The notes beneath the pieces are model-generated. The model saw only the letters and a list, made by a program, of their open reading frames with translations, made no database searches and was not told where the DNA came from. Both the position numbers and the translations under genes were made by a program. This document shows, in pieces, positions 1-64,000 of a stretch of DNA of 64,000 bases. This DNA comes from Bryopsis sp. KO-2023 (lineage: Eukaryota; Chlorophyta; Ulvophyceae; Bryopsidales; Bryopsidaceae): contig BSYQ01000013.1 of NCBI GenBank assembly GCA_030272585.1, positions 2,976,001 to 3,040,000 on the forward strand, given 5' to 3'. Within the stretch, counting starts at the first letter, position 1. Each line of letters opens with the position of its first letter.

Positions 1-346
1 ATCAAGGCGACCTATGGGGGGACAAAAAAAAAGAAATCATGTTTAGTATAGATGTTTATATATTTTTGGTGCATAAATACATTGTGCCAGGTGTTTCGGA
101 GGCTGGCCAGCTCGTTCTGATCGTGCAATAGAGAAATGATGGAGTCGATATTCACTTGCTGTTTACTCCAGTGAAAAACAAACAAACAAATCTTGCATTC
201 CATCTCTGGACCTCTGGGGTTGCAAAATTTGCTGATATGTAGCAGCCGTTACTAAAAATTTGCTCATATAGTAAAATAAACCCAACTCAAAAAAACACCC
301 CCCCCTCCCCCCCCAAAAAAATCTCACAAAGAATTTTTCTGTTTAC
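1..346 (-). other. Lhcb intron 3 (partial)
   Basis: This starts with a GTAAAC donor directly after the Lhcb exon ending in VFIQ. It contains a sense-strand T-run/G-run tract (C-runs and A-runs on the plus strand at about 291-320). No reading frame resembles the missing Lhcb C-terminus. Confidence 0.7.
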
Positions 347-1527
347 CTGGATGAAGACGATAGCAAGGATGGACTGGGCATGAACCAAGTTGGGGTTTCC
401 GAGGTAGTCAAGACCTCCATCAGCAAAGATCTGGGAGCCAGCCTTGAACCAGACGGCCTCTCCGAACTCAAGTCCGGCATACCTCTCGAGGGCCTCTGGG
501 GTGAGGCACCCAACGACTCCCAACATAGCCCATCGAGCGTGGATCAATTCCAACTCGCGGTTCCTGGCGAAAGTCTCGGGGTCGGATGACAGACCGGCGG
601 TGTCCCAACCGTAGTCACCTGGGAACTCTCCAGTCAAGTAATCGGGGGTGTCTCCATCGGAGAAAGGTCCTGAAAGAAAGAAAAAAACAGGAAAAACAGT
701 TGGTTTTTATCCTATCCAATCAGGTTCATTCACCAAAATTGAGAGTAAAAAAAATAAAAAAATGTGTTTTGCTGTGGAAAAAACACTCAAATTTAAACAT
801 CCACTGCCGAGGGAAATTGGGAGAGGGGCACAAGCAGCTGAGCAAAAATGCAGTAACAATTTGCAAAATTAATACAAAATCGAAAAGAATCACTGGGGGG
901 TGTAGTTGGAAATCAGATCTCTTGGAAATCGAAATCCAGATATCACGTGATGGGAGATGTGATTTCGTCACGGGCTCCACACCAAAAGGAGCTTGTCACT
1001 CACCCAACCACTTGGCGCGGTTTGGTCCGTACCACTCAACGGCGGCACGGGAAACCTGGCGGGTTCCCTGCAAAATAAGCAGAGCCGGCAGAGTTTTTGA
1101 CCAGAAAAACTCCCAAGCAAACGTGTTTTCACTCGAAAAAAACCGAGCGGGTTGAAAAAAGCGAGCGACAGAGAAACGACTACCAAAGAGGATTAAAGAA
1201 AACACGCACACAAGAAAAAACGAGACGAAAACATGTGAGAAACAGTTGCGACTGCCCATCGACAAACGTCTCCACCAACGAAGCGAATCGAACAAGCAAC
1301 TGTTTCTCGCGCAGAAACGAAAGACAGATAAAGGGTTTTCGATGCCCATGACCCCCCTCTCTCAGAAGCAAGACGTTTTCCACAGATCTTCGAAACCGTC
1401 GCTGCTGTTTTTGATCGGGCGTCGGACCCTTTCGTTCACAGAAAAAAAACAAAACAACAAAACATACCCTCACGGAAACTCCAGCCTTCTGGAGTCCGAC
1501 GAAAGTCTTGGACATAGCGGTGGCCAT
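347..1527 (-). CDS. Lhcb: LHCII-type chlorophyll a/b-binding protein, 5' part (three exons, 3' end outside window)
   Basis: Exons (minus strand) are 1468-1527, 1004-1067 and 347-669, joined by GT-AG introns with matching phases, giving 149 codons. The start ATG sits in an ACCATGG context. The first ~30 residues ([20 protein letters not shown], then more basic and hydroxylated residues) look like a short plastid transit peptide with no signal peptide. The mature part begins with the LHCII trimerisation motif WYGPNR, then the conserved stretch [14 protein letters not shown], and helix B with ExxxxHARWAML, which carries chlorophyll ligands. It continues to [14 protein letters not shown] and [11 protein letters not shown]. 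The protein binds chlorophyll a/b in thylakoid antenna trimers of photosystem II. The family is usually ~250 residues, so the C-terminal ~100 residues (helices C and A) must lie left of position 1 beyond an intron of more than 346 bp. I saw no further exon in 1-346. Confidence 0.95.
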
Positions 1528-2194
1528 GGTGGTTGGTTGATCGGACGAGACAAAAGCGAGGAACAGGCGACAATGCGGTAGAGAATGCGAGTTGCAATGC
1601 TCAAGGGTTCCGATCTTTTTGTACACCCAGCTGTTTCAAGCCCAGATCTGCGCTTTCAGAGATACCTTTTGATGATTCGCTAATGATCATTTTCACGAGT
1701 GCAGAAATTTGGCTTTCGAAAACGACAGGGAGAGAGAAAGGGGGGATTGCGAAATCCAGCGAGCGAATCCTTTGGGGGGAAAAAGTCAACCTCCAGATAC
1801 TGCTCTGAAACTCATATCTTTTCGAGGCAGTTTCAGCATTTCCCTTCTTTTTTCCACGGTGTTTGTTTTCGTACTTTGGTGTATGTATTGCTGTAGAACG
1901 CAAATGATTGGGAAAAATCGAGGGATGAGCGGCGGCGGCCGAAGAAGGAACGGGAATTCTCTCTCGTGTGTTTTTGGTTTGAACGAATGTGACGAATTTT
2001 CCGAATGCGAAGAATTTTCCTTTCTGCTGGACTCACTCCAAATATTTGAATTTGGATTTTTGAGGCGTTGTGTAATCTTTTGATGGATTTCATTTCCAGT
2101 CTGACAGGACTGATCAGGCTGTCCCATCTAGAATATAAATCTTGAGTAAAAAATGCAGCACATGTGGCTTCATTATTCCACCATTAATCTGGGA
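1528..2194. other. Upstream region of Lhcb, no gene seen
   Basis: This lies between the Lhcb start codon and the outer edge of the inverted duplication. It is mixed-composition sequence; I see no convincing TATA box just upstream of the start. Overlapping open frames on both strands (1533-2127) lack any family motif and probably result from chance. Confidence 0.5.
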
Positions 2195-3588
2195 ACAGTA
2201 AGTTCCATCTCACTTTTTTTCTCAATTATTCCCCTGACATATGGATTTCCAATTTCTGTTTTGGAATCCAGGAATTTTTTTCTCAGCTTTTATGTCACAC
2301 TTTTTCCCACATGGATGTCACATCACTTCATGGATTCATTCACTGCCATTCATCCTAGCCCTCACATATATTGAACCGAATTCAGGCTAGCTTGGATTTC
2401 CCTACGATATGTCTGCTTGCTTATCGATACAGTGCGCAACCCTACCACACCCTGCAGTTTCATCCATGAAATTTTCCTCGATTCTACAATGATTTTACAG
2501 AATATAGTACAAATACTTCACAAAACCCCCAATCCTCTCAATAAGGTTTCCTCTCATGTTATCCTTGTCCAATGACTGAATAAATGCTCAAGCATTGTTC
2601 AGAACTTCCCCAAAAAACAAATAAAATTAAATCAGATAGTTCATTTCCAAAATGCACGTCAGCTTTTGCAGGGTGCAAAATTTTCCGACCAACCAAAAAA
2701 TTAGCCCCCACCAATCAGAAGGAGAAAAACGGCGGATGCACGTGATGCCTCAAGAATCAAGAATCCCTTATCAACCCTTGAACATTTGCAAGCTTGAATC
2801 AGATGCTCAACAGGGTAGTGACTAATTTTCCCTCTCGCATTTCAGAAAATGGAACATCCATCCATTTTTCTTTTATCTGTCGGTCAGACAAACAAAACGA
2901 TTCTGCCGTTCCTTCCTTTCCATTTTTCTGACCAGGTCAATACTTCCCCCATAAAAAGCTGACACACGAAAGAACTCGATTTTTAATTTCTTTTTGCCTC
3001 AAGGCCTTCTCCCCTAATTTTTTTTCTCGATTGTTACTTGAATCCCATCCTTCACAGGAAGAAAATCGTTTCTTCAGCACCACCAGTACAGTACATGCGC
3101 ACATTCATATGAATCCATATGACTCTGAGCAGTTCTGTGAATTAACAATTGCGCAATTTCTTCCCATCAAAAGAAACTTATCTGAAATCGCTGGAACTCA
3201 ATTCAGCGAATCCTTGTCTTAATTTCCCAAACCCAGTGTGTCATGGCAGCTCCAAGTTTCGGCTACCAAGAAATAAAATCCAGCACATTCGCAAAGTGCA
3301 TTTCCCAAATTATTTTGTGCAAGTCCAGTCAGGTTTTTTCCACCACGTCGATCAAGTGTGCAGAACTCCAAATCCCAATCCATCAAGGCATGCCAGATAA
3401 AAAAAATAGCTTTCCAATTCACCTGCAAGACCAATATAAAAAAAACAACTGTCAGCATTTTCCCGTGCAATTTCTGTCAATAAACTGGACTCGAAAAACA
3501 GAAAAGCAAAATCTTACCTTTCGGTCAAGTAGATCCCAACCATCGAAGCTCCAAAAAAGAAGAAAGCAAAGGGAGGAGAGGGGGGGTT

Positions 3589-3616
3589 GCACCCCGCTCC
3601 AGCCAGCGCGGGGTGC
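3589..3616. other. GC-rich hairpin downstream of pseudokinase copy A
   Basis: Nine-base arms GCACCCCGC and GCGGGGTGC enclose a ~10-nt loop. The same hairpin is kept at 37774-37801 in copy B, where most nearby noncoding sequence has drifted. It could be an RNA structure in the 3' region or a chance GC-rich remnant. Confidence 0.5.
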
Positions 3617-3724
3617 TGTGAAGGCCCCCGGATCTAACTGCCTCCCCCATCCAGGGCCGGCAGAGGGAAAAAAAAGAAAAACCCTCTGCCAGCCATTTAT
3701 TCCCCTCCCCTCTCCCAATTTCCT

Positions 3725-5324
3725 CTACTCAATGCAGGGCTCCGACCCTGCAAAGAGTTCCACCGCTGGCCGATCCTCAATGGGGACTGGAATGACCTCA
3801 CCCAGAAGTGGACTTTCGACTGTCCTCTGGGCAAGGCCGTACCAGTCGACTCCCCTGAAGAACGGATGCTGCTTCAATTCTGCAACAGTTGGCCTATATT
3901 CTTTCTTCACCTACACACCAATCCATTATTTCTGAGTTCCTTCCATCAGGGTTGGTCACTGCTGTCCATATGTTTCCATTGATCCAATTGAAGCCACTCA
4001 ATTTCTGCAGGTCTGTCCAGTTTAAAAGGATCGGCTGTCTCACCTGGAAGATGGAGGCAAAGAAGTTCGTAAGGCCAGGCCTTCCCTCCAAAAGGCTGCA
4101 AACCCTCCACATCAAGTTCACATAGCCCTGGTCTTGACCTCGGTCCTCCTGGTGGAAATTGGGGAACGGGAATCGGCCTATCAAGATTCGATAGACCAAT
4201 ACCCCGAATGCCCAAACGTCCGCCTCCATTCCCTCACCCCACCCGTAGGCGATTTCAGGAGCCTGTTCATGCCAAAAAATCCAATTGGTGTCAACGGTTA
4301 TGGCCAGAATTACTCCACCAGTGAAAGCCCCTACATTGTTCAGCAGGAAGATTATCCTACTGCAACTCTGATTGATAAATCTGGGAGCAAGGTGACTCGT
4401 GCATACCATGAAGCGGTGGTCAGGCGGCGAGGCTCGGGGGGTGTTGCGGGTGCTGGTGGCATGCCTGAGGTTCCCGAAAAACAGGAACCCCGGGCCAGAG
4501 ACATCAACATTGACTCTGTCCATGTTGATGTCTCTGTGCATTACCCCGCGGTAATGCAATGCCTCCAGTTGCAGCAGAAGGTTGGCCGCAATGAACCTGG
4601 ACGACCCACAGTTTGTTCAGTGTTATTGTCCCACAGCAAATATATTTCAACCCAAATGACGTCTTTTCCGACGTCTCCTATCCCAGCCAATTGCCAGGTG
4701 ACGTATCTGGTGACGTCTTGTCTCGCAAGCATGCTTTTACGTACCGGCAGACGGCAAGGGAACGCGACTGGCCAGCAGTGAAGTAGCTCCCCAGCTTTCC
4801 ACCAGACATCAAATCCTGCAGAAAGAGTCACAGCAAGTGAATTCAAAGGACGTCACTGGCAAGACATCAAAAAAATGACTCCACAACGAAATGCTGTAAC
4901 GAAGGTTAACCAGCTTTTGGTCTCATACTGATGATGAGGCGACTGCGTGAAGAGGGAATGCCAAGGTTCGAGCGAGTTCCGTCGCTGCGAACATTTCGCA
5001 GCCTCGCGGAGAAAGAAAGAGCGACAAGATTCAACAAGGCGTTCCTCTTACCTGTGCCGATGGGAGGACACAACTTCGTCGAGGACTTTCCTGGGCGGCA
5101 GTACCGATTGTTGGACTCGCAGGAGCAGAGTTGTCATCGTGGTTTGTGGCCACTTTCTCTGCTGAACTGCTTTCGGCCCTGTTGTGCTGATGCACATTGT
5201 TCGCTCCACCCTCCCCCTCATCTCCAACTTGGCGGAGGTTGTTGTTTCGCTGACGCCGCCGTCGGTTAACGAAGTGGATTATTCCACAAATCGTCACTAT
5301 GGCAGCGAACACCAACGCGCGCAT
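3725..5324 (-). CDS. Membrane-anchored pseudokinase C-lobe protein, copy A
   Basis: Exons (minus) are 5052-5324, 4745-4815, 4407-4596, 4044-4262 and 3725-3910. That gives 312 aa unspliced at the end, or 294 aa if a 54-nt segment (3748-3801) is removed as an intron. The N-terminus MRALVFAAIVTICGIIHFV is a signal anchor, followed by a basic stop-transfer and a polar linker. The next exon starts at a kinase hinge-like DLMSGGKLGSYF, so the glycine loop, VAIK lysine and alpha-C helix are absent. Then come GVMHRDINMD (HRD kept; catalytic Lys and Asn replaced), FFGNLRHA in place of DFG, APEIAYGWGEGMEADVWAFG (activation-segment end and helix F) and the terminal LKQHPFF motif. I infer a catalytically dead, scaffold-like protein at a membrane. 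The start was chosen because the upstream ATG of copy B is TTG here. Confidence 0.75.
3748..3801 (-). other. 54-nt in-frame exitron-like segment in copy A
   Basis: On the minus strand this begins GTGAGG and ends TTTGCAG inside the last exon. It is 18 codons with no stop, so the reading frame survives with or without splicing. Copy B lacks it: its end reads LLGKHCIE, against LLGSEPCIE for spliced copy A. The spliced lengths (294 and 293 aa) then agree almost exactly. Confidence 0.55.
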
Positions 5325-5452
5325 TCTGAAAGATCTGTCTGAAGTTCGAGACGTCGAAAGAAACCGTGCAAGGAGGCAGACAGACGTGTGTTTGCAGGTG
5401 AGTTTGCTTGGCGGAGAACTCGGGTTTTCTTGCTGCAGACCTCTTAGTCAAT

Positions 5453-5486
5453 TCTGGATATTACAGTCGTAGCTGTAATATCCAAT
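5453..5486. other. Perfect 12-bp inverted repeat at the duplication edge
   Basis: Arms TGGATATTACAG (5455-5466) and CTGTAATATCCA (5473-5484) flank a 6-nt loop. It sits where similarity between arms A and B ends. No protein or RNA family is recognised. Confidence 0.6.
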
Positions 5487-5638
5487 TGGTTACTCAAGCT
5501 TTCCCATTACTCATGACTGCTGAGAAGGAAAGGACAAAAAAAAGTACAAAGCAAATCATTATCAATTGCTGGTTTTACACCCCAGCTCTCCCTTCCTCAG
5601 AAAAAAAGGTTAAAAAAAAGAAAGAAAGAAGAAGAAAG

Positions 5639-5661
5639 AGGTCTTGCAAGTTGCAAGACCT
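5639..5661. other. 11-bp palindromic hairpin followed by a T-run
   Basis: AGGTCTTGCAA and TTGCAAGACCT are separated by one base and followed by GTTTTTG. It lies between copy A and the two-helix protein gene. The role is unknown; a short hairpin like this could be a remnant of a mobile element. Confidence 0.5.
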
Positions 5662-5835
5662 GTTTTTGCTGATCTGAGGTGCACCAATTTTCATAAAATT
5701 CACCAAACCTCATTCCTTTCAATTTGATTTTGAGTGAGATACGAGTCAGTTCACACCTCGAATAGAAGAATTAAATCTGGCACCTCTGTTCTTGCAGAAG
5801 ACCACCCTCCCTGTGAGAAACGCTGTGTCGTCGCA

Positions 5836-8800
5836 ATGGAGTCGGTCTGCATGGAATTGATTGCAGCACTGCACAAGGCAGGAAGATCTCTCGAGGAAAG
5901 CACCAAAAACTTGCGGGTGGCGTTCATCGGCTCGCGGGTCTCTGGCGGTCCTCCGTCGGATCTTTTGGCCGGGATCCTTCGCAGGTGCTTTTGATCTCGG
6001 AAGTGGGTTTCCACTTCAGGGAATTACTGATAACTTTTTTTTTTTCTCTTTTGCTTCTCCTCAGCATGACTGAACTGCTGTTTTCGACTCCATTTGGAAA
6101 TGGCATGCACCGCAATAATAATAATAATATGTTTCTGATTGAAATCTGAATTGTGATATTATGGAGTTCAAAACCAAATAAAGTGCTGCGCTGCTGTGTG
6201 AATTTTTCGAATTAGAATTTTTTTATTTTTCTGATTGTGCCTCTTTTGAATGGATTTTTTTGGAATCTTGATTTTTCTTTTTGATGGATATTTCAGCGCC
6301 TCCGTTTACAAAGATGGGATGCTGCCCTTGGAATCCAACCTGGTGGAGCGGGTTCGAAGATTCTGCGATAATTACACTGCTTTGAACTATTCCGATTTCA
6401 AAGCAATGAGCAAGGAAATTGTGGAAGAGGCCAAGGATAACCAGTAAGAAACTCCTCATGCATTTTTTTTTAATCTTTTGTTTTGTCGGAGCTCATTTTT
6501 TTTTCTCCTGTTTTTTTTCTTTTTTGAATAAATGAATGAATGAAAACAAGAATATTGGTTGGCATCTGATAACCAAAGGAAGGACATCTTCCATAATTCG
6601 TGATTCAGGTTCCTTCTTTTCTATATCGGCCAAAAATAAAAATAAAAATAATCAGAATTGAATTTATATTATTATTATTTCTTTCCTTTTTGTAGAGAAA
6701 TGAAAAAAAGTCTCCGGCAGGATTGAGTCTGTCCGTTTTTTTTTCCCACCAAAATTTTTCGAAAATTGAAAATGATTTCAGCACAGGAAAAAAAAAACGC
6801 ATTTGATTCTTACCTGTGATTTCATGCAATAGAAAACAACAACAGAAAAAACAAAAACCAAGCCTCCATCCTGTGGTTCTTTTGTTTTTCCTTTCGGTAG
6901 CATTGGCATTTTCCCCATACATTTTTTATCAACTTTACACACGCACCGTGCCCATTGCATTGTAGGTTATGATATGCGGACGGGTGTGTGCAGGAATTGT
7001 GCAAATATCGCAAAAAATCTGCACAAGGATATGCTGATCGAACTGAACCATTTCAAAACTCAACTTGGGGCAGATTATTCTGCACAACCCCCAAGAAATT
7101 TCATTGAAGGGAGCAGAGGTGTGGAAGGGGAAAAAAAAACACGACACTGAATAAAATTATTAAAATAAAATCAATGTTGAAATGCACATGTATGTGGATG
7201 TGTGTAGTGTTCTTATCATTTAGTCTATTTGATGGTGCCAGTCAAGATTTTCCCAAATTGGAAAAGAGAGAAGAAAATTCTGGGGGATTAGGTGTTGCAG
7301 CCATTTTGGCAACAAACTTGAAACCCAGAATAGAAAAGTTGATGCAAATTCAAAAAAAAAGAGAAAAAAAGATGAAGTTAAGGAGGGTTTCCTTTTTTTC
7401 TTCTTTCAAAAAATCCCTTGTTTTTGCTCTCTTTTAGTTTAGTTCAGTCTAGGTTAATTTCTTTCTTTTTTTGTTAAACCCCCTGTTTTCACTCTCATTC
7501 AGTTAAATTTCTGTTTTTTTTTTGTTTTTTTTTACAGTTCCACGTTGGTTGCTTTTCTTGAAACCCCACCCAAAGGACAACACATTGGTTGCTCTGATTT
7601 CAACGGGGGTTTCATTCACGACCGGAATCGTCCGTAGCATTTTCAGCAGCAGAGGAGCGATTTCACCACCAAGCGCCGTTCCCATGAATGCAACCACACT
7701 CAACGAGACCATGTCTTACAATCACACCAGAAAGTTGTTGCAAAATTCCGGGACGGGATGGAACGTCGAAAGCGTGGCGCTGGTTTTGGTGGTGTTTGGG
7801 ATTTCTTGGGCGACCAGTTCTTTCATTTTTAACAAGATGCGAGCTAGGAGGAGGAGCAGTGGAAGAAACGAGGGCGATTTTGAAAGGAGCCAGGATATGA
7901 ACGATGAAATGCAGACTTTGGAGGTACGATGGGATTTGGTGTGGCTGGCGTTGAATTGTTTTTTTTCTAATATATATGTTGGTTTCGGAGGGGCACTGTG
8001 TGCGTGTGCGTCTTTTTTTTGCATTTGTTTGTTTTTTTTTTGTTTTTTGCTTGTCTTTGAAATCTTTGTTTTCGAAAGATACAATGGTTTGAACATCATG
8101 ATAAGAAGCGAAACATCTTTCCAAAAATTAATATGCAAATATAAGAGAGAAAAAAAAGAAGAAAAAACTATATTTATATATATAAATATATTTATATATT
8201 CATTGCTGTGAACCAAAAAAAATAATAACAAATTTATCATTGGTTTCCATTGACTTCAGTCCTCAAGCTTTTTTTTTGTTCACTGCAAGGTTTATTATTT
8301 GAAGGGAAATCATTCTCTTCGTGATTCTTTGTTGTTTTTTTTATCTCGTCGAAAAAAAAAACACCAGGCTTTGCTGGAAGGATTGGAGGGTTTTGCCGTT
8401 GCGATGATTTCTGTTTCGAAGTTTTTCACCGAAATTGAGGAAGACTTGATGAGGTCTTCCACAGCCGATTCATTGCTGCAACAGCATTTCGAAACAACGA
8501 AAAAAATTGCACCAGAAATGCAACGAGCCGCACAGTAAGGAGGGCGTGGAAAAATATTCATCAAAAACTCACATGCGTGTACATGCGTTTCCATTTTTTT
8601 TTTTCCGACTTGTTTCAAAAAACCCTGTTGCTTTTCTCAAGTGTATGTTTGTGTGTGTGTTCTTTTTTGAGGGGCTCCTCGGTGAAACCAATCAGAAATA
8701 TTTCCACTGATGGTGGTTATCCCCCTATTTTTTTGCGCTTTTCTCAAGTTTTTTTTTTGTGAGTGTGTGTGTGGGGGAGGAGATCTTCGATGAAATCAAT

Positions 8801-8979
8801 TGGAATTCTTTTTTTTCCACTAATGATGCTTATCCCCTTTTGATTTTTTTTTTACTTCTGTTTTTTTCCCCAGAGTATTTCACCATCACAGTGTCAGTGC
8901 TGAGACTGACGTTATGTCTTCCACCGACACAACTGTACAGGATGATCGAGTTGCACAATTTTTAAGATTGAAAAGATAA
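5836..8979 (+). CDS. Unrecognised two-helix membrane protein with a sequon-rich loop
   Basis: Exons 5836-5984, 6297-6443, 6994-7118, 7538-7923, 8368-8534 and 8874-8979 join in phase to 359 aa. A 15-nt microexon (6065-6079, residues around MTELL) would also keep the frame and is optional. The N-terminal half is mostly helical and charged. Two hydrophobic segments, near NTLVALISTGVSFTTGIV and VESVALVLVVFGISWATSSF, bracket a loop with three N-glycosylation sequons (NAT, NET, NHT), suggesting a luminal loop. A basic RARRRSS stretch follows the second helix. The C-terminal half is again helical. The start could lie further upstream, since an acceptor-like site precedes 5796. I recognise no family; the membrane hairpin topology is inference. 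Confidence 0.7.
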
Positions 8980-9713
8980 AGTCAATATCAATATACCTTC
9001 TGGGAAACAACAAAAACAAAAAGAGATCAAAAAAGGACCAAAAAAACAGGCAGGTTGGAGGAGAGAAAAAAACTAAATTAAATTTGATGGATGTCGGGAA
9101 GGAAATCGATATCTCAGCATTGCCCTTGGCTGTTGTTTTTTTGCTTTTTCGAATTAGGGTGGGCAGCAGAAAAAGAAGGAAGGAAATGTATTATGTATTT
9201 CTCTCAAGTTTTATTAGCGCTTCCAAATTTGTCCATGTGTGGTAGGTAGGGTCGGTGGTTTTGGTGTTTTTTTTTCACTTAGTTTTATTGGAGGTTTTCT
9301 TAGAGGTTGATTTTGCTCTTGGCAATGTGTAATTTCCGATTTTGCGTTGTGTTGTTTGTTACTTGAATGTGACAGGGACTGGAAGTGTAGCAGGGCATTT
9401 TTCTTACAGAAATATGGTGTCCAAAACAAACCACCCCCCACTTCAAATACTCTCTGGATCAGATCTCCATCTGTTTTCTATTTGTTTGTTTTTTTGAATG
9501 ACTGATATACCTCTCCACCCTTGATTCGAGCTCAAGGAAAGTCCCTGGTCCGTTTCAGCTCAGTACAACAGTTGAGAATTGGGGGCTGCGTGGGACAACC
9601 CCCAGCCTCAGCCGCCAGCCAAGATTTTGTTCAAGACTCATAAGGGAAAGTCCAGTGTCGATTCAGCGCAGTCTGTTCCTTTCTGTTTTGGAGAAGTGTT
9701 ATCGTCACGATAA
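8980..9713. other. Intergenic, no gene seen
   Basis: This is the 3' flank of the two-helix protein gene, with A/T-rich runs and no recognisable coding or RNA gene. The open frame at 9214-9441 (minus) is low complexity. Confidence 0.5.
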
Positions 9714-9716
9714 CAT

Positions 9717-12248
9717 CCCAAATTTTCCGCCCCGACTTAAGTCGGGTTTTGAGTTGGGTAAAAGTCGGTACCGACTTTGCCCAACTTAAAGTTATACTTT
9801 CGAGTCAAGTGACTTAAGTCGATAAAAAGCTAGGCAGCTCATGTCGCTTGAAAGTTGGGCGACTCATGTTGAGATGGGAGCTGGGTGACTTGAGCCGAAA
9901 AACAGTTGGGTAGCTCATGTCGCTCAAACGTCGGGCGACTCATGTTGAGGTGCGAGCTGGGTGACTTAAGCCGGAAAACAGTTGGGTGACTTTTATTGGG
10001 GTGGAAGCTGGGTGGACTGCATTGTCACAATGAAAATGTTACAGGGGCTGCAACAATAACACAGACATTTTGGAGAGAGAATCTTACACAAGAATCCATA
10101 TAATACAATCAATACAAGCATCTTTATGTGAGTTGCAATCCCCAAAACATATTCAAGCCCAATCACGCACTTCTACAAGATCGTTCAAGTAAAATCTTCT
10201 TTCAGATTTCTTGATCCCCCTAATCCAAGCCGAACCATCAGAAAACTCAGCTTTTTTGTTATCCTTCCCAATTAGCACTTGTTTTCGTATTGCCCGTACA
10301 TCTATTAAAAAACAAGAATGCTCAAATCCCCTTCCGCTTTTACGCTGCTTCATTTCCCACTTCAAAGACCTCAATGTGATGGTGCCGTTTCTTTCCCCAC
10401 TATCTTCAAACCAACGCCCAAGGACCATATTTTTTTGATAATCTCATTGTGCTCACTCTTTGATGTGAGAGTGACCGTGAGCACAGCAGACACCTGAGTA
10501 CAATACCCAGACCAATGGTTTAGTTTAACTCTGCCCGGTTTGAAAATTTCCAAAGGCTATTCAATAGCCTAAATACTACAATGATTGTAGTGAATCTTAT
10601 AAAACACAGAAAAATAAAATGGAAAGAGGAAATGACAGAAACTATAAGCAAAATTACAAATTACACCCAGCAACTAATCAGCATTCTCTGGGCGTTTCTC
10701 GAATCCAGCTTGCTGAGTTACCGGGCATAGCAGACACTAAATGATAATGCAGTAGGATCTTACCCGTCACCACCTATCCATGATGGCATTATCTCCAGCA
10801 GCCTCCACCTCGATGTCGAATGGGCCCAAAGCAATTTTTCTTGGTGGGCTACTCAGGGTATGATAGCTCCGAATAATGTGTACCGTCGAATCTTCTTGTG
10901 GGATACCCAACATTGCCTTAACTTCAATCTGCAAAAAGTGTTAACCTTCTTAACAAATATCACAGGGATTATCTCTATGATAAATGACCAATCCTCAAGA
11001 ACATGCAGTGTACAAGGACAAGAAAAATTGGCAGTAGGACAAAATATATCACGAAACAACAGGATGAAGTTAGGATAACAAAAGCGACAGAGTACATACC
11101 CTGTACCTTGACATCAGCAACATCAGACCAGTTACACAAAGCGATATCAGGGATGCTGAAGGGAGGAACCTCCCACCAAGTCACGAGTTACAATCACAGG
11201 ATTGAGCAGCTCTCCTGCAATCTATCACACAGAATTTCAACACCAAGCAGCAGCATCTCCACAAGGCAACCACAACGGAATGGGCTCTCCCAGGAGGATA
11301 CATTTACAACCTCTTGTAAAGGGTTAGGGGAAGGAGTGAGGTACATGAACAAAGGAGGCCCTCCTGGGGGTCTACTCACCCTGGAATCGTCGCTGCTCAC
11401 CATGAAGGCACTCGGGCTTGCACCAGGACACGACCGGACATCGGGAGAACGGTCTCCTACCTGCAACACACACACACCACACGCTGAGGACCATTGCCGA
11501 TACGACGTGGACGGGACATGAGCGTTTGTCCCCGCAGCTGCGCTGGACGCTCCACCCTGGTCTCTCGGATACACCGCCGCCCCTGTTTGTTGCGACGTCT
11601 GGCTCCGTCGACGAAACCCGACTCCGGCGTCGACACTCTTATTATGGTTCCCTGTCTCGTCGATTGCAACACCAAACGATGATGGTACCACAGATGGTTG
11701 CTCCGTGACTGGGTATCTGCGTGACGGAATGATGGCTGGTACGAGGCGCGCTATTTTTGGGATCGTACTGTTCTGGATGCTACATCGTACTTAAGTTACT
11801 TAACTTCCCATCGGCGCAAAGTCGGATAACTCTCAGCCGCCCAAAACGTTGGGTAACTTAAGTAGACAAAATAGTCGCTGACAACCATTTTCTGACTTAA
11901 GTTACCTGGCTTCCCATCAACGCAAAGTGGGTTAACTCTAAGTCACACATCAAGTTGAATGGCTCAAGTCGATGAATAGTTGGTACTGACAATTTTATCT
12001 ACTTAAGTCAGTTGACGTCGACTCAAACAAATGTTGGTCAACTTTTAGTTGGGTGAACAGTTGATCAACATAAGCCGAAAAACAGCTGTTATCGACATAT
12101 GTTATTGATATGTCAATCGACTTTTTTACAACATAAGTTGATATCGGCTTTGTACTGACATAAGCCATGTAGCTTTTGATCAACTTTTGGCCGACTTTAA
12201 GTCAAAACCAACTTTTTTTTAGCTTAAGTAGGGGTCGGAAAATTTGGG
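9717..12248. mobile_element. DNA transposon-like element with long subterminal repeat ends
   Basis: The left end CCCAAATTTTCCG and right end CGGAAAATTTGGG are perfect inverted repeats, extending imperfectly to CCCCnACTTAAG. The outer ~320 bp on the left and ~470 bp on the right are built from degenerate iterations of ACTTAAG/GACTTAAGTCG and GCCGAAAAACAG motifs, including the 18-bp palindrome AAAGTCGGTACCGACTTT at 9761-9778. A two-base AT flanks both ends, but I cannot fix a target-site duplication. No transposase domain is visible inside, so it is probably non-autonomous. Iterated subterminal motifs are typical transposase-binding arrays in plant DNA transposons; the superfamily is not assignable here. 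Confidence 0.7.
10760..11691 (-). CDS. Possible multi-exon gene carried inside the TIR element
   Basis: Minus-strand open segments look exon-like: about 11463-11691 (ends in a CAG/GTAGGAG donor), about 11116-11184 (through IPDIALCNWSDVADVK) and about 10763-10930 (acceptor TTTTTGCAG, starting IEVKAMLGIPQEDSTVHIIR and running to a stop at MDRW). A further open segment lies at 10153-10428. I recognise no family and the joints are unproven. It could be a captured host fragment or an element-encoded protein. Confidence 0.3.
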
Positions 12249-12251
12249 ATG

Positions 12252-12550
12252 GTTGCTTTGCTTTGGACTTTTTTTTCTTCTGAAACTGGCCCTATTTTTC
12301 GAGAAGTGCAATGGACATGGAGCAACACTTCACGGATTTGCGAAACGTGGTTGCAACGCCCTTGGAGCTTTAACTGTTTTTGCTACAGTACAAGGATATT
12401 CAAGTCTACATGGTGGTCTTGTCGATTTTTTGCTCAGTTGGGAACAGCTAAGGCTCCAGTTTTCAGAAGTTTGTCTGACCCTTTCCAATATCTTTCTCAT
12501 TTTGTGCAGACAAAAGGAGGAAAAGGATCAAGCATAATAGTCCATGGGCA
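12252..12550. other. Sequence between two mobile elements
   Basis: This has a more balanced composition than most gaps. Open frames on the plus strand (12244-12668) run into the MITE and have no family motif. It may be a degenerate gene fragment. Confidence 0.3.
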
Positions 12551-12558
12551 GCGGGGAG
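12551..12558. repeat. Target-site duplication, left (GCGGGGAG)
   Basis: Identical to 13030-13037 on the other side of the MITE; an 8-bp duplication fits hAT transposition. Confidence 0.88.
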
Positions 12559-13029
12559 TAGAGATGTCCCTGTGTGTGAATTCCGGTTCACCTAAATGTG
12601 GACTTTTGATGGGGACTTTTCGGTGCCCAAATGTGAGAAAAAACGTGCAATTTTTTCCCCAACTGTGAATTGTTTGTGAATTTTTCTGGCTTGTAAAATT
12701 CATCACAATGACATCATGAACCACCAACCTTACAAAAAAGAAATGTATCTCACCCCCCAAGCACTATTCAAAAAATATCCAGCCTATCAACAGCATCAAA
12801 ACACCCGTTTGTTGTACTGCAACATCACAATTGTCTCCATGTAATATTGATTGATTGATTGAGTTGTCTCCACGGTTTCTTCAAATCATTAGTCTCAGAA
12901 ATTTTTCAAAATTTCACCAGCGACCTATCATCCTATTGGGAAAAATGCGAACGATTACCCAAATGTGGATTTTGTGAAGGTCCACCCAAATGTGGATTTT
13001 CGCATGAAAAGTTCTCAGGGACATCCCTA
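12559..13029. mobile_element. hAT-type MITE, 471 bp
   Basis: Terminal inverted repeats TAGAGATGTCCCTG (left) and CAGGGACATCCCTA (right) match with one mismatch. They are flanked by a perfect 8-bp direct repeat, the hAT signature. Internally, a CCAAATGTGGA-type motif recurs near both ends. There is no transposase reading frame, so it needs a partner for movement. Confidence 0.88.
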
Positions 13030-13037
13030 GCGGGGAG
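13030..13037. repeat. Target-site duplication, right (GCGGGGAG)
   Basis: Identical to 12551-12558. Removing the MITE plus one copy restores a continuous empty site. Confidence 0.88.
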
Positions 13038-14341
13038 CAGTTATTCGAGCAGCCTGAGAAGCGTGCAATTTTATTGGGTTCTATCTCATATGTAATGGCA
13101 AATTCGATTGCTGTCGACTGGGTCAGGTTGCCTCCACCAACAGACACACAAGTCCAATCGGTTCATCAAAAAACACAACCCTAGCAGCAAAAACGCAGAG
13201 ATGTCGGCTGGTGATGGTCTTGCTTGGCTGGGAGCGTAAGACGCCATAGGGTCCTTGGGTTTTTCCCCGGAAGCTTCACAGCCATATGGAAAAACAAAAT
13301 CAGTAAAGACAGAATCTCCGGGCAGCGCGCGAGCAATCCAAAAGGCAATCCCAAGGGCAATCCGAAAGGGAGGATGAGTAACACAAACACAAAAAACACA
13401 CACACAAAAAACACACTCAAGATCAACTCGTTGCTGCACGACGTCTCCCGTGATCGAAACGCCCGCCGCCACTGACGTACACCACATTACCCCCCAGCAA
13501 TCCCCAAGGTTTCGCACCCCATCGAAAAAAAACCACAATCCCACCACAGGCCGCGCACCCCAACCCCCCCCCCCCCCCCTGCTCAGCAACGATTTCCACC
13601 CAACGCTTGTTCCTCCATGGATGGCCGCTGCGAGAAGAAAACAGGCATGGCGTTTTTTTTTTCCCGTATCTTTTTCGATCTTTTGCAGCAGGGCGCTAGG
13701 GTTTGTGTGGGGAACGGGGGTACGGCTGTACATACAGCTGGGCGACAGGTGTTCCTGGCGTGGGACGGAGGTTTCGAGTTGCTGGCGAACCAGGTGCCCA
13801 GCGTGTCCTATGCCACGGTATCGAATTCGTGAGGTCGGCTTCGTGGCCTACACCGGCTTTGCTGTCGGAAACCCTGGAATGTCGCACACCCTGGCCATCT
13901 TTTGAAGAAAAACCATGATATTTATCCCCAGATTCTGGCATTTGTGAATGCGTGCTGGAACGCCCCAGTCTCCCCCCCACTGCGACGGCACAGAAACCGA
14001 ACAGTGAAAACCCCACCTGAAAGCTCTATTATCAGGGTTTTTTTTTGGCGAGGGTTTTTTTAATTCGGCACCCCGTTGGGAGTTGAAAAGAAAAAAAGAG
14101 TGATAAGCGCACGGTGGGGCAAAAAACCAGAAAAGGACGACCAAGGAAGATTTGGGTTTCGATCGAGAGGCGCGCGCGCAAAGTTTGACGAAGGGGGACG
14201 CCGAAAGAGTGCGGAGAAAGAAAAGAAGCGAAGGGGATTCGTTCTTTTTTTTTTTGGTTGCCGAGGGTTTTTTTTTTTTTTGAGACATACGCGGTCTGCA
14301 AAAAAAAAAGCGCCAGAGTGGGTGTGGGTCAGTGCCGCGTG
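13038..14341. other. Region upstream of the Myb-PHD gene
   Basis: It includes a C-run (about 13561-13578). Overlapping open frames occur on both strands; the longest (minus, 13086-13733) is rich in repeated Phe, Cys and Val and is not persuasive as a gene. It probably holds the promoter and 5' untranslated region of the Myb-PHD gene. Confidence 0.4.
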
Positions 14342-17300
14342 ATGAAAAAATCCGGAAGCAGGGCTTACAACGTTTGGACGGAGAAGGAGGAACAAGCGCT
14401 AAGGAATGGCGTCAAGCGATATGGCGTGGGGGCCTGGGAGATGATTCGACAGGATAAGAACTTCGCGATGTTGAAGTAAGTACTAGGGTTAAGCGAAGAT
14501 AATTTAGAAAAGGGGGGGTTCGCGAGTAAAAAGCCCGAGCGAGATGGACACGGCAGCGACATGGCAGCGACGCTCGGGAAACAAGGGTTTTGCAGGGGTT
14601 TTCACGCGCGAAACGAGGCCCGTTTTTCTCGAAACATCGATAAAAAAAAAACGGGGCCCGGTGTGGCATCGCTCTCCTCTTCACCACGCGAACGCTCCTC
14701 GTCGAATTGTCGCGCATTGCGGAAACCCCAGCGCTTTTTGTCGTAATCGAAGCTCTGAATGTGGGCCCTGGACGCTTGGGCTTCCTTTGCCAAACGCGCT
14801 CCCTCGAAAGTTTTTAATTTGCGTCGGCAACAGGGTTTTGTTTCTGGGGTTTTCGCCTCCGTGTGGATTTCTTTGCTCGAGCCCTAGTAGGGAATGATGT
14901 GGTGGTGATTCTGCTGTGCGACGTGGTGATGCAGGAAGCGGAGCGGAGTCCAGCTGAAAGACAAGTGGCGGAATCTCGTCAAGTTCCGCAAACTCGACGA
15001 AGAGGAGCTGAGAAATTTGCCCACAAGGGCCAGCGGTCCTTGGAGCAGACGGTAGGTTCGTGCTCATGTTGTCGTAATGCGTAACCTTAGCCCCCCTCCC
15101 CCTATCCCCACCCTCCCAACGAACAAAACACATTGTCGCGCGGAACCCTGCGAGAAGGGTTGTGGCAACCTGGCTGATCGAGCTTGAACTGGGCCTGGTT
15201 GCACAACCCTGGTAGCAAGGCTTGCTGGGGAGGACCCCAATCGACGACGCGGTCAATCGACGTCGTGCAGGGCTGCGCGATATTGGTTCAGGACGATGCA
15301 ATCGTCTGCGTTGCGGCGTTTGGGATGGCTCGGGGGTTTTTGCTCGCTCGTTTCGGCCGGGACGGTGTCTGTGGACACCGTGAAGATCACAGGGGAAGCG
15401 CGCGTTGAAACGGCTAAAATCTATGCACGTGAAAAGAAACGATTTTGTCGGGGGATCAGGATTCTTTTTTTTTTTTTGCTCTTGGGCACGTGCTCCACCC
15501 GCCACACAGCACGCTGCTGCCCGAAGGAAATTCTATGGCAAAACCTACAACAGGGAATCACCCTCATCCTCCCCCCCCCCTAAACAAAAATAAATAAAAA
15601 ATAATAATCAAATCAAAACAAAACAAGATAGAAAAAATCAGCATTAAAAAAAGTAGAATAGAAAACATATTCATATATACATTGACACATGGTGGATAAT
15701 CTTTCTCCCCTGTTGTCCCGTGATCGTTTCGTGGTTTTTTTTTTCCCCAACAATTTTTTTTTTTTCCCAACAAATTTTTTTTTCCCTCCCTTGTTTTTTT
15801 GAACAGCCAACGAGGCCGAAGCCAGGACCAAGACGAAAACGAGAACGAGGAAGGTTATCAAAACAGACAACTGGCCCTCATCAACATCCCACCCACAAGG
15901 GCAGGATTGCACAACGAGGGTCTCGAAAACGAAGCCGACGAACTGAACCTCATCGATGGAAAAAAGAAAAAAAGGCAAAGGAAGGGAGGCAGCGCCGAAA
16001 TGGCCATCAATGATGCCGACGACGACATGGATGAAGATCATGGGAGTGGCGAAATGTGTGGATCGGGCGATCGACAGTTGGTCCTGCACAAGGGCAGCAC
16101 TTCGGACGATTCCGGGTTCGTGAAGGAGGAAAACGAAGAAGAGGGCGATGCTGGATTTCAGGTCAGGCGAAAAGGCACCGGCTCAATGAATGCAACTCCC
16201 AGCAAATGAAACGGAAACCTGCTGGAAGCCCCATGAGCGCAAACAAACACCCCCCCCCCCCCCCGCCTCCCTTCCTCTCCAGCCCACGAACAACTCCATG
16301 CAGGACCATTACCGTTTTGAAGATTCTCTCCCCCAGAAATTAGCCAAGATGAACAAGGGGCTTGAGTGGTGTTCCCACCAGAATTGAAACCAGAATGGTT
16401 TTCCATAACTGTGCCAGCCTTGGGAGACAGTCTTGGGAGAGTCTTTTCACTCCAGAGCACACACCGAATTGTTGGCCATAATGAGGGGACCAGGGGCTTT
16501 GGGATGGGGGGAGGGGTGGGCAAAGGGTTTCCCCACCTGAGCTATTGCATGACACTCAAACTGGAAACCAAAGGAAAAATGAAATATATATAGATACGTA
16601 TCCTTCGCGATCGGATCTTCTTTGAACAGAAAGAAGTGGGAGTCGGATATTTCTGGAATCCTGTGTTGAAACCTTTTTTTTTTTTTTTGTGGGTTCAGAG
16701 GCGAAGCGGAAGGACGTGCGGCAGAAGCCCCCTTTTATTCACGGATTACCTCACCGACTTCGAGGAGCCGGAAAGTCGTGCAGGCAATAATAACCCCACG
16801 AATTTCGCGCGTCGTTCGGGCAACAAGAGGTCGAACGCGAGGCTCGAAGACAGGCGTTACGGTACGTAGAACTTGCTGTCTGGAGACGAAAATAGAATTA
16901 TTCGACCTGGCGGTTTTCATCCTGCAATCGCGATTTGGCATCCATTTACAACGAGGAGCCGTACGATTCTTGATTGCGCGCGCGCGTGTAGCTTCGTTCG
17001 CATGTCTGTCCTAGGCACCGTCTGGAAACGCATTTTTTCCCCGTTGAAAAACACCTGTGAATGATCCTCTTTTTCTTCTTCTTTTTGTTTTTTTTTGGGG
17101 GGGAGGGGTGTGTGCAACCCCTCCACAATGAAAAAAGGAGCATGAACTCATCATCTTTCTGTTTGTTTTTTTGGTTTCTGCAAACCCCCAGGTATTTACG
17201 ATGTTCGTCGCTACATGTATTCTCTTCAAAACGAGGCGCATCGCACCTCCACCAACGATTCCACCACGATTACTAATGATACCTCGGACAACGAGCTGTA

Positions 17301-20300
17301 CGTCGTGGATTGCCCTTGCGGGGTCACCTTCGACGATGGAGACATGATGATCGAATGCGAGTGCTGCAAAACATGGGCTCATGTCGATTGCCTCAAGGCC
17401 CAGATGGTATGCACACCAGTCAGACCTCCGTTCTGTCACCCCCTGTTTCTTTCCTCGATTTCCGTTCGTGAAATGGCCGATGGTGGAAAATGAGCTGAGA
17501 ATGAATTTTTGCCAAGGAGGAGGTGACGTCGTTCTGAACTGATCGTTGGTTTTCAACCTCCCCCTTGTATAGGATCAAGACTCCCAGCAGCCCCATTACG
17601 ATTTCGACACTTATCTTTGCGACAAATGCCAGAGCTCCGCCGGCATTCAGGTCGTCCAGCCCGCCCCTGACCAAGGCTCCAGCATTTCCGACGAAGACAT
17701 TTGGCACCCCTTGGCGCTCGCCCTGGTCCCGAAAGGAAAACGGCTCCCCAGACGCCGACGATCGGATTCCGAAACCTGGTGCTCTTGGCTTAGACCTCTC
17801 TACCCCCATGGGTTTCCTCCCAACGGAGCTCTGGGTTGTGGGCCTGACATGGAGGGGATGGATTGCAAGGAGGAGAACGTCCCCATGATGGCTGGTTTTG
17901 GACCGGGGGCGTACTGTGGCTACCAAGGCGATGTGACGCCGTGCATGGTTGGAGTTGGTGGTATGAGTGTCAGTATGGCTGCTCATTTCCTAACTGAACA
18001 GATACGGTGGGTGGGGCCCTTGTTGTGGAAAAGTGGCGCTGATGGAGTGAATAAAATTGTTGTGAGTTTTGCTCCGAGTGCGAAAATATTATTATGGAAT
18101 ATATATTTTATTCCACAGGCAAATCAAAGCGAACCCTCTTCTCCCCCCTCCCCTTGAAAACCCCCCCAAAAAAACAAGCCCCAATCCAGGAAGACCTACA
18201 TCTGCCCTGGCCCAAGTTCTTCGATATTTCGTTATGAAATATATCGATACATAATTTTATTTTTTTTTTTTGGGGGGGGGGAAATGGAGTTTGTGTGAAA
18301 GTTTTGTTTTGTAGTCATGTCTTGTTGTTCGTTTTCGGCTGAGGTGGCTTTTTTTTGTGTGAATTAGGCATTGGATGGAGGGGCCGTCTGGGGGTCAGCT
18401 GATGGCAGCTCTCTCTTCGATGGACCAGCAAAGGATGTTGATTCCAGCGTTTCCATATGCCGGGGGAATAGGTTTTCTTCCTCCAGGGATGGCCCCCCCT
18501 CACATGGCTGCCGGCCTGATACCGGAGGCACCCGATCAGAAAAAACTGAGGATGAGCCAAGAGATGGTCGAGAGTGAAGATTATGGGGGAAATGGGCAGG
18601 TCAGTCATGGGGGTTGAACAAGGCAAGAGCTTTTAAAAAAAAAGAAAAAAATATTGGAGACATAAATGACACTGTATACAGATAAATTTGTGGAGTTGCT
18701 ACAAAAAAAAAGGGGGGGGGAGGGGAAGAAAGAAAGGGGGTTTTGGAAAAAAAAAAGGGAGGTCGAGAAAGTTTCCTTTGTTTTTCGTAGCGTGGGGTTG
18801 GAAAAAAAAAGGGGGGGGGGTGAAAGAGAGCCGCATGCTTTCCTTTTTTTTTCAACAATTTGGATTTTGTGGGTGTTTTTTAAAAAGAAAATTTGGGGAG
18901 GGGAGGGTAAGGGAGATAACATGGAGGGAAAAAAAAAGGAAGTGGGGGGGGTGGAGGAAAGAAAACAGTCAGACAGGGAGGAAATGTTCATTTAGACATA
19001 CTCGTGTGTATGTGTGTGTTTTTCATCAGAAGAGGATTTTTTTTTCCCACCCCTTTTTTTTCCTTTCATAAACCCTCAAAAAAAAACTTTATTCTGTTGT
19101 TTTTTTTTTTTTCAAGGGGTGGTCAAAATATCCGGACATGGAGGTGGGTGGGGTTTTCTTGTATTTTGTGAAGATTAATGGAAAAGAAAAAAAGACATAT
19201 ATATATATGTTTGGGAAGAAAAAAAGGGGTTTTTGTATTAAAAGAAAAGAAAGGGAAAAAAAATATTTCAACTCGTGAAAGAAGACCCCCTGACGGAGGG
19301 TGGCGCATATGGATGTTGGTGTATTTGTCCGAAAGTAGTGTGAATTTTGGGGGGGGTTCAAGGAAAATGTATTCTCATTTATGTATGGGTTTATTCTGAT
19401 ATTTCAACAACCGCTGGAAAAAATATTTTCAACAGAGAGAAAGAAAAAGAGTGAGATTTTTTTTTTAACAAATTGGCGGGGGGGGGGAAGGAGAGGGTAA
19501 AAACACTTGGAAAAAAAAACCGGGAAAAGGGGGGGGGGGAGGGAAAAAACATAAAATATTGGGGGGGAATTAAAGAGAGATCAGTGGGGAAAATGTCTGT
19601 GTTTCTTGTAAATCTGTTAAATCTTTTTTCTTCTCCATTTCTTTTCTTTTTTTTTTTTTTCCTGATCCTCCTGTAATTTCCCCCCTCTGTTTTTTTGTTG
19701 TTGTGCTTTTTACTTGCAAGAGAGTGAAAATGTTTTTGTGTTTTTCATAAAAATGAAAAAAAGAAAAAAAACGAAAAGGGAGGGGGGAGGGGGTGTAATG
19801 GAGAGAAAAAGAAAAGATAGTCGAAAGGGATATGTTTTGTTTTGTTTTTTTTATAGAATTTTTACCTCGGGATATATTAGGGAGATGGGGTCTAGGGGTT
19901 TGGGCAAGCAGAGGGTTTTCTTGTATTCAAATTATATCTGGGGAAATTACATGGGCTGTTTTTTTTTTCCTTGAAAAGGGAGAAGGGGGGCGGGGGTTCA
20001 AAATAGGGGTTTTGGGGGGCAATGATTACGGTTCAAAAAAAAGTAAGAAAAAAAACCCACAGGGGGGTAGTTGGGGGCTGGGAAAGAAATAGGTGGCAAA
20101 TTAGTGAAGATGAGAATGAATGATTTGATTATAAAAGCAGTGCGACGCACGTTGTATTTGGTTTTTTCTTTTTCTTTCTTTTCCTTATTATTCAATATAC
20201 GAGGGTTTTATTTGCCATGATCGGTGGATAGCTCTTTTTTGGTCGATATTGTTGACCTCAATCTGTTTTTTTTTTTTTTTTTTTTTAACAAAGAAAGAAA

Positions 20301-20775
20301 ATTCTTTTTGTGGTTTCTTCGGGGGATGGTCGTTTTGGTGTCTGGTGTGGATGAAATATGAAAAGGGGGGGGGGGGGGGGGTTGTTGTCTCGTTCGTTTT
20401 TTTTTTTGTCTGGCTGCGTTTTGTTTGGGGAGGGGAATTCACTTAAAAAAAGAAAGAAAAAGAAAACTAGCGTATCCTCCTATAGTGTATAATATAATAG
20501 AGAACAGATTTACCTTCTGTTTCCCATTCTATCCACAATTTTATGTCCATTTTTTTAAATTATTATTTCGTACTTCAGCCCCGTACCATCCTGGGAATTA
20601 ATTCACTTTATTGTTCATGTTTAATTTGTTTCCGTTCGTTTTTTTTTTTTTTTTTTCGAGAACTGTTTTGTCTGTTTGTTTTTTTTCGCTTTTTTTTTTT
20701 TAATCGTTTTGTACGTACTAGTGTTTTGTTTGTTTTTTTTCCAAATCAATTCAGGGCTCCGCGAAAACCAAGTGA
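14342..20775 (+). CDS. Telobox-type Myb plus PHD-finger nuclear protein
   Basis: Exons 14342-14475, 14935-15051, 15807-16161, 16699-16861, 17192-17406, 17573-18006, 18368-18599 and 20755-20775 join in phase to about 556 aa. Residues ~10-65 are a single Myb repeat: VWTEKEEQALRNGVKRYGVG, then VQLKDKWRNLVKFRKL. The VxLKDKWRN signature is that of telomere-repeat/telobox-binding Mybs. An acidic low-complexity stretch with a KKKKRQRK basic patch (likely nuclear localisation) follows. A PHD finger spans the exon 5-6 joint: DCPCGVTFDDGDMMIECECC, then WAHVDCL and YLCDKCQ. The C-terminus is Met/Pro/Gly-rich. I infer a chromatin protein that reads DNA and histone tails. The last exon is weak: read-through at 18600 would end after five codons instead, and the final intron would be 2155 bp of homopolymer-rich DNA. 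Confidence 0.8.
18600..20754 (+). other. Long G/T/A-run intron or 3' region of the Myb-PHD gene
   Basis: It is dominated by runs of G, T and A on the sense strand with very few C-runs (e.g. G-runs near 18710, 19480, 19530 and 20366). No coding sequence is seen. Confidence 0.55.
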
Positions 20776-23640
20776 GGCTCAGTTGCTGAATGATGGAGAG
20801 CTCCACAGCTAAATTGCCAGCAAAGAAAAATATCGATAATCGATAGAGGAATCAAAAAAATATATATATACAAGGAGCAATGAGAAGGAAAAACCCAGAA
20901 AAGAAAGAAAAGAAAAGAAAGCATTTATCTCTGCCAATGTGTGTGTGTGTGTCTATGTATTTCCCAATGTTTGTTTGTTTGCTTTCTTTTTTTTCTTTTT
21001 TTCTTTTCTTTTTCCGTTATTTTCATTGTTAGTGGAGGTCTCTGGGAAGAAAAAAATGTTTTGATCAAAACAAAGAGAAGAAAAAAATTATAAGAAAAAA
21101 ACTGCTTTTGATTATTTTGAAAATGTTGAGGGGGTTAAAAAAAAAATTAAAAAACAGAGGGGGTTTGGCCGAAAGAGAAGATAAAAGAAAATTTTTAGCT
21201 ACTGCAGTGACACCAAAAAAAAAAAAAGAAAGAAAGAAAGAAAGAAGAAGAAAAGAAAAAGAAAAAATATAAATATTTCAAAAACAAGGGGTAGAGGAAG
21301 AAAAAAAAATTGCCATTCTGTGGGTTTTCTTTGTTTTTTTGTTTTTTTTTTCTCTTGGAAACGGAGAGGTAGTTAGCTATATCTCGAGCTTTTCTTAATT
21401 TTATTTTTTGTTCATTTTTTTTTTTGGCTTTTTTTTTTTCACTTTGGGAATTCTACGTCGAGAAAAAAAAAAAATTGAAAAGAGAGGAATATTTTACGAT
21501 TTGGGAAAATTATGGAGCAAGTTTTGTAGTAAGGGATTTGTTGTGTCGTGTAAAAGAGAAGGAAAAAAAAGAAAAAAAAAAGGAGAAAAAAAAAGATGTA
21601 CTTTTTTTTCTTTATTAACGGCCAATTCAGGTGAGTATATTAAAAAGACTTTCTTGACTCGAGCTCAGCACAGGTGGAGCCCTGCAGGGAAGACAAAAAG
21701 AAAAAAAATCGGAAAAAGAAAAAAGAAAAAAAAGAGCGATGTCAGTATGACAGACAAAAAAAAGAGTGATGAAATACGATAGGGTTTCCTTGGGGTCGAA
21801 CGGTCGGAAAAAAAAATTAAAACGAAAGAAAGACTGACAGGGTGTCTGTGGATTTGGGGGGGGGAAGAAATAGAGCTTGTTCAGGTGTGAAAAATTGTGT
21901 GAGTTTTTTTTTGTCTTTTTTTTTAAATTAGTTGAGAAGAGGAAGGGAAAAAAAACCGAAGCCCCCTACGATTGAACCTTCGACCGAAAATGAAAGTAAG
22001 CAAAAGAAAAAAGAAAAAGGTAAATATTACGAAAGATGTGGGTGAGAGACTGGGGCTAGATAAGCCCGCAACTTTGCAAGAATTATTAGCGAAGGAGGAA
22101 AAAAAAAGAAAAAAAAGAAAAAAGGGGTGCTGATGTGAGTAGGAAGCAAGAAAAAAGGGGGGGTTGGGGCGGTGACATGTGGAGAATTATATAGATACAT
22201 AGAGTTGGGCTCAATCAACATGTATTTTTTGTTGGTGAGAGCTTTTGTTTTGTTTTTTGTTTTTTTGTACCTGAGAAGATTAAAAAAGAAATTGGCTGTT
22301 ATGGGGGGTACTTGGTTGGAATTTGAGACTGGGGGAAAGGGAAAGCAATGGTGATTGGGGAAAAAAAGGGGGAGGGAGGGAGAGGGGACTGAAAGAGAGT
22401 GCCCCTCCTCCCCCCCCCCTCTTTTGTTCAAAAAAGTCGGAGAAAAAAGTCGAAAAACAAACACATATATAAGTGTTTCTGGATTTCTGGTGTAAGTTGC
22501 AGAACACTTTCAATGGAAGATTGAGAGATTCCATGAGAGTGAGAAAAAACAAAAAGGATATTGGAAAAGGGGGGGGGGGGAAGAAAAAAACAAAAAAACA
22601 GGGGGGGATGAGTGGTGAGAAGAAAAAAGAGAGAAACAAAAAAAAACATAACAGAAACAACACAAAAGTAGTAGCATTCTTTTTTTTATCGGAATATTTT
22701 CTACCATTTTTTCGTATGGACGGATCTGAGCTCTAATTTCATGTACTATCAAAATATGAAACAAAATATGAAAACGGGGGATTGAGAGAGGGCGTCTTGA
22801 GCTGCGTTTTTAAACTCTCTCTCCCCAAATACACACACAACTTCCAGCTTTAATTCCATCCTTCAGAAAGGAGGAAAAAAGAATTTACTTTTTTTCCGCT
22901 TCCGAAGGTTGTGAATGGACCGGCAGGGGGAAAAAATATTTGCTGGAGGTAGTTCAGGGAGGGGAATATCCAACCATTTTCTGTTCACCGCCAATTTCTT
23001 GGGGTTGGAATTTACCAAGGAATTTTTGCGGAGGTCCGGAGATGAGAGGAGTTTTTTGTTTTTTTTTATGGGGGTGGGTGGCTGAGAGGATCAAAAAAGT
23101 TTTATTTTTCTTCTGTTTTTTTTTTTTTTTTCAATTTTTCTAAGGCTATATACTATACGTACTATTTTGTGGTTGCAGGAAGGGAGTTTCAGAGGGGGAA
23201 AAAAACACACACACACATTACTTGTTTTTTTCTAATTAAAAAAAAACAAAACAACAATAGACTTTTGAGTTTCCTTTTTTTTTATAAACTTGAGAGGAAC
23301 GCCGAGGAGATAATTTATTTGGGGGCGTGTCGTATTTAATACTTTTAATACTGCATGTTTTTTTGGTTTTTTTTAAACTGAACAGGCAAAAAAACAAAAA
23401 AAATAGGGCGGAAAAGTGTGCATATTTTTGTGACGTAACGAGAAACAGGGGGGCTGATGCAAGTGCTGCTCCTTTTTGAATTTCTTGTAATTTCTGGAAA
23501 ATAATTTCTGGAAGCTTGACAGTGTTTTTTTTTTTTCTCAGGACAGTTGTACAACAATCAAGGTTTTTTTGTGTGTGTTTTTTTTTCCTGAACACAGGCT
23601 TTTGGAACAACTGAGTGGATTACACTTAAGATAGCTGGGT
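20776..23640. other. Gene-poor homopolymer-rich DNA, G over C on the plus strand
   Basis: There are long T, A and G runs and purine-rich tracts such as AAAGAAAGAAAG near 21225. The open frames here are made of Lys, Phe, Gly and Glu runs and are not genes. Confidence 0.65.
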
Positions 23641-25060
23641 TTTTTCCCCGAAGGGACTTCCAAAACAAGGATATTCAAAACTTTCACCGACACCAATATA
23701 TATTCATCTCTAAGCCAATTGTACTCGATACATCTTTCCCACTCTACGATATTGTTCGATTGATTACATTAGTCGTGGGACAAACTGGAATAGGACTTGA
23801 AAAAGGGTCTGTCGCTGTATGAACAATATCCGTTTCGACGCGTCACTATGAGTGTAATACGAAGGTGTTAATTGCCTTCAGTTACGAGTCTCCCCTTTTC
23901 TTTCTCGTTTCTACAAGTTGTTGTATGGGGTTCTTGAATTCGATGGTGGTGGAATTGCTACACAATGGGGGGTGTTCCATCTGAGATGTTTTCGATCAAT
24001 CTTTCCTTTTCTGTTGGAGGGTAAAGGCGGACACCCACCCACTGAGCAGATACCACGGTTACATCCTAATAAAATGGACCTGTGAGATGGTTTGCAAGTG
24101 AAAATTTTTACACATACATTATCATTATTTATACATTGTTGAAGGAATTCAGCGGTCCCAACCCCAGCCACACAGACACCCACTGAGTCGCCAGTCAAAG
24201 TTTTCAAAACCTCTGCCTTTGAAAAGCGAAAAGAGGTGGTTTGCGTCCACAAACATATTGAAGGAAAATGTTGTGAAAAAGGCAAAGATGCAACGACAAG
24301 CATCCCTTTTCTATTTCCAGTTGTGTAACGAACTTCCAAGTTAATTTTTGTTAATGTTTTTCAACAGAGGAAAAATCGTGGAAGAAAAGTCGTATCAAGC
24401 AGAAGCAGAGAAATACGTGAGCAAGTCCCCTGTCGGACTTGAGTTTGTTTGCGTGGGGGTGGGGTTGGGGGAAATCCAACAGCTAGTGCTGCCACCGATG
24501 GCTGTCAGCCCCAAACCAACTGTAGCTTTATTGTCAGCCCTTGCAACCTCAATTCCAACTGCACATTGGAGTTCCAGAAAGTTCTGTGAATGCATTTAAT
24601 ATGCTGAAAATGTCCCCTAAGTGGCACACAATCATGCGGCTTTAGGCCTGGCTGGGGATGTATGGAGCTACTGCCTTCTGGTCAACCGGATGTTGGTGGG
24701 CCAATTTTCCTTCCCATACCTTGGGGAGAACCCCAGTGTTTCACCAGCGTTTCGTGGTGCTGTGTGGAGGGTGTCGGGTGTCTGACACCAGTCAAGTTGC
24801 TGCAGGTCATCATGAAAATAAAAATGGCAGAAATTGAGGGATGTTGGAGTATGTCCAGAGATTAATGCAGGGAAGGGGGGCACTTAAGAATATGGCAGAA
24901 CTTCGGTCCATATTTTTTTCGTTCCATTTCCCCATCAGATATTTAAAAATGAGGGAAATCCACCATCGAATTTTTATTTTTATCGCAATTTTTTTTTTCC
25001 ATTGAGAAGTATACGCAACAGAAGGCAAACAAAACAACAGTAGAAAGATTACATATACAA
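23641..25060. other. Island of ordinary-complexity sequence in the homopolymer desert
   Basis: Composition becomes balanced here. A 142-codon open frame on the minus strand (23911-24339, includes KTLTGDSVGVCVAGVGTAEF) and a plus-strand frame at 24348-24599 have no family match I can name. It could be an unrecognised exon cluster or a worn repeat. Confidence 0.3.
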
Positions 25061-28000
25061 ATATCCAACACCCGTCCTACCACCGTTCCACCCCGTCAAA
25101 CCCACACTCAGCCAAAAACCTCAATATATCAGTATATGCAGACTATAATCTGCAACACTTCTCTTTTTTTTTTCTTCTCAAAAGATCAAACTGAACGATC
25201 AGAAAATATCCCACACCCACCCATCCACCCCATCCATACTGATACATTGCAACCCTGCGTGTGCATGTCAGTCCCATCACTTTTCTTTTCTTTTTCTTTC
25301 CGATATGCTGAATTTGAAACCGTATCGAAAAAAGGTGAATTGGAAAATGCACCCTCACAATTCAAAATAACGATACGTCGAAAAGCTCTACAGCCCCATT
25401 GTGGAAATTCTGAGTCAGAATTTCTGACCTCCAAAATCTATTGTTGTCGACACTTCCCCTCCAAATCCCATAGATTTTTTTTTCCCCCAAACTTTTTTTT
25501 TTTTTTTGTATTCGCAATGCTAAACATTCAATGATTGCGAATTTTTTTCCCCTACAAACTCACATTCAAGACTTCTCCATTGCCTTTCTGGTGTTTTTTT
25601 TTTTTCTTTTAAATTTTTTTCCCACCCCTTTTTTGGGGGTTCCTTGTTTACCTCCCTCTATATTGATCTTTCGAAAAACAAACTTCACCACCAAAATCGA
25701 AAAAGAAAAAAAAAAGTAACCGGTTTTTTTTTCTTTTCCTTTGGTTTGATTCGAAGATCTTACGTCGTTGAGCAACCCTTTTACTATTTGTTTTTCACAC
25801 TTTTGTTTTTTCGACCCCCCCTTTTTATGTTTTTGGACCTGCAACTCAATTGTCGACCCTTCGAATTCAAAATAAGGAAATGTGGTTACAAATTCTCCAT
25901 TCATACCTTTGCAAAAAAAAACAAAAAAAAAACAGCTCTATTTTTGCATCAGAAAAACTCACTTGCCTCTTTTCAACGAGCCTCTTTTTGAAAAAAATAA
26001 AAATGGAAAATCCTCTTTTTTTTTCTTTTCAAATTCAAATTCAAATTTAATTTTTCAATTTTTTTTGCAAGACAGGATTATCATAACCCTACATTTTGTC
26101 GACCAAACAGTACATAGATTTTTTTTTTCTTTTTTTCTTTTCCATTTTTTGTCACCAAAACAAAAAAAGGATATATTTTTTTCTTCTTCTTCTTCCCTTT
26201 TTTCAGCTTTTTTTATTTTCAACAGCTAACTTCACAAAAAAAAAAAAAGATTTTTTCTTTTCCTTCCTTTTCCCTTCCTCCCCTTTTTTTTTCCAACACA
26301 AAACTGAGATTCGCATGCAGAGTCGAAAATAGTCGATTTTTTCAATTTCGACACAAAATTTCAACAAACCCTACATTTGCCATCTTTTTTCTTTCTACCC
26401 CACCACAAAACAATTCAAAAAAGGTATTTTTTTTTACGGGAAAGACTATTTTCCTCCAGGGCTTTTTTAAATCTTCTTCCCCATTCCTTTTTTGTTTTTC
26501 CACACATCCCCACGCTAAAAAGTTGAAGACAGTTACAGAAACACACACACACCTGAGAGGGAAAAAAAACCCACCATAGATATCAGATTCTCCCAACTTT
26601 TTTTTTCCCTTTTTTCCTTCTGACAATCAGCCCCTTTTCAGAAATCGACCAAGGAAAAAAATCCTTGAAGCAACGGTAGCACTTCATTGAGTTTCTTAGG
26701 GAAAAAAACCCAGAAGCTGCAGTTATTTTTTTTTTTCCGGACAAAAAAAAATAATAAAAAATCCAGGATGTAATCGACAGGAAACCCAATTATGGAAGCT
26801 GGTGCTTTGTTTCTTTTTTTTAAAGATCAGTCCCTATTTTTTCCCCCCATCTTGCCTAAGAAAGAAAGTAACTCTCAGAAACGAGCGAAAAAGAACATAC
26901 AAAACCTGGACAGCTTGGGTGCAAAATCTAACCCATCTCTTTCCTATGGTCTTTTTTTTTCCTTTTCCAGACCTCCCCCCTCCCGAAAAAAACCTCACCC
27001 CCGTCACAGCGCTTGGAACTTTTTTTTTCTTTCAGTCTTGTAGTTTTCACAGCACCGTTTTGTTTTTGCTTGCCATAAAAAAATCCACCCGGGTTTCCCC
27101 CAATCCCTCGAAAAAGTTCCTCTTTTTTTTATCACTACCCCAAACTCGCTTTCCCCCTTCTTCAAAATTCTCTTTCCGTTCTTGTTTTTTTTTCCACTCA
27201 AAATCCAGTCGAAAAAAGAAAAAAACAGGAAAACAAACGGGGCAAAAAAAATCTCTTTCGAAACACCAAAACTACCACCACTTCTTAGACAATAATCCTC
27301 GCCCCGGAATTCATATTTTTTCCTCAGCTTTTTTTTTTTCTCTTCCTTTCCCCCATGGTGAAAGAAAAAGGAAAAAAAAAAAAATTGGAAAATCCGCCTA
27401 TGGATAGACTTCTTCACCCCCTCTTCTATTTTTTTTTTTTTTGTCACAGTCTTCATAAGGATTCCAAATACAAACACACATACAAAACAAAAATCCACCT
27501 TACCCCAACAAATACGTTGCAACAAGAAAAACCCCCTCCAGGCTTTGCAACTCTAAATCCCCTCAAAAACACCAAAAAAAAAGGGGGAAACAAAAAAAAA
27601 ACACCAAAAAAAAGAGCAAAACACAAAAGGGTTGTTTGACACTTTCTAGCGCTCCTCTTCCCCCCCTTCCCTCTCAATTAATCCAGAAATTCAGTTTCAC
27701 AATTAATCCAATAATTGAGTTTCTCAATTAATCCAGCAATTGAGTTTCAGTGAACCAATACCAAATCCTTGATGCTGTACATACCCCCCCCCAAAAAAAA
27801 ATTGTATTATCAGTAGGAAATCTCTCATATTCATAAAAAAAACAGATCATCAAACAAAGTGGGGTTGGGAAAAGAAAAAAAAATACACATGTGTGTATAT
27901 AAAAAACGAGCTACACTTTTTTCCTCCGGGAAATATTTTCAACATATATCTCCACACACACAGACCCCCCTCTCTTTTTTCTCCTCTTCTTTTTTTCTTT

Positions 28001-30894
28001 TTTTCTTTTTTGGGAAATAGGGAACATAATACAAAAAGTCAAAAGCTTGTCTGTTTTCTTGACTAATATTTGCGAAAACGTCTTTTATATGATAAGACTC
28101 CCCTTTTTTTCCCAATTTTTTTTCTTTTCCCTTAAAAAAAACAAACAGTTTTTGTGCAGCAAGCTTGTGGTTATATCCAAATTCCCCCCTTTTCACTTTC
28201 CTCAAAAACAAAACACATAAATCGTGTTCTAAAAAAAACCCCAACAAAAAAAAACACCCCTTTCACACAACAGAAAGCGATGCTAGCTTACTGATGTGGA
28301 GAGGTCAAAAAAAACAAAAAAAAACACCTTATCAACAAAAAAAAACCAATTAAAAACAAACAGGGGAATGTGTTACGTATTTTCTTCAAACTTTTTCCTC
28401 CCTTTTTTTTTTTTTTGGACGCTCTATCGATCAATCAATGCAGCCTTCTCCCAGTAAAGGAATTTTTTTTTCCTCTCTCTCTCTTTCACAAACCCTACTA
28501 TACCTTTTTCCATGTAGAAAAAAAAGTGCTATTTTTATATATATATATATAGATGTATAGATTCTTAATATAATGCAAAAAAAAAAAAGACCACATTTCC
28601 CACCCTTTTCAAATCTCTCCCACAATTCTCCCCCTTAAAAAACACATTCCGAAAAAAATCCATTAGCCTCTTTTTTTTTTTTTTTTAAAAGAACTCCCCC
28701 CCCCTCCCTTCTATTTTTCTTTTCAAAGTCTTTTCCGTCTTTTTTGCTTGTTCTAATTTTTCACACAGCTAAAAAATGCTTTTTCTTTTTTTTTTCTTTC
28801 TTTTTTAAAGGTATTTTGGGACCTAAAGGCTTCCCTTTCTCTCCCTTTCGGTTTTTTTTTTTCTTTTTTTACTTCTTGGAGGAAAATTTTTCCCGCCCAT
28901 TTTGAACCCCCAATTTTGCAACAATGAAAGTTTGAAGCAAATCATCCATGACTAATGCACTGTCAAAAATAGTATCGACAAAAATGCACTACCATGTTTT
29001 TTTTTTCCTCCACGATTTTGTTTGTTTTTTTGTTTGTTTTTTCAAGACGCAAAACAGACTTCAAAAAAAACCAGCCAAAACCAACAATATCAACAAAAAA
29101 TGCTCGCCAATCTTTAATTTCTTTCCTTTTCCCTATTTTTTCTTTTCTTTCTTTGTTCTCCTTCCCCTAAAAATAAAACCACCATTCCACTTGAAAGGGA
29201 AAAAAAAAAAAACAGCTTCAAGTTTTTTTTCTTTTTTTTTTTTGTTCTATTCATCGTCTCCTTGTGTAAACACAGCAAACCCTTCGAAAAAAAAAGAAAA
29301 AAAATACTAAGAAAAGAAATAAAACCAGCCTCTATAGACCTTTACAAATTTTCTCGCCCCTTCAAGACACCATGTACAGAATTTTGGATTCAGAGAGCCT
29401 CTCCTTCCGAAAAAAAAACTTATTTGTTCTTTTTATCCACACTCACCCCTCCTTTTTTTCTTTTTTTTTTTAAATCCTCCCTCCTGTTCCCTTGTCAATT
29501 GAACATCTCTTCATCCAAAAAATCTTTCCCTCCACAAATACACACACTCTATTTTCCTTTTTCTTTGAAGGGGTTTTGAAACAGAAGGGGGGGGGGGGGG
29601 CAATTTTCTATTCGGTCTTTGGTTCGATTCCCCTCCCCCCCCCCTCTTTTTCAAAAATTTCCCCTACAACTTCCAAAAAAGAAAAGAAAAATACACCCAA
29701 CACCGCTAGATCAAGAACAATTAATAAAGGTCCACATCTTCTTCTTCTTCCTTTTTTTTTTGCTTCTGAATTTCAATTTTAAATTTCCTAGAAAAAAATC
29801 ATAATATAGAAAGAAAAAAGGTCCAGCTTCAGCCAAAACGGTGATGGAGAACAATTTAATCATCAAAGGTAAAAACCCCGCCCCCCGTTTTTTTTCTTCT
29901 TCTTCTTTTCTTTTTTCTTCTTCTTAAACCCATTATCATACAAAAGGGACCAATCTTGTCTGGGTGGGTTGTTTTTTTCTTGATTTTTTTTACCTTTTTT
30001 TTCATCAACCAAAACCAAAGAAATATTTTCCCTTTAGTTTCTTTTTCCTCCCGCCTGGGCAGGAGCCAACAAAGAATGCGAAGGCTGCACAAAATGAACA
30101 TACCCTAAAATCAACCCCCCCTTGCCTATTCTGTTTTTAATTTCCCCACCACCCCCCACCTAAACCCCCCCTCTACAGATAGAGCGACCATTCTTCTTTC
30201 CCCAGCTTCTTTTCCTATATTCTCTTCCAAAATCTTCCCAACAATTTTTTTTTTCAACCCCTCGCTTTCTGCAATCTTTTTCATTGCCTTTTTAAATTCT
30301 TCTATTTTTTCTTTTCCACCACTTCAAATCGAAATTCAAATAAAAAGGCATATATATAACCCCACAATGAATATGATATTGCCATACATATTTTTTTTTT
30401 TCCATCTTTTTCCAAAAACTCCAAAGCGAAAAAACACCACCGAAAGGAAAAACAAAAGAAGGAAAAAAAAAAAGGCATTTGTACAAATTACTGATCTGAT
30501 CAGGTGATCAGGGGGAAAGAAAAAGAAAGAAGGGAAAACAAAAAAAAGAACCAAAACTGAAATAAAAAACGAAGGTCAAAAAAGAAAGAAAGGGAAAAGA
30601 AAAAAATCATGCCTGGTCCATGAACGAACACAGACAGATTTCACACCCGGAAAACCAAAAAAAAAAAAAAAGGAACAAAAATTCTAACAGATTTTCACCC
30701 AACCCCTTTTCTTTATTTCCTGGTTGTCCATGATTTCTTTAGTCTTTTTCCCTCTTTTTTTTCTTCTTCTCTTTTTTGTTTTTTACATTCTCTACCCCTT
30801 CGTTTTCTCGTTTTGTCTTTTTTCTTCCCTCCATCAAAAACCCCATCCGACCCCCGACCCCCCTCAGAAATCAGTTTCAAAACATCGTACATGA
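25061..30894. other. Gene-poor homopolymer-rich DNA, C over G on the plus strand
   Basis: T, A and C runs dominate and G-runs are rare, the opposite of 18600-23640. It lies 3' of the minus-strand kinase. No gene is seen; the frames are low complexity. Confidence 0.65.
27675..27749. repeat. Three tandem copies of a 25-bp unit
   Basis: CAATTAATCCAGCAATTGAG-type units repeat three times with one to four changes each. Each unit contains the near-palindrome CAATTnnTCCAnnAATTG. Confidence 0.7.
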
Positions 30895-32007
30895 TCACGA
30901 CAAAGGTACCTCCGCATCGGCGGTGGACGGCCCGCCGAACTCGACGACACTCGACGACGTCCGCGACATCTTCTTAAACAACGCGTGGCTCAGGGCCTGC
31001 GTCGCAGACATCCTCTTGTTTCGGTCACGCACCAGAAGGCTCTGCACGACGTCTTTCGCTTCATCCGAGACGTCAGCCCATTCCTCGCCATCGAACGAAA
31101 ACCCGAGGTGCAGTCCCACTTCCACGACCTCCCCACCTTCCATCTTCACGAAAGGCAATCGCCCCGACAAAACCTGATACATCATCACGCCAGCGGACCA
31201 CATGTCCGCTTCCACGCCGTAGCCTCCCAGATGCACCTCCGGCGCCATGAACAAGGGTGAACCAACCCGATGCCTCAAGCGGAGTCCGGGGACGACTTTT
31301 TGGCTGCAACCGAAATCAATCGCTTTGACGTCAAAGTCCTCCGTCAGCATGAAGTTGGCAGGTTTCACATCGCCGTAGCAAATTCCTCTGGCGTGGCAAG
31401 CTTCCAGAAATGCGAACACGCCTCGCATCGTCACCAGGACGTCGCTCTGGTCCATCGCCTCGCCTTGCGAAATCTTGTCCGCGATGCTGCCCCCCCGCAA
31501 GCGCTCCATCACGACGTACACGTACTCGTCGTCCTCGTAGGTCGCCACGAGCTCCGCCACGTTCTCGCAATCTCGGAGTTCCGACATCGTCACCGCCTCG
31601 GCGTGCAGTCGTTTCAAAGCCAGGGGATTCGCTTTCACGATATCGTCCTTCGCCAGCAATTTCACCGCGAACGTCTCGTCCGACGCCAAGCATCGAGCCT
31701 CGCAAACAACGCCTTGTTGGCCGGCTCCCAGAACCTTGCCAATTTCGTAATCCGTCGCGATTTCCGGCCTCCACGTCAGCGATGCTTTCGTGCACGCGTC
31801 GCCCTGAACGACGCCAGCTGCGGCTTGAAGTGGAACCATTCCGGCGCTTCTCTCTTGTCCTAGCCTTTGACCGGCCCCGACCCCACCAAATCTGGTCGAA
31901 ATCTTCTGACCGGGCCTGGACATCACCCTTGGACTCCGCTCCGCATCAGAACCGGGCTTTTTCGACACCATCCCCACCATTCCCGGCAAAACTCCAGAAA
32001 ACGACAT
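30895..32007 (-). CDS. Serine/threonine protein kinase, CAMK/CDPK-like, single exon
   Basis: An uninterrupted frame of 370 aa from the ATG at 32007; an in-frame ATG at 32040 would add 11 residues. After a ~85-residue basic, disordered N-terminus comes a complete kinase fold: GKVLGAGQQGVV glycine loop, FAVKLL lysine, alpha-C Glu in HAEAVTM, YVVMERLRGGS hinge, YGDVKPANFML catalytic loop, DFG in AIDFGCS, FMAPEV, and EADMWSAGVMMYQVLSGRLPF. The HRD motif is changed to YGD but the catalytic Asp, Lys and Asn are kept, so activity is likely. No EF-hands follow the domain, so it is not a full CDPK. It is the only intronless gene in the window and diverges from rbfA, sharing a ~550-bp upstream region. 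Confidence 0.9.
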   Translation of the reverse strand: MSFSGVLPGMVGMVSKKPGSDAERSPRVMSRPGQKISTRFGGVGAGQRLGQERSAGMVPLQAAAGVVQGDACTKASLTWRPEIATDYEIGKVLGAGQQGVVCEARCLASDETFAVKLLAKDDIVKANPLALKRLHAEAVTMSELRDCENVAELVATYEDDEYVYVVMERLRGGSIADKISQGEAMDQSDVLVTMRGVFAFLEACHARGICYGDVKPANFMLTEDFDVKAIDFGCSQKVVPGLRLRHRVGSPLFMAPEVHLGGYGVEADMWSAGVMMYQVLSGRLPFVKMEGGEVVEVGLHLGFSFDGEEWADVSDEAKDVVQSLLVRDRNKRMSATQALSHALFKKMSRTSSSVVEFGGPSTADAEVPLS

Positions 32008-32560
32008 AGTCACAATTCGCTCTTTTCGTAACAACCCCACAAAAGCAGGCTTTTTTTCCCTGGAACGCCGACGTCAGAGAGTACCCTTTCAAAATATCCC
32101 GACAATAACAGCGGGTTTCTCGTTTCGATAAGTGTATATTTTTTGATTTCCTTGGTGTTTTCCCGGAAGAGAAAAAAACTTCGAAAAATTCCAAGGGCTT
32201 GGCGAAAAAAATATGAAAAAAACAAACAATAAGTTGCTTTTTTTCCTTTTTCGCCGCGCCACGAAGTAGAATAAAAATCAGAAGACGCTCAAAATAATGT
32301 CTGCTCGCAAAAACTGAAAACACCAGAGGGAAGGTCGAGTAAATAGGTCGCCTGAGCTTTCGGCCAGAGACTGGATGCAATGACTGTACCAATGTCGTGT
32401 TGGAAAGATAGAGTGAGGAAGTGCGCTGAGTCCGTCAGGTCCGACATACGCGCTGAACGTTCGTTTTCCATCAAAGCGATTTGGTTTCAGTTATTTTCTC
32501 ATTTCGGGCAGGAACTCTGGGCGTTTTTTTTCTGTTTCTGGCAAGAAAAAAAAATCAACC
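32008..32560. promoter_or_regulatory. Shared divergent upstream region of kinase and rbfA
   Basis: 553 bp separate the two start codons, so the interval should contain both promoters and 5' untranslated regions. I see no clear TATA box or named operator. Confidence 0.5.
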
Positions 32561-35315
32561 ATGAGGGCGTCTCCGTACACCTTCAGCGGTGCGGGCTCGA
32601 CTCGGGGTGTGTATCGTGCGGCGAAGCTGAGTCCTACCAGCGCCGGCTCGAGATGCCCGACGCGAGCGAGACCCGTCAGGAGTTTCGGCGGCATTCCTGG
32701 TGTGCCTGCCATTTGGACGTGTATGGCATCTAGTTATTGTCGGAACCTAAACGAATCCAAAAAAGCATTTAAAGAATGAACGCTTACCCCGTAGAATCCA
32801 AACCTTGTCGAACTGATTCTGGTGTTATTTTTTTGCCCTTGGGACTTGTTGTATAGCTTTAAGAAAAAAAAAGCCGAAAAATTATCTGGAATATTTCCAG
32901 GTTTGACTGAAGGTGCTGTTGAAGGACTCCATTTAACAACCTTTCTTTCTTTTCGATTTTCCTTCAGGATATCGACGCCGGACTGCCAAAAAACAGCGAT
33001 GTGGTGCTGTTTCAATCACTTGCATGGTGGGTCGATTAATAAATTAAAAAAAAATACAAAATGGGGACACTCAGCATTAAAGACAATAGTCATATTTCCT
33101 TTAAACAAGGCAGAAAGCCTCATATTTCCCAGCTGCTGTGCAAATGAATGAACATGAGCCATCGATTCATTCAGTGAATTAATTATTAAAAAAAAAAAAA
33201 AAAAAACGCAACGATCATCGATTTTTTTCTTCCTTCATGTGATGGAGCATTCTTCTCCATCCTCGACATATTTCATCTTTCTGTTTTTTTTGTTTTATTT
33301 GTTATTTTTTAATTTTGACAGGGCAATCAAGTTCGTCAGGCTAGGGTTTCAAAACAGCTGGAGCGAGAACTCGGTAGAATCCTTGTTAGCGACAAGGTGT
33401 GCAAAAAGAAAATATAATGAGAAAAAAAAAGAAGAAAACAGTGAATTTATGTCAAATGAGCAAGACAAATTAATCGATGCAACAATCGAAGTAGTTGCAC
33501 AGGTGATGTTAATTCCTCACACATACAAAAAAAATGTACAGCTTTCTTCCCAGTCCCCAAATATAGGAGTTGTTTAAACTTTTTTTTCTTTTATTTTTGG
33601 GGAAATTGCTCTAGCTTGCTTATTGAGTATACATATACATATACATTATACATATTTGTAAATCCATGTGCCATTTTTGTGTAATGCATCAATATCATGC
33701 AATCTCGGCTCCAAGTGCTTTATCCTCTGGGAGGAAAGTTGCAGAACTACATACCCTTGCTATTTAGTTCAGTTTGACTTGCTGTATCCAGGTAGTTGCA
33801 AAAGCACTGCGTCCTCCGGGGGGGAAAGATTGCATGGCATCCATCACAGATGTGTGGGTGTCCGGCGATTTGCAAGTAGCTAAAATTCAAGTTTCCTTGT
33901 ACAATGCCAACGGAGATGATCTGTCGAGGCGGTTTGAGAAATTAGAGCCGCTGTCTGGGTAAGGATAGGTTTTTTTCCCCCTTTGCCGATAATTTTGGTC
34001 CAAAATCGCTGTTCACCCTCCTGCAATGGAAGAATAATATTTTTTAAAAAACTTATATATATAGATATAAAGTCTCAGAATTGAATTTCGGGGACAGGTG
34101 CTGTGTATGGATGGTGCAATGCATCTTGGCTAAAAAGAATTGGTCGAAAAAGACAGATGTTTTTTTTTTGTTGAAGGGGAACTAGCGAGGGGGGAGGAAA
34201 AAGTGTGGGAGTGAAAAAGTGTGAGTAGAGTGAGACATGTGAGACATCCAAATATAATTGTAGTTTATGTATTTTTTCCCTTTGATTATTGGTTGATTCA
34301 TTTGTTTGTTTGTTTTCGCTGCAGGTATATTCGGAAACTGGTGGGACAAAGAATGCATCTGAAACAGACCCCTGAGCTCAGATTTTTTTACAACGAAGAT
34401 TTTCAGCAAATGTTTAACGTGAGTCTCTTTCTGGTTGATTTTGCCGCTGGTGCTCTGTGCATTTTTTATTTTTTAAATAATAAAAAAATAAATAATCCTT
34501 TTCCAACCCTTTTTTTTCGTGTTTTTTTTTTCTTTTCGAAGTCGATGAACATACAGATTTATAAAAACATGGTGCAGCGTTTGTGTCTGGGAAAAAAAAA
34601 TGAGCCAAGCAAGATGTTTTGTTGATTGGCTGAGAATACTCGTCAATCCTCTTTTTTTTCTTGTTCTTTTGAAATAACGGCAGGTTTCCGCTGTAGTCTG
34701 ATATTCCTTGCATTTTTTTCAACTAAACACGTACATATGACATGAATTATGCAGATTCTACACTTTTGTTTTTCCCCCTCCTTATGGTAAAGACACACAC
34801 ACTATTGGTTGTGCATTCGTCTATCCGCACATATATAATATTTATATATATGAAAATATAGTTTCCTTTCGATTGCTTTTAAGTATGCATTGGAAAATGA
34901 CCTGCTCTTCTACCATCAGATCCTTCCACAAAAAAAAAGCAAAAATACTTTTGGAAAAGAATTCTGAACATTGGAGATTTGACAGGCACTTGAAGCTCTT
35001 CGATTAAGGGGCGAACGAGAAGGCGATGTCATGTCAGACGCACAAACCGAACCCGACATCGAAACCCTGGAAAAACCTGTGGCATCTTCAAAGACCCCTG
35101 TGTCTGACTCAGAACCGGTGTCTGACTCAAAGGAAGAGGAGGAGGAGGAAGAAGAAGAAGAAGGGGATTTCGTTCCTTTCCAGCAAGATTCGGAGGATGT
35201 GGGTCTAGCGTTTGCTGACATGTTCCCTGAACCTTCGCAGCGAAGGAACAAAGGCTTCGGCCGAAAAAAGAAGCCAAAGGAATTGTCCGGAAACAAAACC
35301 ATCGAGAGCTCGTGA
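32561..35315 (+). CDS. rbfA: Ribosome-binding factor A, organellar
   Basis: Exons 32561-32699, 32968-33026, 33322-33396, 33792-33958, 34325-34418 and 34986-35315 join in phase to 287 aa. RbfA binds the small ribosomal subunit and helps mature 16S rRNA. The first ~65 residues are rich in Arg, Ser and Ala with few acids, ending RRRTAKKQRCGAVSITCM, a plausible plastid transit peptide; mitochondrial targeting cannot be excluded. The RbfA core follows: QARVSKQLERELGRIL, CMASITDVWVSGDLQVAKI (the KH-like fold strand and helix), RKLVGQRMHLKQTPELRFFY, and EDFQQM. A ~95-residue acidic tail with a poly-Glu run and a basic GFGRKKKPKEL end extends beyond bacterial RbfA. The start ATG is in a CAACCATGAGG context. 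Confidence 0.88.
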
Positions 35316-36023
35316 TGTAAACGTCAGGACATTATAGGGATTTAGTCAAAAAAAAATCTTTCGGTTTTTTGGGTGTTGTTTTTCGGGAGCGAGGGGTGGG
35401 AAAGGAGTTGAGGGTTCTGGAGGATTGCTTCTTTGCTTCTTTTTTTTTTTCTTATTTCCAAAAAGCAGAATTCATTGTGAACAAATGAAGGCGCTTAACA
35501 AGATGATGCAACAATCGAATTTATCTTCTTGAAAGATGTTTTTTTGGGGGGAGGAGTCGGGGAAAGCATTCCAGGTGTAGGGTTTCAAGATCATTTGCCT
35601 GTCATGGAGGTAAATGAAATTGCTCCCAGCAGCATCTCTGTGTCTTTCAAAACTCCAGAAAGTCCTTCTGACTGTAATTCCAGCCAGTGCTCTCCCTCTC
35701 TGGAATAACATCTTGTTGGAAATGCGATTGGGAGTGTGTGGGACACACTCCTCCCTCCCTCCGAAACATTCTTCTCCAGATTGCTGTCCAGGAAAGAAGT
35801 TTAGCTGCCCCTGTGTGGATGAGGGGGAATGAATCTGGGTGCCCTCCATTCTTTTCCTTTATGAGCTGCAGGCTTGATAGGACAGCTTTGGGCGTAAAAC
35901 ATAAGAAAAACGCCCACATCATTTCGATTTTCCACTGTTTAACGTCAAACTGGTTCTTGTGATTCTCGCCCACTGAAGTCGAAGCCGAGAAGAAGTTGAG
36001 AAACGTCGTCAGAAATCAGTCAG
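35316..36023. other. Intergenic between rbfA and pseudokinase copy B
   Basis: It contains the rbfA 3' untranslated region. A 125-codon minus-strand frame (35472-35849) has no recognised motif. No RNA gene is seen. Confidence 0.45.
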
Positions 36024-36168
36024 CTAAGACATGACTAAGAGTGCTGCAGCAAGCAAATTTTATAATATCCAGCCCTCCGCGCAAGCAAACTCACCTGCGA
36101 CCAGCGAACAGAAGCCAACAAGCACACCTTGCAAAAGACTTTTCGATAACTGCACAGAGAGAACCAGT

Positions 36169-37656
36169 ATGCGCGCCCTTGTGTTCAGCGCTTTCCTCAC
36201 AATCGGAGGACTGTTTACGATTGTGAAATGCGTCAAGCATAGATGGGGGCGACGACCTTCAGACAGCCCACCAAGTTCTGAAGCGTCTGAGGGTGAAAGC
36301 AGCGGAATTCGTCCGCACGGACCCAAGAGCAGTTCGCCCAGAGCTGACAAAGTGGAGTCACACCACACTGGCTCCGCTCAACCCCGGAGTCCAACCATCA
36401 GGGCTGCGTTGCCGCCATGTTCCGTCCTACCATTCGCCGAGGTAAGAAGAGCGCCTTGTCGAATCTTTCCTCCCTTTTCTTTCCCCACCAAAGAGTATTA
36501 TTCAAGCGAGTCTCTCAAAATAGACACGGGCGACGTTCTTTGAATTCACGAGCTATGACTCTTTCAGCAGGATTGCGTGTCTAGAGTGCAGCTGGGGAGA
36601 CACTTCGCCGCCGGGCATTCGCAATCCCTCGCCATGGTCCGGTACGCAAAAGCACCTGCGTTTGAAAGTGCATGCTTACGACACAGGACGTCGAAATAGA
36701 CGTCACCTAGGAAGATGTTGTTTGTTAGAACAGGAGACGTCGGATAAGATGTATTTTGGGAAGAAGTGTGTTTGGTGCGGGACAATAACACAAGTCAAAA
36801 TGTGGTTTGCCCAGGTTCATCGCCGCCAACTTGTTGCAGCTGCTGGAGGCATTGCATCACCGTGGGGTGATGCACAGGGACATCAGCATGGACTCTGTCC
36901 ATGTTGATGTCTCTGGCCTGGGGTTCCTGTCTTTCGGGAACCTCAGGCATGCCACCAGCACCCGCAACACCCCCCGAGCCTCTCCACCCAACCCCCACTT
37001 CATGGTACGAACGAATCACCTACTGTCTTTGTTGCTTCCAGATTTGTCAATCAGAGTTGCATCATCTTGTTGCTGAATAACAATAACAATATGCTGGAGC
37101 CACTGATTCAATTGATGAAAAGAAAGGGTTCACAGGATTGAAGCCACCCAGTGAATTCTTTGGCATGAGCAGGCGCCTGAAAACGCTTATGGATGGGGTG
37201 AGGGACTGGAGGCAGACATTTGGGCGTTGGGTGTCTTGGTCTATCGAATCCTGGTAGGCCAATTCCCCTTCCCCAACTTCCATCTTGATGACCGTGGTCG
37301 GGAGCAGGCCTTCGTGAACTCGCTGTGGAGGAGCGGCAGCGTTTTCGACGGGAGGCCTGAGCTGACCAGCTTCTTCGCCTCCATCTTCCAGGTCAGACAA
37401 CCGGTCAATCCATTCAAACTGAACTGATCTGCAAAAACTTTGAGTGGCTTCAATTGTATTAATGGAAACATGGATTGCGACGACCAACTCTGAGGAAGGA
37501 GCTAAGAAACAATGGATTGGTGTGTAGGTGAAGAAGGAGGACAGGGCCACCATCGCCGACCTGAAGCAGCACCCATTTTTCCGGGGGGTCGACTGGTACG
37601 GGCTTGCCCAGAGGACTGTTGAAAGTCCGCTTCTGGGTAAGCACTGCATTGAGTGA
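36169..37656 (+). CDS. Membrane-anchored pseudokinase C-lobe protein, copy B
   Basis: Exons 36169-36441, 36571-36641, 36815-37004, 37173-37391 and 37528-37656 give 293 aa. The first four exons have exactly the lengths seen in copy A (273, 71, 190, 219 nt). The signal anchor MRALVFSAFLTIGGLFTIV and basic KCVKHRWGRR are followed by a Ser/Pro-rich linker, then a kinase C-lobe without an N-lobe: RGVMHRDISMD, SFGNLRHA in place of DFG, APENAYGWGEGLEADIWALG, and LKQHPFFRGVDWYGLAQ. An in-frame upstream ATG at 36031 exists but is TTG in copy A. Second-exon residues differ strongly (DCVSRVQLGRHF against DLMSGGKLGSYF), so hinge-region constraint looks weaker here. Splice sites and frame are intact, suggesting it is expressed. 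Confidence 0.75.
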
Positions 37657-37773
37657 GGGGAATCGGGGGGGGGGGGGGGGGGGGGGGAATAAAGGGCCGG
37701 AAGAGGGTTTTCCTTTTTTTTTCCGTCTGCTGGCCCAGGATGGGGGAGGCAGTTAGGTTCGGGGGCCTTCACA

Positions 37774-37801
37774 GCACCCCGCGCTGGCTGGAGCGGGGTG
37801 C
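37774..37801. other. GC-rich hairpin downstream of pseudokinase copy B
   Basis: Same arms GCACCCCGC/GCGGGGTGC as the hairpin in arm A, in the mirrored position after the stop codon. Confidence 0.5.
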
Positions 37802-39175
37802 AACCCCCCCCCCCCCCCTCTTTCTTTTCTTCTTTATTGGTGGTTGGGATCTCTTGAACGGAAGGTAAGATCCTGATTTTGCTTTTGTATTCGAGTTTAT
37901 TGACAGAATGTCGAAAGGAAGAAAATTCTGACGTGTGGTGTTTTTTACATTTGTCTTGCAGGTGAACTGGAAAGCTAGTTTTATCTGGCATGGTTTGATG
38001 ATTTGGGATTTGGGGTTCTGTAATCGGCACGATGGAAAAGCAGACTGGGCTCACAAAAAAGGATTTGGGAATGGCACTCTGCGAATGTCCAGGATTTCAT
38101 CTATTGGTAGCTAAAACTTGCTTATTTTGCCATGGGGGCTAACATGACATACTGGGTTTGGAAAACTAAGGCGAAAATTCGCTGAATTCACTTGGACTAT
38201 TTTCAGATCAGTCGGTTTTGATGGGAGGAAAATGAAAAAAAAGGTATTTGACGGAACAGCTTGGAATTAGACAGTTTCATGTGAATGTCTGCATGTACTG
38301 GTGGTGGAGAAGAAAACAATTTTTTTTTCGTGAAAGGATGAAAATCAAGAAAACAAGAAATGAGGGGGGAGAAAGAGGGGCCAAACAAAATTTGGAAAAA
38401 CAGGTTCTTTTGCTGTGGGCTTTTTTGGACGCATCGAATCTGGTTTAAAAAAAAGGGAAGGAAGGGATAGCAGAATCGTTTCTCTGACTGACAAAAGAAG
38501 AAAACATTTCCCGAAAATATGAGTGGGAAATTTGGGGTACTGCCCTGTTGGGCAATCGGTGGCTTGCGATATGTTCAGGGGTTTACAAGGGGATTCTTGA
38601 AGACATCTGTTTTCCCCCCTTCTGATTAATGGGAGGCTAATTTTTGATTGGCTGGAAAATTTTGCAGCCTGCAAAGACAGGTGTGCATTCTAGAAAGGAA
38701 ACGTCTGAAAGAAGTTGTTTCTTAGGGGGCGGACTTCTGAACACTAGGCCTGCGTTTGGGAAAAATACTTGGGACATTCATTGATTCATTCAAATTCTGC
38801 TAGAGAAGGATAACATGAGAGGAAAACTTAATGAAAGAATTTGGGGGTTTTGTGAAGTCTTTGTACTATATGGTGTAAAATCATTGTAAAATCGGAAGAA
38901 ACCCCATGGATTAAACTGCAGGCTGTGGTAGGGTTGTGCATTTGATCAATAAACCAGCAAACGCATCATAAGGAAATTCAAGATATCATGAATTGGTTTA
39001 ATCTATGTGAAGGCTAGGATGAATGGCAGTGAATGAATCCATGAAGTGATGTGACATCCATGTGGGAAAAAGTGTGAGATGAAGGATGAGAAAAAGAATA
39101 CATCGATTGTCAAAACAGAAAGAGAAAACTCCCCACAGGAAGTAATATGAAAAGAGTGAGATGGAAAACTCTATT

Positions 39176-41610
39176 GAGGAAATCATCTAAAGGAAATGTG
39201 CGATGGAACAGACTATTTTCTCAGGTGGAGGGGTTCCAGCAGCAACAGATTAGTATTCTGGATGAAGTCGAAGCGCATCACTGTGTGATCAGCCCTATCA
39301 TTCTCAATTGACAATGCAATCGGAAATGGAATCCATCAAAAGAACAGCTAAACAACTGCGGTTTACATTTCCATTGGGGGGGGGGGGTTAGTTCTTGTGT
39401 CTATTCCAGCATCATGGAGGGTGGTGGCGCTCTCTTGCTGTAGGTTGTAATTCTTGATTCATTAACTGTTGGGGTGGGCTGGGGGGGGAGGGGGAGGAAC
39501 GATTTCGAAGAAACAAGAAGAATTGGCTGCTGGGTACGGAGGAGAACAACCATGACCCCCCCGTATTTATTGAATGAATCATCCATAGTTCTGTGATATA
39601 GAGTTTGCATCAATGTATCAACACCCTAGAAACCGCAAAGCAATTACCGAATAACTGGCTCAAACTCCCCTTCATTCACTCCTTTATTCTTAAAAAGCTA
39701 CGTTTGTTTCCCCCCAAAAAAGGAGGGTTCCAAATCAAGTGGGAACGTCCCGAGAACACCCCCGCCCGTTTGCAAACTGGGTGTGGTTCGAGGGAGCAGG
39801 GCAAGGAGATGGAACCCCAGCCAGCACAAAAAGGAAGAACACCCAACCCAAGGGGAATTCTGGGTGTTCTGTGGTGGGAGGGGAGGCCAGAAACTGCATG
39901 TGTTGTGGCCAGCAGCCAGAAACTGGCTCAAAAATGTGGGGGCAAGGAAATTCATACCTATAGGTGGCAGCTGGGGGTTGAACCCCTTCCTTGCTCTCCA
40001 TTAATCTATACCTGTTGCAGACCCCGCATCACTCATCCATGGAAACCTTTCAGGAAAAAAGGCAAATGTCTAGATAGTTTGCTGATATTCCACTGCATAT
40101 TAAAAAACACGATGGACTTCAATTGGCTGGTTCTGTGAGTCGATTCAATAATGATCACACCCACCTGATAAGGTTGGAATTTTCCCTTTCAAGCTCCAAC
40201 TGAAGTCCCAAGGGAAAGAAAAGCAAAAGGATATTCCTTTTTGGTTTCAACCACAACTGTGGCATGCCATGAACTCAGAAAGATGCACCTACTTTTACCA
40301 ACTACAATATGAAATTGTAGAGAAAAAGTGAACGTTGCAGCGAAAAAAAAAAGTGGCGCTCTTCAGTCCCCGCCCGGACTCAGATGAGCTGGCACACGAT
40401 GGTGGCCCCCTCCAGCCCTGCTTTTTTTTGTGCCAATTGGGAATGGTTAACAAGATGCAGCCTCATCAACGGGTCCAGAATTGACTCAAATCTGGACCCA
40501 CAAAAACCATCAACAGAAAAAAAAAGGTGCTGGATCTCACCAGCTGTTTTCATATTTTTCCTCAGTACAATACAAATTGTACTTTATGTCTTCACCTGCA
40601 AGGCGGCAATTATTAATATATATTTAGGGTAGCTCCCAAGCTACACATTCACACAGCAACCTCCTGGAATCCAAGACTCTGCGACTGCTCCAGTTCTGAC
40701 ATGGGGTAGGCGTCAACCTCAGCGCAACAAGGGAGGGGCCTGGGGGGGCCTGGCCCCCCTAGAAAATTTAGCAAGAAAAAAAAATCCTATTCAGCAGATT
40801 TTCTACTGCATGGTACAAAAATAGAAGTGGCCCCCCAAAAAATATTTCGGCCCCCCCTCCCCCGAAATCCTGGTTGCGCCTATGGGCGCACTACGTTTTC
40901 CCACCAGTCTAATTCCACCACGTTCAATTCTTGTTATGAGACACAAGTCTCGACAGTTGCATATGCATAAGATACGTGGTCAATACAACAGCACACCAAC
41001 TGCGATCTTGTCGAACAAAGTTCGGAGTTCCGAGGGCACAGGCATGATCGACGCCAAAAACGATACTTACCAATTGTGTTGCGCCGCCAGAAACTGGAGA
41101 TTCTGGTTTAAAATGTTTTGAGGGTGTAAACCTGTGATTCTTCTAGTTGAAATGACTGAGAAGGTACACTTTTTTCAGCATTTCTGCTGGGAGTGCAAGA
41201 GTTCCAACGTTTTGACAAGCAACGCAGGACAGCAACTATTTGCACGATCTTTCCGACGCAGTTTATACGGATCAACATACTTACCTGACCGGTGCCTTTT
41301 CTCGATCATTTAGGGGATAGGCGTCTTCGATCTGCGTTTCTGGCACCAGTGACGTGGTTCGAGGAGGGACCCCATCAGGGTGCTCCCACGGTACAACCTT
41401 TGGCAGGCTGATGCTGCGCTACGCGCACCTCGACGCCAAAAGTAAACTCAGCTGCTTTGAGTTTTTCTTTGTGTTCCAGCGAAACAAAAAACCATTCAGC
41501 AACATTCAGAAATCCAAGTTGAATCTTGAGCCCGCGACTGGAGTGCAGCGAATGCCTTGAAAGTAAATTTGGATCATGAAATGGATCATGGTTCAAAGCG
41601 GATCACGGGA
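39176..41610. other. Intergenic with possible repeat debris
   Basis: A 177-codon plus-strand frame (39605-40138) has no recognised motif. At about 40705-40885 a G-run/C-run flanked stretch, starting TAGGCGTCAACC and ending GGTTGCGCCTA, looks like a worn terminal-inverted-repeat element, but I could not find a target duplication. Short open stretches around 40920-41120 and 41354-41596 may be degenerate coding fragments. Confidence 0.35.
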
Positions 41611-44600
41611 GATCTTATGGAGCCCTCTACAAACTGGGGTAAAAAAAAAAGCAGTCGTTGTGCCTGGACTGTCATATGAACTTGGATGGATTTTTGAACA
41701 TTTTTCTGGAGGATTTATCAGGCCTCTACAAACTGGGGGGTAAAAAAAAAAGCAGTCGCTGTGCCTGGACTGTCATATGAACTTGGATGGATATTTGAAC
41801 ATTTTTCTGGAGGATTTATCGGGCCTCTACAAACTGGGGGGGTCAAAAAAAAAGCAGTCGCTGTGCCTGGACTGTCATATGAACTTGGATGGATATTTGA
41901 GCATTTTTCTGGAGGATTTATCGGGCCTCTACAAACTGGGGGTAAAAAAAAAAGCAGTCGCTGTGCCTGGACTGTCATATGAACTTGGATGGATATTTGA
42001 GCATTTTTCTGGAGGATTTATCGGGCCTCTACAAACTGGGGGTAAAAAAAAAGCAGTCGCTGTGCCTGGACTGTCATATGAACTTGGATGGATTTTTGAA
42101 CATTTTTCTGGAGGATTAATCAGGCCTCTACAAACTGGGGGGGTCAAAAAAAAAGCAGTCGCTGTGCCTAGACTGTCATATGAACTTGGTTGGATTTTTG
42201 AACATTTTTCTGGAGGATTTATCAGGCCTCTACAAACTGGGGAGTAAAAAAAAAAGCAGTCGCTGTGCCTGGACTGTCATATGAACTTGGTTGGATTTTT
42301 GAACATTTTTCTGGAGGATTTATCAGGCCTCTACAAACTGGGGAGTAAAACAAAAAGCAGTCGCTGTGCCTGGACTGTCATATGAACTTGGATGGATTTT
42401 TGAACATTTTTCTGGAGGATTAATCAGGCCTCTACAAACTGGGGGGGTCAAAAAAAAAGCAGTCGCTGTGCCTAGACTGTCATATGAACTTGGTTGGATT
42501 TTTGAACATTTTTCTGGAGGATTTATCAGGCCTCTACAAACTGGGGAGTAAAAAAAAAAGCAGTCGCTGTGCCTGGACTGTCATATGAACTTGGTTGGAT
42601 TTTTGAACATTTTTCTGGAGGATTTATCGGGCCTCTACAAACTGGGGTCAGAAAAAAAGCAGTCGCTGTGCCTAGACTGTCATATGAACTTGGATGGATA
42701 TTTGAGCATGTTTCTGGAGGATTTATCGGGCCTCTACAAACTGGGGGTAAAAAAAAAGCAGTCGCTGTGCCTGGACTGTCATATGAACTTGGATGGATTT
42801 TTGAACATTTTTCTGGAGGATTAATCAGGCCTCTACAAACTGGGGGGGTCAAAAAAAAAGCAGTCGCTGTGCCTAGACTGTCATATGAACTTGGATGGAT
42901 TTTTGAACATTTTTCTGGAGGATTTATCGGGCCTCTACAAACTGGGGGGGTCAAAAAAAAAGCAGTCGCTGTGCCTGGACTGTCATATGAACTTGGATGG
43001 ATTTTTGAACATTTTTCTGGAGGATTTATCAGGCCTCTACAAACTGGGGAGTAAAAAAAAAAGCAGTCGCTGTGCCTGGACTGTCATATGAACTTGGATG
43101 GATTTTCGAACATTTTTCTGGAGGATTTATCGGGCCTCTACAAACTGGGGTCAGAAAAAAAGCAGTCGCTGTGCCTAGACTGTCATATGAACTTGGATGG
43201 ATTTTCGAACATTTTTCTGGAGGATTTATCGGGCCTCTACAAACTGGGGGGGTCAAAAAAAAAGCAGTCGCTGTGCCTGCACTGTCATATGAACTTGGAT
43301 GGATTTTTGAACATTTTTCTGGAGGATTTATCGGGCCTCTACAAACTGGGGGGGTCAAAAAAAAAGCAGTCGCTGTGCCTGGACTGTCATATGAACTTGG
43401 ATGGATATTTGAGCATTTTTCTGGAGGATTTATCGGGCCTCTACAAACTGGGGGTAAAAAAAAAAGCAGTCGCCGTGCCTGGACTGTCATATGAACTTGG
43501 ATGGATTTTCGAACATTTTTCTGGAGGATTTATCGGGCCTCTACAAACTGGGGTCAGAAAAAAAGCAGTCGCTGTGCCTAGACTGTCATATGAACTTGGA
43601 TGGATATTTGAGCATGTTTCTGGAGGATTTATCGGGCCTCTACAAACTGGGGGTAAAAAAAAAGCAGTCGCTGTGCCTGGACTGTCATATGAACTTGGAT
43701 GGATTTTTGAACATTTTTCTGGAGGATTTATCGGGCCTCTACAAACTGGGGGGGTCAAAAAAAAAGCAGTCGCTGTGCCTGGACTGTCATATGAACTTGG
43801 ATGGATATTTGAGCATTTTTCTGGAGGATTTATCGGGCCTCTACAAACTGGGGGTAAAAAAAAAAGCAGTCGCCGTGCCTGGACTGTCATATGAACTTGG
43901 ATGGATATTTGAGCATGTTTCTGGAGGATTTATCGGGCCTCTACAAACTGGGGGTAAAAAAAAAGCAGTCGCTGTTCCTGGACTGTCATATGAACTTGGA
44001 TGGATTTTTGAACATTTTTCTGGAGGATTTATCAGGCCTCTACAAACTGGGGGGGTCAAAAAAAAAGCAGTCGCTGTGCCTAGACTGTCATATGAACTTG
44101 GATGGATTTTTGAACATTTTTCTGGAGGATTTATCAGGCCTCTACAAACTGGGGAGTAAAAAAAAAAGCAGTCGCTGTGCCTGGACTGTCATATGAACTT
44201 GGATGGATTTTCGAACATTTTTCTGGAGGATTTTTCGGGCCTCTTCAAACTGGGGAGTAAAAAAAAAAAGCAGTCGCTGTGCCTGCACTGTCATATGAAC
44301 TTGGATGGATTTTCGAACATTTTTCTGGAGGATTTATCGGGCCTCTACAAACTGGGGGGGTCAAAAAAAAAGCAGTCGCTGTGCCTGGACTGTCATATGA
44401 ACTTGGATGGATATTTGAGCATTTTTCTGGAGGATTTATCGGGCCTCTACAAACTGGGGGTAAAAAAAAAAGCAGTCGCTGTGCCTGGACTGTCATATGA
44501 ACTTGGATGGATTTTCGAACATTTTTCTGGAGGATTTATCGGGCCTCTACAAACTGGGGGTCAAAAAAAAAGCAGTCGCTGTGCCTGGGCTGTCATATGA

Positions 44601-44622
44601 ACTTGGATGGATATTTCAACAT
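41611..44622. repeat. Tandem satellite array, about 30 units of 99-102 bp
   Basis: Each unit has an 84-bp core (starting GCAGTCGCTGTGCCTGGACT, ending CCTCTACAAACT) and a variable G-run/A-run linker of 15-18 bp. Four linker types occur: GTAAA, GTCAAA, TCAGAAA and AGTAAA forms. Core variants include GGATATTTGAGC, GGATTTTCGAAC, GGTTGGATTTTT and CTAGACT. Combinations recur as blocks, so the array has higher-order structure. Open frames on both strands arise because the core has few stops, and linker length changes shift the frame between units, so they are not believable genes. Confidence 0.95.
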
Positions 44623-47275
44623 TTGTTATTGAAAAATTTCTATGATGGAAAATTTTAGAGAATAGTATGCTGCTGCCAATTTTTCATTTTTTTATTCATT
44701 GCTGCCAATTCTTTTTTCCTGCCTATTCTTCAATTTCTTATTCAATATTTTTGATTTTTGATTTTTTTTATTCCTTTCGATTCTTCAGTTCTTTATTTTT
44801 GTTTTAATGTTTTTCAAAGAAGAGAATACAATGCTGCTGGAGATATTTTGGGTTTTTTTTCTCAATGTGGATGGGGAAAGATTTTTCTGCTTTGTTCAAA
44901 TTTGGGAATGTAAAAACATTGTCTTTCAAATTCAGCATTCAAGTATCCAACATCAATGAAGAAAGGAGTTTACCATTCTCTTTAAAGAAAGATACAGAAA
45001 TGTACAGACAACTTGTGCTTCCAAAATCCCATGCAAGTTTTTTTCATATTTAAATATTGTAATGCTTCGATTGCACTATGACCTACTGCCATCCAGATCA
45101 ATAAGGTGGCCTTGCTTCTCATTACATCATTATATCCCGATCTGTAAAAGAAATTTCCTGACCTAAAATAAAGAAATCCACCTTGAAAAAAACAGTACTT
45201 CCTGCAGCTACGGAAAACAACCGTTCGAGATTTTCAAAACTCCACAGGGCTGCACGATGTTTTTTGAGATGGCTCCATCAATGAGAAAATCCATTCCAAT
45301 CAGCCTACGGCCTCCTCTGCGTGGTGCCAAACACAAGGGATTTAGTTATGAACTGGTTATGCATTAAGAATATCTTGATGTTGGTTGTTACTGGAAAAAA
45401 GCCACCCCTAGGGTCAGAGGCATCTGTAATAGGTCTCCCTGCCCACCAATTTTAAATGCAGCTTCGACATTCTCGCTCTCTTGACCTCCCAACTCTGCTC
45501 GGAAATATCCAGTTATATGACTGCTTCCTCATTTTCTACACCCAATGGCACCCAGTGTTCCAGACTTTGGAATGATTTTCAAAGGAGTTTTGAATCAGGG
45601 AAAAACAAGAGAGAAAAAAGGGTAGGCCATCAAGGGATTTCTCTGCAACTATCTCGGTCTTCTTGCGAAATCTCAATTTCCCTCTCTGTCAGAAATGGCA
45701 CGCAGCAAAGGGGTTTGGAGCTGCCAGACCTCATTGGCCGAAGGCAATTCTTCCAACAGAAATGGCCACTGCAGTGGCAGCTGCCATCCACTAACATTCA
45801 GCAACCAATCCACAGCCAGAAGTCCAGCTCCAAGGGGCGAGGAAATGCCCATGCCAGTTGAATCCTCCGCGAACAAGACTCCATAATGGACACTCGAGAT
45901 TCCGGGAAGAACACCGTGATCTAGTATTCGATCCCCAGGATCGCCCCCGCCTGGAACAAACCCTCCAAATAGCCGGAGGGTGTCCAGATGGCTTACATTT
46001 CGTACGAATGTAGTGGGGAGTCCCCACTGGGGACGGACCACTCCAAGCCAAATTGGACCACCCACCCTTACTATTACCATATTATTTTCCTTATTTGAAA
46101 TAGCATGTATGTGGCTAAGAACAGGTAGCAACATTACCACAGCCAAAATTGGAGCTGCTCTCAAGGTTGAGTCTTTTCGGACGATCCAGAATACCCAAAC
46201 CACCCAGAATGAAAAAAAAAAAAAAAAAAGAATTGTTAATACGCCATACACATGTGTAGCTCCTTGTATGAGAGAAAACCTCTCCCCCCTTCAAAATAGT
46301 TTGTTGTTTTGATAATTTTCAGTCCATCTGGAGCAAACTGAAAGTTTATCACTCCAGAAAGTCTCGACTTTTGAAAAATGTGTAGGGCATGAAAAAAATG
46401 GTGGCGCATCTTGGGGCCATCAAGAAAAAAAGAAAAAAAAAGGAAAAGAGAAGAAAGCCCTTCCTGGTGGTCGGAGGGTTGAAACCATTTTAGGTCATGG
46501 AGACAAAAAAAATAAAGAAAACGTTGTTCAAATTTGGAGAAAAGGGGTGTGGAAGCTCTATTTCCAGGACACGATGACGATATTTTTTTTTTATCTATGT
46601 TTTTCCTCAACCAAGCAGCCTCTTGATAAGTGAATCCATGGATAATCCTTTTCGAATATGGAACTTAGTTGATAATGCTTGCCTTCGAAGTGATTCGTGC
46701 ACGGAAATGGGGACTTTGCCCCATGAGTGCTTCTGATGGACTGATCTTTTGTGGAGCATGTGATGGTAAGATTATGGAAATTTCCCTGCCCTTGCATCCT
46801 GGATTGTTTCGTATGTTCTCCAAGGTTCGTTTTTCGGTTCAACTTCGTTTTTGGTGCCCCCCACTCCTCCTCAACATTTCTATTTTTGGCATTGTGCAAT
46901 TCGTTCAGGTGAGCGCTCACCTGGTTTTGCCATGCTTTAGACAACTGCTGTTTTTCACCCACTTTTTTTCAAAAAAAACCCTCTATCAACAAATCAAATT
47001 GGTTTAAACTTGCGATGACAGGCCTAGCGCATCCCGATCCAAGCATCCCCACCACTCGAGGCAGACAGATTCAAAAAACACATACGAAAAGTGAACAAGA
47101 ATTTGCCTGGGCTAAAAAGCCTCTTGGAACATATATTTTCAACCTTCCTGTCTGCACAATCCACACAACACCCAGGATCCCTAACTAACCCCATTTTCCC
47201 CCATTTTCCCAATTAGCCCCCCACCCAACCCCCCTGGCCTCCCTCCTCACAAATCACAAATTCCCGAAGGACGAG
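44623..47275. other. Intergenic between satellite and RBM25 3' end
   Basis: A 192-codon minus-strand frame (45673-46251) begins with a hydrophobic stretch and continues through non-repetitive sequence including VRVGGPIWLGVVRPQWGLPT; I recognise no family. A short plus-strand open segment near 46675-46765 ends in a GTAAG donor. Neither is strong enough to call a gene. Confidence 0.35.
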
Positions 47276-50200
47276 CTAAAACCCAGCCGTCAATTTTTCC
47301 GTCTCGTAGATGACCATACGATAAAGTTTCACTATGAAAACTTCTGCCTCTTCGTCTAAAACCTCCGAAAGCTGCGACAGCATGTCTTGAGGGGACGTCT
47401 TTTCGGAAAGCCTTGCCATGACGAAACTGACCAAACTCTGCTCCTCCATCCCCAGCAGCTCCGTGATTTTCCGATCGACCCATTTGGTGATGTTAGGCCC
47501 CAGGATGGTTGGATCATAGACGTCCCATTTGATGGGATAAGCAAACACTCCTGCACGGCTGGTGGGGATGCTGTCCATCAGTTTCTTGACGGCTGCCTTG
47601 GGGTCGCTCGGAGATGCTCCGGAGCAACCCGCCAGTTCGTCCTCCGAATAATTCAACATCCTCTGTGGGGAGAAAAACATCAAAAATTGGGCAAACCCCC
47701 CCCCCAAAATGGGCAAAAACCCCCCAAAGGGCGATATCCGTTCACCATAATCCCAAATTAGTGGCATTTGATCCTCCTTTAAAAGTTAGAAAAAATTCAC
47801 TGTATTCACTCCAATTTAATGTGCAAAAAAGTTTTAAACCTGCTGAGCCCCCCCTCCCACACATTGTCAGATTGATTCGGCGTGAGATTTAAAGATACAC
47901 TTTTCACAGATAGTCCTGGAGCAGACACAGGCAGACACAGACAGACACAGACAGACACACACACACAGACACAGACAGACACAGACAGAGAGAGACACAT
48001 ACCAATTGACGTTGTGGCTGGTCGTCCTCATCATCTCCGAACATATCTGCCAAAGCTGAGTTTGGTCTGGGAGCTGCGTTCGAGGTGATGGTGGTGGTGG
48101 CATTTTGGGCTGCTATTTCGGTGGGTGGCCTCGTGGGGGGTGTCCCCATCGACACCACGGCGGGAGGTGCCCCCACATTGGGTGCTGCCATCTCGGCCAT
48201 CATCGCTTTCATGATGGGATCGTTAGGGTCCACTTCAGCGCCTGACTTGGAAGCCATCATATCCTGGGGGGGGGGTTGACAGACATAGATGCATGCATTT
48301 CATTCAAGAGGAGGATTCACTGGAGGATTAATGGGTAGGTTTACTGATGACTTCATATACGAATACATATTGAATTGAAACTGAAAGTATTTCACGCACG
48401 GCCAAAAGGCCGAGTGCAGTCCGTTCATGGAAAATGTGTTATTGGCTGACTCTCGGAAAGAAACCACCGTATCATTACAATATTTCTCTCTCTACCCAGA
48501 TATAAAGATACATATATATTCGATTCCAAAAACGTTTGATGTCGCATATTGGGGAGGTGCTGGTCATGATTCATTGTGGCTTGAAGGGGTTTTGAGTAGG
48601 CTGCTGACAGAAAATGAAAAATGTTTTGTTAGACAGACCTCGTGCATGGCATCGGTGGCAGTTTCGCCCTGATCGGCACCCCCAGCATGGCCGTTTTGTT
48701 CGATTCCATCCGGTAGGGCTGAACAAACACACAGACACTTCATTCCTTCGCACAATCTCAGTCCACGATAGAAACCCCAGTGTCGATAATCGAACACATC
48801 TGCGAAATCGAAAATCGTGAAGAGAATTATCGCAACGGAAATTTGCGCCAATTCAATCCCTGCTCGAAATGGTTCTCAAGCAGCCCACACCTTGGAATTT
48901 GGCCCGACTTTTTTCCTAGTCTGATATTTTTCCACACATGTCGACAGCTGTTCCTCACCCCAAAACGACATGCTAATATTCACTAAAGTTTAGTTTAAAT
49001 CCCCCCCCCCCCCCCAAAAAAAAAAAAGAGATTTTTATTATAAGGTAAAAAGTGTTTCCCCCCCCCCTTTTTGAAATTTTGCGTCACCTTCTTCCACCTC
49101 CATGGTCGACTCCGCATGTTTTCGCTTTTTGGTTTCCAATTCTTCAGCCTCCCTTTCGGCATCTTCTGTATCCCACAGCTCCTCTTCCTTTCTTTTGTTT
49201 CGTCGCTCCTCTTTATGGCGGCTGAAAAAAAAAACAAAAAAAACGAAACAGTGAAAAAAAATATGCAGGGTACCCCTCCCACAAGAAACTTCATCTCTGG
49301 ATGAGTCAAACCCTCTGTAAATCAAAATGCTGCAAACAGGAAGAATGCAAAAAAAGAGCAAAAAAAACACAAAAGGAATAAAAAAACGCACTTGTTTCTA
49401 TTCGAGGTTCGCCTTTCCCAAGGATATCTGTCGTCGTCGGAATCGCTGAATTCCAAATCGGCTTTAACGTGTCGATGCCTTTCACGGTCGACGTCCCTCT
49501 GCCTTTCCTTTTCACGGTCCCGCTCTTTTTGCCTCTTTCTATTCAAAAAAAAAAAAAACAGCCCGACAGAAAACTGTTAAAACCATATGAACAATTGGAT
49601 CAACTGATTGACACTGCAAGGATAAATGCTTCATTTATTCTTTGATTTTGATTTACTGCAAGGAAAGAGAGAGGTCAGTTTTCAAAATTGGAAAGCCCAT
49701 CAAGGCGATATTTCCATCGAGTGATTTCACTGTATGCTTCCTCATTCAAGGGGAAAACTTCAGTAACCCCCTTGCAACTAATGCAGGACGATCACGGATG
49801 GGGGATAAAAAGAATGCCCACGTACTTCTGTTGCTGGGTTTTTTTCCCTTTCCAGAGGCCTGATTCGATTTTACCCAACACTCATCAGAAGTTCAGAATC
49901 ACCACCTCCCCAACTCATTTAGATTCCTAAGCGAAGTCCTAAACGATTTTCGTTTGAGAATGATAATAAGAACTCCCCTCTTCCTCGTTACCTTTCGACA
50001 CGCTCCCAATCGTGTAATTTCCTCTCGTACGCTCGAGTTTCCTCTTTCTTTTTGGCCTCCACCTCTCTCCTCTCTTTTTCCCTCTTCTTGTCGAACTCCA
50101 GGTCCTTGTCCCTCTCTCTCCTGTCCCCATGTCTTCCACGATCTTTGGTGGAATCGGAGTCCGATCGATCTTTCCCCCCGCCATGTTGTTCCATCAGGTT

Positions 50201-53200
50201 TTCCTGCTCCGCCTTGGCTTTCTTGATGTGGTCCTCCCGGTCGCTGATGATCGTCATAATCTTTTCCAAAACTTCATTATCTCTTGCCTCATCCGAATCC
50301 TGAACATTTCACTCTTTTTCTCACACTTTCTCTCACTCTTTCTTATTATTTTGTCACTCTTTCTCTCTCTCCCCGAACAATGGGTGATTCATTTGCGCAT
50401 TTCACCATGATTTTGAGACACTAATATGGGGAAGAAAGCCTAGTTTTTTTAAACTTTCTATCCAGAAGCTACCCCCCCAAAAGAAAACAAAAAAAAAACA
50501 ATATTAATTAAAAAAAACGGAAAAGAACAACTCCCTAACAGACTGATGAACCTGGCCAACCCACCTGATGTTCTCCTTCCTCCTTGTCTTCTCGGTCTTT
50601 CTGTTCCTTTTCCCGCTCGTAAGCCTCCACATAGCGTTGAGTAGCACTGTTTGATTTCACCAGCAGCTCCTGCCCATCGACCATCAAATTGGACAGCAGT
50701 CTCAACGCTCTCACCACCCCTTCGGCATCGGCAAACTCGCAAAACCCAAACCCCTTGGGCTGTTTCGTCTCGGGATCTTCCTGACGTTTCCACGACCGAA
50801 CCTCCCCGCAAGCCACCAGCAACGACAGCATCACTTCGTCGTTCACGGTGTTTGCGATCTTGCCCACATAGACGCTGGTGGATTTGTGGAGAACCGACAT
50901 GTTGGGAGGGGGCATCACGATCGGAGCTCCGGCACCTGAGAACGAAACCATACACACAACATGCCGCCCCGTCAATTTCGATCGAACTTTTCACTGAAGA
51001 AGGCTGTGGATCTTGAGAGGGAGGGAGGGAGGAGGGGTGCAACTGGGAGTTCGCCAAAGGCGAACTCCACATGCACACCCTCCCTCCCCCTTCCCCCCAC
51101 CCCGGCAGAGCACCACCCCACATCTCGAAGATGCTTTTTTTTCCCCACCACGTTCATTCAAGCCCCCACCAGCTGAAACCGGAACCTCAACATATCTCTC
51201 ATTCCCCCCCCCCTCTGTTCTTGCAAGAGGCTTCCAGAAAAAGAAAGACTCGTCGAAACACCGAATTCCCTGGCCATCACCACTAACAAATTGCAGAACC
51301 AAACACCGGTGCCGCCTGTCTTTCCTTGCTCATGTCAGTACATTGTTCAATATCGTTACACAACTCCCCAAAAATACACCAACACAAAAACCAAAACATC
51401 ATGAGACGTCCCATGCCACCACAGCTAGATTTTTTTCCTTCAAAATCACCATGACTAAGCCATCATACGATGCACTCTTTTTTTTCCCCCAACTTTACAT
51501 CCCTTATGTTTTGTAAAACTTTCAGATATTCCTCAACCCTCTATTGTTTTATCTATGCAAGCTGTTTTTCATGTTATCCCTGCCTACCAGAAACGCACCA
51601 ATTACCAGCACCCCGAATTACACACAGGTATTAACACATTGATTGATCGAGGATCCTAACTCCCCTCCAAATTGAGTACGGAAAAATCCAGCGGTCACAC
51701 TGCCAATGTCTTTTTTTTTTTTTGGCCAAGTCACCTCCACAGGTTTGAATTTATACAGTTATATTCAAGGTTCAATAACAACAGCACATAAATCACAGTT
51801 TCAATGCAGGTCAACACTTCAAATCCAAGTGGTGTCATGTGCCTTTTTTTCTTTTATTTTTTTTTCAGAATGAGAATACGGCTATATTTTATGTGGTGAT
51901 GTGTTTATATTCATATTTATATTAGAAGGATATTATAAATAAAGGACATTTAAATTTCAAGTGTGGAAAACCATAATTTGTGTACGTACCTCGCACCACC
52001 AATTGAAAAAAGAAAAACAGAAGGTTCGACACCAATTGCTGGTCGCCACCACACACTTGCCGGTGGAAAAAAATCCGAGAAGGGGTGGGCTAAAGCCAGC
52101 AAAAGGGAGGAAAAAATAGAAAAAAAAGAAAAAAACATCCAGCCAGCATAATAATAATAAAAATTATGATGATAACAAGTCATGTCCACCTCACCCTTGA
52201 TTGTACATCACATTTCATGCGCTTTGTCTGTGCTTATTTCTTCTTCCCTTGCAATTTTTTTTTTTTCATAAAAAAAAGGGTCTTTCCCTTTTTTTCTTTC
52301 TTCATTTTTTATTGCATAATGGGGATCGTGCATTCTCTATTTTCTTCCTTCCTTTTTTTTTCCTTTTTCTTTTTTTTTTTTGGAAGGGGGGGGGGGGAGA
52401 CAGGGAGGGAAAGCATATACATATATTCTGACTTTTGGGTTGGGTGATGCATGAGTTCAAAAGAGTGCGATATGGTACATGGTGCGAAGCACTGTTTTAT
52501 TTTATTTTATTTTTTCCTTTTGGGAGACCGAGGCCTACCTGGTCTTGGGAGGGTGACAGGTCGAGGCTGGCCAGGTCGAGGCATCATTCCGGGTCGAGGC
52601 ACAGTTGGAGGAAACATCGGTCCAGGCGGCGGAACTCCAGGCGGAAGAACTGAGGAAAAAATAAATCCCACCAGATATTAAGCAGCTAAAAACGATAGGA
52701 ATAAAGAAAAAAAAACAAAAAAAGAAAAGGAAAAGGAAGACATTTATCGGTTTCCGTTTTGTGGGTTAGTGCGCTGCTTAGACGATATGCATCGTTGAAT
52801 TGAAAAATAAATAAAAAATAAACGGTTGAAATGAAGCATCTGGCATCATTTTAAAACTAATCTGCAAATTGAATGAGCGGTTTTGTTCTTTATTTTCCAG
52901 GATGGGGAGCCACATTTAAAAAAACAAATCATAAATCAACAAAGGAGGATAAAATGTGTATTCATATGTTTGTAAATTTTATGACCTGCTTCCATTATTG
53001 TTCTTTGTGGTTGGAATAAGAAACAAACTCTCCCCTTGAGCCACGATAGAAAAACAAGGAAAAATAAAAAAATACAAAGGAATGTATGAAAAACACAATA
53101 AGGAATCCAGCGCGCGTGTGACTAATCAACAGCCCTCCCCACGACGTCCCTGCTTCGTGCCAGAAAAGCCATCCCAACATATAAATGGGATGACAATCGG

Positions 53201-53388
53201 TCGTTCGCGCCTTCCAACGAAACGAGTAAAATCTGCGCGTACTCACCAACGGGAATCGCGGGCGCCCCAGGCGGTCCAGGATATAGCATCGGAGGTGGAT
53301 TTACGAGGGGGCGCCCCGGAGGAAACCCAAATGGAGGCAGAGCTCCAGGAGGAGCGTGCTGCAACGGAAACTCAGGTGGACCGCTCAT
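47276..53388 (-). CDS. RBM25: RNA-binding protein 25 (RRM plus PWI splicing factor)
   Basis: Exons (minus) are 53247-53388, 52539-52649, 50565-50935, 49992-50299, 49392-49538, 49088-49221, 48639-48718, 48003-48263 and 47276-47662. All joints agree in phase, giving 646 aa. Order: a Pro/Gly/Met-rich N-terminus; an RRM with RNP2-like SVYVGKI and RNP1 KGFGFCEF plus SWKRQ and RALRLLSNL as in animal RBM25; a long Arg/Glu/Asp-rich region; and a C-terminal PWI domain with [39 protein letters not shown] and [14 protein letters not shown]25 (yeast Snu71 relative) works in the nucleus with U1 snRNP in 5' splice-site choice. It is shorter than human RBM25 (~840 aa), mostly in the RE/RD region. Small extra exons in the 1.6-kb intron 2 cannot be excluded. 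Confidence 0.92.
47918..48002 (-). repeat. UG/UCUG-rich simple repeat directly after an RBM25 5' splice site
   Basis: On the minus strand the donor GTATGTGTCTC runs straight into TGTCTG/TG repeats for ~80 nt. It begins at the intron's second motif, so it would be in the pre-mRNA beside the splice site. Confidence 0.75.
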
Positions 53389-54222
53389 TCGATCCTTTCC
53401 TTTAGTAGAAATCCAAGTCCGTGTTCTATCCCCTTGTAGTTCGTGGCTCGTTTTTTTTTTGGCCCCTCTCTCTAGTGGATCAGAGTAAACTTGACGTCAA
53501 TTAATTTCGCGTGTCCTTTTTTGCTCGTTTGTTTTTTTTTGGGGGGGGGGAGAAGGGCGTACGGATTTTTCACCCTGCCCTCAGAATGGATTTTCGTGGG
53601 AAGCGTGGCGGGGTCGATTTGCTGGATTACGTGATAATCGCATTTTTTTCCCGCGAAGATCCGTCCCTATGTCCGACTGAGAGTTCCATTTTCGTTTTGT
53701 TGGGGAAAATGAAGACAAATAAAAAGAAAGCGCCCACGTGGGCGCGCGCACCTCTTGGAAGAAAAAATTGCTGTTTGTTTTTTGTTCATTGAGCCAAGGC
53801 TACTGGATGTTTGATGTTCACTAGGGGCCCATTAATCAATCTATTTTTTTTTATTATTATTTTCAATATCAAGTGTTACTATTTATGCATACATTTTTTG
53901 TGTCGTTTTCATGATTGATACGACCAAATTTATAAATATCGGTCAGACAGGGCAGAAGTGGATTCGATACGGGGACCTACCCGAAACGAAAAACTTTTCT
54001 CAAAGAAAACCCAGAAAACGGACATGGGTAAAATATTGGAACATCCGACTGATTATAGATTTTGATGGTCAAAATCTTACAAACGCACCCACCTACGACC
54101 CAAAACTAATTGAAAAAAAACGATGACGGACATTGCGCACCACAGTTTGGGGTTGAGAACCCCCCCCCCAAAAAAAAACAGGTGAATTTTTGCTGACCAG
54201 AATTCATCTGACTCTCTCTCTC
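53389..54222. other. UTP25 3' flank and RBM25 upstream region
   Basis: 834 bp between the UTP25 stop and the RBM25 start, both on the minus strand. It includes T-run/G-run and C-run/A-run tracts (about 53530-53552, 54160-54178). No gene is seen. Confidence 0.5.
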
Positions 54223-57200
54223 TCAGCATAGCAGGAAAGTTGGGGATCGGTCTTTGAGCATTTTCTTAGCTTTTTTCCTGCCCACAATTCTTTCCAGTTG
54301 GAGGCCGGTGAATTTGGAGAACAGCGAAATCACGCTGGGTTGCATTCCAGCCATGGGCTCTTCCAACATATTCACGATTTCGGAATAGTAATGGGCATGC
54401 TCCGGCAGACTGTAGAATATTACATCCTGCAGACAAGCAATTTTTTTTTCCAATTCCGATAAAAAAAATAGTTTTAGATTTTTTCAACGGGAATCTTTTC
54501 CCCAATCTTAAAATCTTCAAAATTTTGTAAAAAAAAATTATCGGTTTGTGTTTCAAAAATTACGCACGAACATAAAAAAGCAAACTTAACAGCGTGTTTT
54601 CTCAACCTTTTTTTTCCCCAAAAAACAAACATACAGAAGAGAAAACATTCGTTTTTTTTTTTTTTTTTTTCTCACTCTGATCCCATGCAACCTCGGCCTG
54701 GTGTAGAAAAACGCTCTTTCGGTGAAAAGCATCACTCGAATTTCCCCTCGGACGAATTCTGCCCTGCATTTTCTGGAATGCTTTTCTTCGCTGTACTCAG
54801 TCACCCAGCAAAAATCCACTTCTTCCGTTTGCAACAGAGTTCTCAGTCTGACGTAGTCGAAATAATGGGGGATGAAAATCAACACCCCTTTGCCCATGGA
54901 GGACCTCAACTGTACAGATTAAAAAAAAAAAAAAAAATGGGGTCAAGCAATCGTAACCAAATTCAACAAATCGTGAATTGCAGCCTAATCCAGTTATAAC
55001 CATAATGTCTTAATTTATCCAAAAATGCATCTATATTTCGACACTGGAATATTTTCCACAACACATCCCCCCCCAAAAAAAAATACAAGCAAAAACAAAA
55101 ACAAAAACAGAAACAAAAACTCACTTTTGGAATGATTTTCTCACGGAAGAATTCCAACCTATCATCTGCACTGTCAACCAAATCCTTGGCTCCATGTCTT
55201 TCGAAAATTTGCTTGGCGATTTTCATGGTTGCACCACCTCCCACGACCCCTCGATATTTTTTCTTCAATCGGACTTTCCCTCGATGATTGGTGCATGCCG
55301 GTCCGTTGAAAAGGGAGTTCATTTCGGCCGTCGCAAAAGAAGACAGCATTATGGTTTGGCGATAATGCCTGCCGTGCGATTTGAGAAACAATTCTCGGAC
55401 GCGCATGATGTTAACGTCATGCTGGGATTTCGGCATCGAGTTGATCTGCCGTACAACTGTTTATTTTTTTTTGAGGAAAAAGGGACATACGAACAACACC
55501 ACAAAAAGAATCAGCATTTATTTCCCTTTTCATTTGGAAATTAAAAAAAAAAATCTTTTGTACAGAAATTCCATGTGCATATCCGAAAGTCAGCGCCGGA
55601 AAAAAAAGGGGGAAAAAATGCAAAATGAGAAACAAACAGGCGGGAGGGGAATGCAAACTTGGATGTAAAATTGCTACCACTTTTTCTGATGATGTGTGTG
55701 ATTGCTGATGAAGACATTTCTGTTGTCGGCCCTATTTTTGGATTTGACCATGCTTTTTTTTTTTGCTTTTTTTTGCTTTTTCACCTGAGATCACGTGCTG
55801 CCAATTTTGCATTGTGCTGACATCAGCTCGGTCGATGACTGCGATTTCAATGGAGGAAAGAAAATCTAGATTGCCCTTCGACAACATGATGGACAGCGAC
55901 AAAGGGGAAGCAATCACGATGTCGCTTCGATAAAAATTTGCATAAGATAGAATCCCCGTCCTGACATGGAAAAAACAGAATATAAATTCGATTAATTAAT
56001 TTATTACTTCGACTATCCCCACCAAATAAATAATAAATAAATAAATCCTACTAGTACTATTATGTTTGAAGACTTGAACTTTGATTGTGGCTGAAAATAA
56101 ATGAATACAATAATAAACAAATAAAATGAATAAATAGAAAAAAACTCTAGTTTATTAATTTATTTCTTCGAACCCCACCCCACCCCCCCCCAAAAAAAAT
56201 ACTAATAATAATAAAAAGAGCCGGAGCATGCAAATAAAAAAAATGCATCACAGAGTGGAAAAGACATCCTGGTCAAAATTCCGTACGTGTCGAAAAAAAA
56301 AAAAGGTTTTCAGAAGCATCGACCTGTGAATGATTAACTCACCTCGAAAACTGAAGCCCAATTTTGAATGCATCCGAAACATTTCCTCCAAATATTCCGT
56401 TGAAATCGGCTGGTTTGCTTTCGTCTGTCATAGCAGCCTCCAATTTCTCGTCCGGTCCATATTCTTCCAGCAGGTTTTCGTAATTCTATGTTCCAATCGA
56501 AAACAAAAATCACCCTGCTTTCGTTTTCTTAATTATTAGTCATTTGCACTACTAGGAGCTAGATTTGATTCAAGCAAGGTTTTTTCTTCTTTCCTTTTCA
56601 CTTTTTTATATTATTTCTGTATATCAATCTTTCTCTTCTTCCGGGGGAGAGGGTCAGACATTTCCCACTAAAAAATCCTGACTTCTGCACAAACCTGTGC
56701 TTAAATTAAATAAATAATTAATTAATTAATTTAGTCCACATTTCATCAGGAAAATATATTGATTTCCACATTTTCCTTGATCAAAACACACTGCAATATC
56801 GAAACGACTGCTTCAAAAAAAAAAAAAGGAACAAGAAGCAAAAACAAAAACAGAAAAGAAAAGACAGGATTCAGCATGACAGTCGCAACCAAGAATAGCC
56901 TCACCTCCAATTCATTTTTCTCCTTGTGATGGGCTCCGTATTTGAAAATCTTTTCCATTATTCGAAAAGCCATGCTCCTCATCGGAACCAAGAAAAGCAC
57001 CTGATTACATAATGGGAATTTTTTATGGCCGATCGTTTCAATTATCAGTCACCCACTGACAAACCAGCCAGGATCTTTTTTTCTTTTTTTTTTATGGGGT
57101 TAGAGTGGAGCATCGTCAAAAAAAAAGTTTAACTTCATCGAAATTTTTGCTTGAACGAAAAAAAGGGGGGGGGGGGGAAATACTTGCTAGAAAAATAGAC

Positions 57201-60200
57201 CACCGTAAGGTTGGGAAAACAACACACCTTTGGGGAAGTAAACCCTCGATCCCTGGTTTCTCTGTCAGACAGCTCCTTGCCTTTCGTTTTTTTTGCCTCG
57301 AAAATTTTAGCTTTCGTTTTCCTCAAATTTTCGAGGGATCGAAAAATGTGGTTCACGCAATGGGCGACGCACGCGTCCATCATCGGCTCCTCATCCTTGT
57401 AACTTCGATTCAACATGAAAACTAAAACAGTCAGGATCGCTTGCTCATGCAACTTCCCCCCCCCCAAAAAAAATAAAAGTAAATAAATAAACGATAAAAT
57501 ACTGAAATAAATAAATATAAATAAATAACAGTAACAATACTAAAACTTAAAAAAAAATAAAAAATCACAATATAAAAATAAAATTCTGAAGATATTGCAG
57601 TGTCGCTGGGACAGGTATTGATTCAGAGTTGAGGAAAATTGATCATCCCCTGCTGACCCAAGATCGAACCCTGATGGGTACAATCTTTCCCCTGAGATGC
57701 ACATACATGGTATATATTACGTAATATCCAGGAAACCCATCGATCAGCCCAGGAAGCCGTACAAAATGAACCTAAATGATTTTCACAAGGCAATCTTTTT
57801 CATTTCCTCATCCCCCCCTACACACACATACACACATCAAATTTGAGGCTGTTTCCACCCAATCTACGAAACCTCCAACATGGGAAGAAAATCTTTTTTT
57901 TTTTTTGCACAATTCACCTTGATGGGTACGGCACATCGGAGACGAAAACATCCAGATATTTGGACAGCATGGCAAAGAGCGCATTCTGTTGAGGATTCAC
58001 GAAATCCCCATCGATTTTTCCTTTATTGGCCTAGGCGATACACAGAAACTCTGGCAGTCTCAGAAACCCAGTCTACGTTTGCAAACTGTTAAAAAAAATA
58101 GACAGAATTGCAAAATTAATTCTGTTATTTTAAAACACGATCTCTTTTAACATTCGATTCTGCCACCAGACACTCGGAATATATTTCCAAAAAGAAGAAT
58201 TGAAGGATGTCGACATGCCTTTTACATGAGTTTGTCCGGTGGATTCATTACTTTAAACAGGTTTCTGTGTGGAAAAAAAATCTGCTTTGGATTCGATGTA
58301 GTGCAGCACTACCGCCAACATGCAAATTTCGAGCAGCCACCGGTGGCATTTGAGCATGTTTCAAGAAAATTTCTTTTTAGTTCAGTTCATTTCACAAAAC
58401 TGAAAAGAGTCGACTTTAAAATGATTTTTTTTCCCCTTTTTTTTGAAGGAGAGGTTTTTACTTTTTGCCAAGCTTCACGGACTTGCGGGCACACTCCATA
58501 ACCTTTCAGTTCGGCTTTCAGATCTGGTAGGGTGGAATTGGAGCATTCAAATTCTCCATTCGGCCATAAACTCTTGACCGAAATTAATAAAAAAACACAA
58601 CACTCAAATAAAAAAATGCACCAAAAACTGGCCTTTAATCAAAAAGAGAAACAGAAAAACTCGTTTCGTTTCGTTTATATCACTTCGTCATATTTTCCTG
58701 TACAGGAAAAAGATCAGCATATCCTATGAATATGACGGTTGGAAAAAAAACGGCGGTTGGGGGAAACCCCTAGCGGAGTCTGTCCAAAATTTTCAACTGA
58801 AACTTCCTTCTACATAAAATATATGAAAAAAAAATGACAGAAAAAAAAATTGTGAAAATTCGTACTCCAATGCTTTAATGTTTTGTCATTTTCGAGGGAA
58901 AGATGTTCACCGCTTGGACCATCACTCGAAATTCACTGAATTCTTTTTCCATTTTTTGTTTTTAATTCGGGGGTGGGTGGGGTGGATATTAATGCCTACC
59001 TGATAATCGGGGTGGTCCGATTTTTGAAAATAAATTTCTCCACGTCCCAAATCGGCGGCCTCCAGATCTGAGAGTTGAACTTTGAAAAAATCCTCCACCC
59101 CTTTTGCCTCTGGGTCATCGTTTTCTTGCAGAAACTCTGATCAAAATAGAAAAGCAGAATTGAATTCCATGCGATCCCACACCTCCAAAAAGGAATTTCG
59201 CATTTTTTTCCGCATCAATCCTTTATTCCCCACCCCCCCCCCCCCCCAAAAAAAAAAAAAAAAAGTTACGGTTTAGTAAGCTAAAATGCTCGGCTTACCA
59301 AAGGACAAATGTTTGAGGGAAAAGATTACCCGAACAAAATCCAGCATCAAAAGCTTCGCCTAACTTTCTTGTTTAAAAAATAATTCTTTCCAGCAATATT
59401 ATCCATACCATATCGATGCTTTGAAAAGATTATTCACAATATCTAGTGAAGTTTTGAAAGTCGAATCAATGCATCTTTTTTTTTTTTTTGGTAACATATT
59501 TATATATTTACCTCCCTCCTCTTCGTCATGATCCTCTTCCCTGTCTCCATGTTCGTTCAGCTCCTCCCCAACCCCAACCCTTTCTTTTTTTTTCATTTTA
59601 ATTTCGAGGGACTTTTTTTCAGCATCCATAACTTCATCCTTTTCTACATCACCCTTCTTGTCTTTTGGAGCTTCTGCGATCATCCCATCCACCTCCGCTG
59701 TTGATTTCTTGTTTAAAAAAAAAAAGAAAAAGGTGGATTTTCTTAAATTTTTCTCTAAGAAGAAAAAATGTACTTAGTGGGGTTTTTCTTGAAGAAAAAC
59801 GAAAAAAAAAAAAAAAACATTACAAGCAGAAACTCTCAACCAAAATCTTGTCAAGGTGTTCACCCAGAAGATTACTCGATCCACCAAAAATTTAGGGGAA
59901 AAATATATATATATCTTTTTTATTTCAAAAAATAAATTTGTAAGATTGCATCAGCAACCGAAAAAAAAGTGTGAGAAAAAAAAACTGGGAGTATCAACAC
60001 ACTCACTCTGGGGGCTTTTTTCCGTTTTACTAAGCTGCTCCTTCTCTTGTGTAGATTCCGTATGAAGCTATCGAAGGCCTCAGGTTCCACGCTGAGAACA
60101 CCGCCAGATCCATCCTCCAGTCCCAAGTCTGCCTCATCGTCATCGCTGTTCGGTTCTCTTCTCCGCTTGTTGGGTCGCTCGACGCTCTGCTGGCGGCTGG

Positions 60201-60282
60201 GGCCAAAATCGGTGGAATGTGACGCTGGATGTGGCAAGGGTTGACCTCCTTTTTTCTTTTTCAAGAATCCTGCTAAACCCAT
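54223..60282 (-). CDS. UTP25: U3 snoRNA-associated protein 25 (SSU processome; DEF family)
   Basis: Twelve exons (minus): 60007-60282, 59512-59707, 59000-59136, 58462-58572, 57918-58030, 57228-57402, 56905-57000, 56343-56485, 55785-55960, 55125-55456, 54676-54909 and 54223-54426. All phases agree, giving 730 aa. The N-terminal ~170 residues are acidic/basic and disordered. The conserved DEF/Utp25 core follows: TRDRGFTSPKVLFLVPMRS, NFYRSDIVIASPLSLSIML, FLSSIEIAVIDRADVSTMQN, GRHYRQTIMLSSF, VLIFIPHYFDYVRLRTLL, VMLFTERAFFYTR and DVIFYSLPEHAHYYSEI. The fold is that of a degenerate DEAD-box helicase; the Walker B/DEAD position reads VIDRAD. It acts in the nucleolus in early 18S pre-rRNA processing. 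Length fits the family (~720-760 aa). Confidence 0.94.
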
Positions 60283-61372
60283 GTTCGCAGCGTCGCACAG
60301 GAGAATTGCAAATTCTGGTCGTTTTCTTTTCGTGTCGTTGCTGGCTGGTGGTGGTGGTACGTATGACTAATAGCGACATCATGGCCTTTGGTCGATCAGG
60401 AAGCAGTCGATCAATCAAGAAAAACAAAACAAACAATCAATCCACCGCCGCCGAAATGAAACTTGCTTGACAGACGATGTCCAGGCGATCAACTTGTGAT
60501 GGCGTTCTTGAGGGGAAGAAAATCCTCCCTCCTGTTGAAGTTCAAGAGGATGAAACGTTGCGCTTGCACCTCCGCTTCTCTTTCTGAAACCGACAGGCGA
60601 TACGAAAAAACGACACCGCTCAGCGAGCCAGGCCCGCTCCCCATTCTATGGTCGGCTGTGTGCCCTTGTGGCGTGAAACAACTTCACCCTCCGTAACCTG
60701 CACTACAAAACGCGCGCACGCGGGACCAGAATGGTTTTCGTAGTTGAGTTCCCACGACGGAGTTGTGATATGTTGTAGCTTATGTCTGTCCAACCGCCAT
60801 CCACAGTACTCCCCACGTGGCCGAATATGCAGGTCGATATCAAAAGGCTGTGAGTGAATGTGGGTTTGGTCGCGGTGCATTTGGATTCCCCTCGTTGCCA
60901 TCCTGACCTTGCTCCCAGGGTTCGCGATGATGTACATCTTCAGTTCCACTCAACATTCTTGCGAGTTTTAGTAAGAATGATCCCATGCGCCACATACATA
61001 AGCAACGATGCTGTGGTTAGTTTGCCAAAGAGAAAGGGGGAGTGAGGTTTGAGTTGTGGTGGAGTTGGAAAGGAACCGGTGGTTCATTGGTGGAAAACAA
61101 GTCGAGGAGACAAAAGAGAGGTGAGCGACGAGGAAACTGCGCTGGTAGTTCGCGTTTCGCGAGACTGGCGTTTCTATCGACCGCATCGACGACCCCTGTC
61201 GAGATGTGGTCGTCAGCGCTGGAAACTTATCCGATCCACGGCGTGCTTGATGTCCAATATCATAAACACGTCGCTGTTGTGAACTTCTCCCTCGACTTAC
61301 ACGATGCAAGCTTAATACGATAAGCGTGTGTGTTACCTGCAGACTGTTGGCTTCATAGCAGGAGGAGGAAAG
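60283..61372. promoter_or_regulatory. Divergent interval between UTP25 and the cysteine-rich protein gene
   Basis: About 1.1 kb between start codons, richer in GC than most gaps. Open frames on both strands (60620-60949 minus, 61042-61323 plus, 60968-61444 minus) overlap and lack motifs. Promoters of both genes are expected here. Confidence 0.45.
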
Positions 61373-63392
61373 ATGTCGGGAGTATACACAGCCGTTGCCC
61401 TTGTCTTCTTTGCGTTGGTGAGCTCTTGCACCTGAGCGTTGCACCAGATCATCCGATCAGTTGGAACTGTACATGCGGACCTATCACTGCTAGTCATGAA
61501 GACTGTCATACTTACCTCCCCTCTTCGAAAGAACTTGTTTCCACAGAGGCTCCGTGCCTTTCATGTCCAGTATTGCTCTTTCTGCTCGTGAAATGTATTG
61601 TTGCAACCTATGTAGGCAGTGAATGGAGCCACTATTCGGGAGACTCGCCAACTGCTTCAATCACGTAAGTAACGTACCTTTGGCCGCGCCCGCGTGTGTT
61701 TATCGTGTCTCCAGTTCCGGCTGCTAACTTGGCTTGTCGCTTCGTGCAGCGTGCCCGGAGGGTTCTTTCCTGAAGAAGCACGACCAGTCATGCATGGTTT
61801 GCGACGAGAAGTGTGCCATCGGATGCGTGGACGAGGATGGATGTACTGAATGCGTTTCCGGATTCTACACCAGCAGGAACGACAATTCCTGGCCCTTCTT
61901 GTGCAAGGAATGCGCCATTGAGAACTGCGTCCAATGCCGAAACGAGATCTATGACGCCTGGGATCAGCAATGTGTTGAATGCGCCCCAGGCTACGTCCAG
62001 GGCAAGAATCGCAAATCATGCGTCCCAGATGGCTCAGTAGGTGGCGTAGAGGCTGTGAAGGAGGTTACCATTAATGTGGCAGAAGCTACCTCAACTGAAG
62101 TTGGTGGAGTCAGCATCGAGATTCAAGCTGGTGTTGGTATTGGGTCTGGTGAATCTCCCAGCCCTGAAGAGTCTCCCAGCACACCAGAGGAGGAGACTGT
62201 GACTTGCCCCGAAGGAACATTTGTCAAAACCAAGGACAACACTTGCATGGACTGTGATGCGAACTGCGTGGAAGGTGGCTGCACTGATGGCATTGGATGC
62301 AACCAGTGCAAGGCAGGATTCTACAGGTCTGCAGTCGATCCCTTCTGGCCATTCGAGTGCAAGGAGTGCACCATCGAGAACTGTGAAGTGTGTGAGGATG
62401 CTGTCTTCGATGCCTGGCCCAAGTTCTGCACCAAGTGTGTGGAGGGATTCGAAGTCCAGGACAGGACCACATGCACCCCCATTGCAGTACCTGAACCAGT
62501 TGTGGAGCCCACCCCTGAACCAATTGTGGAGCCTACCCCTGAACCAATTGTGGAGCCTACCCCTGAACCAATTGTGGAACCCACCCCTGAGCCGGTTGTG
62601 GAACCTACTCCTGAGCCAGTTGTGGAGCCTACCCCTGAGCCGGTTGTGGAGGAGCCCACTCCAGAGGTGGAAACCGTGACTTGCCCCGAAGGAACATTTG
62701 TCAAGACCAAGGATAACTCTTGCATGGACTGTGACGCAAACTGCGTGGAAGGAGGTTGCACGGACGGCATTGGATGCAACCAGTGCCAGCCAGGATTCTT
62801 CCGATCCGCAGTCGATCCCTTCTGGCCTTTTGAGTGCAAGGAGTGCACCATCGAGAACTGCGAAGTGTGCGAGGACGCCGTCTTTGATGCCTGGCCCAAG
62901 TTCTGCACCAAGTGTGTGGAGGGATATGAAGTCCAGGACAGGTCCACCTGTGTTCCTGTGCAACCTGCACCCACTCCAGAGGAGCCAGTGGCCACCCCAG
63001 AGGAGCCAGTCCCAGTTCCAGAAGAACCTGTTGCCACTCCAGAAGAGCCAGAGGCTGTCCCAGTTGAGGTGCAGCAGGTTGAGACCCCCGAACCCACCCC
63101 TAGTGAGGGTGCCTGCCCAGAGGGCTACTTCAGGGAGATGAAACAGCAAACCTGCATGAAGTGCGATGATAACTGTACCAGCTGCGCTGATGCTATGGGT
63201 TGCACTGCGTGCAAGCCGGAGACAAAAACCTACCGAAGCCGACACGACCCATTCTGGCCTTTCTCTTGTGTGTCTTGCCCCATCGAAAACTGCTTGCAGT
63301 GTGTCGACGGTGTGTTTGACACACAGCCAGTGCGATGTGCTTTGTGCGGAAACGGCACAAGCAGATACAATGGAGGCACCTCGTGTGTCTAA
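61373..63392 (+). CDS. Secreted four-module cysteine-rich (furin-like repeat) protein
   Basis: Exons 61373-61417, 61616-61664 and 61750-63392 give 578 aa. Exons 1-2 encode a clean signal peptide, a hydrophobic run ending FALAVNGA. Four ~90-residue modules follow (about residues 33-123, 184-275, 332-422 and 474-577). Each starts CPEGxF and contains CxxC pairs and a conserved WPFxCKEC(T/A)IENC-type motif, resembling growth-factor-receptor/furin-like cysteine-rich repeats. Modules 2 and 3 are nearly identical, implying recent duplication. Linkers are Pro/Glu/Val-rich; one holds seven copies of an 8-residue VEPTPEPI unit. There is no C-terminal membrane helix, so I infer a secreted or wall/extracellular-matrix protein. 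The function is unknown. Confidence 0.88.
62500..62660 (+). repeat. 24-bp coding minisatellite (PTPEPxVE units)
   Basis: Seven in-frame copies of a 24-bp unit encode the Pro/Glu linker between modules 2 and 3. Synonymous and Ile/Val differences separate the copies. Confidence 0.85.
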
Positions 63393-64000
63393 TTAGGGGA
63401 ATCATTGGAGGATCAACGAGTTGGGTTAAGAAATTACAGAACTATGTACATGTCTTTAGGGTAAAAAGAATAATGGATGGTCAAGTTGGTGTGCTGCCAC
63501 CAGTCTCTCAGTTTCTGCAAGTACCCGGCAGACCATTTTTGCTGAGGGCAGTGTGGCAGACGCTATTTTTTGGTTTTTAGGATTGCCTTGATCATCCTTG
63601 GTGCTACTATTATGTTCTCACCGATCAGAAATAATGTGAGTGTCCCTTGCTGGATTCGCCGGAAAATATAACTAGGTTGGAATTCTCGCGTGAGGTTGAA
63701 TTGCGGACACACCGATTGATATATGGAAAGTGAGGCTGTGTCAGCCACATAAAGCGAGATGTATAAATGCAAGGGCATGAGCAGGAGATTGGTTAAGTTT
63801 TTCCTGTGTTGGTGAAAGTCTTGTTGGGAGCATGGATACAATGCCATGACTCTACGGGAGAGCTTGTAATCAAGAGTGTTTATCGTCAGACTGGAATGAG
63901 CCGGAATTAATTGTTGAAAACAATCAATGAATTACAGTAGACTTTACAAGATACAGTTGATCCTTGACTGCGACTGTGGCGAGGCTTCGAATCCTTTCGT
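63393..64000. other. 3' flank of the cysteine-rich protein gene
   Basis: No clear polyadenylation signal or further gene is seen. The minus-strand open frame at 63563-63847 has no recognised motif. Confidence 0.45.

Follow-up and report, generated by a model that had tools for sequence, protein, structure and literature searches.

We describe here two genes within a 64,000 nt window (the whole stretch of DNA analysed) from Bryopsis sp. KO-2023 (GCA_030272585.1, contig BSYQ01000013.1, 2,976,001-3,040,000, forward strand), a green alga whose genome appears to include a small family of half-kinase genes, in which a likely membrane anchor is followed by a kinase's lower half only. The two copies, A (minus strand, 5324-3725) and B (plus strand, 36169-37656), are inverted relative to each other. 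All of the exon anatomy of the half-kinase family is that of predicted gene models, with five exons in each copy, GT-AG borders at all eight introns, and open frames encoding products of 312 aa (A) and 293 aa (B), the latter being the product named in a preliminary description of this DNA. Exons 1-4 have the same lengths in both copies (273, 71, 190 and 219 nt), the equality of exon 1 being the product of compensating indels, but the identity of exon lengths noted earlier does not extend to the last exon, which measures 186 nt in copy A and 129 nt in copy B. Nor do the genes form merely a pair, as had been thought: they belong to a larger family, with six copies of the N-lobe-free design (S1) on contig 13 (A, B, L039, L040, L041a and L043b). 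The bare C-lobe is common to all six located copies, and five of the six frames are intact, L041a being cut short inside the lobe.

Table. Features of copies A and B and of a relic of a relative; positions are those of the window.
Feature	Position	Strand	Content	Basis
Copy A exon 1	5052..5324	-	hydrophobic signal-anchor-like ALVFAAIVTICGIIHFV, basic NRRRRQR, low-complexity linker	KD17 2.56
Copy A intron 1	4816..5051	-	236 nt; N-lobe exon sits here in relatives	
Copy A exon 2	4745..4815	-	hinge and alpha-D (DLMSGGKLGSYF...)	gene model, Pfam match
Copy A exon 3	4407..4596	-	alpha-E, HRD loop HRDINMDR, DFG degenerate	
Copy A inverted repeat	4496..4536	-	19 bp, one mismatch, 3-nt loop; encodes catalytic loop	
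Copy A exon 4	4044..4262	-	APE, alpha-F (ADVW), alpha-G/H	
Copy A exon 5	3725..3910	-	RPTVAELKQHPFFRGVDW; EPCIE then stop	
Copy A hairpin element	3587..3618	-	predicted 3' UTR	
APE exon relic	24615..24782	+	from N-lobe-bearing (subfamily 2) relative; in-frame stop	
Copy B exon 1	36169..36441	+	linker after signal-anchor-like stretch	
Copy B intron 1	36442..36570	+	129 nt; N-lobe exon of 246 nt would not fit	
Copy B exon 2	36571..36641	+	hinge degenerate (DCVSRVQLGRHF)	
Copy B exon 3	36815..37004	+	alpha-E, HRD loop HRDISMDS	
Copy B inverted repeat	36875..36915	+	19 bp, imperfect; encodes catalytic loop	
Copy B exon 4	37173..37391	+	APE, alpha-F to alpha-H	
Copy B exon 5	37528..37656	+	HPFFRGVDW; 57 nt less than copy A's	
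Copy B hairpin element	37772..37803	+	predicted 3' UTR	

Both products match Pfam PF00069 well above its cut-off of 31.7 bits (A, 65.4 bits, E = 7.1e-18; B, 66.8 bits, E = 2.6e-18), with alignments that run to the end of the profile (263 of 263) and begin at position 78 in A and 79 in B, which bears out the proposal that the exon following anchor and linker begins at the hinge. The match to a kinase-like fold is significant in each copy and a complete two-lobed domain is present in neither; glycine loop, catalytic Lys and alpha-C are encoded in none of the exons of the A and B gene models. HRD survives in both, as had been stated (HRDIN in A, HRDIS in B), whereas the HRDxK Lys is Asn in A, L039 and L043b and Ser in B. 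The catalytic-loop Asn, previously read as Asp, is in fact replaced by Arg in A and by Ser in the other three copies compared (B, L039 and L043b), and the Asp occupies the preceding Glu position. The DFG Asp is lost in A and B as described, but the reading FGN holds only with an ungapped alignment; with a one-residue gap the site is FFG in A and, in the same register, SFG in B and FLG in L039. The canonical active-kinase motif includes the HRDxK Lys and the catalytic-loop Asn, and neither copy has the set of glycine loop, beta-3 Lys, HRDxK, Asn and DFG expected of an active kinase; with kinase homology and the loss of at least one catalytic motif, both are classed as pseudokinases. The APE Glu, the alpha-F Asp and the Arg of RPT/RAT, which are structural residues, are retained.

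The C-lobe of A is AGC-like in sequence. The best 60 of the 1564 chains of solved structures it matched (E <= 0.1) are without exception PKC, PKG, GRK2, PKN2, RSK, CBK1, Akt, Greatwall and PKA chains, which we take to be the AGC group; the best 60 listed for the relative L051 also include Aurora (three chains) and a handful of unnamed kinases. The likeness to AGC kinases (PKC, PKG, GRK2, RSK, Akt, PKA) runs from the hinge to HPFF..DW, but A and B differ from them in having a hydrophobic N-terminal segment and in having no N-lobe, catalytic Lys, HRDxK Lys, Asn, DFG Asp or evident hydrophobic motif. The last of these, FxxF, lies in the AGC C-terminal tail and docks on the N-lobe, and inspection of the ends of A and B, which extend 24 and 5 residues past ESPLLG respectively, revealed none.

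Relatives on contigs 13 and 14 have an N-lobe exon, which follows the anchor exon and precedes the hinge exon. In L041b and L042 it is 246 nt long with phase 0-0, so that the frame survives its loss, and it is also carried by L051, by the broken L044 and, on a weak match, by L054. The bare C-lobe design is derived, as the presence of this exon in other members of the cluster indicates. L041b of subfamily 2 and L051 on contig 14 have the same anchor, hinge, catalytic, APE and last exons and the same 3' hairpin as S1, and differ in keeping the N-lobe exon. Catalytic residues are degenerate in L041b (LRN in place of HRD, DFS in place of DFG), L051 and L054 too, so inactivation probably preceded the loss of the N-lobe. 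An unrooted tree of ten C-lobe sequences separates four S1 members from the rest (aLRT 99.6, UFBoot 100). At about 630-633 kb on contig 15 there is an anchored, AGC-like and active kinase, L057, which shares the N-terminal hydrophobic segment, linker and kinase, and whose C-lobe is 34-36% identical to those of four S1 copies. It differs in having a glycine-loop/Lys N-lobe (GCGAFG and ALK) in one frame with the hinge, in having HRDVKLEN and DFG, all four motifs being read by eye in pieces, and in the acidic stretch (net -3) behind its hydrophobic segment.

Intron 1, the place of the N-lobe exon in relatives, has 236 nt in A and L043b, 129 nt in B and 241 nt in L039, L040 and L041a. A hidden N-lobe was sought there in five copies with the subfamily 2 N-lobe protein and gave no match, 34-167 of 200 shuffles reaching the score. 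Against the L051 N-lobe protein the score was reached by 1 of 200 shuffles for A, 2 for L041a, 7 for L043b, 14 for L039 and 46 for B, and among 1000 shuffles by 6 (A), 29 (L043b), 54 (L039) and 193 (B), the control of nine other introns of these genes giving 112-926 of 1000; at the DNA level four of the introns 1 gave 79-699 of 1000. The short stretch concerned in A resembles the alpha-C/beta-4 segment, and the best segments of A, L039, L041a and L043b are homologous and thus count as one observation. This is a hint that intron 1 of A may hold a decayed alpha-C/beta-4 remnant, which would be no coding exon, and we therefore do not claim a clean deletion. A location of the N-lobe upstream of exon 1 is unlikely, because in relatives that possess it the N-lobe is encoded downstream of exon 1, ahead of the hinge exon.

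Constraint was measured over the six pairs among the four distinct intact S1 copies, and these pairs share sequences. The dN/dS comparison between copies that had been suggested gives 0.20-0.30 over the C-lobe (NG86) in all six. Third-position excess is likewise seen over the C-lobe in every pair (p <= 1e-4, uncorrected) and over the APE and last exons (p <= 8e-4, uncorrected), but exon 1 and the catalytic exon have it in one pair of six each, so that for these two exons constraint on the protein is not demonstrated. With its 23 codons, the hinge exon has NG86 dN/dS of 0.09-1.10, highest in pairs that include B, the copy with a degenerate hinge and a tail shorter than A's; for B-L043b over all codons one ML fit gave omega 0.89, NG86 0.37 and YN00 0.28. 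Gap runs are divisible by three in 23 of 25 cases in exons and 16 of 74 in introns (the pairs again sharing sequences), and exons 2-4 are gap-free in all six pairs. These statistics support purifying selection, which at the protein level would act only on the exons from APE to the end; the earlier view that the truncated design is selected, and is not decay, is thus supported in part, for those exons, and does not extend to exon 1 or the catalytic exon.

Two alternatives bear on whether the protein matters at all. The copies could be remnants or expressed pseudogenes of a decaying cluster, with truncation a stage of loss and similarity arising from recent duplication and gene conversion. Several members are broken: L041a is truncated, the 3' part of L042 is missing, the catalytic exon of L044 contains a stop and this gene also has an insertion, and there are fragments in the window (the APE exon relic), at L043a and at L047. 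Introns and UTR match exons in similarity in some S1 pairs (for A-L043b, 0.90 and 0.93 in introns 3 and 4, 0.88-0.92 in exons 3-5), so that synonymous and intronic rates disagree, and the linker and catalytic exon have no third-position excess in five of six pairs each. However, five frames stay intact with GT-AG sites despite C-lobe proteins that differ by up to 25%, the C-lobe excess recurs in every pair, indels keep the frame, and none of 1000 neutral simulations (mean 21.8 stop-making changes) was free of stops, and we consider decay unlikely. Selection could instead act on the nucleic acid, whose role might be that of a small-RNA source or an mRNA control element, with the protein mattering less. 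The inverted repeat of 18-19 bp in the catalytic exon, found in all four distinct intact S1 copies and in none of 200 codon shuffles of each, would fit this, as would the low dS of that exon and the 3' hairpin, which a search within 3 mismatches placed at 13 sites, at the 3' end of 11 family members, with a stem identical in 13 of 13, though a stem invariant among the sites found offers no covariation. Against this, the third-position excess of the APE and last exons reflects constraint on protein, and at the same place the repeat is absent from L051 and weak in L041b and L042 (2 and 4 of 200 shuffles), and L054 scored 4; we judge nucleic-acid selection quite improbable. Rfam at gathering thresholds gave no match within the window. 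At L052 and L053 the hairpin occurs without kinase exons in the 5.1 kb and 5.4 kb fetched upstream (matches below i-E 1); both look like 3' relics, which would favour decay, and at L052 a ...CATTGAGTGAGGGG tail ahead of the hairpin, seen by eye, suggests this.

Two further alternatives concern where the lobe resides and whether it is completed by an N-lobe. The exon 1 stretch is likely a membrane anchor, judged by hydropathy alone: the 17-residue maximum, at residue 3, is 1.54-2.56 in four S1 proteins. A basic stretch after a hydrophobic segment favours a cytosolic C-terminus under the positive-inside rule, and for this reason we propose that the C-lobe lies on the cytosolic side. Exon 1 could also be a cleaved signal or organelle-targeting peptide, with the C-lobe lumenal, secreted or organellar, which would be compatible with a binding role. 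The hydrophobic stretch begins at residue 2-3 and spans only about 17 residues, and targeting peptides are commonly encoded by a separate exon, but the stretch after it is net positive in all seven proteins examined from S1, subfamily 2, L051 and L054 (L057 being the exception), and the light-harvesting precursor at the start of the window shows, by eye, a transit peptide but no hydrophobic ER signal; we hold the targeting reading to be rather doubtful. This precursor gives no reason to expect a bipartite secondary-plastid signal, and such targeting by exon 1 is unlikely. The mature part of the same precursor resembles Bryopsis LHCII. The other alternative is a two-part kinase-like protein whose N-lobe comes from an alternative exon not seen here, from trans-splicing, or from an N-lobe-bearing relative acting in trans. 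The subfamily 2 gene L041b and fragment L043a do lie upstream of S1 genes on the same strand, and the alpha-C/beta-4-like stretch in intron 1 of A (6 of 1000 shuffles) points the same way, but the four strong matches among the 57 of an N-lobe search (best candidates scored) are all at family members with their own C-lobe, B has just 129 nt of intron 1, and neither an internal 0-0 exon common to the copies nor codon periodicity was found in that intron. A supplied N-lobe is accordingly very hard to credit, and, the C-lobe being without catalytic Lys, Asn and DFG Asp, its addition would leave the canonical site unrestored.

We therefore favour, with a probability of roughly 0.6, the reading that the genes encode a lineage-specific group of AGC-derived pseudokinases with a membrane anchor, one clade of which lost a single N-lobe exon. 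The ancestor would have resembled the kinase on contig 15, being anchored, AGC-like and active, and would then have lost catalysis; the N-lobe would thereafter have been dispensable and its exon deleted or decayed to intron. On the sequence evidence, an already inactive kinase probably lost one exon, and part of the remaining half seems to be kept by selection. The product would sit in the membrane with its C-lobe in the cytosol, acting without ATP as a binding surface through alpha-F to alpha-I and the HPFF..DW region, and the best reading of a membrane-anchored non-catalytic AGC C-lobe is a binding module or decoy, most likely a scaffold or a decoy that competes with an anchored AGC kinase for its partners. 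The fuller proposition, that frame-neutral exon loss from a dead AGC-type kinase yielded a stable, selected and tethered C-lobe binding domain that multiplied and had its catalytic loop overwritten by a palindrome, is more tentative, and we give it slightly less than an even chance.

Kinase folds are generally regarded as two-lobed units, and Tribbles, PEAK, PAN3 and titin kinase have two-lobed domains. The service of an inactive kinase fold in binding is described for the pseudokinase scaffolds Tribbles, PEAK and PAN3 (PMC8141879) and for titin kinase (PMC4042850), and the excerpts of these accounts contain no C-lobe-only form among the scaffolds compared. EssB of type VII secretion is a membrane protein with a pseudokinase-like cytoplasmic domain (PMC3694306), likened here by description only; it is bacterial and two-lobed, and its membrane segment follows the kinase-like domain. 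In plant tandem kinase-pseudokinases such as WTK1 a degenerate kinase domain is proposed as a decoy (PMC6170490). A BRI1 kinase domain without its N-lobe, expressed in E. coli and used in pull-down (PMC8263706), is like S1 a bare kinase C-lobe as protein; unlike S1 it is an artificial laboratory construct of receptor-like kinase origin, with weaker binding to the tested partner. As to the earlier remark that no such family is described, the papers listed by phrase searches of the open-access PMC literature included no precedent for a natural kinase or pseudokinase without an N-lobe. A single scan of viral contigs with copy A, in a mode that detects close relatives only, gave no viral relative.

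If the copies are dead, the cluster would be an ordinary case of tandem decay. If the favoured reading is true, a family of C-lobe-only proteins standing beside two-lobed relatives with the same exon borders would give the order of events, catalysis being lost and then the N-lobe, and it would allow the C-lobe to be tested as an autonomous binding domain.

Two predicted genes of the window, copies A and B, join a putative N-terminal anchor to the C-lobe of a protein kinase. Their eight introns are all GT-AG, the frames are open in both, and the predicted products have 312 residues (A) and 293 residues (B). The exon 1 product contains a hydrophobic stretch beginning at residue 3, then a cluster of basic residues and a linker of low complexity, and the hinge lies at the start of exon 2. 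The Pfam profile PF00069 matches both copies from position 78 or 79 through its end at 263, and because the match begins only there, the N-lobe is missing from the gene model, in agreement with the preliminary description. Intron 3 of copy A (window 4263-4406, minus strand) is 144 nt long and open in the frame of the flanking exons, so its retention would add 48 residues; intron 3 is 168 nt with a stop in B, and 170 and 155 nt in the related loci L039 and L043b, neither a multiple of three.

A and B had been taken as paired genes, but searches of the genome (91.1 Mb, 28 contigs, with the window at C13:2976001-3040000) and exon-level comparison instead reveal a family, with copies lacking the N-lobe (S1) and relatives that retain it. 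The family counts are lower bounds, since only best candidates are scored in the genome search. Frames are intact in five of the six S1 copies, and in L041a the middle of the catalytic exon is fused to the last codons. L039 and L040 are segmental duplicates (99.7% identity over 7.45 kb). The window also contains an open frame at 30898-32073 (minus strand) that encodes a complete kinase of a different type, with YGD for HRD, an intact DFG, and 21-22% identity to S1 over the C-lobe.

Locations of the family members and associated elements (C13, C14: contigs 13 and 14)
Feature	Location	Strand	Remark
Copy A, exons 1-5	window 5324-5052, 4815-4745, 4596-4407, 4262-4044, 3910-3725	-	S1, predicted
Copy B, exons 1-5	window 36169-36441, 36571-36641, 36815-37004, 37173-37391, 37528-37656	+	S1, predicted
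L039	C13 ~2.749 Mb		S1
L040	C13 ~2.808 Mb		S1
L041a	C13 ~2.884 Mb		S1
L043b	C13 ~2.949 Mb		S1
L041b	C13 ~2.889 Mb		N-lobe-bearing; all frames open
L042	C13 ~2.931 Mb		N-lobe-bearing; 3' part lost
L044	~1.441 Mb		N-lobe-bearing; stop in catalytic exon, insertion
L051	C14 ~1.914 Mb		N-lobe-bearing
L054	C13 ~0.14 Mb		N-lobe-bearing (weaker)
L043a			fragment
L047			fragment, with stops
Unnamed fragment	window 24615-24782		fragment
Inverted repeat, copy A	window 4496-4536	-	codes for catalytic loop
Inverted repeat, copy B	window 36875-36915	+	codes for catalytic loop
3' hairpin	window 3587-3618	-	
3' hairpin	window 37772-37803	+	
3' hairpins, 11 others	C13 and C14		

In a search of solved structures with copy A, the best 60 of 1564 chains (E <= 0.1) are all AGC kinases; with L051 the matches listed additionally include three Aurora chains and some unnamed kinases. 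Measured against the canonical kinase motifs, S1 proteins keep HRD, as had been proposed, and also the APE Glu, the alpha-F Asp (ADVW/ADIW) and the late Arg (RPT/RAT). The HRDxK Lys is replaced by Asn in A, L039, and L043b and by Ser in B. A reported change of the catalytic Asn to Asp was one position off, the residue being Arg in A and Ser in B, L039, and L043b. The DFG Asp is lost as described, but the motif reads FGN only without gaps; with one gap it is FFG in A, and SFG (B) and FLG (L039) in that register.

Selection was assessed on four distinct intact S1 copies, giving six mutually non-independent pairs and leaving out L040 (product identical to that of L039) and the truncated L041a. 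The dN/dS comparison between copies suggested in the preliminary description, run on these pairs, gives NG86 values of 0.20-0.30 over the C-lobe in all six, and 0.27-0.38 over all codons; a single maximum-likelihood fit of B and L043b over all codons gives 0.89. By part, NG86 dN/dS spans 0.28-0.69 in exon 1, 0.09-1.10 in the hinge exon (23 codons), 0.26-0.52 in the catalytic exon, 0.11-0.23 in the APE exon, and 0.05-0.24 in the last exon. Differences are in excess at third positions in six of six pairs both over the C-lobe (p <= 1e-4) and over the APE and last exons together (p <= 8e-4; all uncorrected, from non-independent pairs). Gap runs are divisible by three in 23/25 cases in exons and 16/74 in introns, and neutral simulation along the tree produced a mean of 21.8 stop-making changes with no stop-free run in 1000. 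Contrary to selection, intron similarity is about equal to exon similarity in some S1 pairs. Our reading is that selection probably acts on the protein, chiefly on the region from alpha-F to alpha-I, and leaves no visible mark on the linker or the former active site. The earlier view that the truncated design is selected is partly supported. Constraint is uneven: exon 1 and the catalytic exon each have a third-position excess (p < 0.05, uncorrected) in only one of six pairs.

The N-lobe exon of L041b and L042 lies between the anchor and hinge exons and is 246 nt long at phase 0-0, so that its removal or skipping preserves the frame. In the C-lobe tree (unrooted, ten sequences), the four S1 sequences are separated from the remainder (aLRT/UFBoot 99.6/100). 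Intron 1 is mutually alignable in four S1 copies (62-83% identity over ungapped columns), which fits a single loss of the N-lobe. A short segment of intron 1 resembles the L051 N-lobe at alpha-C/beta-4 and suggests a decayed remnant; DNA scores lend this remnant no support, and codon periodicity is absent in intron 1. L041b carries LRN in place of HRD and DFS in place of DFG, and L051 keeps HRD but has DLG, with Ser at the position of the Lys and at that of the Asn; catalytic degeneration therefore also occurs in members that retain the N-lobe. Both have Lys at the expected beta-3 position, as judged by eye. L057, an anchored AGC-like kinase on contig 15, has a hydrophobic N-terminus followed by an acidic stretch, and GCGAFG, ALK, HRDVKLEN, and DFG (assembled by eye from pieces). 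Judged by similarity, L057 could plausibly represent the active ancestor, although its placement in the C-lobe tree is weak (48.4/63) and the acidic stretch also tells against this.

The S1 inverted repeat in the catalytic exon has a stem of 19 bp and a 3-nt loop; pairing is perfect in L043b, and copies A and B contain mismatches or G-T pairs. Homologous places are found in L039 and L043, the L039 repeat having 18 bp and a loop of 5. None of 200 codon-shuffled exons equalled the repeat score in any of four S1 copies. L041b and L042 have weaker scores near the same place (equalled by 2 and 4 of 200 shuffles), and the weaker score of L051 comes from elsewhere in the exon (9/200). The break in L041a coincides with the centre of the inverted repeat. 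It is possible that the altered catalytic loop arose by templated (quasi-palindrome) mutation.

With up to three mismatches to the query allowed, a GC-rich hairpin 3' of the stop codon is found at 13 genomic sites, compared with none for the control. The stem is invariant in all 13, although a search within three mismatches would miss more diverged sites, and the alignment was built with a stem-fixing pattern. Eleven of the hairpins are at family members; the others are at L052, where an apparent relic of the last codons precedes the hairpin (by eye), and the nearly identical L053. No kinase exons were found in the upstream stretches covered at these two loci (5.1 kb and 5.4 kb). L052 (C13 ~2.546 Mb) and L053 (~2.666 Mb) are in inverse orientation with 98.8-99.8% identity in three blocks.

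Elsewhere in the window, a spliced light-harvesting gene (1-1529, minus strand; joined by eye) encodes a transit peptide without an ER signal. After two multi-domain LHCI chains, the best solved relatives of its product are LHCII chains, among them 8hlv, titled Bry-Lhcb1 (siphonaxanthin LHCII); we take these LHCII chains to come from Bryopsis. The gene thus points to a bryopsidalean or related green alga. At 41624-44624, a 102-bp unit is repeated in tandem about 30 times. The open frame 61728-63392 (plus strand) contains a 24-nt tandem repeat of about seven copies (62490-62651), flanked by a 294-nt direct repeat with 90% identity.

The most likely role, judged from sequence, is that of a binding scaffold or decoy. 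The product would be a non-catalytic AGC C-lobe tethered to the membrane and facing the cytosol, whose conserved helices would bind a partner, acting either as a scaffold or as a decoy of an anchored AGC kinase. Scaffold and competitive-inhibitor roles of kinase folds that do not depend on catalysis are described in PMC8141879, and a decoy role is proposed for plant pseudokinases in PMC6170490. A laboratory construct of the BRI1 kinase domain without its N-lobe was expressed in E. coli, and that paper describes the N-lobe as the unstable part (PMC8263706); an autonomous C-lobe is therefore conceivable. No natural kinase family built solely from an anchor and a C-lobe was among the open-access matches listed in phrase searches, and other journals or wordings could contain a precedent. 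We place the family of A and B among the pseudokinases.
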